From the NCBI RefSeq assembly GCF_900115755.1, contig NZ_FOXQ01000006.1, forward strand, positions 248,001 through 312,000: a stretch of 64,000 nucleotides of DNA, read 5' to 3'. Positions 1 through 64,000 of this stretch are shown here, piece after piece. The position numbers and the translations under genes are program-made. Numbering within the stretch: the first letter of the stretch is position 1; each line of letters begins with the position of its first letter. Below the pieces are notes generated by a model. That model saw only the letters and a program-made list of their open reading frames with translations, had not been told where the DNA came from and ran no database searches. This stretch comes from Parafilimonas terrae. Its GTDB lineage: Bacteria > Bacteroidota > Bacteroidia > Chitinophagales > Chitinophagaceae.

Positions 1-32
1 ACAGCAGTAATGGCTGCAGTTATTTTACTCAT
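1..32 (-). CDS. Start of a gene cut by the left edge, possibly 3-oxoacyl-ACP synthase III
   Basis: An ATG at position 32 on the minus strand opens a frame reading MSKITAAITAV before the window ends. Those residues resemble the N-terminus of Bacteroidota FabH proteins, which commonly begin with a charged residue followed by ITAAI and a glycine/valine turn. Only about ten codons are visible, so the assignment is a recognition call, not a domain match. A TAnnTTTG element 19 nt upstream supports a true start. FabH would begin type II fatty acid synthesis by condensing an acyl-CoA with malonyl-ACP. Confidence 0.4.
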   Translation of the reverse strand, partial: MSKITAAITA

Positions 33-51
33 ATTTTAAAATATTGTGTTT

Positions 52-59
52 CAAAAGTA
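52..59 (-). promoter_or_regulatory. Bacteroidota-type -7 promoter element
   Basis: Minus-strand TACTTTTG matches the TAnnTTTG -7 consensus of the Bacteroidota housekeeping sigma factor. It ends 19 nt before the ATG of the gene cut by the left edge. I see no clear -33 TTTG at the expected spacing. Confidence 0.45.
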
Positions 60-87
60 TTGAAATTATAATTATTGACAGAACCCA

Positions 88-582
88 TCATTGCTTATAC
101 AGTTCTTCAAACATACCGGTTTGCCTGTTTTTACGGACATTATCCGCATGAAAATATTTTCCATTCATAGCTATATAAACACCGGGCGGCAAGGTTTGCA
201 CAAAAGCCAGTGCACTGCCGAGATTAAACAAACCATCTGAGCTGCCAAATTTATAAGGGATCATTGCGCCGGTAAGAACAATCGTTTTATTATTTATTCT
301 TCCGGATAAAACTTTAGCTGTATCGGCCATTGTATCTGTGCCATGCGTTATAATGATCTTGTCTTCTTTAGCCGTTTCGCAATGATGCGTAATCAAATCC
401 CTGTCTTCACTGCTCATGCCAAGGCTGTCAATCATCATTAATGTTCGTATATCAACATCAATATTGCTGCGGCCCAGCTTAAGCATTTCAGGCAAATGCG
501 AATCTTTGAAAAAAAGTTCGCCGGTAAGCTCATTATATTCTTTATCGAAAGTGCCGCCGGTTATAAAAATGCGTATTGCCAT
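88..582 (-). CDS. Short asparaginase-domain protein (N-terminal domain only)
   Basis: This 164-residue protein matches the N-terminal, active-site-bearing domain of type I/II L-asparaginases. It has ITGGTFDK near residue 8, where the first catalytic Thr lies, and HGTDTMAD near residue 80, which holds the Thr-Asp pair. The run after GAMIPYK follows the usual fold up to AMNG. The C-terminal domain of full enzymes (about 320-340 residues) is absent, and the catalytic Lys of E. coli AsnB (Lys162) appears to be replaced. The stop is followed by another gene rather than a broken remainder, so I read it as a stand-alone short family member, not a frameshift. It lies downstream of pcm on the same strand. 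Whether it hydrolyses asparagine is open; catalysis is not shown by the sequence. Confidence 0.75.
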   Translation of the reverse strand: MAIRIFITGGTFDKEYNELTGELFFKDSHLPEMLKLGRSNIDVDIRTLMMIDSLGMSSEDRDLITHHCETAKEDKIIITHGTDTMADTAKVLSGRINNKTIVLTGAMIPYKFGSSDGLFNLGSALAFVQTLPPGVYIAMNGKYFHADNVRKNRQTGMFEELYKQ

Positions 583-595
583 ACATAAAATTTTA

Positions 596-704
596 GTTTA
601 CAAGTTCACAGGTTTTCTTGTTCACAGGTTGAAGTTAACCACGCAGTTGTAACCTTAGCCAGATGCTCAAACAAGTAAACTTGTGAACAGGTGAACGCTT
701 GAAC
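596..704. repeat. Inverted-arm degenerate word repeat (word about GTTCACAGG)
   Basis: Left arm 596-634 contains tandem drifting copies of a word like GTTCACAGG. Right arm 668-704 contains the same word in reverse complement (GTGAACAGGTGAAC). The two arms could fold into an imperfect hairpin around an unrelated centre. The element fills the gap between pcm and the asparaginase-domain gene. Confidence 0.6.
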
Positions 705-710
705 TTTTCT

Positions 711-1367
711 CTAATTATTTTTCCCTTTCAACATAGGTACGAAAGAAAAATAATCAAACCATTCTTCATCATAACTGCCATCAGCTTTTTTGGTAAGGCG
801 CAGCATACGTTGCTTATCCCCTTCATTCACGGGCAATACCATTAAACCGCCTGCTTTTAACTGCTCCACTAATTTGGGCGGAATAAAAGGTGCTGCAGCT
901 GTAATAAGCACTTTATCAAAAGGCGCATAAGCCGGCAATCCTTCAAAGCCATCTCCGTAAAAAAATTTTATGTTAGGATATTTTGTTTTGAAGAAGAAAG
1001 ACTTATTAATGTCGTACAATTTACGCTGCCGTTCTATTGTATAAACCCATGCGCCTAATTCCGCCAGCACGCTTGCCTGGTAAACACTGCCGGTGCCTAT
1101 TTCAAGAATTTTATCGCCGCGATGCACATTCAATAATTGCGTTTGATAAGCAACGGTATAAGGCTGGGAAATAGTTTGCTCCGCCGCAATGGGAAATGCC
1201 CTGTCTTCATAAGCAATTTTATCAAAAGCAGAATCTAAAAAAAAATGCCGCGGCACATTATACATGGCTTCCAGCACCATTTCTGATGTTATGCCTTTTG
1301 TGCGCAATGAATCTATCAGTTTTTTTCTTAACCCTTTATGCTGGTATGTATCTTCCAGTTTTCTCAT
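711..1367 (-). CDS. pcm: Protein-L-isoaspartate O-methyltransferase
   Basis: A cytoplasmic repair enzyme that methylates L-isoaspartyl residues formed by asparagine deamidation or aspartate isomerisation, using SAM. The 218 residues match the family length. SAM-binding motif I lies at residues 88-99 and reads LEIGTGSVYQAS; the usual form is GTGSGYQ, so the third glycine is Val95 here. The post-I acidic residue (YTIERQ), GDGFEG, and the ITAAAPFIPP motif near residue 160 are all present. The ATG at 1367 lies 5 nt after a promoter element, which suggests a leaderless transcript. The asparaginase-domain gene follows on the same strand after a repeat element. Confidence 0.92.
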   Translation of the reverse strand: MRKLEDTYQHKGLRKKLIDSLRTKGITSEMVLEAMYNVPRHFFLDSAFDKIAYEDRAFPIAAEQTISQPYTVAYQTQLLNVHRGDKILEIGTGSVYQASVLAELGAWVYTIERQRKLYDINKSFFFKTKYPNIKFFYGDGFEGLPAYAPFDKVLITAAAPFIPPKLVEQLKAGGLMVLPVNEGDKQRMLRLTKKADGSYDEEWFDYFSFVPMLKGKNN

Positions 1368-1372
1368 TGCTG

Positions 1373-1402
1373 CAAACCTAAAAAGCTTGCGCTAACTTTC
1401 AA
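1373..1402 (-). promoter_or_regulatory. Promoter of pcm (TTG, 19 nt, TAGGTTTG)
   Basis: On the minus strand TTG at 1402-1400 is followed by 19 nt and TAGGTTTG at 1380-1373. Both the elements and the spacing fit the Bacteroidota -33/-7 consensus. The -7 element ends 5 nt before the pcm ATG, so transcription would start at or next to the start codon. Confidence 0.65.
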
Positions 1403-1559
1403 TAGATGTTGAAGAAATTATTATGATGTCTGGTTATTAACATCTGCGCATTATATAGCATCTCCTTTAACTTTAAGGTAAATCTGCAACTTATGAAGAA
1501 CGGTCGTCATTTAAAGCAAACCATACCATCTGCGGATTAAAATAAAAGTGCTTAAGGTG

Positions 1560-3011
1560 CTACTGCCATCCGCCACCCAGCGAACGGTATAATTGCACCA
1601 ATGCTATTAATACATCTTTACGGTTATCATTTAGTTCGAGTTCGGCCTGCAATACACTTTTCTGAGCCGTAATAACTTCAAGATAAGAAGCGTAGCCTGC
1701 AACGTATAATTCGTTTGCAGAAGTTACGCCATTACTGAGCTCATTTACTTCCAGTTGTTTAAGCATTTGAATATGCCTTTTGTTTTTTATATCGTTCAAT
1801 CCTATATACACTTCATTGAAACTATTCAGCAGTGATTGCTGGTATTTATAAAAAGCTTCCTTTTGGGCCGCCCCAGCTAATTGATAATTACCCTCTATTG
1901 CTTTTTTATTGAACAAAGGTGCTGTTAGCCCTCCAAGCAAACCATACGTAACCGAGGCGGCATTAAACAGCAAATTTCCCTTGAAAGAATTTAAACCGAA
2001 GTAAGGTGTTATGGTTAAAGCAGGCATTGCTGCCGCATTGGCCGATGCCACATCGAATTTGGTTGCCTGCAGTTCTAAAGCAGCCTGCTGCACATCAGGC
2101 CTTCTTGTTACCATTGCTGATGGAATGCCGGCATATATAACTTCAGGCAATTGTTTTTTTAAAGTACTGCTATCTCTTGCAACAGGCCGCGGATAGCGGC
2201 CAAGCAGGTAATTTATATGTGCTTCAATTGCTGTTATCTGTTGCTTTGCTTCATATTCATAACCCTGTGTATTGTACAACTGCGCCTGGAATTGCTGCAC
2301 GGCAAGCGAGGTACTTTTGCCCGTTTCCTGCATAATTTTTACAACATCCAAAGCATCCTGCTGGTATTTAATATTTCGCTGAATTATCTTTAACTGGTTA
2401 TCCAGTGCCAACAGGCTATAATAACTTGAAGCAATGTCTGCCACCAGCGATGTTACAATAAACTGCCTGCCTTTTTCTGAAGCCAAAACCCTTGCCGCAG
2501 AAGCTTCACGGGCATTTTTTAATCTTCCCCAAATATCAATTTCCCAGTTGCTGTGCAAGCCAATAAAATAATCCTGAACAATTGGCTGCGTTACACGTTG
2601 CTTATCGTTTATATTACCAGAAAGATTAGTGTCGTAATTGCCTACGCCGCTCATGGTATATTTACCATATTTATCAATAGCTGTTGAAACGGCTGCATTT
2701 ACCGTGGGCTGCAGTGCCCCTTTATTCTTTAATAATTGCGCTTTGGCAGATTCTATTCTTTGCCAGGCAATCTGAATGTCCTGGTTATTAGCCAAAGCCG
2801 AATCAATCAGCTTAACTAACAAGCTGTCTCTGAAAAATGTGCGCCATTCTATATTGCCAATACCGGTACTGTCTTTGCCGGATTCTATAAATTTATCAGG
2901 CACATCCTTTAATTCAGGCGTTATAACAGGTTTATAAGTTTTACAGCCTGTGGCAACTAAAAGCAATACAATAAGGATATGATAAATGCTCTTATATTTT
3001 GTTTTCATCAT
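1560..3011 (-). CDS. RND efflux outer-membrane channel lipoprotein (TolC/OprM-like)
   Basis: This 483-residue protein is the outer-membrane factor of a tripartite RND pump and forms the exit duct through periplasm and outer membrane. A lipobox (LVATGC, Cys23) ends the signal peptide. Two outer-membrane efflux repeats follow, with the typical NQDIQIAWQRIESA helix near residue 97 and VTRRPDVQQAALEL in the second half, a hallmark of the NodT/OprM class. The gene is last in the operon, and its start overlaps the end of the permease gene by 20 nt, which suggests translational coupling. Substrate cannot be inferred. Confidence 0.93.
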   Translation of the reverse strand: MMKTKYKSIYHILIVLLLVATGCKTYKPVITPELKDVPDKFIESGKDSTGIGNIEWRTFFRDSLLVKLIDSALANNQDIQIAWQRIESAKAQLLKNKGALQPTVNAAVSTAIDKYGKYTMSGVGNYDTNLSGNINDKQRVTQPIVQDYFIGLHSNWEIDIWGRLKNAREASAARVLASEKGRQFIVTSLVADIASSYYSLLALDNQLKIIQRNIKYQQDALDVVKIMQETGKSTSLAVQQFQAQLYNTQGYEYEAKQQITAIEAHINYLLGRYPRPVARDSSTLKKQLPEVIYAGIPSAMVTRRPDVQQAALELQATKFDVASANAAAMPALTITPYFGLNSFKGNLLFNAASVTYGLLGGLTAPLFNKKAIEGNYQLAGAAQKEAFYKYQQSLLNSFNEVYIGLNDIKNKRHIQMLKQLEVNELSNGVTSANELYVAGYASYLEVITAQKSVLQAELELNDNRKDVLIALVQLYRSLGGGWQ

Positions 3012-6000
3012 TGTCTTTATTCAAACGTTTTTTATGATGGTGATAATGCGTATGTTCATGATGATCGAACTCTTCAGAAAAGGGAATTTCATGCTGATAT
3101 GATGACTCCTCACTTTCTCCTTTTCTCTTCTTTCCAATACTTGCAAACAGAACATATAAACCGGGTATAATTAAAACCCCGAATATGGTTCCCGCCAGCA
3201 TACCGCCTGCTGCTGCCGTACCTATTGAACGGTTCCCCATGGCGCCAGCGCCACTGGCCACACAAAGCGGGATAAGCCCTGCAATAAAGGCAAATGAGGT
3301 CATCAATATTGGCCGCAACCTCGATTTGGCCCCTATTACCGCAGCTTCCAAAATTGATATGCCTTTTTGCCGCTGCATTTCAGCAACCTCCACAACCAAT
3401 ATGGCATTCTTGCCCAACAGGCCAATCAACATTATCAATGCCACCTGCGCATAAATATTATTTTCAAGCCCTAACACCTTCAAAAAGAAAAAAGCGCCGA
3501 ATATACCAGCCGGCAATGAGAGCAATACAGATAAGGGCAATGCGAAGCTTTCATATTGTGCTGCCAGCAACAGGTAAACAAATACAAGGCAAATAATAAA
3601 AATGTATGCTGCCTGGTTGCCGCTTTCAATTTGTTCTCTCGTCATTCCGCTCCATTCAATGGTGTAACCTCTTGGCAGTTTTTCTTTAGCAATGGTTTCA
3701 ATAGCTTTAATAGCATCGCCGCTGCTATAGCCCCTGGCTGCATCACCAGTAATCATAGCCGATGTGTACATGTTATAACGCGTAATTTGTTCAGGGCCTA
3801 ATACTTTTTCCAGTGTTATAAAAGATGAATAAGGCACCATTTCACCTTTATCATTCTTCACATACAAATTCAAAACATCATTTTCTGTATTGCGGTACGA
3901 TGGGGAAGCCTGCAGCATTACCTTATACATTTGATTAAACCGTATAAAATTGGTGGCATAGTAACTGCCCAGCAGGGTTTGCAAAGTGCTCATGGCATTA
4001 TCAATGCTTACACCTTTTTGCGCCGCCATATCCTGGTCAACATGAATTATATATTGAGGAAAGCTGGGATTGAAGCTGGTATAAGCTCCTGCAATAGCCG
4101 GGTTATTATTCAACTGCTCTGTAAAACTTTTTGTTACATTGGCCGTAGCAGCAAGCCCGGTTGCTTTATTTTTATTCAACAACCTTAATTCAAATCCACT
4201 TGCATTACCAAATCCCGGAACTGTTGGTGGTGAAAAATATTCAATAGAGGCATCAGCAATATATTTTGTTTTTTTATTCAGCATTTCTATTACTTCATCA
4301 ATACTTTCTTTACGATCTTCCCATGTTTTAAGATTGATCATTGCCATGCCATAAGAAGCTCCTGATATTTCGCTCATTAAACTATAACCGGCCAGTGTGC
4401 TGATGTTATCCACCTGCGGCATATCTTTCGTTGCCAGTTCAATTTCATCAAGTATTTTCTCCGTTCTGTCAACTGTTGACCCGGGTGGTGTGGTAACATT
4501 CACATAAATCATGCTCTGGTCTTCAGAAGGAATAAAACCTGTGGGCAAAATGGTGGCTATTCCCCCTGTGGCTAAACAGAAAAACCCGAAAAGGGCAAGT
4601 GTTACAAGCTTACGGCCAGCAAGCTTTCCCACAATACCGGCATATTTATTTTCCACCTTATTATAACCTTTATTAAAACCACCAAACAGGCGTTGCAATA
4701 AGCTTTTCTTAGGTTTTGTATTATGCTTTAACAGTAAAGCGCACAAGGCCGGCGTAAGCGTCAAAGCATTAATGCCGGATATAACAATAGAGATAGCCAG
4801 TGTTAACGAGAATTGTCTGTAAAATACGCCTACCGGTCCCGACAGGAAGGCAACCGGTATAAACACGGCCGACATAACAAGCGTTATGGCAATGATGGCC
4901 CCGCTTATTTCTTCCATTGCTTCTACTGTGGCTTCCAATGGCGGCAGGTGCTGTTCCGTCATTTTCACATGCACTGCCTCTACCACCACAATTGCATTAT
5001 CTACTACTATACCAATGGCCAGCACCAATGCAAACAGCGTTAACATATTTAAAGAGAAGCCAAGTATTTGCATAAATGCCAGCGAGCCTACCAATGCCAC
5101 AGGAACAGCAAGTGCAGGAATAATGGTTGAACGGAAATCCTGCAGGAAAATAAATACAACAACAAACACAAGCAGGAAAGCTTCTATCAATGTGCGTACC
5201 ACTTCATGAATACTGGCATCTAAGAACCTTGATACATCATAAGCATAATTGTACGTCATGCCGGGCGGGAAAGAACTTTCTTTCAATTCTTCCATCTTCG
5301 CCTTGATATTATTGATAACATCCCTTGCATTGCTCCCAGGCCTTTGCTTAATCATAATGGAAGCAGAAGGGCGGCCATCTGTTTTGGAAGACATATCATA
5401 ACTCTCTGTTCCAAATTCAACAGCAGCGATGTCTTTTAGTTTTAAAATGGTACCGTCGGGCTGTGCACGCAATACAACCGCCTCATAAGCTTCGGGCGTA
5501 TTAAACTTACCGGTATATTTTAATACAAACTGCGCTACCTGGTTGCCTTTGCCTGAGTTTTCCCCAATTACGCCTGGGGCTGCTTCTATATTCTGCCTGC
5601 GCAGCGCTTCTATCACTTCTTCGGTTGAAATATTATAGGCCAGCATTCGGTCTGGCTTTAGCCAAACCCGCATGGCATAATCACGCACGCCCATTATATC
5701 AACAAGCCCAACGCCTTCAATGCGCTTTAATTCCTGCAATACATTTATATCGGTGAAGTTGTAAATAAATTCTTCGTTCACCGTGCTGTCTTCACTAAAT
5801 ATGTTTAAAAACAGCAGCATGCTGTTTACTTCTTTTTCGGTGGTAACACCGGCACGAATTACCTCTTCCGGCAATTCATCTAATATGGTGGTTACCCGGT
5901 TCTGCACATTCACTGCTGCCTGGTCCGGGTCAGTTCCAACTTTAAACATTACCTGTATCTGCGTAACGCCATTGTTGCTGCTGACAGAATTCATATAAGT

Positions 6001-6225
6001 CATGCCGGGCACACCATTAACAGCACGCTCCAGGGGTATGGCAACCGCATTGGCGCATACTTCGGCATTGGCGCCATTATAGGTAGCTGTAACCACCACA
6101 GATGGCGGAACAATATCGGGGAATTGTGTAACCGGCAATGAAAACAGCGCCAGTACACCAAGCAATACTATAATAAGGGATACAACAAGCGAAAGCACCG
6201 GCCTTCGTATAAATATTTCAACCAT
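2992..6225 (-). CDS. RND multidrug efflux inner-membrane permease (HAE1/AcrB type)
   Basis: A 1077-residue proton-driven drug/H+ antiporter with twelve expected membrane helices and two large periplasmic loops. The N-terminus FIRRPVLSLVVSLIIVLLG fits the HAE1 class. In helix 4 the usual AspAsp pair of AcrB reads VVDNAIVVVE, so one acid is Asn; the helix 10 relay lysine is present in GLLGKNAILVVE. These motifs favour a multidrug pump over a CusA-like metal pump. The C-terminal tail of about 48 residues is polar and carries a His-rich stretch, HHEHTHYHHHKK, at residues 1055-1066 on the predicted cytoplasmic side. It is flanked by adaptor and channel genes in the standard order. Confidence 0.95.
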   Translation of the reverse strand: MVEIFIRRPVLSLVVSLIIVLLGVLALFSLPVTQFPDIVPPSVVVTATYNGANAEVCANAVAIPLERAVNGVPGMTYMNSVSSNNGVTQIQVMFKVGTDPDQAAVNVQNRVTTILDELPEEVIRAGVTTEKEVNSMLLFLNIFSEDSTVNEEFIYNFTDINVLQELKRIEGVGLVDIMGVRDYAMRVWLKPDRMLAYNISTEEVIEALRRQNIEAAPGVIGENSGKGNQVAQFVLKYTGKFNTPEAYEAVVLRAQPDGTILKLKDIAAVEFGTESYDMSSKTDGRPSASIMIKQRPGSNARDVINNIKAKMEELKESSFPPGMTYNYAYDVSRFLDASIHEVVRTLIEAFLLVFVVVFIFLQDFRSTIIPALAVPVALVGSLAFMQILGFSLNMLTLFALVLAIGIVVDNAIVVVEAVHVKMTEQHLPPLEATVEAMEEISGAIIAITLVMSAVFIPVAFLSGPVGVFYRQFSLTLAISIVISGINALTLTPALCALLLKHNTKPKKSLLQRLFGGFNKGYNKVENKYAGIVGKLAGRKLVTLALFGFFCLATGGIATILPTGFIPSEDQSMIYVNVTTPPGSTVDRTEKILDEIELATKDMPQVDNISTLAGYSLMSEISGASYGMAMINLKTWEDRKESIDEVIEMLNKKTKYIADASIEYFSPPTVPGFGNASGFELRLLNKNKATGLAATANVTKSFTEQLNNNPAIAGAYTSFNPSFPQYIIHVDQDMAAQKGVSIDNAMSTLQTLLGSYYATNFIRFNQMYKVMLQASPSYRNTENDVLNLYVKNDKGEMVPYSSFITLEKVLGPEQITRYNMYTSAMITGDAARGYSSGDAIKAIETIAKEKLPRGYTIEWSGMTREQIESGNQAAYIFIICLVFVYLLLAAQYESFALPLSVLLSLPAGIFGAFFFLKVLGLENNIYAQVALIMLIGLLGKNAILVVEVAEMQRQKGISILEAAVIGAKSRLRPILMTSFAFIAGLIPLCVASGAGAMGNRSIGTAAAGGMLAGTIFGVLIIPGLYVLFASIGKKRKGESEESSYQHEIPFSEEFDHHEHTHYHHHKKRLNKDNDENKI

Positions 6226-6327
6226 TTAAATAACTTTAATTGTGCTGTAGCAATAATTATTTTGTGAAAATGCAACTGACGGGCTGATGCCAAAAGCACA
6301 GCTATATACCGCAATAATATTTATGAT

Positions 6328-7449
6328 TTAACGCGTGGCGAGAAGGCTATCGGCTGCAAGCATGCGTGGCTCTATACGCATTCCATCACGTATGTTTTGC
6401 ACCCCTTCATACACAATTTTATCGCCAGACTTGAGGCCTGACTGAACTACAAAATATCGGTCTATCCTGGTGCGTGGCACAAAGGTTTTCATCTTAACAG
6501 TACTGTCTGTATTCAATACAAAAACATAGTTTTTATCCTGTATATCAAATACAGCCTTTTGTGGCACCATTAAAGCATTATGCACTTGGGTAGTGATGCT
6601 GATTTTACCTGTAGAACCGTGTTTCAAAATCTTGTCGGGATTAGGAAACCTTGCCCGGAAAGCGATGGAGCCTGTGCCCTGGTCAAACTCTCCTTCCATG
6701 GTTTCTATTTTACCGCTACTGCCATACACTGAACCGTCGGAGAGAATGAGTTTTACGTTATTATCAGGAAGGTTCTTGTTGGTTTGAAGGTTGCGCACAT
6801 ATTCGAGGTATTCATTTTCAGATACCCTGAAATAGGCCAATACTTCAGAAAGGTCTGAAACAGTAGTAAGCAGGTCGCCTTCATTTATAAGGCTGCCCAG
6901 CTTAAGCGGTATTCGGTCTATAACACCATTAAAAGGCGCCCTTATTAAAGTGTGCGATAAATGCAGGGCTGCCTCATCTTCTATTGCCTGCTGTTCATTC
7001 AGCCGGGCTTGTGCGCCTTTTAGTTTTGACTGGGCTAATTCAAGTTCTGTTTTTGATATAACTTTTTTATCAACCAGCAACTGTATTCTTTTTATTTCCA
7101 GTTCAGATGCATGTACTGCAGCCTTTGCATCGGCTACGCCCGCCCTTGCTTTGGCAAGGTCGAGTTGAAACTGCTGATCATTTAATTTAAATAAGGGCTG
7201 GCCCTTTGATACAGGCTTCCCTTCATCCACATAAATTTTTTCAAGATAGCCCTGCAATTTGGAACGTATCTCCACATTTTGAACAGCCTGCACATCCGCT
7301 ACATAACCATTTTGAAGGCTTGTATCTTCCGGCTTTAATTGTATAACAGGCAATACCGGAATTTCTTTTTGCTTTTTGTTTTCAGTATTAGAACTACAGC
7401 CTGTAATAACAATAATAATAGCGCAATAAATAATAGGTTTTATATTCAT
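6328..7449 (-). CDS. RND efflux periplasmic adaptor lipoprotein (membrane fusion protein)
   Basis: A 373-residue adaptor that links the permease to the outer-membrane channel. A short signal peptide ends at a lipobox (VITGC, Cys18). After it come a beta strand and half lipoyl motif (NVEIRSKLQGYLEKIYVDEG), an alpha hairpin rich in Ala/Lys/Glu around residues 90-155, the second half lipoyl motif (IRAPFNGVIDRIPLKLG), and the beta-barrel and membrane-proximal domains. It precedes the permease gene by about 100 nt on the same strand, in the common adaptor-permease-channel order. The family is clear; the substrate is not. Confidence 0.94.
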   Translation of the reverse strand: MNIKPIIYCAIIIVITGCSSNTENKKQKEIPVLPVIQLKPEDTSLQNGYVADVQAVQNVEIRSKLQGYLEKIYVDEGKPVSKGQPLFKLNDQQFQLDLAKARAGVADAKAAVHASELEIKRIQLLVDKKVISKTELELAQSKLKGAQARLNEQQAIEDEAALHLSHTLIRAPFNGVIDRIPLKLGSLINEGDLLTTVSDLSEVLAYFRVSENEYLEYVRNLQTNKNLPDNNVKLILSDGSVYGSSGKIETMEGEFDQGTGSIAFRARFPNPDKILKHGSTGKISITTQVHNALMVPQKAVFDIQDKNYVFVLNTDSTVKMKTFVPRTRIDRYFVVQSGLKSGDKIVYEGVQNIRDGMRIEPRMLAADSLLATR

Positions 7450-7526
7450 CGTTACAAATTTTTGGTTTAATCGTGCTCATAATGGCTATAAGCAATACCA
7501 CATGTATTCAATATGTAACAATGAAA

Positions 7527-7949
7527 TCAGAAAGGTGTTAAGCGAAAGAGAAAGTGATAATGTGCCGGAACGCTGAAGGTTCTGTTGCAAGCTGTAAGGC
7601 ATTGCAATGCCGTTGCAGTAATTATTTTATAATTGTACTCAAAACTATTTTTTTTAGGGTATTCTTTTAAGCGAAACTGGTGGGTACGGGGCGTTTGCTT
7701 ATCCATTTTAAAACTAAACAGTTCATGGCCATCGCCATTTAAATCCATATTCAACAGACCACCTAAGATGTGAAGCAACGACACATTATCTTGCGAGGTT
7801 GCTTCTATAGCATCTGAAATTGAGTCTATTTTATTATTGGCAAATGGCTGCACAGCATAGGATACAGTTCTTAAACCGAAACAAAAGAGCACTAAAAAAC
7901 AAAGCCATTTTTTTAGTATATGGGTTTTGTATTTTTTATGCAGCAGCAA
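7527..7949 (-). CDS. Small exported protein of unknown function heading the RND operon
   Basis: I do not recognise this 140-residue protein. It has a basic N-terminus followed by a hydrophobic stretch (LCFLVLFCFGL, residues about 17-27) and a likely signal cleavage after SYA. The mature part has an acidic segment with DLNGDGHELF and ends in an aromatic, His-containing tail (HYHFLFRLTPF). It lies 77 nt upstream of the adaptor gene on the same strand, so it is probably the first gene of the efflux operon. A sensor, metal-handling or accessory role is possible but not shown. The frame is long and has a signal peptide, which is why I accept it as coding. Confidence 0.6.
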   Translation of the reverse strand: MLLHKKYKTHILKKWLCFLVLFCFGLRTVSYAVQPFANNKIDSISDAIEATSQDNVSLLHILGGLLNMDLNGDGHELFSFKMDKQTPRTHQFRLKEYPKKNSFEYNYKIITATALQCLTACNRTFSVPAHYHFLFRLTPF

Positions 7950-8362
7950 TAATTACAAGATTTTTAAATGAGATAAATACCAACGCTGTAAAGATAAATT
8001 AAAGAGATGAAAACAGGGCCTGCCGCATTTCTAAGTTTTCTTAAAATATATATAAAGCGTATATAACACTTTAAATGAACCATCATCTTTTTCATCTGCT
8101 AAATCCAATATATTAAAAAGATATTTTCTCTTTACTATTACAATAGTGCGCCTTTAATTTTGATTGCAATAGGTACACTTTCAAATTCTCTCAATTGTTT
8201 AAAAAAATGTATCTTGCAACCTATCAGTAAATAATGAAATTCCTCTCTTCCAATTTAGATCTGCTCAATCACTAACACGCCGTTTTATACAGCGGGCAAT
8301 TTCTTATGCCCTTTAGCATTTACGCTTCAAAAAATTTATCGTTCATTATTTAATCATTTATT
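7950..8362. other. 413-nt gene-free divergent region
   Basis: This AT-rich stretch separates the RND operon (minus strand) from rocD (plus strand) and must hold both promoters. I see no exact TAnnTTTG element here; the nearest are TATCTTTA on the minus strand near 7995 and TATCTTG on the plus strand near 8212. No tRNA, repeat or strong hairpin is evident. Confidence 0.5.
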
Positions 8363-9598
8363 ATGCTTACTCATACTATATCCAAAAAAGCCCTGCATTA
8401 TTTACAGTTAGAAGAAGATTTTGGTGCACATAATTATCATCCTTTGCCCGTGGTTTTAGAAAAAGGCGAAGGTGTTTTTGTATGGGACGTTGAAGGAAAA
8501 AAGTATTATGATTTTCTAAGTGGTTATTCTGCTGTTAACCAGGGCCATTGCCATCCGCGCATTGTAAAGGCATTAATTGAGCAGGCGCAAAAACTCACAC
8601 TCACATCCCGCGCCTTTTATAATAATCTTTTAGGCGAGTATGAAAAATTCATGACTGAATTATTTGGCTATGATAAACTGCTGCCGATGAATACAGGTGT
8701 GGAAGCAGTGGAAACAGCCATTAAACTTTGCCGGCGCTGGGGCTATGAAAAGAAAGGCATTAAAGATGGTGAAGCAAAAATTATTGTATGTGCAGATAAT
8801 TTTCATGGCAGGACCACAACGGTTATTTCATTCAGCACTGATCCTTTATCCAATTCAAAGTTTGGCCCGTTTACGCCCGGCTTTGTTGTTATTCCATATA
8901 ATGATATAAATGCTTTGCAAAAAGCATTGGAAGATAAAACCATTGCAGGTCTTTTGGTTGAGCCTATACAAGGTGAGGCTGGTGTGGTTGTTCCGGATGA
9001 AGGCTATCTTTCCAAAGCCAAGCAATTATGCGAAGCCTATAATATTTTATTCATGGCCGATGAAATACAAACAGGGCTTGGCCGTACAGGAAAAATGCTG
9101 GCCTGCGATCATGAAAATGTAAAGCCGGATATTTTAATTCTTGGCAAGGCATTAAGCGGCGGAACAATTCCTGTATCTGCAGTATTAGCCAATAATGAAA
9201 TCATGCTGAATATAAAACCCGGCGAGCACGGTTCCACGTATGGCGGCAATCCATTAGCATGTGCTGTTGCTATAGAATCGATAAAAGTATTGCAGGAAGA
9301 AAGCATGATTGAAAATGCTGATGCAATGGGAAACTTGCTGCGCAATGAATTGCAAAATTTAAACTCACCTTTTATATCCACCATTCGTGGTAAAGGTTTA
9401 TTAAACGCCATTGTAATTGAACATGCGAATAAAGAAGCGGCGTGGGAACTTTGCCTTCAGCTTAAAGAAAATGGTTTACTGGCAAAACCAACACATGGCG
9501 ATAAAATACGTTTTGCACCGCCGCTTGTTATTTCAAAACAACAAATACTGGAGTGCGTTGACATTATTGCCCGCTCATTAAAGGATTGTTTAAGCTAA
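8363..9598 (+). CDS. rocD: Ornithine--oxo-acid aminotransferase
   Basis: A PLP-dependent class III aminotransferase of 411 residues, the normal length for ornithine aminotransferase. It converts ornithine plus 2-oxoglutarate to glutamate-5-semialdehyde and glutamate, linking arginine breakdown to proline and glutamate. Family marks are [16 protein letters not shown] near residue 50, [13 protein letters not shown] near 110, [16 protein letters not shown] near 148, [13 protein letters not shown] near 230 and the PLP lysine, Lys262, in ILGKALSGG. The ATG start is preceded by a long AT-rich leader. No arginase or P5C dehydrogenase gene lies nearby. Confidence 0.93.
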
Positions 9599-9625
9599 TT
9601 GTAAGATTAATATCAGCTTTTTAGT

Positions 9626-9667
9626 TTGCCACAGATGCACAGGTTTTCATTTGTGCATCTGTGGCAA
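9626..9667. repeat. Perfect 16-bp inverted repeat between convergent rocD and manA
   Basis: TTGCCACAGATGCACA (9626-9641) is matched exactly by its reverse complement at 9652-9667, with a 10-nt loop. It lies between two convergent genes and could end transcription from both sides. No long T-run follows on either strand, so it is not a textbook intrinsic terminator. Confidence 0.75.
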
Positions 9668-9701
9668 TAATGTTCTGCGCATTATAATATTCCTAAATCC
9701 T

Positions 9702-10907
9702 TTAAGGCACAAAAGCTTTGTAAGCAATAAGTTTTTCCGGCGTAGAAAAAGAATAAGTTTCACCAGCTAAAACAGCAACTACTTCTCCCCTTTTAGCTGT
9801 AATATTATTACTGCCTTCAGCATTAAGTTCGCCTTCAATTATCACAATAATTTCAAGCGAAGTTGCTTCTGCTTCATAAACTTCATTTGCATTTAATTCT
9901 ATTTTACTAATGCCAAAATCAGGAACGGGGCAGGGATAATTTTTCTCACCGCTCGTAAGGTCTATCCCTTTCATCACATTCGGTTCAATGCCTTCAAATA
10001 TTATATGCTTTATTAATTCAGGCACATCAATATGTTTTGGCGTAAGGCCGCCGCGTAATACATTATCACTGTTGGCCATCAGCTCCACGTTTTGCCCTTC
10101 AAGATAAGCATGTGGTAAACCGGCGCCCTGGAATACGGCTTCACCGGGATTTGTTTTTACGATATTAAAAAAGTAAATGGAAAATATACCACGGTCAAGA
10201 TTGGAAAAATTTTCTTGCTGTTCATACAATTTTGCAACCCACCAGCCTGCGTCGGCTTTTGTAAGTTCATTATTTCTTTTACGGTTAATTTCCCTTTCAA
10301 CAAGTGGCGTAAGCAAGGCATCAACTTCCACCTGCGGCATCAGCATCACATGTTCATATAAACCTTTATAGCCTTTGTCAATAACAAGGCTTTCAAAATT
10401 TTTAAATTCAGGCACAGTTTGCAAAACTTTCAGCAATTTATCTTCACTTAAAAAACCATGCAGCAGCCAAAACTCACTTAAGGCAACCATTACTTCGGGT
10501 TTATGATTTTTATCTTTATAGTTGCGGTGCGGCGCATTAATCGCAACACCATTTGCTTCTTCATCATTAAACCCTTTTTCAGCAGATTCTTTTGAAGGAT
10601 GCACCTGTATGCTGAGCATATCTTTTACATCAAGGATCTTAAAAAGATAAGGAAGCTCGCCAAAAGTTGCATTCACTTCTTCACCAAGAATTGAATTGGC
10701 ATCTTGTTGAATTAAGTTGTATAAATTTTCTTCTTTTCCATTAACGATCAATGCAGATGAGGCTGATGGATGGGCGCCCATCCAATATTCTGCAAACGGT
10801 TTATTTTCTTTGTTTTCAATTCCCAGCCAGTGCGGAATATATTCAGTGCCGCCCCATGCATAATGTTGAACTTTTCCTTTCAGTTTAAAAATTTTATCTT
10901 GTAGCAT
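9702..10907 (-). CDS. manA: Mannose-6-phosphate isomerase, class I
   Basis: A zinc-dependent cytoplasmic enzyme that interconverts mannose-6-phosphate and fructose-6-phosphate. I chose the ATG at 10907 (401 residues); a TTG two codons upstream is also possible. Type I marks include KVQHYAWGGTEYIP near the N-terminus, AEYWMGAHPSASSAL near residue 42, IQVHPSKESAEKGF near residue 100 and ELMANSDNVLRGGLTPKHID near residue 280. The start lies 17 nt from the divergent yraN start, so its promoter must lie inside yraN; a TAGTTTTG element sits there. Confidence 0.93.
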   Translation of the reverse strand: MLQDKIFKLKGKVQHYAWGGTEYIPHWLGIENKENKPFAEYWMGAHPSASSALIVNGKEENLYNLIQQDANSILGEEVNATFGELPYLFKILDVKDMLSIQVHPSKESAEKGFNDEEANGVAINAPHRNYKDKNHKPEVMVALSEFWLLHGFLSEDKLLKVLQTVPEFKNFESLVIDKGYKGLYEHVMLMPQVEVDALLTPLVEREINRKRNNELTKADAGWWVAKLYEQQENFSNLDRGIFSIYFFNIVKTNPGEAVFQGAGLPHAYLEGQNVELMANSDNVLRGGLTPKHIDVPELIKHIIFEGIEPNVMKGIDLTSGEKNYPCPVPDFGISKIELNANEVYEAEATSLEIIVIIEGELNAEGSNNITAKRGEVVAVLAGETYSFSTPEKLIAYKAFVP

Positions 10908-10924
10908 AATCAACCCTTGATTTT

Positions 10925-11284
10925 ATGTCGGGATGGAACAAAACTACCGGAAACAAAGGAGAAGACCTTGCCGCAATTTATCTTTCTGAGAAAGGTTATG
11001 AGATCATTGAACGCAACTGGCGTTTTGGTTATGCTGAAGTTGATATAATTGCTGCACTGGGCGATCGCCTTCACTTCTTTGAAATAAAAACAAGAACCAC
11101 TTCTAAATACGGTAAGCCTGAAGAAAGCATGAGCCATAAGAAAATGAAGATGCTGAAAATAGCGGCTGAAGAATATCAATACCGGAACCCGCAATGGAAA
11201 TACCTGCAGTTTGATGTGCTGGCAATCACCATAGAATACGGCATACCAACAGAATATTTTTTAATTGAAGATGTTTATTTTTAA
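10925..11284 (+). CDS. YraN family protein (UPF0102)
   Basis: A 119-residue protein of the UPF0102/YraN family, which has a restriction-endonuclease-like fold and no settled function. Family marks are the N-terminal NKGEDLAAIYLSEKGYEIIERNW, the acidic VDIIAALGDRLHFFEIKTR core with the E-x-K pair near residue 58, and SHKKMKMLKIAAEEY near residue 73. Its start faces manA across 17 nt. The next gene downstream is convergent. Confidence 0.9.
   Translation: MSGWNKTTGNKGEDLAAIYLSEKGYEIIERNWRFGYAEVDIIAALGDRLHFFEIKTRTTSKYGKPEESMSHKKMKMLKIAAEEYQYRNPQWKYLQFDVLAITIEYGIPTEYFLIEDVYF
10939..10946 (-). promoter_or_regulatory. Probable -7 element of manA inside yraN
   Basis: Minus-strand TAGTTTTG fits TAnnTTTG exactly and ends 31 nt before the manA ATG. 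It lies within codons 5-8 of the divergent yraN gene. A -33 element is not obvious. Confidence 0.45.
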
Positions 11285-11318
11285 TATCACTGTGAAAGCT
11301 CAGGACGTATAAACAATG

Positions 11319-11723
11319 TCAGGAATGATTATTCTTTTTCTCTTTTTCGATTATATCGGCTTCAAGTTTTTCTTTTTTAAGTGTAACCCTTATACGCGCA
11401 TAAATGCTCATATAAATATTAGCTACCCAAACTATTGAAAAGAAAGAAATAAAATAACCTTTCCAATCTGTATATAGCAATTGAAATTTTGTGATGATGA
11501 GTAGCAATGCTGTTACATAATGGCTAAAGCAGTATTCGCAGGTAAACAAATAAAAGAACTTTCTTTTCAAAATATTTTTGCTTTCATTTTTACACTTTAC
11601 ACAATAATTTTTCAACTCAGCAAAAGCTTCTTCGTGTGTGATCGTCCATGCAATGCAGGCAACAGGTATTGCTATTATAAATAAAGCCGCTACAGCTTTT
11701 CCTGTTATTATAAAATCCTGCAT
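11319..11723 (-). CDS. Small membrane protein with two CxxC pairs (DUF1360-like)
   Basis: A 134-residue protein with predicted membrane segments at about 10-28, 62-80 and 90-108. Two cysteine pairs, C41-x2-C44 and C62-x2-C65, flank a short basic stretch and could bind a metal. The segment FTCEYCFSHYVTALL recalls the Cys-pair-plus-helix pattern of DUF1360-type membrane proteins, but I hold that match loosely. It follows the YihY/BrkB-family gene with a 6-nt gap, so the two are probably co-transcribed. No function can be given. Confidence 0.65.
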   Translation of the reverse strand: MQDFIITGKAVAALFIIAIPVACIAWTITHEEAFAELKNYCVKCKNESKNILKRKFFYLFTCEYCFSHYVTALLLIITKFQLLYTDWKGYFISFFSIVWVANIYMSIYARIRVTLKKEKLEADIIEKEKKNNHS

Positions 11724-11729
11724 AAATAA

Positions 11730-12746
11730 TTATTTACCTGTTTTTATGGGATGTGTTGTTACATTTTCAAAAGAGCCCTTCTTCTCCATTTCCACGGTTT
11801 CAGTCCATACCGCATAATCATTCGGATAAATGCGCCGGCCTTTAAAATGTGCATAGTTTTTTGTGAAGGCAGCGCCTCCATATAAAATAATGGATGAATA
11901 ATACACCCACAATAAAATAAGGATGATAGAGCCGGCAGCGCCATAAGTATTGCCAATATTTCTTGTGCCGAGATAAAAGCCAATAGCGAATTTGCCAAGC
12001 ATAAAAAGTAATGCCGTTGTTATAGATCCGGTAAGCACATCGCGCCATTTTATTTTAGCATCGGGCAGCACTTTAAAGATGATGGAGAACAGTAAGGTTA
12101 TAATTAAAAAAGTAATAAAAAGATTAATACCATACGCCAGTTTTGCTTCCAGCCCTATATTGGGAAATAAACTTATAAGATTAGGCATAAGAGCGCCTAA
12201 AAAAATATCCAGTATAGTATTTATCAGTAACGATACCAGCAAAATAAAACTTACACTCGCAATAATTGAAAAACTTAAAAGCCGGTTTAATAAAATTTTT
12301 ATCCATCCTCTTTTTGGTTTAGCTTTTAAGCCCCATATTAAATTGATGGAATCCTGTATTTCGCCAAACACACTTGTAGCGCCTATTACCAAAGCTATAA
12401 TGCTTGCAAAAGAAGCAAACCAGTTGCCTTGTTTTATAGTTGCTTTTTTAATAAGTTCCTGAATTTGCAAAGCTGCATCGCTGCCAACAAATGATTTTAT
12501 TTCATGATAAATGGAACCTTCAATTGCGCCTCTTCCAAAAAAAATTGCAGAAAGGCTAATTATTAAAATAAGCACGGGAGCAATGGAGAAAATAGTATAA
12601 TAAGCCAGCGCTGCACTCATGCGTGTAATGCGGCAATCAGTAAAATCACTGCCGGTATCTTTTAATATTTTCCATAAACCTTTAAAAGTAAGTTTAACTT
12701 TTCCAGGTTTTTCTACAGTAATGTTTTGATTAGAGTTATTCATCAT
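11730..12746 (-). CDS. YihY/BrkB-family inner-membrane protein
   Basis: A polytopic membrane protein of the YihY/BrkB family, often misannotated as ribonuclease BN; its function is unsettled. I start it at the ATG pair at 12746-12741 (338 residues). A GTG at 12845 in the same frame would add 33 residues, but that extension contains the intrinsic terminator of the preceding gene, so it is unlikely. Family marks are RMSAALAYYTIFSIAPVLIL near residue 50, the FGRGAIEGSIYHEI loop, GATSVFGEIQDSINLIWG and the C-terminal YGAAGSIILILLWVYYSS helix. Six membrane segments are expected. The C-terminal tail is basic and cytoplasmic. Confidence 0.88.
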   Translation of the reverse strand: MMNNSNQNITVEKPGKVKLTFKGLWKILKDTGSDFTDCRITRMSAALAYYTIFSIAPVLILIISLSAIFFGRGAIEGSIYHEIKSFVGSDAALQIQELIKKATIKQGNWFASFASIIALVIGATSVFGEIQDSINLIWGLKAKPKRGWIKILLNRLLSFSIIASVSFILLVSLLINTILDIFLGALMPNLISLFPNIGLEAKLAYGINLFITFLIITLLFSIIFKVLPDAKIKWRDVLTGSITTALLFMLGKFAIGFYLGTRNIGNTYGAAGSIILILLWVYYSSIILYGGAAFTKNYAHFKGRRIYPNDYAVWTETVEMEKKGSFENVTTHPIKTGK

Positions 12747-12791
12747 GCAGCCTGTATGTTTAAATATGAAATATAGCAACAAACACATAAC

Positions 12792-12821
12792 AAAAAGCCG
12801 GCTAAAAAATGAAGCCGGCTC
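12792..12821 (-). terminator. Intrinsic terminator of the DUF6600-like gene
   Basis: A 7-bp GC-rich stem, AGCCGGC/GCCGGCT (12796-12802 with 12814-12820), is followed on the minus strand by a T-run. It lies just after the stop of the DUF6600-like gene and inside the longest possible reading frame of the next gene, which argues for the shorter start of that gene. Confidence 0.8.
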
Positions 12822-12841
12822 TTTATCCATCACATTATCAC

Positions 12842-13951
12842 TCACCTTTTTTTATCGTTATTGTCATTACGCTGTGGTTTTCTTTTAGCCACGTCGTTAT
12901 TTTTTTGTTTTTGCTGTGGTTTTACAGCAGGTTTTGCTTTTTGCTGATTTTTTTTCACCACCTGGTTTTTAAGCTGACTATTTGCAGGCTTTTTGTTTAG
13001 CGATTGCGGTTTCTTTACTGCTTCTTTTTTATTTGTTTTATTTACCGGCTGTTTTTTAACTGCTGCTTTCTTGTTGTTTTTATTAATGGTTGTTTCACTG
13101 TTTGCTTTTGCAGCAGTTTGCTTATTAACCGTTACTTTATCGGTTCTTTTATTTACTGTAACAGCATTTTTATTTTTATTCACCGTTGTTTTGTTATTAC
13201 TGTTTTTATTCACCACAACAGTTTTGCTATTATTAATTGCCGGCCTGTAAACATTCACTGTATTATTATTAACAACTGTTTTGCCAGGTTTTGAAGAATT
13301 GGAAACGGTATAAGTTTTAACCTTCGTTCGATTCACCCTTTCAACATCCTGCCTTCTCGGGCCTGCCACATAATGCACGTTATTTTTTACAGTAACATTA
13401 TTTACCACCGTAGTGTTTTTAATAATAGTTACGTTACGGTTACGCGGCACATAATAGCGGCTAATAGCCCGGCTTGTTATATACCTGTGCGGTGCAAATA
13501 CCCACCAGTTTGCAGGTATGGTATTGAAATTAACAGTTACACTTAATCCCGGCGACAAAGGCGCCCATCCATAATAATCACCGCCGCCTCTCCAGGCCAC
13601 CCATGCAGGCGCCCATTCATAGCCAGGCACCCAATACCAGCCATAATTAGTGTTATAATTCCATCTTCCATAATGGAATGGCGCCCAGCCCCAGTCGTAA
13701 TCTGAAACCCAGGTCCAGCCATAATCTGTATAAGCCCAATGGCCTCCGGTGGAGTAAGGAACAAAATTCCTGTCATTGCTTATCCAAACCTGTCCGTAAG
13801 TGGAATTATTCATCCACCGGCCGTAAGGTTTAAGTGAGTTATAAAAGACAGAAAAACTCACATTGGCAGCCTGCGATTGTGCTTCATTAGCGTGCACCGA
13901 TGCTGCACCAACCAAAACTGCAAGCAGGTATATTTTAAATAATTTTTTCAT
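12842..13951 (-). CDS. Exported Trp/Tyr-rich (DUF6600-like) protein with Asn/Lys-rich tail
   Basis: A 369-residue protein with a signal peptide ending near HANEAQSQA (residue 28). Residues 35-150 are rich in Trp, Tyr and Gly, with repeated GxW motifs such as LKPYGRW, GHWAYTDYGW, HYGRW and GWYWVPGYEWAPAWV. This matches the DUF6600 pattern known from Bacteroidota exported proteins. From about residue 170 to the end the protein is low complexity and dominated by Lys, Asn, Val, Thr and Gln (isoelectric point clearly basic), probably disordered or binding a polyanion. An outer-surface or periplasmic structural role is plausible but unproven. A terminator follows the stop. Confidence 0.82.
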   Translation of the reverse strand: MKKLFKIYLLAVLVGAASVHANEAQSQAANVSFSVFYNSLKPYGRWMNNSTYGQVWISNDRNFVPYSTGGHWAYTDYGWTWVSDYDWGWAPFHYGRWNYNTNYGWYWVPGYEWAPAWVAWRGGGDYYGWAPLSPGLSVTVNFNTIPANWWVFAPHRYITSRAISRYYVPRNRNVTIIKNTTVVNNVTVKNNVHYVAGPRRQDVERVNRTKVKTYTVSNSSKPGKTVVNNNTVNVYRPAINNSKTVVVNKNSNNKTTVNKNKNAVTVNKRTDKVTVNKQTAAKANSETTINKNNKKAAVKKQPVNKTNKKEAVKKPQSLNKKPANSQLKNQVVKKNQQKAKPAVKPQQKQKNNDVAKRKPQRNDNNDKKR

Positions 13952-14088
13952 ATAAGTTAATTTATTTCATTAAATCATTTTTATATTAATAAGAAATAAA
14001 ACCGGGCCAAAAGATTACAGGTTATTTGTTAAAAGATAAGAGTGCAAAAACATGAATTAACCTCGTGGAATTAACAACTTCATTATTA

Positions 14089-14096
14089 TACATTTG
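14089..14096 (+). promoter_or_regulatory. -7 promoter element of tgt
   Basis: TACATTTG fits TAnnTTTG and ends 5 nt before the tgt ATG. A weak -33 candidate (GTGG) lies 20 nt upstream. The spacing predicts a leaderless tgt mRNA. Confidence 0.6.
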
Positions 14097-14101
14097 CAGC
14101 T

Positions 14102-15238
14102 ATGGCACTCAGTTTCAGCCTGGAACATACCGATGCAGATTCCAAAGCAAGGGCAGGGAAAATTACTACGGCGCATGGCGAAATTTCAACGCCCATCTTT
14201 ATGCCTGTTGGCACTGCCGGGAGCGTAAAAGCCGTTACGCAGCAGCAACTTTACCAGGAAGTAAAAGCACAAATAATATTGGGCAATACTTATCATTTAT
14301 ATCTCAGGCCGGGGATAGAAATACTTAATAAAGCAGGCGGCCTGCACGGGTTTATGCATTGGGATAAACCTATACTTACCGATAGCGGCGGCTACCAGGT
14401 TTTTTCGCTGGCGCAAAGCAGGAAAATAAAAGAAGAAGGCGTTTTATTTCAAAGCCATATTGATGGCAGCCGGCATTTATTTTCGCCGGAAAAAGTAATG
14501 GATATACAGCGAAATATAGGCGCTGATATTATCATGGCATTTGACGAATGCCCGCCCGGCCAAAGCGAATACAATTATGCTAAAAACAGTTTAATGCTCA
14601 CGCAACGATGGCTTGACAGGTGCATTAACCATCTTAACTCAACAGAACCATTATATGGTTATGAACAAAACCTGTTTCCTATTGTGCAAGGCAACCAGTT
14701 TCATGACCTGCGGAAAATGTCCTGCGAATATGTTGCTTCAAAACAGGCGCCGGGCAATGCTATCGGCGGCCTTAGCGTGGGCGAACCTGAAGCGGTAATG
14801 TATGAAATAACGGCGCTTTGCTGCGAGCATTTGCCTGCAGATAAACCCCGTTATTTAATGGGCGTTGGCACACCCTGGAATATATTGGAGTGCATAAGCC
14901 TTGGCGTGGATATGTTTGATTGTGTTATGCCCACACGCAATGGCCGTAACGGCATGCTGTTTACAACGAATGGTGTCATCAATATAAAAAATAAAAAATG
15001 GGCTGATGATTTTACGCCCATTGATGAAGGCTTGCCAAACGAAATAAGCCATTATTACACCAAGGCTTATTTACGGCATTTATTTGTGGCCGGGGAATTA
15101 CTGGGCTTAACGATTGCCAGCCTGCAAAATCTTTGTTTTTATTTATGGCTGGTGAGTGAAGCGAGAAAGGAAATAATAAAAGGCACATTTACTTCATGGA
15201 AAAATGCCATGACTGAACAACTTAAGCAAAGATTATAA
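14102..15238 (+). CDS. tgt: Queuine/preQ1 tRNA-ribosyltransferase lacking the zinc ligands
   Basis: This 378-residue enzyme exchanges guanine 34 of tRNAs Asp, Asn, His and Tyr for preQ1 in queuosine synthesis. Clear family marks are ILGNTYHLYLRPG near residue 62, TDSGGYQVFSLAQSRKI near 96, the acid loop MAFDECPPG, GGLSVGEP and the nucleophile region GVDMFDCVMPTRNGRNG near residue 270. Oddly, the C-terminal zinc site seen in E. coli Tgt (three Cys and one His) is gone: the aligned positions are Leu311, Asn313, Ser316 and Gln342. The surrounding KAYLRHL and NLCFYLWL motifs are intact, so this is substitution, not truncation. The start is ATG with a near-leaderless promoter. Confidence 0.95.
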   Translation: MALSFSLEHTDADSKARAGKITTAHGEISTPIFMPVGTAGSVKAVTQQQLYQEVKAQIILGNTYHLYLRPGIEILNKAGGLHGFMHWDKPILTDSGGYQVFSLAQSRKIKEEGVLFQSHIDGSRHLFSPEKVMDIQRNIGADIIMAFDECPPGQSEYNYAKNSLMLTQRWLDRCINHLNSTEPLYGYEQNLFPIVQGNQFHDLRKMSCEYVASKQAPGNAIGGLSVGEPEAVMYEITALCCEHLPADKPRYLMGVGTPWNILECISLGVDMFDCVMPTRNGRNGMLFTTNGVINIKNKKWADDFTPIDEGLPNEISHYYTKAYLRHLFVAGELLGLTIASLQNLCFYLWLVSEARKEIIKGTFTSWKNAMTEQLKQRL

Positions 15239-15313
15239 TGCCTGTTTCGTCCTGAAAAAGCCGGCCCCCAACAGTAAACAACTTAAAGCATACTTAAAGT
15301 CGTTTGCCCGATT

Positions 15314-16531
15314 CTACTTATTTGATAAGGCGGCAAGGTCACCGGATGAAGCATCTTTCACGCAGCGGAAACCAACGTGGTTGGAAGCAGACCTGTATTC
15401 GCCTTTGCCCCTTGTTCCCACCATATAACGGGTGCAATATTGATCGGTGCAAAGGAATGAGCCGCCACGCTGCACTTTCTTTTTTGCACCGGGTTCATCA
15501 GGATCATAAGGTTCAGACGGCCCTTTCGGATTTTTGGAAACAGCGCCTTTTTCTGCAAGCGTTTTGTAATAATCGGGCCTGTACCAATCACTGCACCATT
15601 CCCAAACATTACCAGCCATATCGTAAATATCATACCCGTTTGCCGGGTATTTTGCTACGGGTGCAATGCCTGCATAACCATCCAATGCCTGGTCGGTGGA
15701 TGGAAATTTTCCTTCATAAATATTGGTCATCCATTTGCCATCAGGTTTTAGCTGGTTGCCCCAGGTGTACATCTCTCCTGTTTTGCCACCTCTTGCTGCA
15801 AACTCCCATTCCGCTTCTGTGGGTAATCTTTTGCCGGCCCATTTTGCATAAGCTTCGGCATCTTCCCATGATACCTGTACAACAGGATAATTATCTTTGC
15901 CTTCAATAGTGCTTCCCGGCCCAAGCGGGTGCTGCCAGTCAGCGCCACGCACATAATTCCACCACTGTAAATAGTTGGAAAGATTTGTTGTGGCGGATGG
16001 CGTAAACACAGCAGAACCAGCCACCAGGTCTTCTTCAGGCACACCTGGAAATTCTTCCCTGGTTGGTTTACGTTCAGCTACTGTTACATAACCTGTAGCT
16101 TTTACAAAAGCAGCAAACTCCGCATTGGTAACTTCTGTTTTATCCATGAAAAAACCATTCACATACACACGGTGAATGGGCCTTGTATCATTCATCAATT
16201 CATGGCCGCCATCTTCCATATTGGTGGGGTTAACATTGCCCATGCTGAATTCACCGCCGGGCACCCAAACCATATCTTTTATAGTGTGTGAAGGTTTATA
16301 ATCGTTAACAACAGTTGGTTTAAATTCTTTTCCGCCCTGTTTCATATAAGTTACACTATCAGCTATGGTGAAGCCAAGCACGCTGCACGAAACAGCACCG
16401 TCAATTTTTGCCTGTGCAACTGCACTTTCGGCAGTTGAATCAATGTGCTCATCAGGCGTTTTATTGTTGTTGCAGGAAAAAAATGCCAGCATTAAAAGAT
16501 TTGTTGCTGCAAATAACTTTATGCGTTGCAT
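15314..16531 (-). CDS. FGE/SUMF1-family lipoprotein with both active-site cysteines
   Basis: A 405-residue protein with a lipoprotein signal peptide (lipobox AFFSC, Cys20) and a formylglycine-generating-enzyme (SUMF1) domain over residues about 90-390. Marks include GGEFSMGN, DKTEVTNAEF, VSWEDAEAYAKWAGKRLPTE, and DMAGNVWEWCSDWY. The C-terminal RGGSFLCTDQYCTRY keeps the CxxxxC pair (Cys361 and Cys366) that binds copper and oxidises sulfatase cysteines in true FGEs; the family's structural relatives in gliding motility usually lack this. It would act outside the cytoplasm, probably on an exported client. No sulfatase gene is in the window. A good promoter precedes it. Confidence 0.88.
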   Translation of the reverse strand: MQRIKLFAATNLLMLAFFSCNNNKTPDEHIDSTAESAVAQAKIDGAVSCSVLGFTIADSVTYMKQGGKEFKPTVVNDYKPSHTIKDMVWVPGGEFSMGNVNPTNMEDGGHELMNDTRPIHRVYVNGFFMDKTEVTNAEFAAFVKATGYVTVAERKPTREEFPGVPEEDLVAGSAVFTPSATTNLSNYLQWWNYVRGADWQHPLGPGSTIEGKDNYPVVQVSWEDAEAYAKWAGKRLPTEAEWEFAARGGKTGEMYTWGNQLKPDGKWMTNIYEGKFPSTDQALDGYAGIAPVAKYPANGYDIYDMAGNVWEWCSDWYRPDYYKTLAEKGAVSKNPKGPSEPYDPDEPGAKKKVQRGGSFLCTDQYCTRYMVGTRGKGEYRSASNHVGFRCVKDASSGDLAALSNK

Positions 16532-16573
16532 ATAAATAATTTTTAAATGCCGGTGGTTTGTTTACTGAAAATG

Positions 16574-16604
16574 CAAATCTATACATTCATAAAAGTAGGA
16601 ACAA
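16574..16604 (-). promoter_or_regulatory. Promoter of the FGE-family lipoprotein gene
   Basis: On the minus strand TTG (16604-16602) is followed by 20 nt and TAGATTTG (16581-16574), matching the Bacteroidota consensus. It implies a 5' leader of about 35-40 nt. Confidence 0.6.
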
Positions 16605-16704
16605 TACTATATGCCTGCAATTATTAAAATTTCGGGATGGATTAAAAGGCTTTCAACCATGTATCATGCAAGAGTTGAAGTGATTATGCTGTTGTACAAG
16701 TAGG

Positions 16705-17448
16705 TTACTTTATTTCTTTTATCATAACCAATAGTTTTCTGTCTATACCCGGAACACCTTCAATGAGCTTGGCGAAAAAACTAATTTTTTTTGTATCACC
16801 AGAATGTGTTTGCAGTTCGAATATTTTAGTCTCGTTTATGTTATGTCGTGTAAGAAAATTAAGCGCTTCCTGTTTTACATCAGGCCGTTGCCAAAAAGGA
16901 TTATCAATATCAGACAAACGGCTGTTCTCTGCAGGCGCTTCCCCTAATTCAAACAGCCGGAGAAACGTTTTATTGGTTTTAATAACACGCAGCCTGCTAT
17001 CGAGTATAATAAGGGCTGATTCTTCTACTGAATCAAAAATAGTATCAATAAATTCATGCGATTCTATGAGGAATCTTTCCAATTGTTTTTGCGCATGAAT
17101 ATTATGCACCACTTTAACCAGGAATGAATCGCCATCTTTATTTTCTATGTAAACAGATTCGCCTGTAACCCAAACCTTGTTACCATTCTTATGTACCAGG
17201 TAATTCTCATCGTTGGCAGAACCCTGTGCCAAAACCGTTTGCAGTTCTGTTTCCGGTTTTAAAGCAAGCTGATCTTTTTCGGTAAATAATATTTTAAAAT
17301 TTTTACCCGTTAAATCTTCAGGCGTATAACCGAAACGGGCGTGGAAGGCTTCATTTATGTTTAAAATAATGCCTTGTTTATTCATTATAACAATGCCGTT
17401 ATACCGGGCATTGCTAAAGAAAGTTTCAAAAAAACCTGATGTATCCAA
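16705..17448 (-). CDS. PAS-domain protein with no output domain
   Basis: This 247-residue protein holds two PAS domains and nothing else: the first at about residues 8-115 (GIVIMNKQGIILNINEAFHA, then YTPEDLTGKNFK and the PAC-like GDSFLVKVVHNIHAQK), the second at about 125-245. No histidine kinase, GGDEF or HTH region is present, and no frame continues one. It may sense a ligand or redox state and act on a partner in trans. The start is a TTG at 17448; the next ATG would remove part of the first PAS. A TACATTTG element precedes it, with its -33 region overlapping the clpB terminator. Confidence 0.8.
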   Translation of the reverse strand: MDTSGFFETFFSNARYNGIVIMNKQGIILNINEAFHARFGYTPEDLTGKNFKILFTEKDQLALKPETELQTVLAQGSANDENYLVHKNGNKVWVTGESVYIENKDGDSFLVKVVHNIHAQKQLERFLIESHEFIDTIFDSVEESALIILDSRLRVIKTNKTFLRLFELGEAPAENSRLSDIDNPFWQRPDVKQEALNFLTRHNINETKIFELQTHSGDTKKISFFAKLIEGVPGIDRKLLVMIKEIK

Positions 17449-17473
17449 GACTGAAATTTTTGTGGTTAATAAG

Positions 17474-17481
17474 CAAATGTA
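17474..17481 (-). promoter_or_regulatory. -7 promoter element of the PAS gene
   Basis: Minus-strand TACATTTG matches TAnnTTTG exactly. It lies between the clpB terminator and the PAS gene, 25 nt before the TTG start, and a TTTT tract lies 19 nt upstream. Confidence 0.55.
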
Positions 17482-17493
17482 TTATTGTGGCCG

Positions 17494-17526
17494 AAATAAA
17501 AAAATCCCCCGGCAAACGGGGGATTT
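17494..17526 (-). terminator. Intrinsic terminator of clpB
   Basis: A perfect 9-bp stem, AAATCCCCC/GGGGGATTT (17502-17510 with 17518-17526), is followed on the minus strand by a seven-T run. It lies 22 nt after the clpB stop. Confidence 0.9.
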
Positions 17527-17547
17527 GTAAGGGAAACTCAACAGTGA

Positions 17548-20169
17548 TTATTGCTTCACCTTTTCTAACACCTCATTCCTAAATACAACTACACCATCAA
17601 ACACATCAACCAAAACAGGGTTCGACCTGTCTATATCGCCTGCGAGTATCTTTTTACTTAGCTGGTTTACAATCTCTTTTTGAATTAAACGCTTCAACGG
17701 CCTTGCACCAAACTGCGGATCGTAACCGGCTTCAGATAAATAATCAATTAAATAATCTGTGAATTCAAGTTCAATATAATTTTGCTGAAGGATCTTCTTC
17801 AAATCATTCAACTGTATTTTTACAATGTTCTTTATTTCTTTGCGCATCAGCGGCTGGAACATAATGATCTCATCAACCCTGTTTAAAAATTCAGGACGGA
17901 TGGTTTGACGCAATAAATTCATTACTTCCAGCTTTGTTTTATCAACCACTTCCTTCAGGTTCTTTTCGCTTACATTCTGAAAAGCATCCTGTATCAAAGT
18001 ACTCCCAATATTGCTTGTCATGATAATGATCGTATTCTTGAAATTTACAACCCGGCCTTTGTTATCGGTGAGCCTTCCATCATCCAAAACCTGCAGCATA
18101 ACATTCCAAACATCAGGATGTGCCTTTTCAATTTCATCTAACAATACAACGCTGTAAGGTTTGCGGCGAACGGCTTCAGTTAGCTGGCCGCCTTCATCAT
18201 ATCCCACATAACCCGGAGGCGCACCCACCAAACGGGACACTGTATGCTTTTCCTGGTATTCACTCATATCAATACGCGTCATCATGCTTTCATCATCAAA
18301 TAAATATTCTGCAAGCGCCTTTGCGAGCTCTGTTTTACCAACGCCGGTTGTACCGAGGAATATAAAAGAACCAATAGGTTTTTTAGGGTCCTGCAAACCT
18401 GCACGGCTTCTGCGAATAGCATCTGCCACAGCCGTAATGGCTTCTTCCTGCCCCACTACCCTTTCATGTAAATGGTCTTCAAGCTGTAATAATTTTTCGC
18501 GTTCACTCTGCATCATTCTTGTTACCGGGATGCCCGTTGATTTGGCCACGCTTTCTGCAATGTCTTCAGCGTCCACTTCTTCTTTCATCAGGCGGCGGCC
18601 ATGCTTGCTCAATTCATCTAACTGAACGGTAAAATCGTGAATGATCTTTTCCTGTTCCTTTACTTTACCGTAACGTATCTCAGCAACCTTTCCATAATCG
18701 CCATTGCGTTCTGCCTGTTCTGCTTCGAGTTTTAATTGTTCGATGGAAGCCTTTGCATTCTGAATTTTTTCAACCAGTTCTTTTTCCTGTTTCCATTTTG
18801 CTTTCAGGGTATCACGTTCAACGCTCATATTGCTTATTTCAATATTCAGCATCTTCAGCTTGTCTTCATCATTCTCCCGCTTGATGGCTTCGCGTTCAAT
18901 TTCCAACTGGCGTATCTGCCTTTCGAGGTTATCTAATTCTTCGGGCATTGAATTCATTTCAAGGCGAAGCTTGGCAGCGCTTTCATCAATCAGGTCAATG
19001 GCTTTATCAGGCAAAAACCTGTCGGTGATATAACGATGCGATAATTCAACGGCTGCAACAACCGCTTCATCCTTTATGCGCACATGATGGTGCGTTTCGT
19101 AGCGGTCTTTTAAACCACGCAAAATTGAAATAGCATCTTCAACGCTCGGTTCGTCAATCAATACTTTCTGGAAACGGCGTTCCAGCGCCTTATCTTTTTC
19201 AAAGAATTTTTGGTATTCAGTTAAAGTAGTTGCACCAATTGCACGCAGCTCGCCACGGGCTAAAGCAGGTTTTAAAATATTAGCTGCATCCATAGCGCCT
19301 TCACCACCGCCTGCGCCAACGAGCGTATGAATTTCATCTATAAAGAGAATGATCTCTCCATCGCTGTTGCTTACCTCTTTTACTACGCCTTTCAGCCTTT
19401 CTTCAAATTCACCCTTATATTTTGCGCCGGCAATAAGCTGGCCCATATCCAAAGCATATATGATTTTTGATTTAAGGTTTTCAGGCACATCGCCGTTTAC
19501 AATGCGGTGAGCAATCCCTTCTGCAATGGCCGTTTTACCAACGCCGGGCTCACCAACAAGAATGGGATTATTTTTTGTTCTGCGTGAAAGGATATGTAAA
19601 GTTCTGCGTATCTCTTCATCGCGGCCAATTACAGGATCAAGTTTGCCCTGCCTTGCCATTTCATTCAGGTTTTTTGCATATTTATTCAATGCATTAAACT
19701 CCTGTGACTGTGTTTGAGAAGTTACGGTTTCGCCCTTGCGCAATTCTTTAATAGCTGCAATCAAACCTTTTTCAGTAAGGCCTGCATCCTTTAATATTTT
19801 GGCTGAAGTATCGTTGCCCTGAACAATAGCCAGCAGTAAGTGTTCAGGCGTGATAAAGTCATCGTTAAACTGTTTAAGGCCGGCGCCGGCGCGTAATACT
19901 ACGTTATTAGCATCGCGGCTGATGGATTGCGCTGCTTCGCCGCCCTGTTGTTTCGGGAGTTTCTTAAGCGCTTCATCCAGCTTGGTTTCAAGCACGTTAA
20001 CAGTAACGTTATTTTTCTTGAGCAGGTAGTCAACAGGAGAATCCTGCTGCTCCAGCAGGGCTTTTAAAATATGTTCTGTTTCTATATTGGGATTGGCATT
20101 ATTAAAAGCAAGCTGCTGCGACTGCTGAAACGCTTCGGCTGCTTTTATAGTGAAGTTTCCTAAGTTCAT
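17548..20169 (-). CDS. clpB: ATP-dependent disaggregase ClpB
   Basis: An 873-residue Hsp100 disaggregase that works with DnaK to rescue aggregated proteins. Domains in order: Clp N-domain (1-145), first AAA+ module with Walker [14 protein letters not shown] near residue 207 and Walker [15 protein letters not shown], the coiled-coil middle domain (about 410-525) that defines ClpB rather than ClpA or ClpC, and the second AAA+ module with [16 protein letters not shown] near 608 and [14 protein letters not shown]. There is no ClpP-binding loop expected. It is monocistronic with its own terminator. A perfect palindrome lies 34-50 nt upstream of the start and may be an operator. Confidence 0.97.
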
Positions 20170-20202
20170 ATATTAATTTTTTTCCTTTTTTGAAGTGAGT
20201 GT

Positions 20203-20219
20203 ATAATTCCGGGAATTAT
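20203..20219. promoter_or_regulatory. 17-nt perfect palindrome upstream of clpB
   Basis: ATAATTCC-g-GGAATTAT is an exact inverted repeat with one central base, 34-50 nt upstream of the clpB ATG. It does not match the CIRCE element. On the minus strand a TTTTTG and a TTATAC lie around it, so it could overlap a promoter spacer. A regulator-binding site is inference. Confidence 0.4.
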
Positions 20220-20336
20220 TATCAAAAATCATTCAGAAAAGTTACACCGGTTTCTTTATGAAAAAATGTCACTTAACTTGCTGATTTTATGAAGAAATTA
20301 CAGTTTATTTTAATTTTTACTGAAAACATTTCCGCT

Positions 20337-20344
20337 TACTTTTG
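20337..20344 (+). promoter_or_regulatory. -7 promoter element of the predicted outer-membrane protein gene
   Basis: TACTTTTG fits TAnnTTTG and lies 35 nt before the ATG at 20380. The -33 element is not clear. Confidence 0.5.
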
Positions 20345-20379
20345 CGAGACCTTAATAAAGAGGATAATACAATACGGGG

Positions 20380-21186
20380 ATGAAGCGACTACTTATTTGT
20401 TTGGCCGCAGGTTTCACTTCTATCTGCGCAAAAGCCCAAACACCAAAACGTCATATTATTTATGGCATGTACCTGCAATGGGGCTATAATGCTGAAACAT
20501 ACACACGCAGCAATATTCATTTTAAAATGAGCAATGGCGACAACTTCGTGCTGCATCATGTAAGGGCGCATGATAAAGGTGATTATGATGATATTTATAA
20601 GAAGCCAGGTGAAATTTCAATACCTCAATACAATTATCGTATTGGCTTCTATTTAAATCACAGCCTTACAAAAGGTATTGAGCTCAATTTTGACCATGCA
20701 AAATATGTGGTAACAGATGGACAAAAAGTGCACGTTACCGGTACCATTGCCGGGCAGCATGTTGATGGAGACAGCATATTAAACCCTGAAACTTTCCTGC
20801 ATTTTGAACATACCGATGGCGCCAACTGGCTGCATATAAATTACTTTGAACAAAAACCACTGATTGAAAACAGGGCCAAAACAAGGGATTTACTTACACT
20901 TATCTATAAAGCCGGAGCGGGCATCAACATTCCAAGAACAGATTTTACTTACCACGGCGATAAACTAAATAATGATTTTCACATTGCAGGTTATAATATT
21001 AGTGTTGAAGGCGGCTTAAGATTTTATATGTTCCGGAATTTCTTTCTTGAAGCAACCGGCAAAACAGGTTATGTGCGCTATATAGATGCACTTGCCAATA
21101 CAACTACAGCCAAGGGCAACCGCGCCACACATGGAATAGGATATTTAGAAGGAATTGCTACACTTGGTTACCAGTTCAGGTTTTAA
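20380..21186 (+). CDS. Predicted outer-membrane beta-barrel protein of unknown function
   Basis: A 268-residue protein with a signal peptide (cleavage after SICAKAQ, about residue 20). The mature part alternates polar and aromatic residues in strands such as YNYRIGFYLNHSLTKGIELNFDHAKYVV, and the protein ends in Phe (GYQFRF), the usual last residue of a beta-barrel outer-membrane protein. It resembles small Bacteroidota barrels in general, but I cannot assign a family. It stands alone, divergent from clpB, with its own promoter element, and ends at an inverted-arm word repeat shared with the convergent gene. Confidence 0.72.
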   Translation: MKRLLICLAAGFTSICAKAQTPKRHIIYGMYLQWGYNAETYTRSNIHFKMSNGDNFVLHHVRAHDKGDYDDIYKKPGEISIPQYNYRIGFYLNHSLTKGIELNFDHAKYVVTDGQKVHVTGTIAGQHVDGDSILNPETFLHFEHTDGANWLHINYFEQKPLIENRAKTRDLLTLIYKAGAGINIPRTDFTYHGDKLNNDFHIAGYNISVEGGLRFYMFRNFFLEATGKTGYVRYIDALANTTTAKGNRATHGIGYLEGIATLGYQFRF

Positions 21187-21209
21187 GCAGGTTGCCAATA
21201 TAGTTGCTT

Positions 21210-21309
21210 CAATAAAATATTCAATATTCAACAATACAATACCCAATGTTCAATTGTAAACATCTGCAAAATAACTATTGAATATTGAGCATTGATTATT
21301 TACAATTTT
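21210..21309. repeat. Inverted-arm degenerate word repeat (word about TTCAATA)
   Basis: Left arm 21210-21260 holds drifting copies of a word like ATTCAATATTCAA. Right arm 21275-21309 holds the reverse-complement form (ATTGAATATTGAGCATTGAT). It lies between two convergent genes. Confidence 0.6.
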
Positions 21310-21347
21310 AAAATCAGCCTTAAGAGAATGATGTTGGCTCATCACCA

Positions 21348-23258
21348 TCAATTCTCTTTTTTTACCAGCACCACCTGGCTGCGGTCTGCTTTATAAATAT
21401 CATTAATGAATTTGGCAAATTCGGCGTAGTCTGATGAAGGGAAACGGCCGGCAAACCTTGTATAGTTTCGCACTACACTGATATTATTGTTGGCAACTTT
21501 AAACTCTATATTATAGTTACCAAATTTGCTGTTCAAATCAAGATTTTTTGGAAGTGCTTCTGTCGTATAACCATCGGGTATTTTAATATCAATTGAATCA
21601 ATATCATGAAATGAATAAGTGTATTCAATATCAAATAAACGCTTATCATCAACATTAAATTTACTGCCGGTTTTATTAAACAAATTGGGTTTAATAAATA
21701 AGCGTTTTCCTGAAACCGAAGCATAGTTTTGAGCGCTTATATGCAGGTCTTCATTTATTTCAGGTATCAATCCTTTATTTTCTGTATAGTTTGTTTTATC
21801 AACCTTATAAGTAGGCAGGTTTAATTCATCATTCAGGTATTTTTCGCGATCTTCTTTTGTGGTATGGTACATAAGCGCATGTGGCAGTTGCTGCTGAATG
21901 CCTGTATATTTTGTAACAAGCGCTGCATCTAAATTTCCTTCCGCATCAATTGAAGCTGTTACAACACGTGTTTGCAGGTTTTGTTCAGCTTTGTAGGAAG
22001 GTGTATTTACTACATGGCCGCCATCATCTTTAATCATTAAAGCTTTTCTATTGCCAACAGATGAACCCATGAACCCAGGCGTTGCCGTTTGACTGGTGCA
22101 TTCAAACCATAATGTATCTTTTCCATCCGGCATACACAGCACCGCATGATTAAAGTAAGGAGAAGGAAAATCTTCCCAAAGCCCGTGCGTATCGTCATCA
22201 TCAGAATTAACCAGTACATAATAACCATTTAAACCAGCCTCCTTTAAAAGACTCTTCATATAATTGGAAAGCGCTTTACAATCGCCATATTTTTTTGTGG
22301 CTACATAACTGGCATCATAAGGTTGCCAGCCGCCAATACCCAGTTGCACACTTATATACCTTGTGTTTTTTTGAAGGTAGTTGTAAAGTGTAAAAGCCTT
22401 TTCTTTTGGTGTAGATAAATTATCGGTAAGGGCATGCACATCTTTCTTTACATTTTCAGGCAATGCGTCCCGGCCCGCATTTAGCTGTGCAATGAACTTT
22501 CCAAGGTTTTTCCAGCTATCCATTTCGCCGGTATAATTTTCAATTTTAAAGTTTACAGGTGCAATAAAAACCGACGTTGTCATTTCTTCCCATTGCGGTG
22601 AAAAAGCTTCATCCTCAAAAGCATGCAGGTTTTTAACTTCCCATGTATAGGTAATTTTTTTCCCGTCATTCACGATTACCGGGTTACCGGCATAGTTAAA
22701 CTGTTTGTACCGCAGCTTATAACTAACCGGCGTTTCCACAATAAACCTGCTTTGCTGCACGGCACAGCGATTAGTGCGTTGGGGAATCCAGCGTGGCAGA
22801 AAAAAAATGCCGTCAAAACTCTGCTCGTCTTCATATTCAACAGTATAAGGATAAGCGGAGTAATAAAAATCATGTACTTTAAAACGTGCATCCGTTGCAA
22901 GTGTGGCTTCATCATCGCCGGAATAATCCGCTATATCTTTTCTCTTTACATTTTTTAAATGCTTGCCTGCGGCATCATAAAGATTGCCATCTATATCACT
23001 TAAATCTTTCAGCTTGTCGTAAGTATTACTGTAAGTGGCATACCGCCTGCCGGCTTCGTTTAAAATGGTTATTGCATATTTACGGGAAACAACTGCGCGG
23101 TCAATATCTTTTATTGAAATCTTCAGCTCTTCATACCGCTTTACAGCATTTGCTTTATTTGTAAGCGAATCTGGAATGAGCATTATGTTAAACGACTGCG
23201 CTTTTGCCAAACCGATAGTTGTACAAAAAATAATTAAAAGCAGTTTAAAGGTTTTCAT
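21348..23258 (-). CDS. DUF3857 / transglutaminase-like exported protein, catalytic residues present
   Basis: A 636-residue exported protein with a signal peptide (cleavage after LAKAQ). An N-terminal DUF3857 region (about 45-230) is followed by a transglutaminase-like core (about 270-390) and a C-terminal beta domain. The core retains Cys327 in YGDCKALS and His371 in FNHAVLC, with WFECTSQ after it, so papain-like chemistry is possible. It lies 5 nt downstream of a paralogous gene on the same strand; the two are surely co-transcribed. Partners and substrates in Bacteroidota are not established. Confidence 0.85.
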   Translation of the reverse strand: MKTFKLLLIIFCTTIGLAKAQSFNIMLIPDSLTNKANAVKRYEELKISIKDIDRAVVSRKYAITILNEAGRRYATYSNTYDKLKDLSDIDGNLYDAAGKHLKNVKRKDIADYSGDDEATLATDARFKVHDFYYSAYPYTVEYEDEQSFDGIFFLPRWIPQRTNRCAVQQSRFIVETPVSYKLRYKQFNYAGNPVIVNDGKKITYTWEVKNLHAFEDEAFSPQWEEMTTSVFIAPVNFKIENYTGEMDSWKNLGKFIAQLNAGRDALPENVKKDVHALTDNLSTPKEKAFTLYNYLQKNTRYISVQLGIGGWQPYDASYVATKKYGDCKALSNYMKSLLKEAGLNGYYVLVNSDDDDTHGLWEDFPSPYFNHAVLCMPDGKDTLWFECTSQTATPGFMGSSVGNRKALMIKDDGGHVVNTPSYKAEQNLQTRVVTASIDAEGNLDAALVTKYTGIQQQLPHALMYHTTKEDREKYLNDELNLPTYKVDKTNYTENKGLIPEINEDLHISAQNYASVSGKRLFIKPNLFNKTGSKFNVDDKRLFDIEYTYSFHDIDSIDIKIPDGYTTEALPKNLDLNSKFGNYNIEFKVANNNISVVRNYTRFAGRFPSSDYAEFAKFINDIYKADRSQVVLVKKEN

Positions 23259-23263
23259 GTCTC

Positions 23264-25276
23264 TTACATTTTCTTGAATACAATTTGTTCGTTTTGCTTT
23301 TCTACAATAAAAGCGAAAAAGCTGCGCAGGGTTTCGTAGTCTTCAGGTTCAAACGTTGCTTTATTTAGCTTGGTGCGGCAGCGCAATTGAATACCATTCC
23401 CGCCTGCCTGTATCAAATACTCAAACATGCCTTCGCCGCCATTTAAAGAAACACGTGCGGGCTTTGGCAATTCATCCACTTTATAACCCGCAGGTATTTC
23501 CATATTCAGGATATATACTTCATCAATGCAATAAGGAATTTCCACGGGATAAAAACGTTGCGCTGCTTTAAAAGGGTTTTGCTTATAGGCATCGGCTGTC
23601 ATCATCGGCGAGAAATAAATAATATCCTCATCAGCATGAAAGCTTACGTCGTATTGAACCGATACCGGCATTTCTTTTTGATCAAGGGAATCAATAGCGG
23701 TATTGCTAAGATTTACTTCAAAAGGATAGGCTTTTTTAATGTCCTTAAAATATTCTTCTTTATTGGTTTTCTTCATCTTCTCACGCATATTTTCGGAACC
23801 TACTGCGCCAAAAACAGTTTTATATGATCCGGTTAATTTGCCATCACCATCATTGGTAACAAAGAATGAAGTAATGGCAGACTCCTTTAAAGAATCCGCT
23901 TCCAGGTTTATTAAAGAAGGCATGGAAGCTATTACCCTTGCATTGCCGTTATAACAACTGCCGCTTAAATGCCCAAAACCTAAAACGGGATCTGAAGCAT
24001 CGAGCAGGTATTGCTTGTCATCAATGTTAAGGCGGGCAATAAGGTAATTAAACCGGCTCATTATAGGATACATATCATACGTTTTCCCGTGTCCCCTTGT
24101 GCTCAATAACACCGGGTCGGCAGTATAACCGGCCATTCTCAGCATAGTGATCAGCAACATATTGATGTCAACCACATTTCCTTTTTTCGACTGCGCTGTT
24201 TTTTTAGGCGGCTGTGATAAATACCTTGCCGAATTTTCTGTGCAGGTATAATTATCCCTCACATATTCATAAATCTTTTTTGCTTTATTTACCGGGTCCG
24301 TTTCGCCATTTACAGCAGTTTTTACATCGTCTTTCAGCCATCCGTTTTCTTTGTTTAAACCGGCGCCAAAATCTTCATCTTTCATTAACTGGTCAACCGT
24401 TTCGTACCAGTTATGAAGGTAGGTTTTCGGTTCCTGGTTAGGAAAACGTTCTGCTGAAAACTGGAATTCCAGCCGCTCCACATGGTTATCGAGCGTGGTA
24501 ACAAAGCTTTCTTCTTTCAATGCTGGAATATCTTTAAAAGCCCAGGTATGTTTTACAACGCCACTTGAAAAATTTACCGTTCTTGATGCGCCGGTGGAAT
24601 TTGGTATCAATACATTGAAATTATCTTTTGTTATGGATGTAGTATCTATCACAGGATTGAGGTAGCCCTGGTTTAAAACCACAAATTCAAAAAACTGCGG
24701 CTGTTCAATGGTAAATTCGCTCCATAATTCCGGGTAGCCACCCTGGAAAGCCCATGAGGGGATATGCTGGTAAAACGGACTGTTGGTTGTGTAGGTATAT
24801 TCTATTATTGAACCTTCCTTTATATTGGGAAAGGTAAATTTTACTACTTCGTAATCGCCGTCTTTATCTTTAAAAATTGAATTCTTATCAACCTTGGTTT
24901 GCACCACTTTTCCATCTTCAAGGTTATAAGTGGCAGCCTGCAGGTTTTCTATTTTTTCTTTTGCAGTGCCGCTTTCATACAGGTTTATTTTCACAGTGCT
25001 TAAATCATCAAAGCTGTTTTTGCTGGTGAGTAAAATACGCCGGTGAACTTTGTAGATCACAGAAAACCATCCATGGCTATTTCCTTCATGTTTTACAGAG
25101 CCCGCTTCGTACAGATACACGGCTTCTGCTGCGGAATCGAGTGAAGAATAATCTTTTGTAAATTCTTCGGGCTTAATATCGCCGAATTTTACTTTAGGCT
25201 CCCTGCTCTTCTGAGCCAGGGTTGCAATAGACATCACGAGGCATAAAGCCAGGGTGGTTGCACGGTTGAAGTACAT
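23264..25276 (-). CDS. DUF3857 / transglutaminase-like exported protein, catalytic residues lost
   Basis: A 670-residue paralogue of the following gene, with a signal peptide (after TLAQ), a DUF3857 region (about 45-270) and a transglutaminase-like region (about 325-430). At the position of the catalytic Cys it reads GNVVDINMLL (Val368), and where the His is expected it reads FNYLIARL. Both key residues are therefore missing, and the domain is probably structural or binding only. The fold marks around them (MLRMAGYTADPVLLSTR, YLLDASDPVLGFG) are kept. It is first in a two-gene operon, upstream of the copy with intact residues. Confidence 0.83.
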   Translation of the reverse strand: MYFNRATTLALCLVMSIATLAQKSREPKVKFGDIKPEEFTKDYSSLDSAAEAVYLYEAGSVKHEGNSHGWFSVIYKVHRRILLTSKNSFDDLSTVKINLYESGTAKEKIENLQAATYNLEDGKVVQTKVDKNSIFKDKDGDYEVVKFTFPNIKEGSIIEYTYTTNSPFYQHIPSWAFQGGYPELWSEFTIEQPQFFEFVVLNQGYLNPVIDTTSITKDNFNVLIPNSTGASRTVNFSSGVVKHTWAFKDIPALKEESFVTTLDNHVERLEFQFSAERFPNQEPKTYLHNWYETVDQLMKDEDFGAGLNKENGWLKDDVKTAVNGETDPVNKAKKIYEYVRDNYTCTENSARYLSQPPKKTAQSKKGNVVDINMLLITMLRMAGYTADPVLLSTRGHGKTYDMYPIMSRFNYLIARLNIDDKQYLLDASDPVLGFGHLSGSCYNGNARVIASMPSLINLEADSLKESAITSFFVTNDGDGKLTGSYKTVFGAVGSENMREKMKKTNKEEYFKDIKKAYPFEVNLSNTAIDSLDQKEMPVSVQYDVSFHADEDIIYFSPMMTADAYKQNPFKAAQRFYPVEIPYCIDEVYILNMEIPAGYKVDELPKPARVSLNGGEGMFEYLIQAGGNGIQLRCRTKLNKATFEPEDYETLRSFFAFIVEKQNEQIVFKKM

Positions 25277-25402
25277 AAATAGTTAGTTTAAAAGAAGTAA
25301 TTATATTTTAGAAAAAACCTGCATGGTCTCGGGCTTTTTGAGGGAAGCTGGTTTCAAAGCAATGTGTTTTCTAAAACAGTGCAAACATACAGGTTTTGCA
25401 AA

Positions 25403-25410
25403 TATTTTTG
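25403..25410 (+). promoter_or_regulatory. -7 promoter element of queG
   Basis: TATTTTTG fits TAnnTTTG and ends 4 nt before the TTG that I take as the queG start. It lies inside the longer reading frame that opens at a GTG at 25364, which argues against that upstream start. Confidence 0.5.
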
Positions 25411-25414
25411 CATA

Positions 25415-26350
25415 TTGAATAAAATTCATCATACAAAATTTATAAAGGATTCAGCAGAGCAGCTTGGCTTTCATTATTGCGGCATTGCAAAAGCTGTGAA
25501 ATTAGATGATGATGCCCGCCGCCTTGAACAATGGCTGCAGCAAGGCATGCATGGCAACATGCATTATATGGAAAACTATTTTGACCTCCGTACCGACCCG
25601 CGTAAACTTGTGCCAGGGGCCAAAAGCGTTATCACTTTATTGTTGAATTATTTTCCCTCAAAGCAGCAGGAACAAGACATTCCAAAAATTTCCAAGTACG
25701 CTTATGGAAAAGATTATCATGAAATGATTCGGGAAAAACTCAACAGCCTGCTTGAACTGATCCGGCAAAATATAGGCGACATAAATGGCCGCGGTTTTGT
25801 TGACAGTGCACCGGTACTTGAACGAAGCTGGGCCGTAAGAAGCGGCGCAGGATGGATTGGCAAAAACGGTAATCTTATAACTAAACAGCAGGGGTCGTTC
25901 TTTTTTATTGCAACGCTTATAACAGATCTTGATCTTATTGCTGATGATGCCTTTGCCAAAGATTACTGCGGCAGTTGCCGAAAGTGCATTGACCACTGCC
26001 CCACCAATGCTATACAAGCAAATAAAGTAATTGATGGCAGCCGTTGCATTTCGTATTTCACTATCGAATTAAAAGATGCCATTATTCCTGCAGAGATGCA
26101 AGGCAAGTTTGAGCACTGGATGTTTGGCTGCGATATTTGCCAGGACGTTTGCCCCTGGAACCGTTTTAGCAAACCAACAGAAGAAATAGCATTTACGCCC
26201 ATTCCGGAAATACTTAATCTTTCAACCAAAGAATGGGAAAGTATGAGTGAAGAAGCTTTCAGAAAAACATTTAAATATTCCCCGTTAAAACGTGCAAAGT
26301 ATAAAGGCTTGCAGCGTAATCTTAAATTCATTCAAACCACAAAATTGTAA
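25415..26350 (+). CDS. queG: Epoxyqueuosine reductase
   Basis: A cobalamin- and 4Fe-4S-dependent enzyme that makes the last step of queuosine, reducing epoxyqueuosine in tRNA. I start it at TTG 25415 (311 residues), where the product aligns with family N-termini (IKDSAEQLGFHYCGIAKA). A GTG at 25364 would add 17 residues across the promoter element. Marks are WLQQGMHGNMHYMENYFD, VDSAPVLERSWAVRSGAGWIGKN, and two cluster motifs: CGSCRKCIDHCPTNAI near residue 188 and CDICQDVCPWN near 245. It is the second queuosine gene in the window, about 10 kb from tgt. Confidence 0.93.
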   Translation: MNKIHHTKFIKDSAEQLGFHYCGIAKAVKLDDDARRLEQWLQQGMHGNMHYMENYFDLRTDPRKLVPGAKSVITLLLNYFPSKQQEQDIPKISKYAYGKDYHEMIREKLNSLLELIRQNIGDINGRGFVDSAPVLERSWAVRSGAGWIGKNGNLITKQQGSFFFIATLITDLDLIADDAFAKDYCGSCRKCIDHCPTNAIQANKVIDGSRCISYFTIELKDAIIPAEMQGKFEHWMFGCDICQDVCPWNRFSKPTEEIAFTPIPEILNLSTKEWESMSEEAFRKTFKYSPLKRAKYKGLQRNLKFIQTTKL

Positions 26351-26492
26351 AGCCTGTTTGACGTTTTAATTTTTTGCAGGCGTATGGGAACATTTGCCTG
26401 TAAAACCTACTATCAGCGGACAATTTGGAAATGTCGTAACATCTTGTGTGTGGGCTGAAAAATCTTCTGAAATATTTATAAAAGCACAAAGC

Positions 26493-26903
26493 TTAGCGCA
26501 GCCTGTCCATACTTCTTACCAGTTTCTGGTCCCTGTAAATGCCCTGTATTGCAAAAAATAAAAACACGGGAATAATAAAAGCTAAAACAGAAGTTAAGGC
26601 AAGCCCTCCGCCGGCATAATCTTTTTTATAATTGAAGTAAAGAAGAATATTACCAACGCTTATTATCAGTGCAAGTATGGTTAACCAAATTTGAAGTTTG
26701 CGTTGTTTGAATATAAAAACAGTAAATAAACTAAGCGTGCCTAAAATGGCTGTGAGGATTAATAAAACAATTTTAGTGGTGGCGTTAAACTGGTCTGAAG
26801 CGAGGTCAGGATTGGGGCCGATATAATAAAATGGAAATTTCATGGTTAAGAATGTGCAAGCAGCAGCCAGCAGCAGCCAAACAGTTTGTATTCTTTGTAT
26901 CAT
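26493..26903 (-). CDS. DUF4293 family membrane protein
   Basis: A 136-residue inner-membrane protein with four predicted helices at about 6-24, 45-63, 70-90 and 100-120, matching the small DUF4293 family of Bacteroidota. It opens with MIQRIQTVWLLLAA, a start typical of that family, and ends in a basic tail (KLVRSMDRLR). It is monocistronic and divergent from ffh. I know of no assigned function. Confidence 0.82.
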   Translation of the reverse strand: MIQRIQTVWLLLAAACTFLTMKFPFYYIGPNPDLASDQFNATTKIVLLILTAILGTLSLFTVFIFKQRKLQIWLTILALIISVGNILLYFNYKKDYAGGGLALTSVLAFIIPVFLFFAIQGIYRDQKLVRSMDRLR

Positions 26904-26987
26904 ACGTTGATATTTAAAATCAATTTAAAAATAAAGCTAAGTAACAAGCCGTAAAGTAAATGATAATGATCCTTATTTTTCGTGCTA

Positions 26988-26995
26988 TATATTTG
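26988..26995 (+). promoter_or_regulatory. -7 promoter element of ffh
   Basis: TATATTTG is a perfect TAnnTTTG match, 19 nt before the ffh ATG. The -33 region is weak. Confidence 0.6.
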
Positions 26996-27014
26996 CAATC
27001 CTTAAAAAATCTCT

Positions 27015-28337
27015 ATGTTCAATAATCTTACCGAAAGGCTGGAAAGCGCTTTTAAGAATTTAAAAGGTGAAGCGAGAATAAACGATCTGAATATTGCCAA
27101 TACGGTCAAAGATATTCGCCGCGCTTTAATTGATGCCGACGTTAACTATAAAATTGCCAAAGAATTTACAGACAGGGTTAAAGAAAAGGCAACCGGCGAA
27201 AAAGTAATCAACGCTATTAGCCCCGGTCAGTTAATGGTAAAAATTGTGCAGGATGAACTTACCGACCTGATGGGCGGCACCGAAGCTACATTCGACATTA
27301 CCGGCAACCCGGCCGTTGTTTTAATTGCGGGTTTGCAGGGTAGCGGTAAAACCACTTTCAGCGGCAAGCTGGCGAATTATTTAAAGGGACAGAAAAAATC
27401 GCCTTTGTTGGTAGCGGCAGATATTTATCGCCCTGCAGCCATTGACCAGTTAAAGGTTTTGGGCGAACAGATTAATGTAGAAGTTTACAGTGAACCTGAA
27501 ACAAAAGATGCTGTTGCCATTGCGCAGAATGCTATTAAGGAAGCCAAAACAAAGAATAAGAATGTTGTTATTATAGATACAGCCGGCCGCCTCGCCATTG
27601 ATGAAGCCATGATGACCGAAGTGGCTGATATAAAGACTGCGGTTAATCCAACTGAAATATTATTTGTGGTTGATTCTATGACAGGCCAGGACGCGGTGAA
27701 TACAGCCAAAGCCTTTAATGACAGGCTTAATTTCTCGGGCGTTGTTTTAACCAAGCTTGATGGTGATACACGCGGTGGTGCTGCCTTGTCTATTAAATAC
27801 ACGGTAAATAAACCCATTAAGTTTGTAAGCAGTGGAGAGAAATTAGACACGCTTGATGTTTTCTATCCCGATCGTATGGCCCAGCGTATTTTAGGCATGG
27901 GTGATATTACTTCACTGGTAGAAAAAGCGCAGGCACAGTTTGATGAAGAACAGGCGAAGAAACTGGAAAAAAAGATACGTAAGAACCAGTTCGATTTCCA
28001 GGATTTTTATGACCAGCTGCAGCAGATAAAAAAGATGGGCAACCTGAAGGATTTAATGGGCATGATACCCGGCGTGGGTAAAGCCATAAAAGATGTGGAT
28101 ATAAGCGACGATGCTTTTAAAGGCGTGGAAGCTATCATTAATTCCATGACGCCTTATGAGAAAGCAAATCCTGATATTATTAATCAAAGCCGCCGTACCC
28201 GTTTATCAAAAGGTTCGGGCAAATCCATGGAAGATGTGAATGCTTTTATGAAACAGTTTGAACAAATGAAACAGATGATGAAGATGATGAACAAAATGCC
28301 AATGGGCGGTATGCGCATGCCCGGTATGCGCCGGTAA
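27015..28337 (+). CDS. ffh: Signal recognition particle protein Ffh
   Basis: The 440-residue SRP GTPase that binds 4.5S RNA and signal sequences and delivers ribosomes to FtsY. The N domain (1-90) is followed by the G domain, with G1 GLQGSGKTT at residues 106-114, DTAGRLAIDE, and TKLDGDTRGGAALSI. The methionine-rich M domain follows from about 300, with QIKKMGNLKDLMGMIPGVG and a Met-rich end (residues about 415-438) suited to signal peptides. It has its own promoter and is followed by rpsP in the same direction. Confidence 0.97.
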   Translation: MFNNLTERLESAFKNLKGEARINDLNIANTVKDIRRALIDADVNYKIAKEFTDRVKEKATGEKVINAISPGQLMVKIVQDELTDLMGGTEATFDITGNPAVVLIAGLQGSGKTTFSGKLANYLKGQKKSPLLVAADIYRPAAIDQLKVLGEQINVEVYSEPETKDAVAIAQNAIKEAKTKNKNVVIIDTAGRLAIDEAMMTEVADIKTAVNPTEILFVVDSMTGQDAVNTAKAFNDRLNFSGVVLTKLDGDTRGGAALSIKYTVNKPIKFVSSGEKLDTLDVFYPDRMAQRILGMGDITSLVEKAQAQFDEEQAKKLEKKIRKNQFDFQDFYDQLQQIKKMGNLKDLMGMIPGVGKAIKDVDISDDAFKGVEAIINSMTPYEKANPDIINQSRRTRLSKGSGKSMEDVNAFMKQFEQMKQMMKMMNKMPMGGMRMPGMRR

Positions 28338-28489
28338 ATATTTTTTGAATAGGGAAAGCAGGGCAAACAGAGAAAATTAAAAGCTTGTTTTTGGGCCTTC
28401 TTTTCTTCTGCACTATATCTTAATTTCCATGTTCCGGATACTCTTTGTTTGCAGCTGATAAAAAAAAATTAATTTTTATATGCAGCGTT

Positions 28490-28519
28490 TTTGAAATCAT
28501 TATTTATCACTTACATTCG
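28490..28519 (+). promoter_or_regulatory. Promoter of rpsP (TTTG, 18 nt, TACATTCG)
   Basis: TTTG at 28490-28493 is followed by 18 nt and TACATTCG at 28512-28519, one mismatch from TAnnTTTG. A leader of about 50 nt results; it includes a small hairpin, CCTTTT-gaa-AAAAGG (28541-28555), shortly before the rpsP ATG. Confidence 0.5.
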
Positions 28520-28575
28520 CAGTTCAATTATTCATTTAAACCTTTTGAAAAAAGGCCTTTAAATTTCTATTTAAA

Positions 28576-29013
28576 ATGGCAGTAAAAATCAGACTTCAAA
28601 GGCACGGAAGTAAAAAGAGACCTTTTTACTTTATCGTAATAGCCGATGCCCGTGCACCCCGTGATGGAAAATTTATCCAGAAAATTGGGACCTACAATCC
28701 GCTAACTGTTCCTGCAACAATCCAGTTAGACCGTCAAAAAGCATTAGAATGGTTGCACAAAGGTGCTGAGCCAACAGACACTGTTCGCCGTATCTTATCC
28801 TTCAAAGGAGTGCTCTATTTAAAACACTTATTACGCGGTGTAAAACTTGGCCTGTTCGATGAGGCAGCAGCCATGCAGAAGTTCCAGAAATGGCATGAAG
28901 AACACGAAGTTCATGTAAAGCGCCGTAGTGATGAGCATAAAAGAGCCAGGATTGCTGCCCGTCCGCAACCTGCTGCAAGAAAAGCACAAGCTCCGGACTC
29001 TACAGAAGCGTAA
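28576..29013 (+). CDS. rpsP: 30S ribosomal protein S16
   Basis: A small-subunit protein that binds 16S rRNA early in assembly. The S16 core occupies residues 1-85 ([59 protein letters not shown]). The total of 145 residues exceeds the E. coli protein (82) by a charged, Ala/Arg/Lys-rich tail, as is common in Bacteroidota. A strong terminator follows, so rpsP is not simply co-transcribed with rimM. Confidence 0.96.
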
Positions 29014-29038
29014 GCAGCCACATGGAAAAATTTTTCTT

Positions 29039-29069
29039 AAAATCCCGTTAGCAATAGCGGGATTTTTTT
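29039..29069 (+). terminator. Intrinsic terminator of rpsP
   Basis: A perfect 9-bp stem, AAAATCCCG/CGGGATTTT (29039-29047 with 29058-29066), is followed by a run of T residues on the plus strand, 25 nt after the rpsP stop. Confidence 0.9.
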
Positions 29070-29197
29070 ATTTTGTTTGCCGGCAAATTAACTCCGGGTT
29101 AAACCACGGTTGTGTCACTCCCTTGTACTGCATATTTTCATGGCAGCTATGGGTTGCATGCTCAACCGGTTAATTTTAAATTTTACATCATTATATT

Positions 29198-29722
29198 TTG
29201 AGCGAATATATTCACATAGGTAAATTAGCTGCCACACACGGCCTCCAGGGCGAGTTTGTATTAAAACATGTATTGGGCAGGAAAACAGATTTTAAAAATA
29301 CTTCAGCCATCTTCATAGAAAAAATAAAGGGTGAATACCTGCCTTATTTCCATGAAAAAAGCACTATAAAAAACGATGCTGAAACCATTATAAAACTGGA
29401 GGGCATAAACACAAAAGAAGCTGCGGCCTCATTACTCCAGAAAAAAGTATGGCTCACCAAAACAAATTTTGATAGCCTGGTAAGTAAAACAGCCCCGGTA
29501 AACCTTATTGGTTTTACCGTATATAATGACAATGAAAAACTGGGTTCCGTTGAATCGGTAATTGAACAGCCGCTGCAAGTATTATTACAATTAACCATAA
29601 AGAATAAAGAAGTGCTTATTCCCTTAAACGAAGCAACCCTTCTTCATATAGACAGGAAAAAGAAAGAAGTGCATGTTAGTCTTCCTGCTGGTTTATTAGA
29701 AGTTTACCTGGGCAATAATTGA
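29198..29722 (+). CDS. rimM: 16S rRNA processing protein RimM
   Basis: A 30S assembly factor that binds S19 and helps mature the 16S 3' domain. The 174 residues comprise the RimM N domain (IHIGKLAATHGLQGEFVLKH, KAAASLLQKKVWLTK near residue 75) and a PRC barrel (IGFTVYNDNEKLGSVESVIEQ, then VLIPLNEATLLHIDRKKKEV). The start is TTG at 29198; no ATG lies in frame upstream. The usual trmD partner is absent: downstream comes a gene-free stretch and convergent atpC. Confidence 0.94.
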   Translation: MSEYIHIGKLAATHGLQGEFVLKHVLGRKTDFKNTSAIFIEKIKGEYLPYFHEKSTIKNDAETIIKLEGINTKEAAASLLQKKVWLTKTNFDSLVSKTAPVNLIGFTVYNDNEKLGSVESVIEQPLQVLLQLTIKNKEVLIPLNEATLLHIDRKKKEVHVSLPAGLLEVYLGNN

Positions 29723-29829
29723 GTGTTTCTTTATCGTAAGGGCGCAAAAAAACCTACCTCAACGATTTCTTACCAGGAATAAAGCAAATAACCTAAGGCA
29801 AATTACCGTCGTTAGCAATTAAAGGCAAA

Positions 29830-29902
29830 AATCAATTGTTGTACGTATTAAATTCAACCTTTCTCAGCTAAGAAAAAATTGAATTAGTACATCAACAATT
29901 TC
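29830..29902. repeat. Long fold-back element (about 73 nt)
   Basis: A nested near-palindrome: AATTGTTG/CAACAATT outside, then TAC/GTA, then AATTCAA/TTGAATT, then TTTCT/AGAAA around a 5-6 nt loop. The arms are interrupted only by 2-4 nt bulges. It has no T-run and does not look like a terminator. It could encode a structured RNA or be a relic of a small mobile element. Confidence 0.65.
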
Positions 29903-30010
29903 AGGTTTAATTGTGCTTGTCTGGGGCATATTTACTGGTGTTTGATTCATAGACTTCATGATTTTTGTTATGAAAAAATGTTGTCCTGAGCTCTTGTTTA
30001 ATAAAAAAAC

Positions 30011-30040
30011 CGGATAAAGCCAATTGAATTAATTTATCCG
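30011..30040. repeat. 8-bp hairpin near the atp terminator
   Basis: CGGATAAA (30011-30018) pairs exactly with TTTATCCG (30033-30040) across a 14-nt loop. It sits 9 nt from the atp terminator and may stabilise the RNA end or be incidental. Confidence 0.4.
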
Positions 30041-30049
30041 AACTGCTAA

Positions 30050-30088
30050 AATAACAAAACCCTCTTTTTTAGGGAGGGTTTCGTTATT
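30050..30088 (-). terminator. Terminator of the atpDC operon (possibly bidirectional)
   Basis: A long stem pairs AATAACAAAACCCTC with GGAGGGTTTCGTTATT (30050-30065 with 30072-30088, one mismatch). It lies 19 nt after the atpC stop, with T-rich flanks on both strands, so it could also end rimM transcripts. Confidence 0.85.
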
Positions 30089-30106
30089 TTCTCTTGTTAA
30101 AAAATT

Positions 30107-30355
30107 TTATTCTGCGGCGCCTTCTACCAAAACCGTTGTTTTGTTATCCAGCACTTCTGCAAAACCGCTTTGAATTGTATAGCTGAAAATCTCTGATTTG
30201 GTTTTCAAAACCTTTATTTTTCCTTTTCCAAGTGCGGCTACAAGCGGCGCATGTTTTTCCAGTATTTCAAAAGACCCTTCAATACCTGGCAATTGAACGC
30301 CGTGTACTTCTCCGCTGTATAATTTTGTTTCAGGTGTTAATATTTCTAAAGTCAT
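30107..30355 (-). CDS. atpC: ATP synthase F1 epsilon subunit, beta-sandwich only
   Basis: An 82-residue epsilon subunit, part of the rotor stalk. It has the N-terminal beta-sandwich (MTLEILTPETKLYSGEVHGV, GIEGSFEILEKHAPLVAALG) but stops before the C-terminal helical hairpin found in the 139-residue E. coli protein. That hairpin inhibits ATP hydrolysis. No continuing frame exists downstream, so the short form is native, as seen in other Bacteroidota. It follows atpD after an 87-nt gap filled by a word repeat. Confidence 0.93.
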   Translation of the reverse strand: MTLEILTPETKLYSGEVHGVQLPGIEGSFEILEKHAPLVAALGKGKIKVLKTKSEIFSYTIQSGFAEVLDNKTTVLVEGAAE

Positions 30356-30358
30356 TTT

Positions 30359-30442
30359 GATGTGCTGATGTGCTGATGTGATAATTTGCTAATAATCTTG
30401 TGATTTTCATTAGCAGGATTAGCACATTAGCTTATTTGCTAA
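30359..30442. repeat. Inverted-arm degenerate word repeat (word about GCTGATGT) between atpD and atpC
   Basis: Left arm 30359-30402 holds tandem copies of GTGCTGATGTGCTGATGTG grading into GCTAATAATC. Right arm 30408-30442 holds the inverse (ATTAGCAGGATTAGCACATTAGC). The element fills the whole atpD-atpC gap, so the atpC translation start region lies inside it. Confidence 0.65.
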
Positions 30443-31960
<1,518 letters not shown>

Positions 31961-31972
31961 TTAAAATTTGCG

Positions 31973-31980
31973 CAAAAGTA
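31973..31980 (-). promoter_or_regulatory. -7 promoter element of atpDC
   Basis: Minus-strand TACTTTTG fits TAnnTTTG, 27 nt before the atpD ATG. The -33 element is not clear. Confidence 0.55.
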
Positions 31981-32102
31981 AGCTTATAGCGCAAGAAAAT
32001 CGAATAATAGTTAGCAATTCTGATTTTAGATTTCAGTTTTCTGTATAAAAAATGTTTAAAATTTACGGATGAATGACAAAGCAATTCCCGAAATAGCAGC
32101 TT

Positions 32103-32447
32103 TTATATTTTTTTGGATTGTTTATAGCCGTTTTTCAGCAGCCATTGCAGTATTTTTTCCCGCTGATCACCCTGTATAATTATTTCGCCATCTTTAACAG
32201 CGCCACCGGTACCACAAAAATTTTTAAGTTTTTTCCCGAGGTCTTCGAGATCATCCGTTGCGCCAATAAACCCTGTGATTAAACTTACGGTTTTACCACC
32301 GCGATGTTTGGTTTCAAGCCGTATCCTCAATTTTTGCTGCGCCGCAGGCAGGGTTTCCTGCTCATCGTTTTCATCAGCCTGAAAAGAAAAGTTGGGGTCG
32401 GTACTGTAAACAAAACCCCTTGAATCTGGTTTGTTTTTCTTACTCAT
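32103..32447 (-). CDS. SUI1/eIF1-like translation factor (YciH family)
   Basis: A 114-residue protein with the SUI1 fold over residues about 38-112 (LRIRLETKHRGGKTVSLITGF, DLGKKLKNFCGTGGAVKDGE, IIQGDQREKILQWLLKNGY). It is related to eukaryotic eIF1 and E. coli YciH, which affect start-codon selection; the role in this lineage is not established. The start lies 11 nt after the nadC stop, so they form an operon. Confidence 0.9.
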   Translation of the reverse strand: MSKKNKPDSRGFVYSTDPNFSFQADENDEQETLPAAQQKLRIRLETKHRGGKTVSLITGFIGATDDLEDLGKKLKNFCGTGGAVKDGEIIIQGDQREKILQWLLKNGYKQSKKI

Positions 32448-32458
32448 ACTTTACACGT

Positions 32459-33319
32459 TCAAATTACAACAGCTTTTAAACTCAGGTCTAAGCTTTGCGC
32501 CTGGTGAATTAAGCCGCCCACACTTACATAATCAACGCCGGTTTCAGCGTAAGATTCAATATTATTCAAATTAATGCCACCGCTGGCTTCAGTTTCAAAA
32601 TCATTTTTAATAACATCCAGCGCCTCTTTTATTTGGGCGGGCGTAAAATTATCAACCATAATGCGAAACACTTTGCCTTTGCCAACCGCACACACCTTTT
32701 TTACGTCGTCTATATTTCTTGTTTCTACTTCTATTTTCAATCCCGGTTTTTTTGTTCGCACATACTGCCAGGCCTTTTCAATAGCTTTCTCAATACCCCC
32801 GGCATAATCAATATGATTATCTTTCAGCATAATCATATCAAATAAGCCAAAACGATGATTAACGCCGCCGCCAATACGTACTGCTTCTTTTTCCAGCAAC
32901 CGAAAATTAGGTGTTGTTTTTCTTGTATCTAACAACCGGGTTTTATAGCCTTTTAATTTTTCTGTGTATTGATGAGTTAACGTTGCAATGCCGCTCATTC
33001 TTTGCATGCAGTTCAATACCAGTCTTTCGCATTTCAGGATAGTGTGAATATGCGCTTCTACTTCAAAAGCGTTTTCGCCATTGTGCATGGCTTCGCCATC
33101 TTTTTTATAAATATTGAAAATGGAAGAAGGTTCTGTATAATTAAAAATCTGCAGTGCTATATCAACGCCGGCAATAATACCATCCTGCTTTATTTTTAAA
33201 ACAGCTTTGCCTTTTTGTGCAGATGGAATACAACTTAATGAAGAGTGGTCGCCATCGCCAACATCTTCGGCAAGTGCCTCTTTAATTAAATGATGTAAAC
33301 GTTCGTTGAAAGATTGCAT
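32459..33319 (-). CDS. nadC: Nicotinate-nucleotide pyrophosphorylase (carboxylating)
   Basis: Converts quinolinate and PRPP to nicotinate mononucleotide in NAD synthesis. I start it at the ATG at 33319 (286 residues, normal for the family); an upstream in-frame start would add 18 residues of unlike sequence. Marks are ALAEDVGDGDHSSLSCIPS, ERLVLNCMQRMSGIATLT with the PRPP-binding region, LLDTRKTTPNFRLLEKEAVRIGGG near residue 130, MLKDNHID and ASGGINLNNI near the C-terminus. It is followed at once by the SUI1-like gene. Confidence 0.95.
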   Translation of the reverse strand: MQSFNERLHHLIKEALAEDVGDGDHSSLSCIPSAQKGKAVLKIKQDGIIAGVDIALQIFNYTEPSSIFNIYKKDGEAMHNGENAFEVEAHIHTILKCERLVLNCMQRMSGIATLTHQYTEKLKGYKTRLLDTRKTTPNFRLLEKEAVRIGGGVNHRFGLFDMIMLKDNHIDYAGGIEKAIEKAWQYVRTKKPGLKIEVETRNIDDVKKVCAVGKGKVFRIMVDNFTPAQIKEALDVIKNDFETEASGGINLNNIESYAETGVDYVSVGGLIHQAQSLDLSLKAVVI

Positions 33320-33433
33320 GAATTTATTTAGTGCTAAGTTAAGTGAGTTGCCGGCAATGAATAATGAGCACACTCAAAACAGATCACTTTCTGCTCGCTT
33401 TAAGCTAAACAATTCATCGCTTTAAACATTACA

Positions 33434-34525
33434 TTAGTTCTGTTTAAAACGATTAAATGACCGCCAGTATTTGTCTTTATAAATATTGTATGATATTTCA
33501 AATTTATCATCGAAATGGCGTTTTACCTTATCAAACACTTTGGAAGGTTTGCGAAAATCTTTACAGGCAAAATAAATTTCTCTTATGCTTTCCGCTGTTT
33601 GCCTGCCTACATTTAAATAGCCATCGGCATCTTTAAGGTCTTCGCAAATTTTCTCTTCAATTACATTCAGCAGTTCTGCCACTGTTTTGTCCGGCATGCC
33701 GCCGCCATACTCGCCTTTATATTTTATTTCAAATTCGCCAATCCAGGGATGTGAACTTTTGCCATCCCATTCAAGCAAATCCATATTCATGGTTGCAATT
33801 AAGGAGTTCCCGTTTTTTAATGCAACCTTGAGTGTTGCATATTGATCGTTTTCAGAGCTGTGGCGTATGCCATCATATTTTTCAACAAATTCTTTCTCCC
33901 GCCATTTTAAATAGGTTTTTAATTTTTCTATCGGGATAAGCGGCCGGTTAGCCAATGCTTTCCTGATTACTTTCATATTATCTATCGTCGTTGCAAAATT
34001 TAATTCGCCTATATAATTATCAAGGAAAACATAAACACCGTTTGTAATTGCCTGCCAGTTATCTTCAACCAAATCATCATGTACTATGGATATATTTATT
34101 TCATCCGGATATTCATCGTCACCGTTTTCATAAAACCAAATATTCTCACTGTTGAAAGAATAGCCAGACATGTTTATAACGACATTCTTTATATCAAGTG
34201 CAGGTTTTAGCGCCGTGAATTTCCAGCCTTTGATTTTAGGGGCAGCAGCCACCAGTTCTTCAATAAAAACAATATTTTTAATTACGCCTTCTGCAGTAAA
34301 TATTAATTCAACAGTATTATCGTTGCTCATACCGGTAAGATAAAATATATCTTTACTTACCTCATTTAATTTAGGCGCAAGCTTATTGAAAAAGGCTTCT
34401 TCAATATTGCCCTTATTTTTTATTACGGTGTGAAAATCTTTTTCATTTTTCTGAAACCAGTCCCAAAAATTCCTGTACAGATCCGATTGAAATCTTTTGG
34501 TAAAAATTTTTTTGAGAAGTCCCAT
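33434..34525 (-). CDS. DUF695-like protein of unknown function
   Basis: A 363-residue soluble protein with no signal peptide or membrane segment. The C-terminal part (about 245-363; TAESIREIYFACKDFRKPSKV, then FEISYNIYKDKYWRSF) has the look of DUF695, and the part up to about 170 may be a second, related domain with FYLTGMSNDNTVELIFTAEG. I hold the DUF695 label loosely. It stands alone, with a long fold-back element upstream between it and the rhodanese gene. Confidence 0.6.
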   Translation of the reverse strand: MGLLKKIFTKRFQSDLYRNFWDWFQKNEKDFHTVIKNKGNIEEAFFNKLAPKLNEVSKDIFYLTGMSNDNTVELIFTAEGVIKNIVFIEELVAAAPKIKGWKFTALKPALDIKNVVINMSGYSFNSENIWFYENGDDEYPDEINISIVHDDLVEDNWQAITNGVYVFLDNYIGELNFATTIDNMKVIRKALANRPLIPIEKLKTYLKWREKEFVEKYDGIRHSSENDQYATLKVALKNGNSLIATMNMDLLEWDGKSSHPWIGEFEIKYKGEYGGGMPDKTVAELLNVIEEKICEDLKDADGYLNVGRQTAESIREIYFACKDFRKPSKVFDKVKRHFDDKFEISYNIYKDKYWRSFNRFKQN

Positions 34526-34588
34526 GATTTTGTGATTTAGAGTTGTTGTAGAATATTTAAGAGTTAATTGTTTGCAGCAGCCGCTGCT

Positions 34589-34668
34589 AAATTACATATT
34601 ATTTTGATTGCCCGCGCTGAGGGCTAAGCAAAGCGGGCTTAATCAAAATATGGATAAATATGTAATTT
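34589..34668. repeat. Long fold-back element (about 80 nt) with perfect arms
   Basis: AAATTACATATT (34589-34600) matches exactly the inverse at 34657-34668. Inside it ATTTTGATT (34601-34609) matches AATCAAAAT (34641-34649), and GCCCGC (34610-34615) matches GCGGGC (34633-34638). A 7-nt bulge lies in one arm. The GC core could terminate transcription, but the long AT arms go beyond a terminator. It lies between the rhodanese gene and the DUF695-like gene. Confidence 0.75.
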
Positions 34669-34692
34669 ATAAATTATACGGGCAAGGCATTT

Positions 34693-35007
34693 TTAGCTGC
34701 CTGCACCAAAATTTTGCTGCCACGCCAGCATGCCGCCTGTCAGGTTTTTTACATTTTCAAATCCCAACTGCTCAAGTATCATTGCTGCCTGGCCGCTGCG
34801 GTTGCCACTTCTGCAATACACCACCACTTCATCTTTTTTCCAGTCATCAACAGGTTCTGTTTGCATATTGCGTACTTCACCAAGCGGAAGCAGCGTGCCG
34901 CCAATATTAAATTCAGCATTTTCGTTTGGTTCCCTTACATCCAAAAGATGAATTTTTTCTCCTGCATCAAGGCGTTGTTTTAATTCCTGTACTGTTATTG
35001 TTTGCAT
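34693..35007 (-). CDS. Rhodanese-domain protein
   Basis: A 104-residue single-domain rhodanese. It has LLDVREPNENAEFNIGG near residue 20 and the active-site loop VVYCRSGNRSGQAA with the catalytic Cys near residue 66. Members move sulfane sulfur, though the physiological acceptor is unknown here. There is no signal peptide, so it is cytoplasmic. It is last in the ddl-PASTA-rhodanese cluster, 12 nt after the PASTA gene. Confidence 0.9.
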   Translation of the reverse strand: MQTITVQELKQRLDAGEKIHLLDVREPNENAEFNIGGTLLPLGEVRNMQTEPVDDWKKDEVVVYCRSGNRSGQAAMILEQLGFENVKNLTGGMLAWQQNFGAGS

Positions 35008-35019
35008 AATAGATTTTTA

Positions 35020-35844
35020 TTAATTATTAATAACCGGCGGAGTTACAGATGAATCTTTTACCGGCGGGGTTGTACTTATCCATATATCCATCATTTGCCC
35101 GGCGCGAATACGGTTATTTACTCTTTCACCGCTTGGCAATAATGTTGTTGGGTCAGGGTTTTGGCGAACAATATAGGCATTGGCCGTATCTGCAACCGCA
35201 CCTTCCGTGAGTATTACACCTATGCCTATATTATCCCCCGATAAATATTCCTTTGCCTGAGACACCGTTAAACCCACAAGATCGGGAACAGCAAGCTGTG
35301 TATCACCAAGCCCGTTACCAAGCACAAGGTCTATGGCAGTGCTCATTGGCACTTTGGTACCCGGGTTTACTGTTTTTCCATTCAGCAACTGGTCTTTAAC
35401 CGCATTGCGGGCAATATCCGGCGTATAACTTATGTTACCCAGTTTAAGCCCCAGGCTTTCCAAAAACATTTGCGCACTTCTGTAAGAGAATCCTTTCAGA
35501 TCGGGCATTTCAATTAATGGCGGGGTTGCACGGTTTATAGTTAGATAAATAGTGCGGTTTGCTTTTACTACTTCTTCACTTTCGGGAGATTGCTTAATTA
35601 CAGTAAGCGGCGGCACGGAATCAATATATACAGAATCCTGTACAGCAACCTGGAATTTTTTTTGTTTCAGGAAGCTGATTGCATCTGCCAATGTTTTTCC
35701 TGTTACATCCGGTATGGATATAGATTCATTATGTTTTGTAACAGAGCTGAGTGAAAAGAAAAACGCAAAAATTATTAATAAAAGCAGCGCTATTGCCACT
35801 AACAGGTTTACAAAAAAAGAACGTTGCGTTATGAATTTAAACAT
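35020..35844 (-). CDS. Membrane-anchored PASTA-domain protein
   Basis: A 274-residue protein with one N-terminal membrane segment (about 12-33) and three tandem PASTA domains outside (about 38-108, 110-180 and 184-255). Each opens with an IPDVTGKTLADAISFL-like or MPDLKGFSYRSAQMFLESLG-like repeat. PASTA modules bind muropeptides in other proteins; there is no kinase or transpeptidase domain here. Its place directly after ddl suggests a cell-wall role. The C-terminus is Pro/Thr-rich. Confidence 0.9.
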   Translation of the reverse strand: MFKFITQRSFFVNLLVAIALLLLIIFAFFFSLSSVTKHNESISIPDVTGKTLADAISFLKQKKFQVAVQDSVYIDSVPPLTVIKQSPESEEVVKANRTIYLTINRATPPLIEMPDLKGFSYRSAQMFLESLGLKLGNISYTPDIARNAVKDQLLNGKTVNPGTKVPMSTAIDLVLGNGLGDTQLAVPDLVGLTVSQAKEYLSGDNIGIGVILTEGAVADTANAYIVRQNPDPTTLLPSGERVNNRIRAGQMMDIWISTTPPVKDSSVTPPVINN

Positions 35845-35865
35845 TAATGATTTGTTTCTTATTAA

Positions 35866-36849
35866 TTAATTCCAGCATTCTTCAATAAGCGCTGTATAAA
35901 ACTGCTCCAGCGTCCACCCCATTGCTTTTACCTGTTGCGGAATAAGGCTTGCCGCACTCTGACCGGGCACGGTATTTACTTCCAGCATAAAAGGCTCGCC
36001 TTTAGCTTCGTTGTAAATAAAATCTATTCTCACCACACCACGGCAATTTAATACCGAATATATTTTTCTTGCAGCTACCTGCACTTTTTCAATAATTGCA
36101 GGATCTGCCTGCGCCGGCGTAATCTCTTCGCTTAAACCTTTATATTTCGCTTCAAAATCAAAAAAATCCTTCTTCGATTTTACTTCTGTAATGGGCAATG
36201 TAATTATTTCGCCTTTTGTTTTAAATACACCAATTGTAAATTCCCGGCCCTCAATAAATTCTTCAATCAGCACCTGGTCATCTTCATTAAAAGCTTTCTG
36301 TAAAGCTATTCCAATTTCCTCCGAAGGCCGGTTTACTTTACTCATGCCTATGCTCGACCCTCCATTATTGGGCTTCACAAACACCGGGAACTTCAATTTA
36401 TGAATAATGTCTTCCTCGTTTATAACATCGTTTCTAAAAACATGCATGGATTTGGCAACGTTTATTCCTGCGAAACCTGCAACGGCAACTGTATATCGCT
36501 TATTAAAAGTCAGGGCCGATGTGGCCGCATCGCAGGTTGTATAAGGTAACCCTATACAATCAAAATAGCCCTGCAGTTTTCCATCTTCACCAGGCGTACC
36601 ATGAATGCACATTAATACGCCGTCAAAATTTATTTTTTCGTCGTTTACAGTTATTGAAAAATCGTTTTTATCAACACTTATTTTTTCCCCGTTGGCATCT
36701 TCATAAAACCATCCTTCCGGGTTTATATCGATAAGATAAACATCATATTTATTTCTGTCAACATTATTGTTTACCGTTACCACGCTTTGATAGCTTATTT
36801 CAGATTCGCGGCTATAACCACCAGTAAGCAATGCAATTTTTTTCTTCAT
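35866..36849 (-). CDS. ddl: D-alanine--D-alanine ligase
   Basis: A 327-residue ATP-grasp enzyme that makes the D-Ala-D-Ala dipeptide of peptidoglycan. Marks are LLTGGYSRESEISYQS, MCIHGTPGEDGKLQGYFDCIGLPY, FVKPNNGGSSIGMSKV with the ATP lysine, EEFIEGREFTIGVF, and MLEVNTVPGQSAASLIPQQ near the C-terminus. It is first in a cluster with the PASTA and rhodanese genes (gaps 21 and 12 nt). Confidence 0.96.
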   Translation of the reverse strand: MKKKIALLTGGYSRESEISYQSVVTVNNNVDRNKYDVYLIDINPEGWFYEDANGEKISVDKNDFSITVNDEKINFDGVLMCIHGTPGEDGKLQGYFDCIGLPYTTCDAATSALTFNKRYTVAVAGFAGINVAKSMHVFRNDVINEEDIIHKLKFPVFVKPNNGGSSIGMSKVNRPSEEIGIALQKAFNEDDQVLIEEFIEGREFTIGVFKTKGEIITLPITEVKSKKDFFDFEAKYKGLSEEITPAQADPAIIEKVQVAARKIYSVLNCRGVVRIDFIYNEAKGEPFMLEVNTVPGQSAASLIPQQVKAMGWTLEQFYTALIEECWN

Positions 36850-36974
36850 AACCTTTTTATGAAACGCAAAGAAATAGAAAAAAAGTACAAGCCATTCCTA
36901 AATCATTGCCGCTTTTTATTCTACCCGTTAGCTGCCGGCGGCAACAGGCAAAAACATTATTGGCACACAGAAGA

Positions 36975-38381
36975 TTATGGCTGATACTCCACTACCACTC
37001 TTGCATTTTTTTGTTTATCGCTTGATACAAACAACTGGTAGCGCTTGCCACCTGTTGTAATAATCATCAATGCTGTATTGGGCGGAATGGAGCCGAGGTT
37101 ATCGGCCACCATCACAAATTCATGCATTGTGTTGCCGGCATCGGCTTTCACATTAATTGTAACAGGCTTATCCGTTAAACCTTTTTTCCAGGCAATAACC
37201 TCGTTGTTATGATATACCGTTATGGTATCGCCATCAATATCGCCGTTATCATACAATTCAATCTTAATATCAGGTTGATTGGTAACAATCGTTCTGATAA
37301 GCGGGTTACTCCTTGTTTTAATAACCTCCGGCACCGGTATCTTTATTTTTTCCGGGATAACTTCAGGCGCTTTTGCCGGCGGCTGTGTTTTCACAACTGT
37401 ATCAGGTTTTGGCGCTGAGGGATGTGCCGGCATTTTATTCTTCGCAATTGCATCTGCTTTTTTAATACGGTTTATCAAATCATTTACCTGGTTTGTATTG
37501 GTTACATCAAGCCGTTCTTTAAAACCAGGCAATTTATTTTTTAAAGCTGCAATTGTTTTAGGCCCGGCAACGCCATCCGCAGGCACGCCCAACGCGGTTT
37601 GCAGCCGTTTGGCATTTGCTTTTGAAATATCATTTGCCGGCGATGGCGTTTTTACGGTAGCAGAAGAATTAGTTTTCTTAATACGGTCTATGAGTTTGTT
37701 AATAGCATCCGTATCATTAAAATCCGGTTCATCGTTATAACCGGGCAGTTTTTTTCTAAGAGCCGCCATGGTTTTAGGGCCGGCCTTTCCATCTGCCGGA
37801 ACACCCAGCGCTGATTGCAGTTTTTTTGTATTACTTGTTATAACTGTATTTTTAGAAGATGGCCTTGGCCCGATGCGATCCTGCGGTGAAGGCGCCGATG
37901 GTTTTTTCTTCAGCAAAAAATCTTCTTTATGAAAATCTGATTCCTGCACCCTTTCCAGGTAAACGGTGCCGCTGCCACAATCAGTTTTGCTGTTTACGTT
38001 TATGCTTGTAAAGGTGCCGCTGAGAATTTCTTTTCCATCCTGTTTTGAATATTCAAGGTTGCATGTCATAGCGCAGGCCTCACTGTTACCAGCCATTTTA
38101 AGCTCAACAAGCTTTAATTCCTTTATAAGGGCGCTTTCTGTTTTTGGAAACCATATACCTTCAAATGTGGCCTTACCATAAAAAACAGTGGTGCGGTAAG
38201 AATAAGTTACGCCTTTTATAGAATTGTTATTCAACTGATCTATCTGCACTTCGTATTTATAATATTGCTGAAAAGGCGGTGCGCCGGCATAAAAATTACC
38301 ACGCCAGATGCCGGTTAAATCCTGGGTGAAAGCCGGGCACAGAAAAAACATCAGCAATAACAACAAGAAAAAGCGCTTCAT
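36975..38381 (-). CDS. Modular exported protein: N-terminal beta domain, two peptidoglycan-binding-like repeats, conserved C-terminal domain
   Basis: A 468-residue protein with a signal peptide (cleavage after AFTQ, residue 20). A beta-rich N-terminal region begins DLTGIWRGNF and has four Cys (103, 107, 135 and others) fit for disulfides. Two near-identical repeats follow at about 184-237 and 254-309, each with LGVPADG-aGPKT-AAL in the style of PG_binding_1. A proline-rich linker leads to a domain at 371-468 (ELYDNGDIDGDTITVYHN, NTMHEFVMVADNLG, PPNTALM). That last domain recurs, about half identical by eye, in the gene at 44763-45959. It may anchor to peptidoglycan. Function is unknown. Confidence 0.78.
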   Translation of the reverse strand: MKRFFLLLLLMFFLCPAFTQDLTGIWRGNFYAGAPPFQQYYKYEVQIDQLNNNSIKGVTYSYRTTVFYGKATFEGIWFPKTESALIKELKLVELKMAGNSEACAMTCNLEYSKQDGKEILSGTFTSINVNSKTDCGSGTVYLERVQESDFHKEDFLLKKKPSAPSPQDRIGPRPSSKNTVITSNTKKLQSALGVPADGKAGPKTMAALRKKLPGYNDEPDFNDTDAINKLIDRIKKTNSSATVKTPSPANDISKANAKRLQTALGVPADGVAGPKTIAALKNKLPGFKERLDVTNTNQVNDLINRIKKADAIAKNKMPAHPSAPKPDTVVKTQPPAKAPEVIPEKIKIPVPEVIKTRSNPLIRTIVTNQPDIKIELYDNGDIDGDTITVYHNNEVIAWKKGLTDKPVTINVKADAGNTMHEFVMVADNLGSIPPNTALMIITTGGKRYQLFVSSDKQKNARVVVEYQP

Positions 38382-38446
38382 GTTACAAATCTAATTTTCA
38401 GCATTAAAAGGAAGCGTTAAGGTTTGGCTTATTTAATGAGCTGCAG

Positions 38447-39004
38447 TTAACGCGGTTTCCATATAATTTCGGCTGCATGCAATTCCTGTGCAGTAAAACG
38501 GGCAAGCACAAAAAGATAATCACTCAGCCGGTTAAGGTACTTTAATATAAGCGGTTCAATAAACAATTCGTGCTGCTGCATATTTACGCATAAACGCTCT
38601 GTGCGCCTGCAAACACAACGTGCAATATGTGTTGCAGAAACAGCCACATGCCCGCCCGGCAGGATAAAATTTTTCATGACAGGCAATTGTTCATTCATAT
38701 TATCTATTTCGTTTTCAAGTATAGTAATATCATCTTCCCGTAAATCAGGAATATGCATGCCGGTTTCTTTTCGAGGATCGCAGGCAAGAGATGAACCTAT
38801 TACAAATAACCGGTCCTGCACCAGTTTTAAAACCTCACGCTGATGTTCATCAGGCGTATAATCCGTTACAAGGCCAATATGTGAATTTAATTCATCAACA
38901 GTACCATAGGTTTCGATACGGATATCATTTTTAAGAATTTTCGTTCCGCCAATAAGAACGGTTTTTCCCTTATCTCCCGTTTTTGTATAAATCTTCGTTG
39001 ACAT
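38447..39004 (-). CDS. Cob(I)alamin adenosyltransferase, PduO type
   Basis: A 185-residue ATP:corrinoid adenosyltransferase that forms adenosylcobalamin. PduO-type marks are TKTGDKGKTVLIGGTKILK at the N-terminus with the ATP-binding loop, RIETYGTVDELNSHIGL near residue 30, and HIARCVCRRTERLCVN near residue 128, which carries the ATP-contacting arginines. It stands alone; no adenosylcobalamin-using enzyme lies in the window, though queG uses cobalamin. Confidence 0.93.
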   Translation of the reverse strand: MSTKIYTKTGDKGKTVLIGGTKILKNDIRIETYGTVDELNSHIGLVTDYTPDEHQREVLKLVQDRLFVIGSSLACDPRKETGMHIPDLREDDITILENEIDNMNEQLPVMKNFILPGGHVAVSATHIARCVCRRTERLCVNMQQHELFIEPLILKYLNRLSDYLFVLARFTAQELHAAEIIWKPR

Positions 39005-39070
39005 AGGGTAAAGTTAAGTACTTGCGCATCATTCTCACAGGCTTAAACTTTAAAGTTATATGTATAAAAA

Positions 39071-39105
39071 AGAAAAAATGACTTGCGGTTAATACAAGTC
39101 ATTTT
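39071..39105 (-). terminator. Intrinsic terminator after the small lipoprotein gene
   Basis: A perfect 11-bp stem, AAAATGACTTG/CAAGTCATTTT (39075-39085 with 39095-39105), is followed on the minus strand by a T-rich run. It lies about 100 nt past the stop of the lipoprotein gene. Confidence 0.85.
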
Positions 39106-39202
39106 GCATATAGGAAGAAGCTGTTATCTGATAAAGATTTCCAAAACACCTGATCAATAATTCATACAAATTTTAAATAAGACAAACCAACAGTTCATTG
39201 AA

Positions 39203-39361
39203 TTAGTTATCATGTATCTCAACTTTTGGCGGTGGCGGCGGTGGTTCACCGGGAGCCGGATGTTTGGGAACTTTTACGGTAGCGGTACAGGAACAAAGCA
39301 TTATTGCCGCTATTACTATTGCACTTACAGGCTTTAATATTTTTCCGGAAATATTTTTCAT
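39203..39361 (-). CDS. Very small lipoprotein with a polyproline run
   Basis: I start this at the ATG at 39361, giving 52 residues: a basic n-region (MKNISGKILK), a hydrophobic core, the lipobox MLCSC with the lipid-bearing Cys near residue 25, and a tail with six consecutive prolines (GEPPPPPPKVEIHDN). A longer frame from 39514 adds 51 residues that do not look like a signal peptide. The true start fits the lipobox. A terminator follows. I do not know the family; small proline-rich lipoproteins are common in Bacteroidota. Confidence 0.6.
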   Translation of the reverse strand: MKNISGKILKPVSAIVIAAIMLCSCTATVKVPKHPAPGEPPPPPPKVEIHDN

Positions 39362-39571
39362 AGTAAAAGGTTTTATAAGCATAATAATTATAAAACCATG
39401 CCATAAAATCATTATGAAACAAAAACAAATGTTTAAACGCTGTTTATAAAGCTCCGCTTTCGTTTCACCGTCAGGCTTTATAAAACCACGATACATTCCT
39501 TCGGCATAGTTCACTATTATTATTTTGCTTTGCAGAAAAATATTTCAACTTCATATTAAATCAACATTGTT

Positions 39572-40750
39572 TTGCGCGACATATTTTTTAAACACATTGC
39601 CCAAACATCGCCTGCACCTATCGGGCTTGAAATTGTAAAGGCTGAAGGCATTTATCAATACGATGTAAAAGGTAAACGATACATCGATTTAATTTCGGGT
39701 TTTAATGTGGCCAACATAGGGCATTCAAATCCTAAAGTAATTGAAGCTGTTAAAAAGCAGGTGGATGAATATATGCACCTGATTGTTTATGGTGAGTTTA
39801 TAGAAACGCCGCAAACGGCTTATGCCAAATTGCTTACGGAGCATCTTCCTTCAACATTGGATTGCATTTATTTTACCAACAGCGGTGCAGAAGCAACAGA
39901 AGGCGCTTTAAAGCTGGCAAAACGCGCCACCGGCCGCACGAATATTATCGCATTCAATAAAAGTTATCATGGCAGCACGCAGGGCGCATTAAGCGTTATG
40001 GGCGATGAATATTACCGCAATGCTTTCAGGCCTTTGCTGCCCGGCATTTTACATATCGACTATAACAGCGATGAAGTTTTTGACCTAATAAATGAAGCAA
40101 CAGCCTGCGTAATTCTTGAAACGGTACAGGCAGAAAGTGGTATTACTGTACCATCAAAAACATGGATGCAGCAACTGCGAAAAAAATGCACAGAACAGGG
40201 CGCTTTACTCATTCTTGATGAAATACAGGCAGGCTTTGGCAGAACCGGAACGTTGTGGGCATTTGAACAATTTGATATTGTTCCTGATATTTTATTATTG
40301 GGTAAAGCTTTAGGTGGCGGCATGCCGCTTGGCGCATTTATAGCTAATAAAAATGTGATGCAAACTTTAAGTTTTAATCCCGTGCTTGGGCATATCACAA
40401 CGTTTGGCGGGCATCCTGTAAGCTGCGCTGCGGGCAAAGCTGCGTTTGAAGTTTTATTAGCCGGGAATTATATAAACTATGTAAAAAAGAAAGAAGCACT
40501 TTTAATTGAACAATTACATCATCTGTCCATAAAAAAAATAAATCATTTTGGCTTATGGGCTTCTCTTCAGTTTAAAACAATGGAAACAGCTCAAAACATT
40601 ATTCATGCATGTGTTGATAACGGTTTGATTACAGACTGGTTTGTTTTTGCGCCTGACAGATTGCGCATCGCCCCGCCTTTGATAATTAAAGAGGATGAAA
40701 TTAAAAATGCTTGTGAAATTATTTTGAAGGCGATTGAAGAATATGCCTGA
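39572..40750 (+). CDS. Class III aminotransferase (acetylornithine/GABA-type family)
   Basis: A 392-residue PLP enzyme of fold type I. Marks are DLISGFNVANIGHSNPKV near residue 40, FTNSGAEATEGALKLAKRA near 100, SYHGSTQGALSVMG near 133, ILDEIQAGFGRTGTLWAFEQ near 212 and the PLP lysine in LLLGKALGGGMPLGAF. It is a paralogue of rocD in the window but lacks the ornithine aminotransferase signatures. The amino donor is not clear; acetylornithine, beta-alanine or GABA type enzymes are all possible. The start is a TTG. Confidence 0.82.
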   Translation: MRDIFFKHIAQTSPAPIGLEIVKAEGIYQYDVKGKRYIDLISGFNVANIGHSNPKVIEAVKKQVDEYMHLIVYGEFIETPQTAYAKLLTEHLPSTLDCIYFTNSGAEATEGALKLAKRATGRTNIIAFNKSYHGSTQGALSVMGDEYYRNAFRPLLPGILHIDYNSDEVFDLINEATACVILETVQAESGITVPSKTWMQQLRKKCTEQGALLILDEIQAGFGRTGTLWAFEQFDIVPDILLLGKALGGGMPLGAFIANKNVMQTLSFNPVLGHITTFGGHPVSCAAGKAAFEVLLAGNYINYVKKKEALLIEQLHHLSIKKINHFGLWASLQFKTMETAQNIIHACVDNGLITDWFVFAPDRLRIAPPLIIKEDEIKNACEIILKAIEEYA

Positions 40751-40766
40751 AATTAAAGCACTACTA

Positions 40767-41123
40767 TCAGTAAGCCCGGATTAAAACTTCCGTGGGGATA
40801 TTCCAGTTTTTGTGAAGCTGCCGTATCATTTCCAAAGAAAGCTTTCTTTTTTTATTAAGTAGCTCGCTTGCCCTGCTTTTATGCCCAATAATGTCAGCAA
40901 GATCAGTTTGTGTTAAGCCTAATTGTTCCATCCTGAATTTAATAGCTTCCACTGGGTCGGGCAAATCAATTGGGAAATGATCATCTTCATATTTTTCAAT
41001 CAGGAGGCTCAACACTTCCAATTCATCGCCATTGTCTGTATTTTTTTTAGCATCAAATAAAGTTTCCAACCTTGCAAGGGCGCGTTCGTAATCTCTTTTC
41101 GTTTTAATTAGCCTAATGTTCAT
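40767..41123 (-). CDS. higA: HigA-family antitoxin (helix-turn-helix)
   Basis: A protein of 118 residues (from ATG at 41123) with a C-terminal XRE-type HTH (about 60-110; MEQLGLTQTDLADIIGHKSRASELLN). HigA antitoxins bind and neutralise HigB and repress their own operon. The N-terminus has an acidic segment (KKNTDNGDELEVLSLLIEKYEDD). It follows higB by 1 nt, in the toxin-first order typical of higBA. Confidence 0.88.
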   Translation of the reverse strand: MNIRLIKTKRDYERALARLETLFDAKKNTDNGDELEVLSLLIEKYEDDHFPIDLPDPVEAIKFRMEQLGLTQTDLADIIGHKSRASELLNKKRKLSLEMIRQLHKNWNIPTEVLIRAY

Positions 41124-41124
41124 T

Positions 41125-41418
41125 TTAAATATTTTTAGCATTTATTTTATCATATTCTGCATGTGTTCCTATAAAACGAATCCATACTATTTTATAGTCA
41201 TAATTTATTTTTACAATTAACCTGTATGTATTGCCTTTTATGTTAAACACAATTCTGTTACTGCCAATAATACTTGCAGCCGGGTATTCCGCTTTTATTT
41301 CATTTAAATTGGACCATTCTGCTTTTAAAGCTTCATGGTACCATGCTTTAAGTTGTTGTTCACAATCTCCGTGTTTCTCCCAGAACTCACGAAGTATTTT
41401 TTTTGCAATAACTCTCAA
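41125..41418 (-). CDS. higB: HigB-family mRNA interferase toxin
   Basis: A 97-residue RelE-fold toxin of the HigB_toxin type, expected to cleave mRNA at the ribosome. It opens (M)RVIAKKILREFWEKH, the family's standard N-terminus, and carries VFNIKGNTYRLIVKINYDYKIVWIRFIGTHAEYD, which ends in the conserved HAEYD. The start is taken as a TTG at 41418; an adjacent TTG at 41421 is equally readable. A TATCTTTG promoter element lies 15 nt upstream. It forms a type II pair with higA and is the only toxin-antitoxin pair seen here. Confidence 0.88.
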   Translation of the reverse strand: MRVIAKKILREFWEKHGDCEQQLKAWYHEALKAEWSNLNEIKAEYPAASIIGSNRIVFNIKGNTYRLIVKINYDYKIVWIRFIGTHAEYDKINAKNI

Positions 41419-41433
41419 CAATATCTATTTTAT

Positions 41434-41441
41434 CAAAGATA
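41434..41441 (-). promoter_or_regulatory. -7 promoter element of higBA
   Basis: Minus-strand TATCTTTG fits TAnnTTTG, 15 nt before the TTG start of higB. I cannot define a HigA operator by eye. Confidence 0.55.
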
Positions 41442-41502
41442 AGAAAAGTTACCAAATTGGGAAATTACAATATTAACCGTTTTTTATTTTCCGCCATTGC
41501 TT

Positions 41503-41510
41503 TAGGTTTG
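41503..41510 (+). promoter_or_regulatory. -7 promoter element of the PfkB-kinase gene
   Basis: TAGGTTTG fits TAnnTTTG exactly, 20 nt before the ATG at 41531; a TTTT tract lies 19 nt upstream. Confidence 0.6.
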
Positions 41511-41530
41511 CGGCAAACCAAAAAATTAAA

Positions 41531-42454
41531 ATGAGTATTACTGTAGTAGGAACAATGGCTTTTGATGCTATTGAAACGCCTTTTGATAAAACGGATAAAA
41601 TTATTGGCGGATCGGCAACCTATGTGGCTTATGCAGCGTCTTTTTTTGTGCAACCAATTCAACAAATTTCCATTGTGGGCAACGATTTTCCACAGGAAGA
41701 ATTGCAGGCGCTGCAAGCCAGGGGTGTTAAAACAGATGGCGTTGAAATTGTGCCTGATAAAAAATCATTTTTCTGGAGCGGCAAATATCATCTTGATATG
41801 AACAGCCGTGATACCTTAATTACCGACTTGAATGTACTGGCTGATTTTGACCCCAATGTTCCGGACAGTTACCAGGATTGCGATTTTTTAATGCTCGGCA
41901 ATCTCGTGCCTGCCATTCAGCAAAAAATAATCAACCAGTTTAAACAGCGCCCGAAATTAATTGTAATGGATACCATGAATTTCTGGATTGAAACGGCATG
42001 GGAAGACCTTAAACAAACGCTTACCATGGTGGATGTTTTGCTGGTAAACGACAGTGAAGCCAGACAAATAACCGGTGAATATTCGCTTGTAAAAGCAGCT
42101 AGAAAAATATTAACAATGGGGCCAAAATTTCTTATTGTGAAAAAAGGTGAGCATGGCGCTTTACTGTTTCATGAAAACAAAGTTTTCTTTGCTCCCGCAA
42201 TGCCATTGGATGATGTGTTTGACCCAACCGGCGCCGGCGATACTTTTGCAGGCGGCTTCATTGGCCATCTTGCAAAAACAAAAGATATTTCTTTTGAGAA
42301 CATGAAAACTGCCATTATTGTTGGTTCTGCCATGGCAAGTTTTTGCGTGGAAAAATTTGGTACGGAGCGCTTAAAAGAAATTTCAAAGGAAGATATTGGA
42401 AACCGCTTACAGGAATTTGTGCAGCTCGTTAACTTCGATATTACTTTGGCATAA
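41531..42454 (+). CDS. PfkB-family carbohydrate kinase
   Basis: A 307-residue ribokinase-like sugar or nucleoside kinase. Marks are GGSATYVAYAASFF near residue 26 and the second PfkB signature DDVFDPTGAGDTFAGGFIGHLA near residue 225, with the catalytic Asp in GAGD. The substrate is not evident: ribose, adenosine, fructose-type sugars and others are possible. It precedes an L,D-transpeptidase gene by about 50 nt on the same strand, but the two need not be linked in function. Confidence 0.88.
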   Translation: MSITVVGTMAFDAIETPFDKTDKIIGGSATYVAYAASFFVQPIQQISIVGNDFPQEELQALQARGVKTDGVEIVPDKKSFFWSGKYHLDMNSRDTLITDLNVLADFDPNVPDSYQDCDFLMLGNLVPAIQQKIINQFKQRPKLIVMDTMNFWIETAWEDLKQTLTMVDVLLVNDSEARQITGEYSLVKAARKILTMGPKFLIVKKGEHGALLFHENKVFFAPAMPLDDVFDPTGAGDTFAGGFIGHLAKTKDISFENMKTAIIVGSAMASFCVEKFGTERLKEISKEDIGNRLQEFVQLVNFDITLA

Positions 42455-42505
42455 AAGCATTGCTTTGGTGTGATAATTGAAAATAAAATTCCCATAATTT
42501 CAAAT

Positions 42506-44137
42506 ATGAAAAAATTATTGTGGGCTATTCTTTTTACAGGTATTGGCGTTTATTCATGCAAATCAAAACAAAAAGAAAAAATAGAAGTTGATAAAAGTAT
42601 TAATCAAAAAACATCTTTTAATAACCTCTTCATTGATAGTAATACCATCAAAGTTTTTTTAACAAAACATCCTGAATACACAAAGTTCATCCAGCAGTAT
42701 AGTGATTTTTATAAGTTACGCAATTATCAATGTGCATGGTTTGACAGCAGTGGCATTGGCGAGCAAGCTTATAATTTTATGAACCTGCTCGCAAATGCCG
42801 TTGATACATATAGCGACAGCAGTTTATACAATAAAAAACTCTCTGATGAAGTAGATGAGTTTAAAACAGACACTTCAAATAAAAATATAAAAACAACGCA
42901 GAATATTACTGACACAGAGTTAAAGCTCACGGGCCAGTTCTTTGCTTATGCTTCAAAAATTTATGGCGGCAGCGATATAAATATCCAGGAGCTTGGCTGG
43001 TTTATTCCACGTAAAAAACTAAACCTTTCTGTAATGCTTGATTCGCTTATCGCGAATAAATCAGACATTAAAAAAACTGAAATTCCTTTAAGCAGTGCAT
43101 ATAAAAAGTTGCTCGACTATCTTTCCGTTTATCGCAAGATAGCACAAACCACACCATGGGATTCTCTGCCATATCCTGAAAAGGCACTTCATAAAGGCGC
43201 CACATCACCCGAAATAATAACCATAAAAAAACGCCTGTTTGCTTTGGGAGATATGGAAGAAAGCGATACAACAGATATTTTTGATTCGTTAATGCTGTCG
43301 GCCGTAAAAAAGTTCCAGGTGCGCATGGGTGTAAGCCCGGATGGTGTAATTGGAAAATCATTTATTACACAACTAAATGTAACGCCGGCTAAAAGAATAG
43401 AACAAATTCTTATAAACCTTGAGCGCCTGCGCTGGATGCCGCCAATGAATGACAGCACAAATTCGATTGTGGTAAACATTCCTGAATATAAAATGTATGT
43501 GTATGATAGCGGGAAGCTTCAGTTTCCTATGAACGTTGTTGTAGGTTCATCGGCCACCGGCACCGTTATATTTACGGGCAACTTAAAATACATCGTGTTT
43601 AGCCCGTATTGGAATATACCGGCAAGTATTGTGAAGAAAGAAATATTACCGGGCATTGCACGCAATCCTAATTACCTGGCCGCACACCACATGGAGCAGT
43701 TTGGCATGCAGGCAAAAGGTGTTCCGGCAATAAGACAATTGCCCGGCGCTGACAATGCTTTGGGCAGGGTAAAATTTTTATTTCCAAACAACTTCGATAT
43801 TTATTTTCACGATACGAATAATCGTGGAGCATTTAATGCATCAAACAGGAACATCAGTCATGGGTGCATTCGTTTGAGCGAACCTAAAAAACTCGCTATG
43901 TATTTGCTGCGTTACGATACAGCAACTTACAATAACCAAACGGTTGACAGCCTCATGAGCCTTGATAAAGAAAAATGGGTAACGCTTAAAAAACCAGTAC
44001 CGGTAGTAATAAGTTATTATACTGCGTTTGTTGACAATAATGGCAGCCTCAATTTTCGCCGTGATATTTATAAACATGATTCTGCAATGGCAGCCAAATT
44101 ATTTACCGGCAACAGTAATTTAATGGCATTGAAATAA
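42506..44137 (+). CDS. L,D-transpeptidase (YcbB/YkuD family) lipoprotein
   Basis: A 543-residue periplasmic cell-wall enzyme that forms 3-3 crosslinks or attaches proteins to peptidoglycan. I start it at the ATG at 42506, which gives a lipoprotein signal (GVYSC lipobox); an earlier GTG would add 12 residues. A peptidoglycan-binding repeat (ITIKKRLFALGDM, then VKKFQVRMGVSPDGVIGKSF) precedes the YkuD catalytic domain (about 320-490), with IVVNIPEYKMYVYDSGKLQF and the motif SHGCIRLSEP, where Cys454 is the nucleophile. The layout matches YcbB-like murein L,D-transpeptidases. Confidence 0.93.
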   Translation: MKKLLWAILFTGIGVYSCKSKQKEKIEVDKSINQKTSFNNLFIDSNTIKVFLTKHPEYTKFIQQYSDFYKLRNYQCAWFDSSGIGEQAYNFMNLLANAVDTYSDSSLYNKKLSDEVDEFKTDTSNKNIKTTQNITDTELKLTGQFFAYASKIYGGSDINIQELGWFIPRKKLNLSVMLDSLIANKSDIKKTEIPLSSAYKKLLDYLSVYRKIAQTTPWDSLPYPEKALHKGATSPEIITIKKRLFALGDMEESDTTDIFDSLMLSAVKKFQVRMGVSPDGVIGKSFITQLNVTPAKRIEQILINLERLRWMPPMNDSTNSIVVNIPEYKMYVYDSGKLQFPMNVVVGSSATGTVIFTGNLKYIVFSPYWNIPASIVKKEILPGIARNPNYLAAHHMEQFGMQAKGVPAIRQLPGADNALGRVKFLFPNNFDIYFHDTNNRGAFNASNRNISHGCIRLSEPKKLAMYLLRYDTATYNNQTVDSLMSLDKEKWVTLKKPVPVVISYYTAFVDNNGSLNFRRDIYKHDSAMAAKLFTGNSNLMALK

Positions 44138-44168
44138 AAGATGTTCAGTCAGCATTAAACACATTTTT

Positions 44169-44325
44169 CGTGAATTGTCAATCGTGAATATAAAAGTATG
44201 ATGATATCGATGCAAAACCAGGTTTGATTTATTTATGAAAAAGCCTGCTGACGTTAATAACAATTATTGATTTGAAGCATCTTACTCACAACTGGCCACT
44301 CACAATTCACACAAAAACTTTTCAC
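44169..44325. repeat. Inverted-arm degenerate word repeat (word about GTGAATTGT)
   Basis: Left arm 44169-44189 has GTGAATTGTCAATCGTGAAT. Right arm 44285-44325 holds the inverse (CTCACAACTGGCCACTCACAATTCACAC). The reading frame opening at 44272 runs through the right arm, so the true start of the next gene is the later ATG at 44344. Confidence 0.6.
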
Positions 44326-44343
44326 ATTTTATCATATCAAACC

Positions 44344-44748
44344 ATGCCGTCCATTCCAAAAAAATTCAGCATACACATGCAGGTGCAGCAACCTCATATT
44401 GATGCAATGAACCATGTAAACAATGTGGTTTATATACAATGGATGCAGGATATCGCTTCTATGCACTGGCATGCAATCGCCACGCCTGAATTAAAAAATA
44501 AACTTGTATGGATGATAAGAAAACATGAAGTGAATTATCATAACCAGGCTTTCTTAAATGATAACCTGCTTATAACAACATGGACGGGAGAATATACAAA
44601 CGTGACCTGGAAACGCCATTATGAAATAACCCGCCCGGCAGATAATAAAAAAATTATCAGTGCAGTAAGCTTGTGGATACCTGTTGATGTGGAAACGCAA
44701 AAACCTCAGCGTATTGATGAAGCTATGGTAAGATTGTTTATGCAGTAA
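44344..44748 (+). CDS. Hotdog-fold acyl-CoA thioesterase (4HBT type)
   Basis: A 134-residue hotdog protein (from ATG at 44344). The signature HIDAMNHVNNVVYIQWMQDIA near residue 20 has the catalytic Asp of the 4HBT class in DAMNHVN, followed by KLVWMIRKHEVNYHNQAFLNDNLLI. Such enzymes hydrolyse acyl-CoA thioesters; the acyl chain is unknown. It ends 14 nt from the convergent modular exported protein gene. A longer frame upstream overlaps a repeat and is rejected. Confidence 0.88.
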   Translation: MPSIPKKFSIHMQVQQPHIDAMNHVNNVVYIQWMQDIASMHWHAIATPELKNKLVWMIRKHEVNYHNQAFLNDNLLITTWTGEYTNVTWKRHYEITRPADNKKIISAVSLWIPVDVETQKPQRIDEAMVRLFMQ

Positions 44749-44762
44749 TGGTTATATGCGCA

Positions 44763-45959
44763 TTACTTTCCATCATAATAGAAAACAATTTTAGCATTGG
44801 TTTGCATATCTGTTTTTACAGATAATTTATAAACCTTCTCTCCCACCGTAACACGCATCAGTGCTGTATTTGGAGCAATTTTTCCAAGGTTCTCTGCAAT
44901 CATGGTAAACTCATGCATTGGGTTAGCAGCATCAGCATGAATTTTTATAGTGATAGGTTCTTTTAATAAAGTTTGATTGTTTACAATTAAAGCACCATTA
45001 TGATAAACGCTTACCCGGTCGCCATCAATTTGTGCATTGTCAAACAGCTCCAGTAAAATATCCGGCGTTGTTATGTGATATGTGTTTAATAAAACATTAT
45101 CCCTTGTTTCCAACGCTTTTGCAGTTGTGGGGCTCGCTGAATCTTTAACAGGCAATGGCGCTTTTGGTATAGAAGCTTTTGCAATGGAATCGTTTATATG
45201 CTGCGTTTTTTTTTGTCTGGCAATATTATTAGCAGCAGTTATCGAATCCTGCATTTGTTTATCATGCTTCTTTGCAAGGTTTATTGAATCAGCAATCTCT
45301 TTTCTTCTTTTTTTTACAAATGCAATTGCAGCAATTGTTGAATCTTTAATTCGTTGCTCTTCATTTTGCCGGACAATATTATTTGCAGCCGCAACAGAAT
45401 CGTTATACTTTTTTTCTGCGGCAATATCAGCAGGCGTTTTTTCTTTGCATGCAGAAAGATCATCTGCACCATCGCCAAAACGGGTAATAAGATATTGCTG
45501 TGTTGCTGAATCAAAATCGCAGATTGATTTATGGTAAACAGTAACGCCATTGCATTCCTTTTTACAACCAGAAATACGTGTAGTTAAAACAAGCCTGCTA
45601 TTTTCAATCGTTATATTATTCTCAGAGTTACAGTTTGAACAATCGCTCCATTCGCCATTTGGCGGGTTTTTCCTGTAAAGCACAGCACCATTCTTAATCA
45701 CGATAGTTTCACCATCAACAGAACCGATGAGCGCCGTTTCAACTTTTATATTATGACGGCCTTTTATTTCATTGGTTCTTATACCAAAAAAAGAATTGCC
45801 ATCAGTAGAATCTATTATGATGGTTCTTACGAGTTCAGTTTTATTAACGCTGGATGACCCATTCCATGTACCTAACAACCAGTTAAGGCTTTGGGCATTG
45901 TCGGCAAAGCATATAAAGCAGCCAGCCAGCAGCAGCGCCGGTTTTTTAAGTTTAATCAT
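44763..45959 (-). CDS. Modular exported protein: N-terminal beta domain, helical linker, conserved C-terminal domain
   Basis: A 398-residue protein with a signal peptide (cleavage near ADNAQS). The beta-rich N-terminal domain opens LGTWNGSSSV and has paired cysteines (CSNC, CKKEC). Residues about 180-275 form a charged helical linker with repeated DS-AANNI-RQ and DSI units, likely coiled coil. The last 98 residues (301-398) align without gaps with the C-terminus of the protein at 36975-38381, about half identical by eye (ELFDN-IDGDR, MHEFTMIAENLG, APNTALM). The two proteins are thus built alike but with different centres. Function is unknown. Confidence 0.75.
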   Translation of the reverse strand: MIKLKKPALLLAGCFICFADNAQSLNWLLGTWNGSSSVNKTELVRTIIIDSTDGNSFFGIRTNEIKGRHNIKVETALIGSVDGETIVIKNGAVLYRKNPPNGEWSDCSNCNSENNITIENSRLVLTTRISGCKKECNGVTVYHKSICDFDSATQQYLITRFGDGADDLSACKEKTPADIAAEKKYNDSVAAANNIVRQNEEQRIKDSTIAAIAFVKKRRKEIADSINLAKKHDKQMQDSITAANNIARQKKTQHINDSIAKASIPKAPLPVKDSASPTTAKALETRDNVLLNTYHITTPDILLELFDNAQIDGDRVSVYHNGALIVNNQTLLKEPITIKIHADAANPMHEFTMIAENLGKIAPNTALMRVTVGEKVYKLSVKTDMQTNAKIVFYYDGK

Positions 45960-45998
45960 AGAGCAAACAATTAGCTTCGTATACAGGATTAAAACGTG

Positions 45999-47288
45999 TT
46001 ACAAATTTACTTCTGCTACTAAAAATACGCTGCCACAAATTAAAACCAGGTCTTCTTTATCAGCACGGGTAATGGCTTCAGAAAGCGCTGCATTTACATC
46101 TTCAAAATATTTTCCTTTCAGGCCATGCACAGCAGCAAGGCCGGCAAGCATTTTTTCGTTTAGGGCCCTTGGCAATTGCGCTTTGGTAAAATAGTAATTC
46201 GCAGTTACAGGCAACAAAGACAGGATGCTTTCAATATCTTTATCTTTTACAAATCCAATAATCAAATGCAGGCGGGTATAGCTTTCAAGCTCAAGTTGTT
46301 CCAGCAGTTGTTTTATGCCCGCAGCATTATGCGCCACATCAACAATTACAGCCGGGTTTTCTTTTAATTTCTCCCATCGCCCGTGAAGGCCGGTGAGATG
46401 TTTTACTTGTTTTAAAGCCTTTTGTATATGCTGCAGTTTTATTTGCCATCCCTTGAGCTGCAGTTGATGCACCGCTTCTAAAACAGTAACTATATTTTTT
46501 GTTTGATAAATGCCCGGCAAATCGAGCAGGAAAGTATGATGTTCATCTTTTCTCACATCAACCACTTCTGCTTTCAAATGATTGTTTTCATAGTTGAAGT
46601 CCTGCACATAAAAATTTTCCTGTGCAAAAATCAGCGGTGCGTTTTTTTCTTTGGCAGCCGTTTGAAAAACCGGTCTTGTTTCATCCACAACTTCGCCGAT
46701 TATTGCAGGAATATTTTGCTTGATAATACCTGCTTTTTCATAGGCTATTTTTTCAAGCGTATCGCCCAGTATTTGCGTATGATCGTAACCAATATTTGTA
46801 ATGATTGAAAGTTCAGGCAATATAATATTCGTGCTGTCAAGCCTGCCGCCAAGCCCCGTTTCTATAACAGCTACATCTACATTTTGCTGCGCAAAATATT
46901 CAAACGCCATTGCAACCGTTATCTCAAAAAAAGAAGGTTCGAGACGTTCAAACTGTGGTTTAATTTTTTCAGTGAAATCAATAATAAATTCTTCAGTGCA
47001 CATTATACCATTCACTTTTATTCTTTCCCTGAAATCTTTTAAATGCGGCGACGTATATAAGCCTGTTTTATAACCGGCAGTTTGCAAAATGGCCGCCAGT
47101 ATATGGCTAACAGAACCCTTGCCATTTGTACCTGCAATATGAATGCTCTTAAATTTTTTTTGCGGGTTATTTAATGCAGCGCAAAGTTGTTTGGTATTGG
47201 TTAAATCTTTCTTGTAAGCATCTGTGCCAATGCGGCTGAACATGGGCAACTGTTCGTATAAATATGCAAGCGTATCAGCGTACGTCAT
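45999..47288 (-). CDS. folC: Folylpolyglutamate synthase / dihydrofolate synthase
   Basis: A 429-residue Mur-ligase-type enzyme that adds glutamate to dihydropteroate and folates. Marks are HIAGTNGKGSVSHILAAIL with the P-loop near residue 50, YTSPHLKDFRERIKVNG, VAVIETGLGGRLDSTNI near 138, NIGYDHTQILGDTLEKIAYEKAGI and DVAHNAAG near 315. It is followed by the modular exported protein gene on the same strand after 39 nt. Confidence 0.95.
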   Translation of the reverse strand: MTYADTLAYLYEQLPMFSRIGTDAYKKDLTNTKQLCAALNNPQKKFKSIHIAGTNGKGSVSHILAAILQTAGYKTGLYTSPHLKDFRERIKVNGIMCTEEFIIDFTEKIKPQFERLEPSFFEITVAMAFEYFAQQNVDVAVIETGLGGRLDSTNIILPELSIITNIGYDHTQILGDTLEKIAYEKAGIIKQNIPAIIGEVVDETRPVFQTAAKEKNAPLIFAQENFYVQDFNYENNHLKAEVVDVRKDEHHTFLLDLPGIYQTKNIVTVLEAVHQLQLKGWQIKLQHIQKALKQVKHLTGLHGRWEKLKENPAVIVDVAHNAAGIKQLLEQLELESYTRLHLIIGFVKDKDIESILSLLPVTANYYFTKAQLPRALNEKMLAGLAAVHGLKGKYFEDVNAALSEAITRADKEDLVLICGSVFLVAEVNL

Positions 47289-47371
47289 ACTGCAAAGTAA
47301 AATGAAAGATATTGGATTTGTATTGTAATCAATATTAGAAATATTAGATTTATATGAGATAGACTGTAATT

Positions 47372-47407
47372 AAAAGGCCGGAAAGCTTTTACACTTCCCG
47401 GCCTTTT
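47372..47407 (-). terminator. Intrinsic terminator of accBC
   Basis: A perfect 10-bp stem, AAAAGGCCGG/CCGGCCTTTT (47372-47381 with 47398-47407), lies 21 nt after the accC stop, with a T-run on the minus strand. Confidence 0.9.
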
Positions 47408-47427
47408 ATCGGTTATTAATTTTTACT

Positions 47428-48765
47428 TTATTCCATTACAAAAGTTTCCAGGAATTTGGTAGTGAAATTTCCTTTGCGGAAATCTTCGTTCTTCATCAAT
47501 TGAAGATGGAAAGGAATGGTTGTTTTTACTCCATCAATTACATACTCGCTTAAAGCACGGTACATGGTATCAATTGCTTCTTCACGGGTGCGGGCAACCG
47601 TTATGAGCTTGCCGATCATAGAATCGTAATACGGCGGAATTACATAACCTGCATATACATGGCTGTCAACACGCACACCATGACCGCCGGGTGTATTCAA
47701 TACATTTATCCTACCGGGTGAAGGCCGGAAATCATTATACGGGTCTTCCGCATTTATACGGCATTCAATAGCGTGCATTTGCGGTGCATAGTTTTCACCG
47801 GAAATTCTTTCGCCCATTGCAATTTTAATCTGCTCTTTTATAAGATCGAAATTGATAACTTCCTCTGTAACGCAATGTTCTACCTGTATGCGGGTGTTCA
47901 TTTCCATGAAGTAAAAATTACGGTGTTTATCAACCAGGAATTCTATGGTGCCCACGCTTTCATAATTAATAGCCGAAGCAGCTTTAATAGCGGCAGCGCC
48001 CATTTTTTCACGCAGTTCAGGCGTCATAAAAGGCGAAGGGGATTCTTCTACCAATTTCTGGTGCCTGCGCTGAATGCTGCAATCGCGTTCGCTTAAATGG
48101 CAAACCGTACCAAACTGGTCACCTGCAACCTGTATTTCTATATGGCGTGGCTCTTCCACAAATTTCTCCATATAAATGCCATCGTTTTTAAACGAAGCGG
48201 CTGCTTCAGCTTTAGCGGTATTATAAGCACGTTCAATTTCGCTTTCATTCCATACAACGCGCATGCCTTTGCCACCGCCACCAGCGGTTGCTTTTAATAT
48301 AATGGGATAACCAATTTCCTTTGCCAGCGATTTGGCTTCATCCAGGTCTTTTAATAAACCTTCACCGCCCGGCACTACAGGCACGCCTGCTTTTATCATG
48401 GTTTCTTTGGCGGTTATTTTATCGCCCATAGCATTAATCATGGCCGGCGTGGGCCCTATGAATTTAATACCATGATCGCCGCATATCTGTGCAAACTTTG
48501 AATTTTCTGCCAGGAAACCATAACCCGGGTGAATAGCATCAGCATTGGTAATTTCCGATGCGGCAATTATATGCGGAATATTAAGATAAGAATCGCTGCT
48601 TTGAGGCTTGCCAATGCATACAGCCTCGTCGGCAAAACGCACATGAAGGCTGTCTTTATCGGCAGTAGAATAAACAGCCACCGTTTTAATGCCCATTTCT
48701 CTGCAGGTTCTTATAACACGAAGGGCAATTTCGCCACGGTTGGCTATGAGTATTTTTTTAAACAC
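47428..48765 (-). CDS. accC: Acetyl-CoA carboxylase, biotin carboxylase subunit
   Basis: The 445-residue ATP-grasp subunit that carboxylates biotin on AccB with bicarbonate. Marks are [22 protein letters not shown] at the N-terminus, [25 protein letters not shown] with the Gly-rich ATP loop near residue 158, [17 protein letters not shown], and [15 protein letters not shown]. It follows accB on the same strand across an 84-nt gap that holds a word repeat. Confidence 0.97.
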
Positions 48766-48770
48766 TTTAA

Positions 48771-48849
48771 TAAATTAAAAATTAAAAATTAAAAATTAAA
48801 ATCGCGTTATGTCAAATGATGTTTTGACTTTTGATTTTTTAATTTTTAC
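48771..48849. repeat. Inverted-arm degenerate word repeat (word AAATTAAA) between accB and accC
   Basis: Left arm 48771-48801 is four tandem copies of AAATTAAA-type units. Right arm 48822-48849 carries the inverse (TTTTTTAATTTTTACT). It fills the accB-accC gap. Confidence 0.6.
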
Positions 48850-49344
48850 TTAGGCTGGTTCTACTAAAAACAGAGGCTGGTCGAATTCAACGGGGCTTGC
48901 ATCTTCAACAAGTATTTTTGCAATTTTGCCGCTCACTTCACTTTCAATTTCATTAAAGAGTTTCATGGCTTCTATTATGCAAACAACTTTACCCGGTGCA
49001 ATTTCATCCCCAACTTCTACAAAATTTGGTTTGTCAGGGCCAGGCCTTTTATAAAAAGTACCAATCATCGGGCTTTTTATGGTGATGAGATTATCTGTTT
49101 TTAAAGGAGCAGTTGCGGTTTGCTGTGCCGGTGCAGTTGCTGCGGCTACCGGCTGCGGAAGAGCAGCGGCCTGTGGCTGAACATATAGCGGCGCCTGTAC
49201 CGGGAATTGCTGTATCTCAGGTTGATAAACTTTGTCTCTTTTCTGTTTGATTAATATTTTAAAATCTTTTTCTTCAATGCTCAATTCCCCTATGTTGCTT
49301 TTATTTACAAGCTTAATAAGTTCCTGAATTTGTTTATAATCCAT
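48850..49344 (-). CDS. accB: Acetyl-CoA carboxylase, biotin carboxyl carrier protein
   Basis: A 164-residue carrier whose lysine is biotinylated. The C-terminal biotinyl domain (about 88-164) has VCIIEAMKLFNEIESE, with the target Lys near residue 126. The N-terminal 85 residues include a Pro/Ala/Gln-rich linker (about 40-80). It starts the accBC operon. No clear Bacteroidota promoter element is seen upstream, only an imperfect TATTTTG. Confidence 0.95.
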   Translation of the reverse strand: MDYKQIQELIKLVNKSNIGELSIEEKDFKILIKQKRDKVYQPEIQQFPVQAPLYVQPQAAALPQPVAAATAPAQQTATAPLKTDNLITIKSPMIGTFYKRPGPDKPNFVEVGDEIAPGKVVCIIEAMKLFNEIESEVSGKIAKILVEDASPVEFDQPLFLVEPA

Positions 49345-49541
49345 AATTTAATTTTTGGGGTTATTTATATGATTTTAGTGAAAAAGGGCAGGCAAAATAG
49401 GCAAAAATTGCACAGAACAGCCAGTTTTTGTAAAAAACAGGCGTTTTCTCAGAAAATATATTTTTAAAAAAAAGCTTCATTTTTTGCATACAATAGTGTA
49501 TAAGCAATGCCTGGTTTTTATTGTTGTCATCAATATGCATT

Positions 49542-51134
49542 TTATCGGACCAATATAGCGAACTGCTGGCTGAAAGCGCCTGACGCTGCAAAAATATCTT
49601 TAAAGAAAGATGGCTTTGAAACAGTATAAAATGCCGAAAAATTCTCTACTCTTTCCTGCAGGTTACCGGAAGGGAAAAGTTGCTTTTTTATTTTTTGCAA
49701 CTGCACCTGGTCTGTAACATATTTCTTTTTTTCAGCACGGAGCATTTTTTTCTCGAGGCCGGAAAGCCCCTTAAGCGTTTTTACTTTTAATGCTGCAATA
49801 TGCTGAACAAGCGTGGTATCTATTTTTGAAGCAATGCCCGAAATTTCATTATACAATAACTCTGCCTGTGTAAATTCTGCTTCAAGGCTGGTGATGTTAT
49901 TACTGTGCTCGTGCACAAACCGGTTCATTAAAAGGTGTTCATCTTCAAAGAAATCGGCGGGAGCAAAATCCATCGCTTTTATCTTTCCTGCCGCTCTTTC
50001 ATCTACCAGTAAAAATGAATTGCGCAAAACAAGCATGGGATATGGAATATCCACCGCATTAAAAACATCTTTTAGCTCAAGCCAGTAAGCCAGCTCTCCA
50101 CCGCCGCCAACGAAAATAATGTTCGGTAAAATGGTTTCCTGCAAAGCGCCACGCAAAATAACATTAGGACTGAAACGTTCAGGATGTTCGTCGAGTTCCT
50201 TTAATATTTCATCAAGCGACCATTCCAATTTTAAACTTTCAACCTTGAACTTTTCATCTTCGGCTTCAATCCGCTCCCGCTTATCATCAATTAAATAAAA
50301 CAGGTTTATCTGCCGGCCGCTTGCCTGCACCTTGTAATGCGCTTCAAGCTGTTTTGTTGTTTTAGCAACAGCTTTATGTGAAAATTGTTCTTTTAATTCT
50401 TTTTCAATTACAGGCTGAAAAAGTTTTTTGAGAGCAGCATTATCAGGAATTAAAACAATCAATCCATATTCTCCAAACAAACCATTTAATAAATGAAGCG
50501 TTGCCTGTTGAATACTTGTTTTTTCTTTATAGGCAGAACGAAAAAGTTCCATCAGTTCTTTACCATACGGCAATACGCTAAGCTGTCCTTCTATTTCATT
50601 CAACACCTGCAGCAAAGCTTTATCAACATACATTCGGCCAACAGCGCCGGTTTGTTTTGTTTGCCAGGTGTATTTTATCTGGTTGATGGTAATATTATTC
50701 AGTTCATCAAGATCTGCATCTTCGCTGCCCATAAAATACACCGGCACAAAATGTTTTTCTTTATGAGAAGCGTTTAATTCTTCTGCAATTTTTATAACAT
50801 GAAAAATTTTATAGATAACATATAAAGGCCCGGTAAAAATATTGGGCTGATGCGCGGTTGTAACAGTAAAAGTGTTTTCATTTAAGAGCGACTGAATATT
50901 AGAAGATGTTTTTTCAGAAACGCTTAACCCTTCATACTGTTGCTGAAGCTGCTGAACCAAAACCTGGCGGTGTTTAAAACCTTCCTTTTGAGCGATGGCA
51001 GCCGACACATTTTCCGGTTGCGGACGAAGGTTATAAAAAGGCTGCAAGGCCTCAGCGTTATTTAAATAATCAATAACGAGCTTAGAAAAATATCCTGTCT
51101 TTTCGTAAGAAACATAACTACAGTGTGTATCCAT
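49542..51134 (-). CDS. bshC: Bacillithiol biosynthesis cysteine-adding enzyme
   Basis: The last enzyme of bacillithiol synthesis, adding cysteine to glucosaminyl-malate. I start it at the ATG at 51134 (530 residues), which gives the family-like N-terminus (SYVSYEKTGYFSKLVIDYL); a longer frame from 51164 adds 10 residues. Marks are FTVTTAHQPNIFTGPLYVIYKI near residue 95, PVYFMGSEDADLDELNNI near 140, and FVGGGGELAYWLELKDVF near 335. The coiled C-terminal part ends in SFFKDIFAASGAF. Its presence implies bacillithiol as a thiol cofactor here, which is known in some Bacteroidota. Confidence 0.93.
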   Translation of the reverse strand: MDTHCSYVSYEKTGYFSKLVIDYLNNAEALQPFYNLRPQPENVSAAIAQKEGFKHRQVLVQQLQQQYEGLSVSEKTSSNIQSLLNENTFTVTTAHQPNIFTGPLYVIYKIFHVIKIAEELNASHKEKHFVPVYFMGSEDADLDELNNITINQIKYTWQTKQTGAVGRMYVDKALLQVLNEIEGQLSVLPYGKELMELFRSAYKEKTSIQQATLHLLNGLFGEYGLIVLIPDNAALKKLFQPVIEKELKEQFSHKAVAKTTKQLEAHYKVQASGRQINLFYLIDDKRERIEAEDEKFKVESLKLEWSLDEILKELDEHPERFSPNVILRGALQETILPNIIFVGGGGELAYWLELKDVFNAVDIPYPMLVLRNSFLLVDERAAGKIKAMDFAPADFFEDEHLLMNRFVHEHSNNITSLEAEFTQAELLYNEISGIASKIDTTLVQHIAALKVKTLKGLSGLEKKMLRAEKKKYVTDQVQLQKIKKQLFPSGNLQERVENFSAFYTVSKPSFFKDIFAASGAFSQQFAILVR

Positions 51135-51179
51135 TGGGATGCAAATTAAGGCACTAAACAACACGTTCCGTTACCGGCT

Positions 51180-52487
51180 CTATATAACTTCTCCTTCTAA
51201 ATCGTAATCGAAGGCATTGGTTATTTTTACCTGTATAAACTGGCCCGGCTGTAATTTTTTGCCTGATTGAATAATTACTTCATTATCCACCTCAACGCTG
51301 TCAAATTCTGTGCGGCCCAAATAGCGGCCTGCTTCTTTTTTATCTACGATAACTTTAAATACTTTGCCTACTTTTTCTGCATTTTTTTCATAGCTTATTT
51401 CCTGCTGCACTTCCATTATTTCTTCTGCACGCTTTTGTTTTTCAGCAGCAGGTACATCATCAACAAGGTTATAGCCACTGGTACCTTCTTCATGTGAATA
51501 TGTAAACACGCCAACTCTGTCAAAACGTTGCTCCTGCAAAAAAGATTTCAGTTCTTGCACATCATCTTTTGTTTCACCTGGAAAGCCAGCTATTAAAGTA
51601 GTGCGCAAACATATACCCGGCACTTTATCACGGATAGTATTTAATGTTTCAATGATTTCTGTTCTGGTGCTTTGGCGTTTCATTAGCTGCAGCATGCGGT
51701 CACTGGCATGTTGCAAAGGCATATCAAGATAATTGCAGATGTTTTCACGCTCACGCATTACATCCAATACTTCAAAGGGAAATTTGTTAGGATAAGCATA
51801 ATGCAAACGAATCCATTCCAGGCCCTGCACATCGCTTAATTTTTTCAGCAGGTCGGCCAGCATTCTTTTTTTATAAATATCCAAACCGTAATAGGTAAGT
51901 TCCTGTGCTATCAGCATGATTTCTTTTACGCCACGTTTCACCAAACCTTCTGCTTCTGCTACAATTTCTTCAATGGTTTTGCTGATGTGTTTACCGCGCA
52001 TTAAAGGAATAGCGCAAAAAGCACAAGTGCGGTTGCAGCCTTCGCTTATTTTTAAATAGGCATAATGTTTTGGCGTACTTAATAATCTTTCGCCTAATAA
52101 TTCTTTTTTATAATCGGCATCAAATTCTTTCAATATCAAAGGCAATTCCAATGTTCCAAACCAGGAATCCACTTCCGGGATTTCTGATTCAAGGTCATTC
52201 CGATAGCGTTCACTCAAACAGCCGGTAACATACACTTTATCCAGCTTGCCACGCTTCTTTAAATCAACCTGTGCGAGAATAGTGTTAATGCTTTCTTCTT
52301 TGGCCTTATCAATAAATCCGCAGGTATTCACCACCACAATGTTGTGATCGAGTTTGGCATTTTCATGCACCACATTTATTTCATTGGCTTTTAGCTGGCC
52401 GCTAAGCACCTCGCTGTCAACCAGGTTTTTGCTGCAGCCCAGTGTAATAATATTTACCTTATCAGGTTTTAATGTTCTCGCCTTCAT
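51180..52487 (-). CDS. rimO: Ribosomal protein S12 methylthiotransferase RimO
   Basis: A radical-SAM enzyme that methylthiolates an Asp of ribosomal protein S12. I start it at the ATG at 52487 (435 residues) because a TACCTTTG promoter element lies just upstream, inside the longer frame. The N-terminal UPF0004 region has its three Cys (TLGCSKNLVDSE, NTCGFIDKA, VTGCLSERY); the radical-SAM motif is CNRTCAFCAIP; GFPGETKDDVQELKSFL follows and a TRAM domain ends the protein. The bshC gene follows after 45 nt. Confidence 0.95.
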   Translation of the reverse strand: MKARTLKPDKVNIITLGCSKNLVDSEVLSGQLKANEINVVHENAKLDHNIVVVNTCGFIDKAKEESINTILAQVDLKKRGKLDKVYVTGCLSERYRNDLESEIPEVDSWFGTLELPLILKEFDADYKKELLGERLLSTPKHYAYLKISEGCNRTCAFCAIPLMRGKHISKTIEEIVAEAEGLVKRGVKEIMLIAQELTYYGLDIYKKRMLADLLKKLSDVQGLEWIRLHYAYPNKFPFEVLDVMRERENICNYLDMPLQHASDRMLQLMKRQSTRTEIIETLNTIRDKVPGICLRTTLIAGFPGETKDDVQELKSFLQEQRFDRVGVFTYSHEEGTSGYNLVDDVPAAEKQKRAEEIMEVQQEISYEKNAEKVGKVFKVIVDKKEAGRYLGRTEFDSVEVDNEVIIQSGKKLQPGQFIQVKITNAFDYDLEGEVI

Positions 52488-52498
52488 AATAAAGTGTG

Positions 52499-52506
52499 CA
52501 AAGGTA
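52499..52506 (-). promoter_or_regulatory. -7 promoter element of rimO
   Basis: Minus-strand TACCTTTG fits TAnnTTTG, 11 nt before the chosen rimO ATG. It supports that start over an upstream one at 52586. Confidence 0.55.
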
Positions 52507-52615
52507 AAGCAGGGAAATTTATGCAGGAAGATATTAACAAGTAGCCGGAAAGCAACTGCAATTGTTTTAAACTGATATGAATACATTGCAGGTATCTCTC
52601 ATTTCATCAACCCGT

Positions 52616-53725
52616 CTATCCCAGTTTTTTTCGCAGCCATTTACGAACCGGCTCATCATACCATTTTAAACTGGCATACGCCAAAACGATGCTACCTATT
52701 AAAATTAACAACGCATAAGGCCAGGCCTGCGCGATGGTAACACCTTTATGGTTGCTGATCCAGGCAACATAAAAATACACTATTGGATAGTGCACGAGGT
52801 AAAGCGGGTAAGATATATCGCCTAAGAATTTGCATATCCTGCGTTCAGCCTGGCTATATATTGCGCCACTGGCACCGAGGTAAACAATAAGTGGAAAAAT
52901 AATGATGATACACACTGATTCATAAACTCCGTTCATCCAAAGATGTTCAGCACCGCCTATGCGTGGCATGTATAAAACAAGGGCAATTAAAAAGCTGCAC
53001 CATAAAAAAGCATTCTTAATGCGGGTGGGTTTAGCTATGCGTGAAAGCAGCAGGCCTGCAAAGAAGGGATACATAGTGCGGGTAATGCCCACGCGTACCT
53101 GTTCTGCATTTAACGTCCAGCCGCCGCTGACATCGCCGTTGGTAATGGCTAAATGCGCGAGTGCTATGGCCGAGATCAATACTAAAATACCCAACGCTGT
53201 TTTTGAGAACTTCCTGATGCCGATGGCATACAGAATATTGGCAATGTATTCAAAAAACAATGACCAGCCTACACTATTGAGCGGGTGCATTTCTTCCCAT
53301 CCACGTATATCCATTGATAAAGGAACAGGCAGGATAGTATATCCAATAAACATCACAAGCAGCATTTTCCACAGGGGAATGGTATGGATGATAGGCCAGA
53401 TGGTTGAATCTGTAAAGTAAAAGCCAATTGCCCCAAGCGTCATTCCTAACACCACCATTGGTTGAAGCCGTTCAATACGGCGCTTAAAAAAAGTGCCGGC
53501 AGTCATTTTATGCCAGCGGTCGTCATAGGCATAACCGATTACAAAGCCTGACAACAGGAAGAAGAAATCAACAGCCAGGTAGCCATGGTTAACAATAATA
53601 TCCAGATGCCCGGTTCCTAATGGTTCTGTAAGGTGAAAAGTTACAACGATAATGGCTGCCACACCACGTAATCCATCCAATATGAGGTAATGCGGCTTTG
53701 TGGAAAGACTGTTATTATTACTCAT
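52616..53725 (-). CDS. Membrane acyltransferase (acyltransferase 3 family)
   Basis: A 369-residue protein with about ten membrane helices, of the OafA/YrhL-like acyltransferase 3 family, which O-acylates exported sugars or other envelope molecules. The family His is in LRGVAAIIVVTFHLTEP near residue 27, followed by YLAVDFFFLLSGFVIGYAYDDRW and the paired Arg region FFKRRIERLQPM. It ends in a basic tail (KWLRKKLG). Substrate is unknown; no glycan cluster is nearby. Confidence 0.9.
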   Translation of the reverse strand: MSNNNSLSTKPHYLILDGLRGVAAIIVVTFHLTEPLGTGHLDIIVNHGYLAVDFFFLLSGFVIGYAYDDRWHKMTAGTFFKRRIERLQPMVVLGMTLGAIGFYFTDSTIWPIIHTIPLWKMLLVMFIGYTILPVPLSMDIRGWEEMHPLNSVGWSLFFEYIANILYAIGIRKFSKTALGILVLISAIALAHLAITNGDVSGGWTLNAEQVRVGITRTMYPFFAGLLLSRIAKPTRIKNAFLWCSFLIALVLYMPRIGGAEHLWMNGVYESVCIIIIFPLIVYLGASGAIYSQAERRICKFLGDISYPLYLVHYPIVYFYVAWISNHKGVTIAQAWPYALLILIGSIVLAYASLKWYDEPVRKWLRKKLG

Positions 53726-53910
53726 TGAGCTTAAATATGAAACCCGGCCTTAATAAGATTAAATTGTTATTAATAGACTTTTGTAAAAATAGGTAAGCAG
53801 CTTATCTGAATTAAACCAAATCGTATCAAAATGCAGACAGATAGTTTCAATTTTATATAATTGAAGTGGCTGAAATAACATATCAGCCATCATCTCTTCA
53901 AATCTCTTAA

Positions 53911-53941
53911 AAATAAAAAAGGCGCAATTGCTTGCACCTTT
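53911..53941 (-). terminator. Terminator of tRNA-Lys
   Basis: On the minus strand AAAGGTGCAA pairs with TTGCGCCTTT (one T-G wobble) around a 4-nt loop, followed by a long T-rich run. It lies directly after the tRNA 3' end. Confidence 0.85.
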
Positions 53942-53943
53942 CG

Positions 53944-54016
53944 TGAACCCGCTGGGACTCGAACCCAGGGCCCCAACATTAAAAGTGTTGTGCTCTACCA
54001 GCTGAGCTACGAGTTC
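53944..54016 (-). tRNA. tRNA-Lys (anticodon UUU)
   Basis: A 73-nt cloverleaf on the minus strand. The acceptor pairs GAACTCG with CGGGTTC, the D stem is GCTC/GAGC, the anticodon stem CAACA/TGTTG encloses CTTTTAA with anticodon TTT, the variable loop is GGGCC, and the T arm is CTGGG-TTCGAGT-CCCAG. The discriminator is A and CCA is not encoded. A strong promoter and a terminator flank it. Confidence 0.97.
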
Positions 54017-54039
54017 ATCCCTTTTTGTTTTTGGGAGTG

Positions 54040-54070
54040 CAAAAATAGAAGAAAAACATATTGCACCAAA
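54040..54070 (-). promoter_or_regulatory. Promoter of tRNA-Lys (TTTG, 19 nt, TATTTTTG)
   Basis: On the minus strand TTTG (54070-54067) is followed by exactly 19 nt and TATTTTTG (54047-54040). This is the best full match to the Bacteroidota -33/-7 consensus in the window. Transcription would start about 19 nt before the mature tRNA. Confidence 0.75.
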
Positions 54071-54133
54071 ACTTAAATAATATCTTTCTTCTTACTTTTC
54101 AATATTTACATTTCTACAACCTTTACAAGTAAC

Positions 54134-54141
54134 TAAATTTG
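54134..54141 (+). promoter_or_regulatory. -7 promoter element of the SDR gene
   Basis: TAAATTTG fits TAnnTTTG, 16 nt before the ATG at 54158; TTT lies 20 nt upstream as a partial -33 match. Confidence 0.55.
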
Positions 54142-54157
54142 CAGGCAAATAAATGAT

Positions 54158-54964
54158 ATGTCGTTTTTTACAAACAAAGTAGTATTGGTTACCGGTGGCA
54201 CGGATGGAATTGGCAAGGCGCTCGTTTATTCATTAATGCAGCAGGGTGCAAAAGTTGTTACCTGCGGGCGTGACTATGACAAGCTGTATCATTTACAAAC
54301 TGTATATGCAGGCAAGCCATTGCTGGCATTGTCTGCAGATGTAAGCAACGAAGCTGATTGCAAGAGTATGGTTAACCAGGCTATTACCACTTTTGGTACT
54401 ATTCATATATTAATTAATAACGCAGGCATTTCTATGCGGGCATTGTTTAGTGAAACAGACCTCGAAACCATTCATCGTGTAATGGATATTAATTTTTGGG
54501 GCGCCGTTTATTGCACCAAATATGCTTTGCCTCATATACTCAAAAACAAAGGCACTGTTGCCGCTATTTCATCTATTGCAGGCTACAGGGGCTTGCCGGG
54601 AAGAAGCGGTTATTCCGCATCAAAATTTGCATTGCAGGGATGGATGGAAGCGCTAAGAACAGAATTACTGGACAGTGGTGTAAACGTAATGTGGGCCTGC
54701 CCGGGTTTCACAAAATCGAATATTCGAAATGTTGCTTTAAATAAAAATTCCCAGCCGCAGGGCGAAACACCGCTGGATGAAGAAAGCCTTATGAGCGCTG
54801 AGGAAGTGGCTGAACATATTTTAAAAGCCATTGAAAAAAGAAAACGTACCCTGGTTTTATCAGGACAGGGAAAACAAACAATTTTTCTAACCCGTTTTAT
54901 GCCTGAGCTTGCAGATAAATTAGTGCATAAATTCTTTTTTAATAAAGGAGTTTTGGTTAAATAA
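54158..54964 (+). CDS. Short-chain dehydrogenase/reductase
   Basis: A 268-residue classical SDR. The NAD(P)-binding TGGTDGIGKAL is near residue 12, NNAGISMR near 90, and the catalytic Ser and YSASK are at ISSIAG and SGYSASKFALQGW (about 141-160). The C-terminus has a short hydrophobic helix (LADKLVHKFFF), which may favour a membrane or lipid substrate. The substrate is not known. It leads a group of three genes on the plus strand. Confidence 0.9.
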   Translation: MSFFTNKVVLVTGGTDGIGKALVYSLMQQGAKVVTCGRDYDKLYHLQTVYAGKPLLALSADVSNEADCKSMVNQAITTFGTIHILINNAGISMRALFSETDLETIHRVMDINFWGAVYCTKYALPHILKNKGTVAAISSIAGYRGLPGRSGYSASKFALQGWMEALRTELLDSGVNVMWACPGFTKSNIRNVALNKNSQPQGETPLDEESLMSAEEVAEHILKAIEKRKRTLVLSGQGKQTIFLTRFMPELADKLVHKFFFNKGVLVK

Positions 54965-54989
54965 AGCGAATGCCTGTTATTTACAATTC

Positions 54990-55814
54990 ATGCCTGTAAT
55001 TACATTATCTACTGATATAGGTCAAAGCGATTATGTTGTTGGTGCTATTAAAGGGCAACTTATAAAAGCTGTTCCTTCAGCTTCAATTATAGACATTACA
55101 CACCAGCTTGTGGCCAATAATTATTTGCATGCCGCTTATGTTTGCACCAATGCTTTTTCTTTTTATCCCGCAGGTGCTTTTCATTTTGTAATTATTAATT
55201 TATTTGAAAAATCACCTGATCATTTATTGCTTGCAAAACATAACAACCAGTTTATTGTTTGCCCCGATAATGGCATCTTAACAATGATCGCCGGTGAAAA
55301 ACCTGCCGAAATTGTTTCCGTTAAAATACCAAATGCATTAGGTGTATTAAGCTGCACCGAAGCTTTTGCCAAAGCACTGAATGCAATAGAAAATGGTTCA
55401 TCATTACAGGCAATAGGCGATGTGGTTACAGGCATTGAAGAAAAATATCCATTTCGTTCAACTGCCGGGCCTGACTGGATTGACAGCCAGATAATATTTA
55501 TTGACCAGTTTGAAAACGTGGTCATTAATCTTACCAAAAAAGAATTTGAAGAACACCGTAAGGGAAGAAAATTCAGGATAGTTTTACCTGCCCGCAACGA
55601 TGGCGGCATTGTAAACATTAGTGAAAATTATGCATCAGTTGAACAGGGCGAAAGACTTGCCTGGTTTAATTCTGCGGGTTATCTTGAACTTGCTATCAAT
55701 AAAGGCAATCTTGCAGGTTTGTTCGGGCTGAAACGTTTTTCAGGCGGCACTACTTTAAACACTTTGCCCAGCAATAAATTAATGTATGAGCGTGTAAAAA
55801 TCTTCTTTGAATAA
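54990..55814 (+). CDS. SAM hydroxide adenosyltransferase (DUF62 family)
   Basis: A 274-residue member of the family that includes fluorinase and chlorinase, and whose common bacterial form hydrolyses SAM to adenosine and methionine. Marks are ITLSTDIGQSDYVVGAIKGQL at the N-terminus with the conserved acid, IDITHQLVANN, and FVIINLFEKSPDHLL and VCPDNGILTMIAGE in the central part. Cellular role is not settled. It follows the SDR gene by 25 nt and precedes the RsmB-like gene by 4 nt. Confidence 0.88.
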   Translation: MPVITLSTDIGQSDYVVGAIKGQLIKAVPSASIIDITHQLVANNYLHAAYVCTNAFSFYPAGAFHFVIINLFEKSPDHLLLAKHNNQFIVCPDNGILTMIAGEKPAEIVSVKIPNALGVLSCTEAFAKALNAIENGSSLQAIGDVVTGIEEKYPFRSTAGPDWIDSQIIFIDQFENVVINLTKKEFEEHRKGRKFRIVLPARNDGGIVNISENYASVEQGERLAWFNSAGYLELAINKGNLAGLFGLKRFSGGTTLNTLPSNKLMYERVKIFFE

Positions 55815-55818
55815 TGCC

Positions 55819-57117
55819 ATGCGTTTTCAATCGTATTTTAATTCAGCTATAAAAATTATACAGTTGTATGATGGAACTATGCCGTTACAACATTTCTTAA
55901 AACAATATTTTTCGCAGCATAAAAAACATGGTTCGAGAGACAGAAAGATTATAACGCATGTTTGCTATAATTTTTTCAGGCTGGGAAAAGCTTTTTCAAC
56001 TATTTCAGCAGAAGAAAGATTAAAGCTTGCCATTTTTATTTGCAATGATAATATTGAAAACTGGAAATTTTTGTTTGAAGGCGAATGGCTGAATAATCAT
56101 AATAATTTAGAAAAACGCATAGCATTTGTTCAGTCAAAATATTCCTTTTCGTTGCAGGACGTTTTTCCGTTTTATAATGAAGCCAGCAAACCTTTAGATA
56201 ATGATGCTTTCGCCAAAGCTTTCTTTATTCAACCAGATGTTTTCTTAAGAATAAGGCCTGGTTTTAATAATGGGGTTATAAATAAACTGCAATCACATAA
56301 CATTCAATACAACATTATAGAAGAAAGCTGCATCGGCCTCGCTCCTTCCACCAACATTAATTCAGTTATAGATATTAATAAAGAAGCTGTAATTCAGGAT
56401 TATGCTTCGCAGCAGGTGGGCTCTTTTTTATATGAAGCAGCGCAACATCTGCCAGCTATCAGCTATCAGGTATCAGCTATCAGTAAAGAAGAAATTCAAA
56501 ATCGTATATCAGTGTGGGATTGCTGCGCGGGAAGCGGCGGTAAATCAATACTGGCTTATGATGTATTAAAGAATATTGAATTAACTGCTTCTGATATTCG
56601 TTCATCCATCATACAAAACCTTAAACAACGTTTTGCAAAAGCAGGCATCAAAAAATATAAAACTTTTGTGTATGATGCGGCCAATTCCCAATCCCCAATT
56701 CCCAATTCCATATTTCCAACTCCTCACGCTTCAACCAATCAACTTTTCAACCAATCAACTCTTACCAATTCCAAATTCCCGATTCCCAATTCCCCTTACG
56801 ACCTCATCATCTGCGATGCACCCTGCACCGGCAGCGGCACCTGGGGCAGAACACCGGAACAACTATATTTTTTTAATGTAATAAAAATTGAAGAATATGC
56901 TGCACGCCAGCAAAAGATTGTGCGCAATGCGGTTGAATATTTAAAAACTAATGGCTTCTTTCTTTATATAACCTGTTCAGTTTTTGAAAAGGAAAATGAA
57001 GCAACTGCTGATTTTATTCAGCAAAAATTAAAACTGGAATTGATAAAACTGGAATTAATAAAAGGCTACGGTAAAAAAGCGGATACCATGTTTGCCGCTT
57101 TATTCAAAAAGAACTAA
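55819..57117 (+). CDS. RsmB-like rRNA/tRNA (cytosine-C5) methyltransferase with a low-complexity insertion
   Basis: A SAM-dependent m5C RNA methyltransferase. I start it at the ATG at 55819 (432 residues); a TTG at 55807 overlaps the previous stop. An N-terminal NusB-like region (about 1-150) precedes the Rossmann domain, with DCCAGSGGKSI near residue 235, the cysteine of DAPCTGSGTWGRTPE (Cys336) and the nucleophile in TCSVFEKENE (Cys386). Two stretches look inserted: residues 211-222 from a tandem CAGCTAT word array, and residues 288-327 (rich in Pro, Asn, Ser) from a CCAATTCC word array between FVYDAANS and PYDLIICDAP. The frame stays open across both. Confidence 0.88.
   Translation: MRFQSYFNSAIKIIQLYDGTMPLQHFLKQYFSQHKKHGSRDRKIITHVCYNFFRLGKAFSTISAEERLKLAIFICNDNIENWKFLFEGEWLNNHNNLEKRIAFVQSKYSFSLQDVFPFYNEASKPLDNDAFAKAFFIQPDVFLRIRPGFNNGVINKLQSHNIQYNIIEESCIGLAPSTNINSVIDINKEAVIQDYASQQVGSFLYEAAQHLPAISYQVSAISKEEIQNRISVWDCCAGSGGKSILAYDVLKNIELTASDIRSSIIQNLKQRFAKAGIKKYKTFVYDAANSQSPIPNSIFPTPHASTNQLFNQSTLTNSKFPIPNSPYDLIICDAPCTGSGTWGRTPEQLYFFNVIKIEEYAARQQKIVRNAVEYLKTNGFFLYITCSVFEKENEATADFIQQKLKLELIKLELIKGYGKKADTMFAALFKKN
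56451..56484 (+). repeat. In-frame tandem word array (CAGCTATCAG) inside the RsmB-like gene
   Basis: About three drifting copies of CAGCTAT(CAG) in tandem, read in frame as residues 211-222 (PAISYQVSAISK). It has the same build as the intergenic word arrays. Confidence 0.6.
56681..56797 (+). repeat. In-frame tandem word arrays (CCAATTCC and CAACCAATCAA) inside the RsmB-like gene
   Basis: Copies of CCAATTCCCAAT, then CAACCAATCAACT, then CCAATTCC again, all in one orientation and in frame. They encode about 40 residues rich in Pro, Asn, Ser and Thr at 288-327, a low-complexity loop not expected in the family. Confidence 0.65.
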
Positions 57118-57139
57118 CATTTTTAAATCCTCACTTCGC

Positions 57140-57147
57140 TTACATTC
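57140..57147 (+). promoter_or_regulatory. Imperfect -7 promoter element of lysA
   Basis: TACATTCG, one mismatch from TAnnTTTG, 20 nt before the lysA ATG. The same sequence (in CTTACATTCGCA) precedes rpsP. Confidence 0.45.
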
Positions 57148-57167
57148 GCAAAATAATTTTTTTATAC

Positions 57168-58382
57168 ATGAGCCAGAGTTTGAGCAGAAAACAACTGATT
57201 GAAGCAGCAGAAGAATTTGGAACACCGCTGTATGTTTATCACGCAGAAAAAATTGAAGAACAGCTTAATGAATTAAACAAGGCATTTAAAGAATGTAACG
57301 CTAAGTTTTTTTATGCCTGCAAGTCGTTAACCAATATCAATATTCTTAAGTTAATGCATAAGCTGGGCGCTGGCCTCGATTGTGTAAGCATCAACGAAGT
57401 AAAACTGGGTTTAAAAGCCGGCTTTACGCCCGATAAAATATTATTTACGCCCAACTGCGTTGACTTTGAAGAAATAGAAGCGGGAAAGTTATTGAACGTG
57501 CATATCAACATAGATAATATTTCTATGCTGGAACGTTTTGGCAATAAATACGGAAGCTCCTACCCTGTTTTCATTCGCCTTAACCCGCATATTATGGCAG
57601 GTGGAAATTTTAAAATTTCAACCGGGCATGTTGACAGCAAGTTTGGCATTTCCATTCACCAGGTAAGGCATATTGAACGCATCATTAAATCAACAGGTTT
57701 AAATGTGCAGGGCCTGCACATGCACACCGGCAGCGAAATAAAAGACACGAATGTATTTATTGCCGGGCTTGAAATTATGTTTGAAATGGCGCGCCAGTTT
57801 CCGCAGATAGAAGTGATTGATTTGGGCAGTGGTTTTAAAGTGCCTTATTACGATGACGATGTGAGAACAGATGTGCACGACCTTGGCAAGAAATTAGCAC
57901 AGGCTTTTACAAAGTTTGAAAAAGAAACCAGCCGCAAGCTGGAAGTTTGGTTTGAACCGGGAAAATTTTTGGTAAGTGAAGCCGGTTATTTTATAGTAAA
58001 GGCAAACGTAGTAAAAACAACAACTGCCACGGTTTTTGCAGGTGTAAACAGTGGGTTCAATCATTTAATAAGGCCAATGTTTTATGAGGCTTATCACCGC
58101 ATAGAAAACTTATCAAACCCAAAAGGCGCTGAGCGCATTTATACGGTTGTTGGAAATATTTGTGAAACCGATACGTTTGCCTGGGACAGAAAATTAAATG
58201 AAGTGCGGGAAGGTGATTATCTTGTTTTTTATAATGCCGGCGCCTATGGTTTTGAAATGAGCAGTAATTTCAATTCGAGGTTAAAACCTGCGGAAGTGTT
58301 GTTTAAAGATGGCAAACCGCAACTGATAAGAAAACGTGATGAGTTTGAAGATTTGCTGAAGAACCAGGTGGAAGTATTGTAA
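57168..58382 (+). CDS. lysA: Diaminopimelate decarboxylase
   Basis: A 404-residue PLP enzyme of fold type III that makes lysine from meso-diaminopimelate. The PLP lysine is Lys52 in FFYACKSLTN. Further marks are HTGSEIKDTNVF near residue 190, EVIDLGSGFKVPY near 222, EPGKFLVSEAGYF near 265, and GNICETDTFAWDRKL near 335 with the catalytic Cys. It is a lone gene with a promoter element; mlaF follows after 47 nt. Confidence 0.95.
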   Translation: MSQSLSRKQLIEAAEEFGTPLYVYHAEKIEEQLNELNKAFKECNAKFFYACKSLTNINILKLMHKLGAGLDCVSINEVKLGLKAGFTPDKILFTPNCVDFEEIEAGKLLNVHINIDNISMLERFGNKYGSSYPVFIRLNPHIMAGGNFKISTGHVDSKFGISIHQVRHIERIIKSTGLNVQGLHMHTGSEIKDTNVFIAGLEIMFEMARQFPQIEVIDLGSGFKVPYYDDDVRTDVHDLGKKLAQAFTKFEKETSRKLEVWFEPGKFLVSEAGYFIVKANVVKTTTATVFAGVNSGFNHLIRPMFYEAYHRIENLSNPKGAERIYTVVGNICETDTFAWDRKLNEVREGDYLVFYNAGAYGFEMSSNFNSRLKPAEVLFKDGKPQLIRKRDEFEDLLKNQVEVL

Positions 58383-58429
58383 TTGTTGTTGATTAACATT
58401 ACCGATACAGCAACCTGAAACATATAGAT

Positions 58430-59266
58430 ATGATTGAAGTAAAAAATATAAGAAAGAGCTTTGGCGACAAGGTTATACTTGAAGATATAACCGGTGTGCT
58501 GGATACAGGCAAGTGCAATCTTATTATTGGGTCAAGCGGCAGCGGCAAAACGGTTTTTACCAAATGCGTTGTTGGGTTGTTCAGGCCTGACAGAGGCGAG
58601 ATTTTGTATGATGGCAAGAATATGCTGGAGATGGACCGCGAAGAAAGGACAGAACTTCGTCAAAAGATAGGCATGCTATTCCAGGGCTCAGCTTTATTTG
58701 ATTCGATGACGGTGGAGCAGAACATTATTTTTACGCTGGATATGTTTTCTAACTTAAGTTACCGCGATAAAAAGAAGCGGGTGAATGAAGTGCTGGAAAA
58801 AGTAGAACTGGAAGGCTCGAACAAGAAATTTCCGGCGGAAATAAGCGGCGGTATGAAGAAGCGTGTGGGCATTGCCAGGGCAATTGTGCTTAACCCGAAA
58901 TATCTTTTTTGCGATGAGCCTAACAGCGGCCTTGACCCGCAAACTTCACTGGTTATTGACCAGCTTATAAAAAACATTACTACTGAATACAACATCACAA
59001 CAGTGGTGGTTACCCACGATATGAACAGCGTAATGGAAATAGGCGATCATATTATGTATTTATACAAAGGCAGAAAAGAATGGGAAGGTTCTAACAAGGA
59101 TATTATTTTCAGCAAGAATGAAAGGCTGAACGAATTCATTTTTGCTTCTGAATTTTTACAGGGTGCAAAAGCCATCCGCATGCTGGAAGTGGAAGGAAAG
59201 ATTGAAGAAGGCGCTGCTGTAAAAGAAGCTGAAAAAATTATTAAGGAAGGCGATAATTTACCTTGA
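58430..59266 (+). CDS. ABC transporter ATPase, MlaF-like
   Basis: A 278-residue ATPase resembling MlaF/Ttg2A, which drives phospholipid movement between membranes. Walker A is IIGSSGSGKTVFTK near residue 40, the signature is ISGGMKKRVGIARAIVL near 145, and Walker B is YLFCDEPNSGLDP. KEAEKIIKEGD ends the protein after a charged tail. The usual MlaE permease and MlaD partners are absent from the window; lysA lies upstream and rpe is convergent, overlapping by 9 nt. Confidence 0.88.
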   Translation: MIEVKNIRKSFGDKVILEDITGVLDTGKCNLIIGSSGSGKTVFTKCVVGLFRPDRGEILYDGKNMLEMDREERTELRQKIGMLFQGSALFDSMTVEQNIIFTLDMFSNLSYRDKKKRVNEVLEKVELEGSNKKFPAEISGGMKKRVGIARAIVLNPKYLFCDEPNSGLDPQTSLVIDQLIKNITTEYNITTVVVTHDMNSVMEIGDHIMYLYKGRKEWEGSNKDIIFSKNERLNEFIFASEFLQGAKAIRMLEVEGKIEEGAAVKEAEKIIKEGDNLP

Positions 59267-59911
59267 GCAGGCTTTTAGTTTTTTTATTGTTTCTTTTGGG
59301 TCAGCAGAACTGAAAACGGTATTGCCCGCTACTAAAACATCAGCACCTGCATTAACCAGCGATTGCGCATTTTCAACTGTAATACCGCCATCTACTTCTA
59401 TTAAAACATCCAGTTTTCTTTCATCAATCATACGGCGAAGTTTCTCTACTTTTTTAAGTGAGTGCGGAATAAATTCCTGGCCGCCAAAACCGGGGTTAAC
59501 GGTCATAATCAAAACATGATGCAGGTCGGCCAAAATATCATCCAGCATAAAAATAGGTGTATGCGGGTTGATGGCAACAGCAGCCTTCATGCCCAGTTCT
59601 TTTATCTGTTGAATATTGCGGTGCAGGTTAGCACAAACTTCATAATGAATAATAATGCTGTCTGCACCTGCTTTTTTAAATGCAGACACAAGGTTTTCCG
59701 GCGTTTCAATCATTAAATGCACATCGCAGAATTTGGTGGTTGCTTTGCGCACATGTTCAATAACCGGGATACCAAAACTGATGTTGGGAACAAACTGACC
59801 ATCCATTACATCAAGATGCAGCCATTCTGCTTCACTGGCATTCACCATTTTACATTCATCTTCGAGCTTTAAAAAATTAGCAGCTAATAATGATGGCGCA
59901 ACGATAGACAT
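59258..59911 (-). CDS. rpe: Ribulose-phosphate 3-epimerase
   Basis: A 217-residue TIM-barrel enzyme of the pentose phosphate pathway, interconverting ribulose-5-phosphate and xylulose-5-phosphate. Marks are APSLLAANFLKLEDEC, WLHLDVMDGQFVPNISFG with the metal-binding His and Asp, VHLMIETPENL, and MTVNPGFGGQEFIP near residue 135; VDGGITVENAQSL holds a second Asp. A TACTTTTG promoter element precedes it; the 3' end overlaps mlaF by 9 nt. Confidence 0.96.
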   Translation of the reverse strand: MSIVAPSLLAANFLKLEDECKMVNASEAEWLHLDVMDGQFVPNISFGIPVIEHVRKATTKFCDVHLMIETPENLVSAFKKAGADSIIIHYEVCANLHRNIQQIKELGMKAAVAINPHTPIFMLDDILADLHHVLIMTVNPGFGGQEFIPHSLKKVEKLRRMIDERKLDVLIEVDGGITVENAQSLVNAGADVLVAGNTVFSSADPKETIKKLKACSR

Positions 59912-59926
59912 AGTTTGTTTTTAAAT

Positions 59927-59934
59927 CAAAAGTA
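59927..59934 (-). promoter_or_regulatory. -7 promoter element of rpe
   Basis: Minus-strand TACTTTTG fits TAnnTTTG, 15 nt before the rpe ATG. Confidence 0.55.
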
Positions 59935-59955
59935 AAAATTAAAAACTCAAAATAT

Positions 59956-60813
59956 TTATTCCCCCAATTGTTTCAGGTGTGCTTTGGCTTCATCCAGCGT
60001 GGGATCGAGCTGTAACGATTGCTTAAAACGCAAAACAGCGCTGTCTTTTTTATTCATCATTTCATAACAACGCGCCATATAATAATAGGCATCGGCATAT
60101 AAATTATTAACTGTTGATGCCAATTGAAAAACAGACAGCGCTTTGTCATATTGCTTCATATCAAAATAAACAAGCCCTTTTTCAATATAGGCTTCCATGT
60201 AAGTATAGTTATTGGCAATACATTCGTCAAAATATTTCACTACATCATTTGCTTTGCCGGTGCGTGCAAAATATACACCTGTTATAAAAGCGCAGTTGGC
60301 ATCTGCTGCCCTTCCCAGGCTTAAAGCTTTAACGCGGGAACATAATAAAACAGCACGTTCATTTTTCATTTCTGCATAAAGATTTGCCAGTGCCAGCAAT
60401 ACATCAGGAGATTCATAAATGTTGGCAGCCTTTGCATAGCTTTTTATGGCAAGCGCCGTATCACCTGCATCTTCCGCTATCTCACCCTTTGCGAAAAACA
60501 AACCGTAATTGGCAGAATCTTTATTGGTTAACGAATCCATTTGGGCAAGCGCCTCTTTATACATTTTAACGCTATCCAATGTAAACGCATATTGCAGGCG
60601 CAATCCCGCACTGTCAGGATATGTTTTTAATTGCTTTTCCATCGATTCAAGTAAAGGCTGCAAAGCGTTTTTTACTGAATCATCTTTCCTGGCGGAAGAA
60701 GATGCATCGTTACTGTTGCAGGAAAAAAAGGTACAGCAAATGCAAATAATAAAAAGCATTTTGAAAAGCCTGGAGACTTCGCGGAACGATAACCTATATA
60801 ATGATTTCCTCAT
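59956..60813 (-). CDS. TPR-repeat lipoprotein
   Basis: A 285-residue exported protein of unknown role. I start it at the ATG at 60813, whose basic n-region leads into a hydrophobic core and a lipobox (TFFSC); a later ATG at 60759 would leave no positive n-region. At least five TPR-like helical pairs follow from about residue 60 (for example YGLFFAKGEIAEDAGDTALA, MEAYIEKGLVYFDMKQYDKA, ADAYYYMARCYEMMNKKDSA). It probably acts as a protein-binding scaffold at the envelope. It lies between rpe and mfd on the minus strand. Confidence 0.82.
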   Translation of the reverse strand: MRKSLYRLSFREVSRLFKMLFIICICCTFFSCNSNDASSSARKDDSVKNALQPLLESMEKQLKTYPDSAGLRLQYAFTLDSVKMYKEALAQMDSLTNKDSANYGLFFAKGEIAEDAGDTALAIKSYAKAANIYESPDVLLALANLYAEMKNERAVLLCSRVKALSLGRAADANCAFITGVYFARTGKANDVVKYFDECIANNYTYMEAYIEKGLVYFDMKQYDKALSVFQLASTVNNLYADAYYYMARCYEMMNKKDSAVLRFKQSLQLDPTLDEAKAHLKQLGE

Positions 60814-60829
60814 TGAATGAAATAATGTT

Positions 60830-63800
60830 TTATGCATTTGCGGTGCTGGCATGTTTGTTTACAACAGCATTATGCATACGCTGCAGGAAAGATAACATTA
60901 CATTCATATCATCTACATCATTCACCACCAATAAAAAGTTCTTACCCACTTGTTTTAACCTCGCTTTATTAGTTCCGGTTTGCAGGTATTGCATAATGCC
61001 CTGAAATATGTCGCTTTCAAAATAAGGCGAATCATTTTTATTGATGAAATAACTGCGCAGCGTTTTATCTTTTAATGTCATCTTTTCAAAACCCAAATCA
61101 ACCGCAGCCCAACGGCAGCGCACAGTTGTAATCAAATCTTTTACTTCATTTGGTAACGGCCCAAAGCGGTCTATCAATTCTTTTTCAAATGACTGCAACT
61201 CCTCATCTTTTTCACAATTATCCAATCTTGTATAAAGCGATAAGCGTTCTGTTATGCTTTCCACATAATCATCAGGAATAAGAATTTCAAGATCGGTATC
61301 AATGGTACAATCGCTTACAAAATCATCCTGCCTGCTAATCTCCTCCTTAAATACATCTTTAAAAGAAGTGCGCTTTAATTCACGTATGGCTTCATCCAAA
61401 ATTTTCTGATAAGTTTCAAAACCAATATCAGCCATAAAGCCGGTTTGTTCGCCGCCTAATAAATTGCCGGCGCCACGAATATCCAGGTCGCGCATGGCAA
61501 TTTGAAAACCACTGCCCAATTCACTGAATTGCTCCAATGTTTGCAAACGCTTTCTTGAATCAGTAGGCAATGTGCTCATTGGCGGCGCAAACAAGTAACA
61601 GAATGCCTTTTTATTACTGCGCCCAACGCGGCCACGCAATTGATGCAAATCACTTAATCCAAATTGATGCGCATTATTAATAATGATAGTATTTACGTTC
61701 GGAATATCAACACCGCTTTCAACAATATTGGTGGACACAAATACATCGTATTTCCTGTCAATAAAATCCAATAATCTTTCTTCAAGTTTATTGCCTTCCA
61801 TTTGCCCGTGCGCAAATGTTATACTTAAATCGGGGCAAAGGCTTTGTATCATCGCACTCATTTCGGCCAAACCAAGCACGCGGTTGTGAATAAAGAAAAC
61901 CTGGCCGCCACGTTCTGTTTCATAATAGATCGCATCGCGAATGGCATCTTCATTAAACACGGCCACTTCCGTTTGTATGGGCTGGCGGTTAGGTGGCGGT
62001 GTATTGATGATGCTTAAATCCCTTGCACCCATCAAACTAAACTGCAATGTTCTTGGTATGGGTGTTGCCGTTAAGGTTAAACAATCAACTGTTGCTTTTA
62101 ATGTTTTTAATTTCTCTTTATGCGCCACGCCAAACTTCTGTTCTTCATCAATTATCATCAAACCGAGATCTTTAAACTTAACGCTATTGGCAAGCAAACC
62201 ATGTGTGCCAATAATAATATCGATCTTTCCTTCTTCAACTTTTTTGAGTGTTTCCTTTTTTTCTTTGGCAGATTTAAAACGATTGATATAATCTATGGTT
62301 ACAGGAAAATCTTTCAACCGCTCACTGAAAGTTTTATAATGCTGAAACGCAAGAATGGTTGTGGGCACAAGCACAGCAGCCTGCTTACCATCAACACAGG
62401 TTTTAAATGCAGCACGCACGGCCACTTCTGTTTTACCAAAGCCAACATCGCCGCAAACCAGGCGGTCCATTGGTGAAGCTTTCTCCATATCCTGTTTTAC
62501 ATCTTCTGTTGCTTTTGCCTGGTCGGGTGTGTCTTCATAAATAAAGGATGCTTCAAGTTCGGTTTGCATATAATTATCCGGCGTATGCGCAAAGCCTTGC
62601 TGCGCCTTGCGTTGAGCGTATAATTTAATAAGATCGAACGCAATTTCTTTAACCTTCGTTTTGGTTTTTTCTTTCAGCCTGTTCCATACATCACTGCCAA
62701 GTTTATTAACCTTTGGTGCTGTACCTTCCTTTCCTGTAAACTTTGATATTTTATGCAGTGAATTAATATTCACATATAAAATATCACCGTCTTTATAAAT
62801 AATCCTTACAGCTTCCTGCAGCTTGCCATTCACTTCAATTTTTTGCAAGCCGCTGTAAGTACCCACGCCATGATCAATATGCGTAACAAAATCTCCGGGC
62901 TGTAATTCTTTCAACGTGCGAAGTGTAAGCGCTTTATTTTTATTATAAGCCTGCTTAACACGGTATTTATGATAACGCTGAAATATCTGGTGATCTGTAT
63001 AACAAACCACTTTTACATCATCATCAATAAAGCCTTCATGGATGGACGTGGCAATGGGTGTAAACTGAATATCTGTATTAAGATCATTAAAGATAGAATG
63101 TAAACGCTCCAACTGCTTTGCCTGTTCTGCAAAAATGTATAACGCGTAACCTTTAGCTTCATGCGTTTTTAAATCTTTTATTAAAAGATCGAACTGGCGG
63201 TTAAATGCAGGTTGCGGTTTAGTGTTTAATTCAATTTCAAAATTGGAGAGATGCGGCTTATAACCAAATTCCACCAAATGATGTTGCTGTATTTGCCTTT
63301 CAATTGTTGCAGCAGGAACAAAGTCTTTCAGTTCAACCGTCTTTAATATTGTATTATCATCATCTTCTTCGGTGGACTGTGGACTATGGACTATGGATTC
63401 CAGATAATCTCCCAACTGTTCTTCCTGTTCATGTATCACTTCCCGGATAACATCCCAGTCTTTAATCCAAACTACAGTTTGTTCAGGTAAAAATTCAAGC
63501 AGGGAAATTTTCTCATCGCTTTCAAACTGTGTATCAATATTTGGTATGATGGAAACCTGTAATAATTTTCTTTCACTTAACTGCGATTCCGGATCGAATA
63601 TGCGAATGCTGTCAACATCATTGCCGAATAGCTCAACACGGTAAGGTTTTTCATTGCCAAAAGAATAAATATCCAGGATACCGCCACGCAAAGCAAACTG
63701 GCCCGGTTCATATACAAAATCGGTGCGCTCAAAACCATACATCACAAACAATTCAAGCAAACTGTCAAGGTTAAGCGTATCATTTGTTTTTATGTGAATG

Positions 63801-64000
63801 ATGTTACTGCTTAACGTTTTTGACAATACAACTTTCTCAAACAACGCTTCAGGATAAGTGATAATAATACCTGAAGGTGCAACAGACATTTTGGTTAAAG
63901 CTTCTGTACGCAGCATAACATGGCTGCTGTTAAGATGTTTAAAATCTTTTTTGCTTTTGAAAGAAGAAGGAAAATAAAACAGGTTCAATGCTTGTGTTAA
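60830..64000 (-). CDS. mfd: Transcription-repair coupling factor Mfd (5' end beyond the window)
   Basis: A superfamily 2 translocase that removes stalled RNA polymerase and recruits UvrA. The frame is open to the right edge (LTQALNLFYFPSSF), so 1,056 residues are visible and the N-terminal part is cut. Seen in order: the UvrB-like region (VYEPGQFALRGGILDIYSF), the RNA-polymerase-interacting domain (GDFVTHIDHGVGTYSGL), Walker A GDVGFGKTEVAVRAAFK, IIDEEQKFGV, ATPIPRTLQFSLMG, QLRGRVGRSNKKAFCYL and the C-terminal domain (RFGPLPNEVKDLI). A short in-frame word array at 63371-63401 adds SIVHSPQS. Confidence 0.96.
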   Translation of the reverse strand, partial: LTQALNLFYFPSSFKSKKDFKHLNSSHVMLRTEALTKMSVAPSGIIITYPEALFEKVVLSKTLSSNIIHIKTNDTLNLDSLLELFVMYGFERTDFVYEPGQFALRGGILDIYSFGNEKPYRVELFGNDVDSIRIFDPESQLSERKLLQVSIIPNIDTQFESDEKISLLEFLPEQTVVWIKDWDVIREVIHEQEEQLGDYLESIVHSPQSTEEDDDNTILKTVELKDFVPAATIERQIQQHHLVEFGYKPHLSNFEIELNTKPQPAFNRQFDLLIKDLKTHEAKGYALYIFAEQAKQLERLHSIFNDLNTDIQFTPIATSIHEGFIDDDVKVVCYTDHQIFQRYHKYRVKQAYNKNKALTLRTLKELQPGDFVTHIDHGVGTYSGLQKIEVNGKLQEAVRIIYKDGDILYVNINSLHKISKFTGKEGTAPKVNKLGSDVWNRLKEKTKTKVKEIAFDLIKLYAQRKAQQGFAHTPDNYMQTELEASFIYEDTPDQAKATEDVKQDMEKASPMDRLVCGDVGFGKTEVAVRAAFKTCVDGKQAAVLVPTTILAFQHYKTFSERLKDFPVTIDYINRFKSAKEKKETLKKVEEGKIDIIIGTHGLLANSVKFKDLGLMIIDEEQKFGVAHKEKLKTLKATVDCLTLTATPIPRTLQFSLMGARDLSIINTPPPNRQPIQTEVAVFNEDAIRDAIYYETERGGQVFFIHNRVLGLAEMSAMIQSLCPDLSITFAHGQMEGNKLEERLLDFIDRKYDVFVSTNIVESGVDIPNVNTIIINNAHQFGLSDLHQLRGRVGRSNKKAFCYLFAPPMSTLPTDSRKRLQTLEQFSELGSGFQIAMRDLDIRGAGNLLGGEQTGFMADIGFETYQKILDEAIRELKRTSFKDVFKEEISRQDDFVSDCTIDTDLEILIPDDYVESITERLSLYTRLDNCEKDEELQSFEKELIDRFGPLPNEVKDLITTVRCRWAAVDLGFEKMTLKDKTLRSYFINKNDSPYFESDIFQGIMQYLQTGTNKARLKQVGKNFLLVVNDVDDMNVMLSFLQRMHNAVVNKHASTANA
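63371..63401 (-). repeat. In-frame tandem word array (GTCCATA) inside mfd
   Basis: Minus-strand tandem copies of a GTCCATA-type word (ATAGTCCATAGTCCACAGTCC) read in frame as SIVHSPQS between LGDYLE and TEEDDDNT. The same build as the intergenic arrays. Confidence 0.55.

Follow-up and report, generated by a model that had tools for sequence, protein, structure and literature searches.

The window considered here is a 64,000-nt stretch of the Parafilimonas terrae genome (the host genome), and five of its intergenic gaps hold a short word repeated in tandem with drift in a left arm, the same word in reverse complement in a right arm, and a spacer between them (Table 1). Site 1 lies between two minus-strand genes, one asparaginase-like and the other pcm-like, with its paired arms 47 nt apart, site 3 spans the atpD-atpC gap completely, stop codon to start codon, and about 94 nt separate the arms of site 4. 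The repeat period was 7 or 8 across the sites. The composite array of the RsmB/F-like gene measured 111 nt between anchors, compared with 18-39 nt in 14 relatives. An Rfam scan of the whole window at the gathering threshold reported only a tRNA at 53944-54016 and no intron, and at that threshold there was no hit in three ribosomal loci; conserved blocks precede rpsD and rplQ.

Table 1. Word arrays in the window (positions counted from its first letter)
Feature	Position	Strand	Word	Period	Arms and context
Site 1	~596-706		GTTCACNN	8	Inverted arms within 596-630 and 670-706
Site 2	~21210-21309 (family copy from 21213)	+	TTCAATA		Arms and spacer; gap between convergent genes
Site 3	~30358-30444		GCTRATNN	8	Arms 30358-30393 and 30409-30444
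Site 4	~44164-44325		GTGAATN	7	Short arms 44164-44189 and 44284-44316; weakest of the five
Site 5	~48768-48851		AAAAATT, AAAAGTC/AAAAATT	7	Arms 48768-48801 (AAAAATT) and 48822-48851 (AAAAGTC/AAAAATT); accC-accB gap
Coding array	56446-56483	+	CAGCTAT	7	Inside RsmB/F-like coding sequence
In-frame composite array	56681-56794	+	CAATTCC, TCAACCNN, CAATTCC		RsmB/F-like coding sequence
Single array	59923-59952		AAAAATT/AAAAGTC type	7	Gap 59912-59955; partner looked for, none detected
Array in ORF	63372-63397		TGGACTA	7	Inside ORF

Each of the five gaps was compared with 400 dinucleotide shuffles of its own sequence, and the shuffles reaching the observed stem, tandem, or both scores were counted. None did so at sites 1 and 3 (0/0/0 for both), few at site 5 (2/0/0) and site 2 (8/3/0), and 82/58/9 at site 4, which was not significant alone. 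When the 32 gaps of the window that are 40-400 nt long were each set against 200 shuffles, no more than 2% of the shuffles attained the tandem score in six of them, namely, sites 1, 2, 3, and 5 and the gaps 9599-9701 and 59912-59955. Gap 9599-9701 is an ordinary hairpin with a weak tandem signal.

The build extends beyond the five gaps. An 864-kb sample of the host genome, compared with one dinucleotide shuffle, contained 91 period-7 arrays vs 8 shuffled and 30 period-8 arrays vs 11. Counted by gap, period-7 tandem arrays were present in 33/237 vs 2.2 in shuffled sequence. At lag 7 or 8 and a score of at least 11, the 864-kb sample yielded 118 arrays, some of which fall in coding sequence by simple gene calls. 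By these shuffle counts, chance was ruled out as the origin for four of the five sites and for the sampled genome. The earlier note, made from the letters of the window, had proposed one build with a different word at each of the five gaps. This was borne out by the shuffles for four sites and not for 44169-44325; the words do differ, with that of site 1 read here as the 8-mer GTTCACNN rather than a 9-mer and that of site 3 as GCTRATNN. Its proposed count against shuffled sequence gave the excess described above for both periods, and an architecture shared by interchangeable words was found far above shuffled sequence in the sampled genome and in relatives.

Inverted partners prevailed over direct ones among intergenic arrays, both in the host (28/70 vs 3/70) and in relatives (58/92 vs 12/92), whereas host coding arrays had an inverted partner in 3/19 and a direct partner in 4/19 cases, the inverted preference thus being seen in gaps and not in coding sequence. 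By host gap type, arrays with stems were found in 19/274 codirectional, 6/55 convergent, and 0/84 divergent gaps. Within the host sample, covering 17% of the genome and 70 array sites, 30 sites had no match of at least 50 bp to any other site and a further 4 matched only an overlapping neighbor. TGAGTTN arrays, sorted by hand into site groups, had among the matches listed an inverted partner in 6/25 cyanobacterial, 4/26 Bacteroidota, and 4/25 other sites and a direct partner in 7/25, 1/26, and 2/25, respectively; with 6 inverted vs 7 direct, the preference was therefore not seen at the cyanobacterial sites listed.

Copying of whole elements was observed for site 2, where arms and spacer together reproduce a dispersed hairpin family of about 100 bp with the word TTCAATA (81% over 21221-21309). 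This family accounts for at least 53 match rows at at least 37 separate places in the host genome, at least 30 of them over at least 60 bp; the counts are lower bounds because 38 of the 131 first-look candidates were scored. Nine copies stand in tandem at C21:16085-17507, and none of 14 copies positioned was in a divergent gap. Matches to TTCAATN numbered 55 in the host, 596 in the relative G015, and 82 in G025, a genome from another taxonomic family, with none in 20/39 genomes. At site 5, the same gap matched at 82% in G001 and 79% in G006, and additional matches spanning both arms were found in G001 and G003. A full-length copy of sites 1, 3, and 4 was looked for in the whole host genome and none was found; matches were at arm level only, at five further places for site 1 (31-36 bp), as a single 27-bp match for site 3, and at C32:68158-68197 (88%) and C21:155515-155540 (96%) for site 4.

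A second copied family was found in G015, where the AATTTGAA pattern gave 226 matches and its reversed control 0. Sixty of these loci were taken among the matches listed, 14 with a visible pair and 46 without; both arms were present in 47/60, including 33 of the 46 chosen without a visible pair. Of the two-armed copies, 30/47 measured 146-157 bp, the usual size being about 155 bp with fixed ends. The spacers were weakly similar to each other (0.481 vs 0.410 shuffled; 30 spacers of 70-92 nt). No target-site duplication was detected in 41 clean copies at k = 2-9, matches being equal to those of between-copy pairings.

The words were compared across genomes, gene order being poorly conserved so that only three window gaps were comparable by position. 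For six gene pairs, an array was present in 35/111 gaps of other species, with 3-7 word groups per gap, and orthologous gaps thus held different words in different species. Some of these 35 arrays are low-complexity words. The background was 27/143 codirectional gaps in relatives not picked for arrays, or 32/170 including picked loci, and the excess in 35/111 is not evidence of hot gaps because the host array guided the choice of five of the six; rpsM-rpsK, the gap outside this selection, held arrays in 5/21. Exact words were shared with other genera of the family by 11/40 arrays vs 1 reversed and 1.6 shuffled when loci picked with TTCAATN were excluded (12/51 vs 2 and 2.0 when included), and with one mismatch allowed, sharing was hardly above shuffled (25/40 vs 21.6 shuffled and 13 reversed). 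A vocabulary common to several phyla was not supported, as cyanobacterial loci shared 2/43 words vs 2 reversed and 2.3 shuffled and other Bacteroidota loci 1/25 vs 1 and 1.2.

Taken together, the sites probably represent, with slightly better than even confidence, several word-specific and lineage-specific families of REPIN- or MITE-like hairpins residing in tolerated DNA after stop codons. Each family would be a short, non-coding, dispersed hairpin with its own 7- or 8-nt word, drifting repeats in two inverted arms, and a spacer. Whole elements would be copied within a genome, as observed for the host TTCAATA family and the G015 AATTTGAA family and indicated for AAAAATT in G001 and G003, with amplification in some lineages and not in others, as seen for two words. 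Elements would be kept where DNA is tolerant, which agrees with their positions just behind stops, in convergent gaps, and in a conserved linker of one protein. The different words in the same gap suggest that old elements decay and other families may then insert there, so that the build would persist while the word changes. Neither insertion nor excision was observed at strain level. The missing target duplication would be compatible with a single-strand route or with copying in the course of repair.

The earlier note had favored slippage and template switching over copying, that is, local birth, in which 7-8-nt slippage and hairpin template switching rewrite unconstrained DNA and each site makes its word and the inverted copy. 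The dominance of periods 7 and 8 across word families and the commoner inverted than direct partners agree with it, as does the coding linker of G003, a clean word array of 27 nt, the same length as in G002, G004, and G006. However, spacers are common to copies, and word order is not mirrored between arms, with only 5/43 arms of the host sample exceeding 95% of word permutations. The 43 partnered arms also aligned better with arms elsewhere (22.2) than with their partner (16.4). Repetitive words inflate arm alignments. Under fold-back renewal, an element's own two arms should be closer to each other than to the arms of other elements, yet in G015, arms of one AATTTGAA element were no more similar than arms of different elements, and in the TTCAATA family (n = 16), left-right fit was equal within and between elements and was exceeded by left-left and right-right fit; local generation is thus not supported in these two families. 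Neither the host sample, G015, nor the TTCAATA family showed any trace of an arm having been copied from its partner by fold-back. Where it could be tested, the proposed mechanism failed, site 2 being copied with its spacer and the G015 unit having a size of about 155 bp; the statement that the sites are not copies of one sequence stood among the five themselves but not for site 2 against the rest of the genome. Sites 1, 3, and 4, without a full-length host-genome copy, have arm-level matches only, so local birth may apply there, and as a general account it appears rather unlikely.

Selection for RNA hairpins, with intercistronic stems kept behind stops for mRNA processing, stability, or coupling and the sequence free as long as it pairs, would explain why inverted arms are favored in gaps and not in host coding arrays. 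Among 111 gaps of at least 40 nt at the six gene pairs in other family members, 55 had a stem reached by at most 1/30 shuffles (about 4 expected), and 50 of these 55 stems, word-built or simple, begin at most 25 nt from the stop; judged by eye, the acc gap appeared to have changed less in its arms than in its spacer among G000, G001, and G006. Against this, 16 further family-member gaps of the same gene pairs were shorter than 40 nt, arrays are also present within coding sequence, and word-stem mismatches on the transcript strand showed no G.U excess (G.U 29 vs A.C 37; host 16 vs 19), a weak test in that stems without arrays gave only 24 vs 18. An intrinsic terminator with a G+C-rich stem, short loop, and T run had no match at the five sites in a scan blind to loops over 8 nt. 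Such selection is improbable as the main explanation. REPINs in the strict sense, in which a RAYT mobilizes inverted REP doublets, share with the elements the inverted doublet with spacer, the extragenic position near 3' ends, the lack of target duplication, and the lineage-specific families, but 20 loci around PF01797 genes, a part of the PF01797 matches, held one array, at a locus edge (a masked N run in L449 was not counted). No mobilizing gene or RAYT flanked by the element was identified around the PF01797 genes of these loci, and G013 and G014 (99% complete) had no PF01797 match, yet carried arrays with stems in one and two compared gaps, all of which makes this identity very improbable. 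It is conceivable, though doubtful, that the elements form a class of mobile hairpin in its own right, ending in iterated words of 7 or 8 nt; the period would then be the reading step of the mover or of a template-switching polymerase, the word would be exchangeable, and new families would arise by word change within a constant build. If this class exists, the word-class switches of the Nostoc intron would be one instance of a multi-phylum process.

The families of copied hairpins were compared with known systems, in each case with the available parts of the cited reports. REPs are described there as short palindromes, and REPs and REPINs as small and extragenic, with several families per genome and some inside genes (PMC3116915, PMC3733652). 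The present elements are likewise small inverted extragenic units located after genes and between convergent ones, with fewer in divergent gaps, but their arms are arrays of 7-8-nt words and not short palindromes, and they show no RAYT link. The G015 AATTTGAA and host TTCAATA families resemble MITEs in being short, non-coding, and dispersed in copies of usual size with terminal inverted repeats, and differ in the target-site duplication absent from the 41 clean G015 copies. BrickBuilt of Porphyromonas gingivalis, a MITE containing a 23-nt minisatellite, is also short and intergenic with inverted ends and tandem repeats; there the array forms the body, whereas here arrays of a drifting 7- or 8-nt unit form the inverted arms, without target duplication (PMC4596501).

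The excess of 7-nt-period tandem arrays is shared with known heptamer arrays. STRR sequences of cyanobacteria are intergenic heptamer repeats. GGGNATC repeats are intergenic in Xanthomonas and Nostoc, in Xanthomonas nearer the end of the upstream gene (PMC4692102), and TAACTGA repeats occur in Beggiatoaceae, Cyanobacteria, and five Bacteroidetes (PMC4679880). Both have a 7-nt intergenic unit, with drift in some, but as described in the available text they are direct arrays of one word, unlike the inverted arms, shared spacers, and interchangeable families found here (PMC4692102, PMC4679880). P6b of the Nostoc tRNA-Leu(UAA) group I intron contains degenerate heptanucleotides of classes I (TDNGATT) and II (NNTGAGT), whose origin the accessible part of that report describes as not known (PMC4476775). 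Both systems have complementary arms of drifting 7-nt words and word classes that supplant one another in place, P6b being one structured-intron site with two classes, whereas many words occur here at many sites, intergenic or coding, with period-8 families also present and no trnL group I intron with these classes (PMC4476775).

The literature searched, which covered few subscription papers, contained no recognized description of Bacteroidota hairpins of this kind, dispersed and with arms of repeated words, and in the portions seen, heptamer arrays in bacterial gaps have so far been reported one word at a time. Here, a single build carrying many words is seen side by side with defined copy families and with word differences in the same gap of essential operons. 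This offers a way of studying how word-class switches like those of the Nostoc intron could arise and indicates a class of small elements not revealed by gene or Rfam scans. With cyanobacterial word sharing at chance level, words similar by eye to the Nostoc P6b classes were seen at C32:46467 and in L061.

The build described by the earlier note, inverted arms of tandem words around a spacer, was visible on reading in all five intergenic gaps of the window. The window spans G000:C19:248001-312000, G000 being the host genome. Against 400 dinucleotide shuffles per gap, sites 1, 2, 3, and 5 were individually significant and site 4 was not. The word period was 7 or 8 at the five sites, with some positions free in every word.

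Locations of the hairpin sites and associated features in the host genome (flanking genes of sites 1, 3, and 5 and the methyltransferase gene from profile searches; L157 and L159 to L161, individual loci; C21 and C32, other host contigs)
Feature	Location	Word or description	Flanking genes
Site 1	window 596-704	GTTCACNN	asparaginase, PCMT
Site 2	window 21210-21309	NTCAATN	
Site 3	window 30359-30442	GCTRATNN	atpC, atpD
Site 4	window 44169-44325	GTGAATN	
Site 5	window 48771-48849	AAAAATT with AAAAGTC	accC, accB
Hairpin in gap	window 9599-9701	ordinary, strong; tandem signal weak	
RsmB/F-type methyltransferase gene	window 55834-57114		
TTCAATA clusters	G000:C21:16085-17507 (L157 2085-3507)	nine alike hairpins	
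TTCAATA copy in the window	C19:269221-269308	81% identity to one unit	
Palindrome within TTCAATA copies	L157 ~3041-3056, 3206-3230; C32 near 193320, 742560	G+C-rich, CCCGCCTGACGGACGGGCAGG in kind	
Blocks upstream of rpsD and rplQ	C32 ~40345-40419 and 42220-42275	GGGTGCAGCATTTATTTTAAGATTTTTACTGATGCTGCATCGTCACTAAAAAATC and TGTAATTCCTGACACGGTACAGCC in kind	
Three words in recurring order	C32:240310-240416; L159, L160, L161	GTTCACNN, CAATTCC, TCAACCNN; no inverted arms	

In the host genome (4.99 Mb, 44 contigs), arrays scoring at least 10 occurred at lag 7 in 33 of the 237 gaps of C32:1-400000 versus 2.2 after shuffling, and at lag 8 in 7 versus 1.4. Lag 14, twice 7, gave 19 versus 1.2 and lag 4 gave 10 versus 2.8 in these gaps, and lags 5, 6, and 9 to 13 showed no excess. 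Segments scoring at least 11, counted in 864 kb of host DNA including coding sequence with one shuffle as control, numbered 91 versus 8 at lag 7, 30 versus 11 at lag 8, 26 versus 5 at lag 6, 18 versus 4 at lag 9, and 4 versus 6 at lag 10. Stems scoring at least 12 were present in 79 of 474 host gaps (5.3 shuffled) and in 19 of 48 array-bearing gaps (0.6 shuffled); 53 of the 79 stem-bearing gaps had a lag score below 9, and word hairpins are therefore one kind among several. Genes were called as longest ORFs without a trained gene finder, so the gap borders are rough.

Site 2, previously suggested to be locally generated, is instead a copy of a dispersed family of ~100-bp hairpins (TTCAATA family), to which it aligned through the spacer. 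Two tandem clusters, of five and four such hairpins, flank a 124-codon ORF, and one unit searched against the host genome gave at least 53 match rows, counted as 37 separate places, 30 of them spanning at least 60 bp. The same unit gave 0 to 7 rows per congener and 24 in the relative G025, which belongs to a different family. When 70 array sites from a sample of 17% of the host genome were clustered, 14 fell in the TTCAATA family, 30 were single, and 4 more were tied only to an overlapping neighbor. The G+C-rich palindrome within copies of the TTCAATA element gives the impression of another small element inserted there.

A second family, AATTTGAA, was amplified in another relative, with 226 pattern matches in G015, 21 in G010, and 17 in G019, compared with 3 in the host. 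Of the 39 genomes searched, 30 had no match, and the reversed pattern matched once across all 39. Among the G015 matches listed, a forward match was often followed by a reverse one ~121 bp away. Sixty loci were taken from these (14 chosen for a visible pair, 46 irrespective of one); both arms were present in 47, of which 30 measured 146 to 157 bp. In the left arm, the outer word (39/47) and the inner word (41/47) were nearly fixed and the middle words variable. The spacers were weakly alike, and no target-site duplication was found in the flanks of 41 clean copies.

Intergenic host arrays at threshold 10 (n = 107) had an inverted partner within 150 nt in 43 cases and a direct one in 8. At threshold 12, the counts were 28/70 and 3/70 in the host and 58/92 and 12/92 in relatives, where some loci had been chosen for arrays. 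Coding arrays at this threshold had 3 inverted and 4 direct partners in the host (n = 19), and 5 and 1 in relatives (n = 17, some being gap edges miscalled as coding). Permuting the words within the 43 partnered host arms barely affected how well they fitted their partners, with a mean loss of 0.63, and 5 of these arms beat 95% of 40 permutations. Their fit to arms elsewhere in the sample (22.2) exceeded that to their own partner (16.4), and the best distant fit beat all six word permutations for 19 of 107 arms. The weak mirroring of word order and the better distant fits pointed to copying from one place to another.

Renewal of one arm from the other by fold-back would make an element's own arms match each other more closely than they match the arms of other elements. 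In G015, mismatches over 35 positions averaged 4.43 within and 4.30 between elements, with 3,814 of 5,000 permutations as low, and in 16 TTCAATA copies the fit was 16.38 within and 16.30 between, with no sign of fold-back renewal in either family. Same-arm fits in the TTCAATA copies were higher (left-left, 18.43; right-right, 20.37), although slightly inflated by two copies from a tandem cluster; each element thus behaves as one unit whose left arm is distinct from its right arm. The central pattern of the earlier note holds, and its mechanism is to be reversed, from local generation to spread of units. In the best-supported reading, hairpin units, each word-specific, would spread through the genome with accompanying turnover, and local drift of the words would be superimposed. 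Selective maintenance of a stem after the stop codon, acting through an RNA role, stays a live rival, because stems exceeded nearly all shuffles in 55 of 111 compared gaps of family members and 50 of these 55, stems without words included, began within 25 nt after the stop. Against it, G.U mismatches were not in excess over A.C in stems, no terminator-like match was found at the five sites, and Rfam matched only one tRNA in the window.

Word exchange at orthologous gaps was followed for six gene pairs across genus and family, counting gaps of at least 40 nt with the host included; 16 more gaps in family members were shorter. Arrays were borne by 7/17 acc gaps, 10/16 atp gaps, and 5/22, 8/23, 4/19, and 6/20 gaps of the other pairs, with 5, 6, 3, 7, 4, and 5 word groups, respectively, a few words being of low complexity. 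Within a single genus, the atpD-atpC gap carried GCTRATNN in the host, AATTCGAC in G001 and G003, arms resembling AATTTGAA below the array threshold in G007, neither in G005, and a CCCCTAAAGGGG palindrome in G002 and G006, and it was 17 nt long in G004. In the acc gap, a word was common to the host, G001, and G006, and by eye the spacer had changed more than the arms. The site 5 family had one further weak match in the host, 18 rows in G001, and 13 in G003, some being one place counted on both strands. CCCCTAAAGGGG-kind palindromes, whole or half, fill the same gaps in G002, G003, G005, G006, and G019, and also occur in a G007 coding linker.

The occupied sites, one protein linker included, are tolerant sites. 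The linker of the RsmB/F-like protein carries 111 nt of word arrays in the window versus 18 to 39 nt in 14 relatives; in G003 it is a clean AAATTCAA array equal in length to the linkers of G002, G004, and G006, and in G007 it contains a CCCTTTAGGG-kind palindrome. Armed elements avoided divergent host gaps (0/84, versus 19/274 codirectional and 6/55 convergent), more mildly so in relatives (6/68, 22/198, and 13/51), and 29 of 41 elements in codirectional gaps of host and relatives lay nearer the stop codon than the start codon.

Published work describes related systems, of which the present combination is a variant; no description of the combination itself was found in the open-licence literature searched. 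The nearest single precedent comes from the Nostoc trnL intron: in its P6b hairpin, two heptanucleotide arm classes substitute for one another (PMC4476775). REPs and REPINs share the haunts and doublet form (PMC3116915; PMC3733652), and MITEs the general form, one in Porphyromonas having a minisatellite body (PMC4596501). Heptamer arrays lie close to the end of the upstream gene in Xanthomonas (PMC4692102), and TAACTGA arrays occur in Beggiatoaceae, Cyanobacteria, and five Bacteroidetes (PMC4679880).

Host words recurred exactly in 11 of 40 arrays from other genera of the family, versus 1 for reversed and 1.6 for shuffled words; with one mismatch allowed, the contrast with shuffled words was almost gone (25 versus 21.6; reversed, 13). 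Word sharing with cyanobacterial loci did not exceed chance. In the alpha operon (rpsD and rpoA assigned by profile search; rpsK, rpsM, and rplQ by reading translations), conserved blocks lie directly upstream of rpsD and rplQ at L127 and other loci. No Rfam match to them was found in three loci. They are leader-like and retained in many relatives, though the hairpin preceding them varies.
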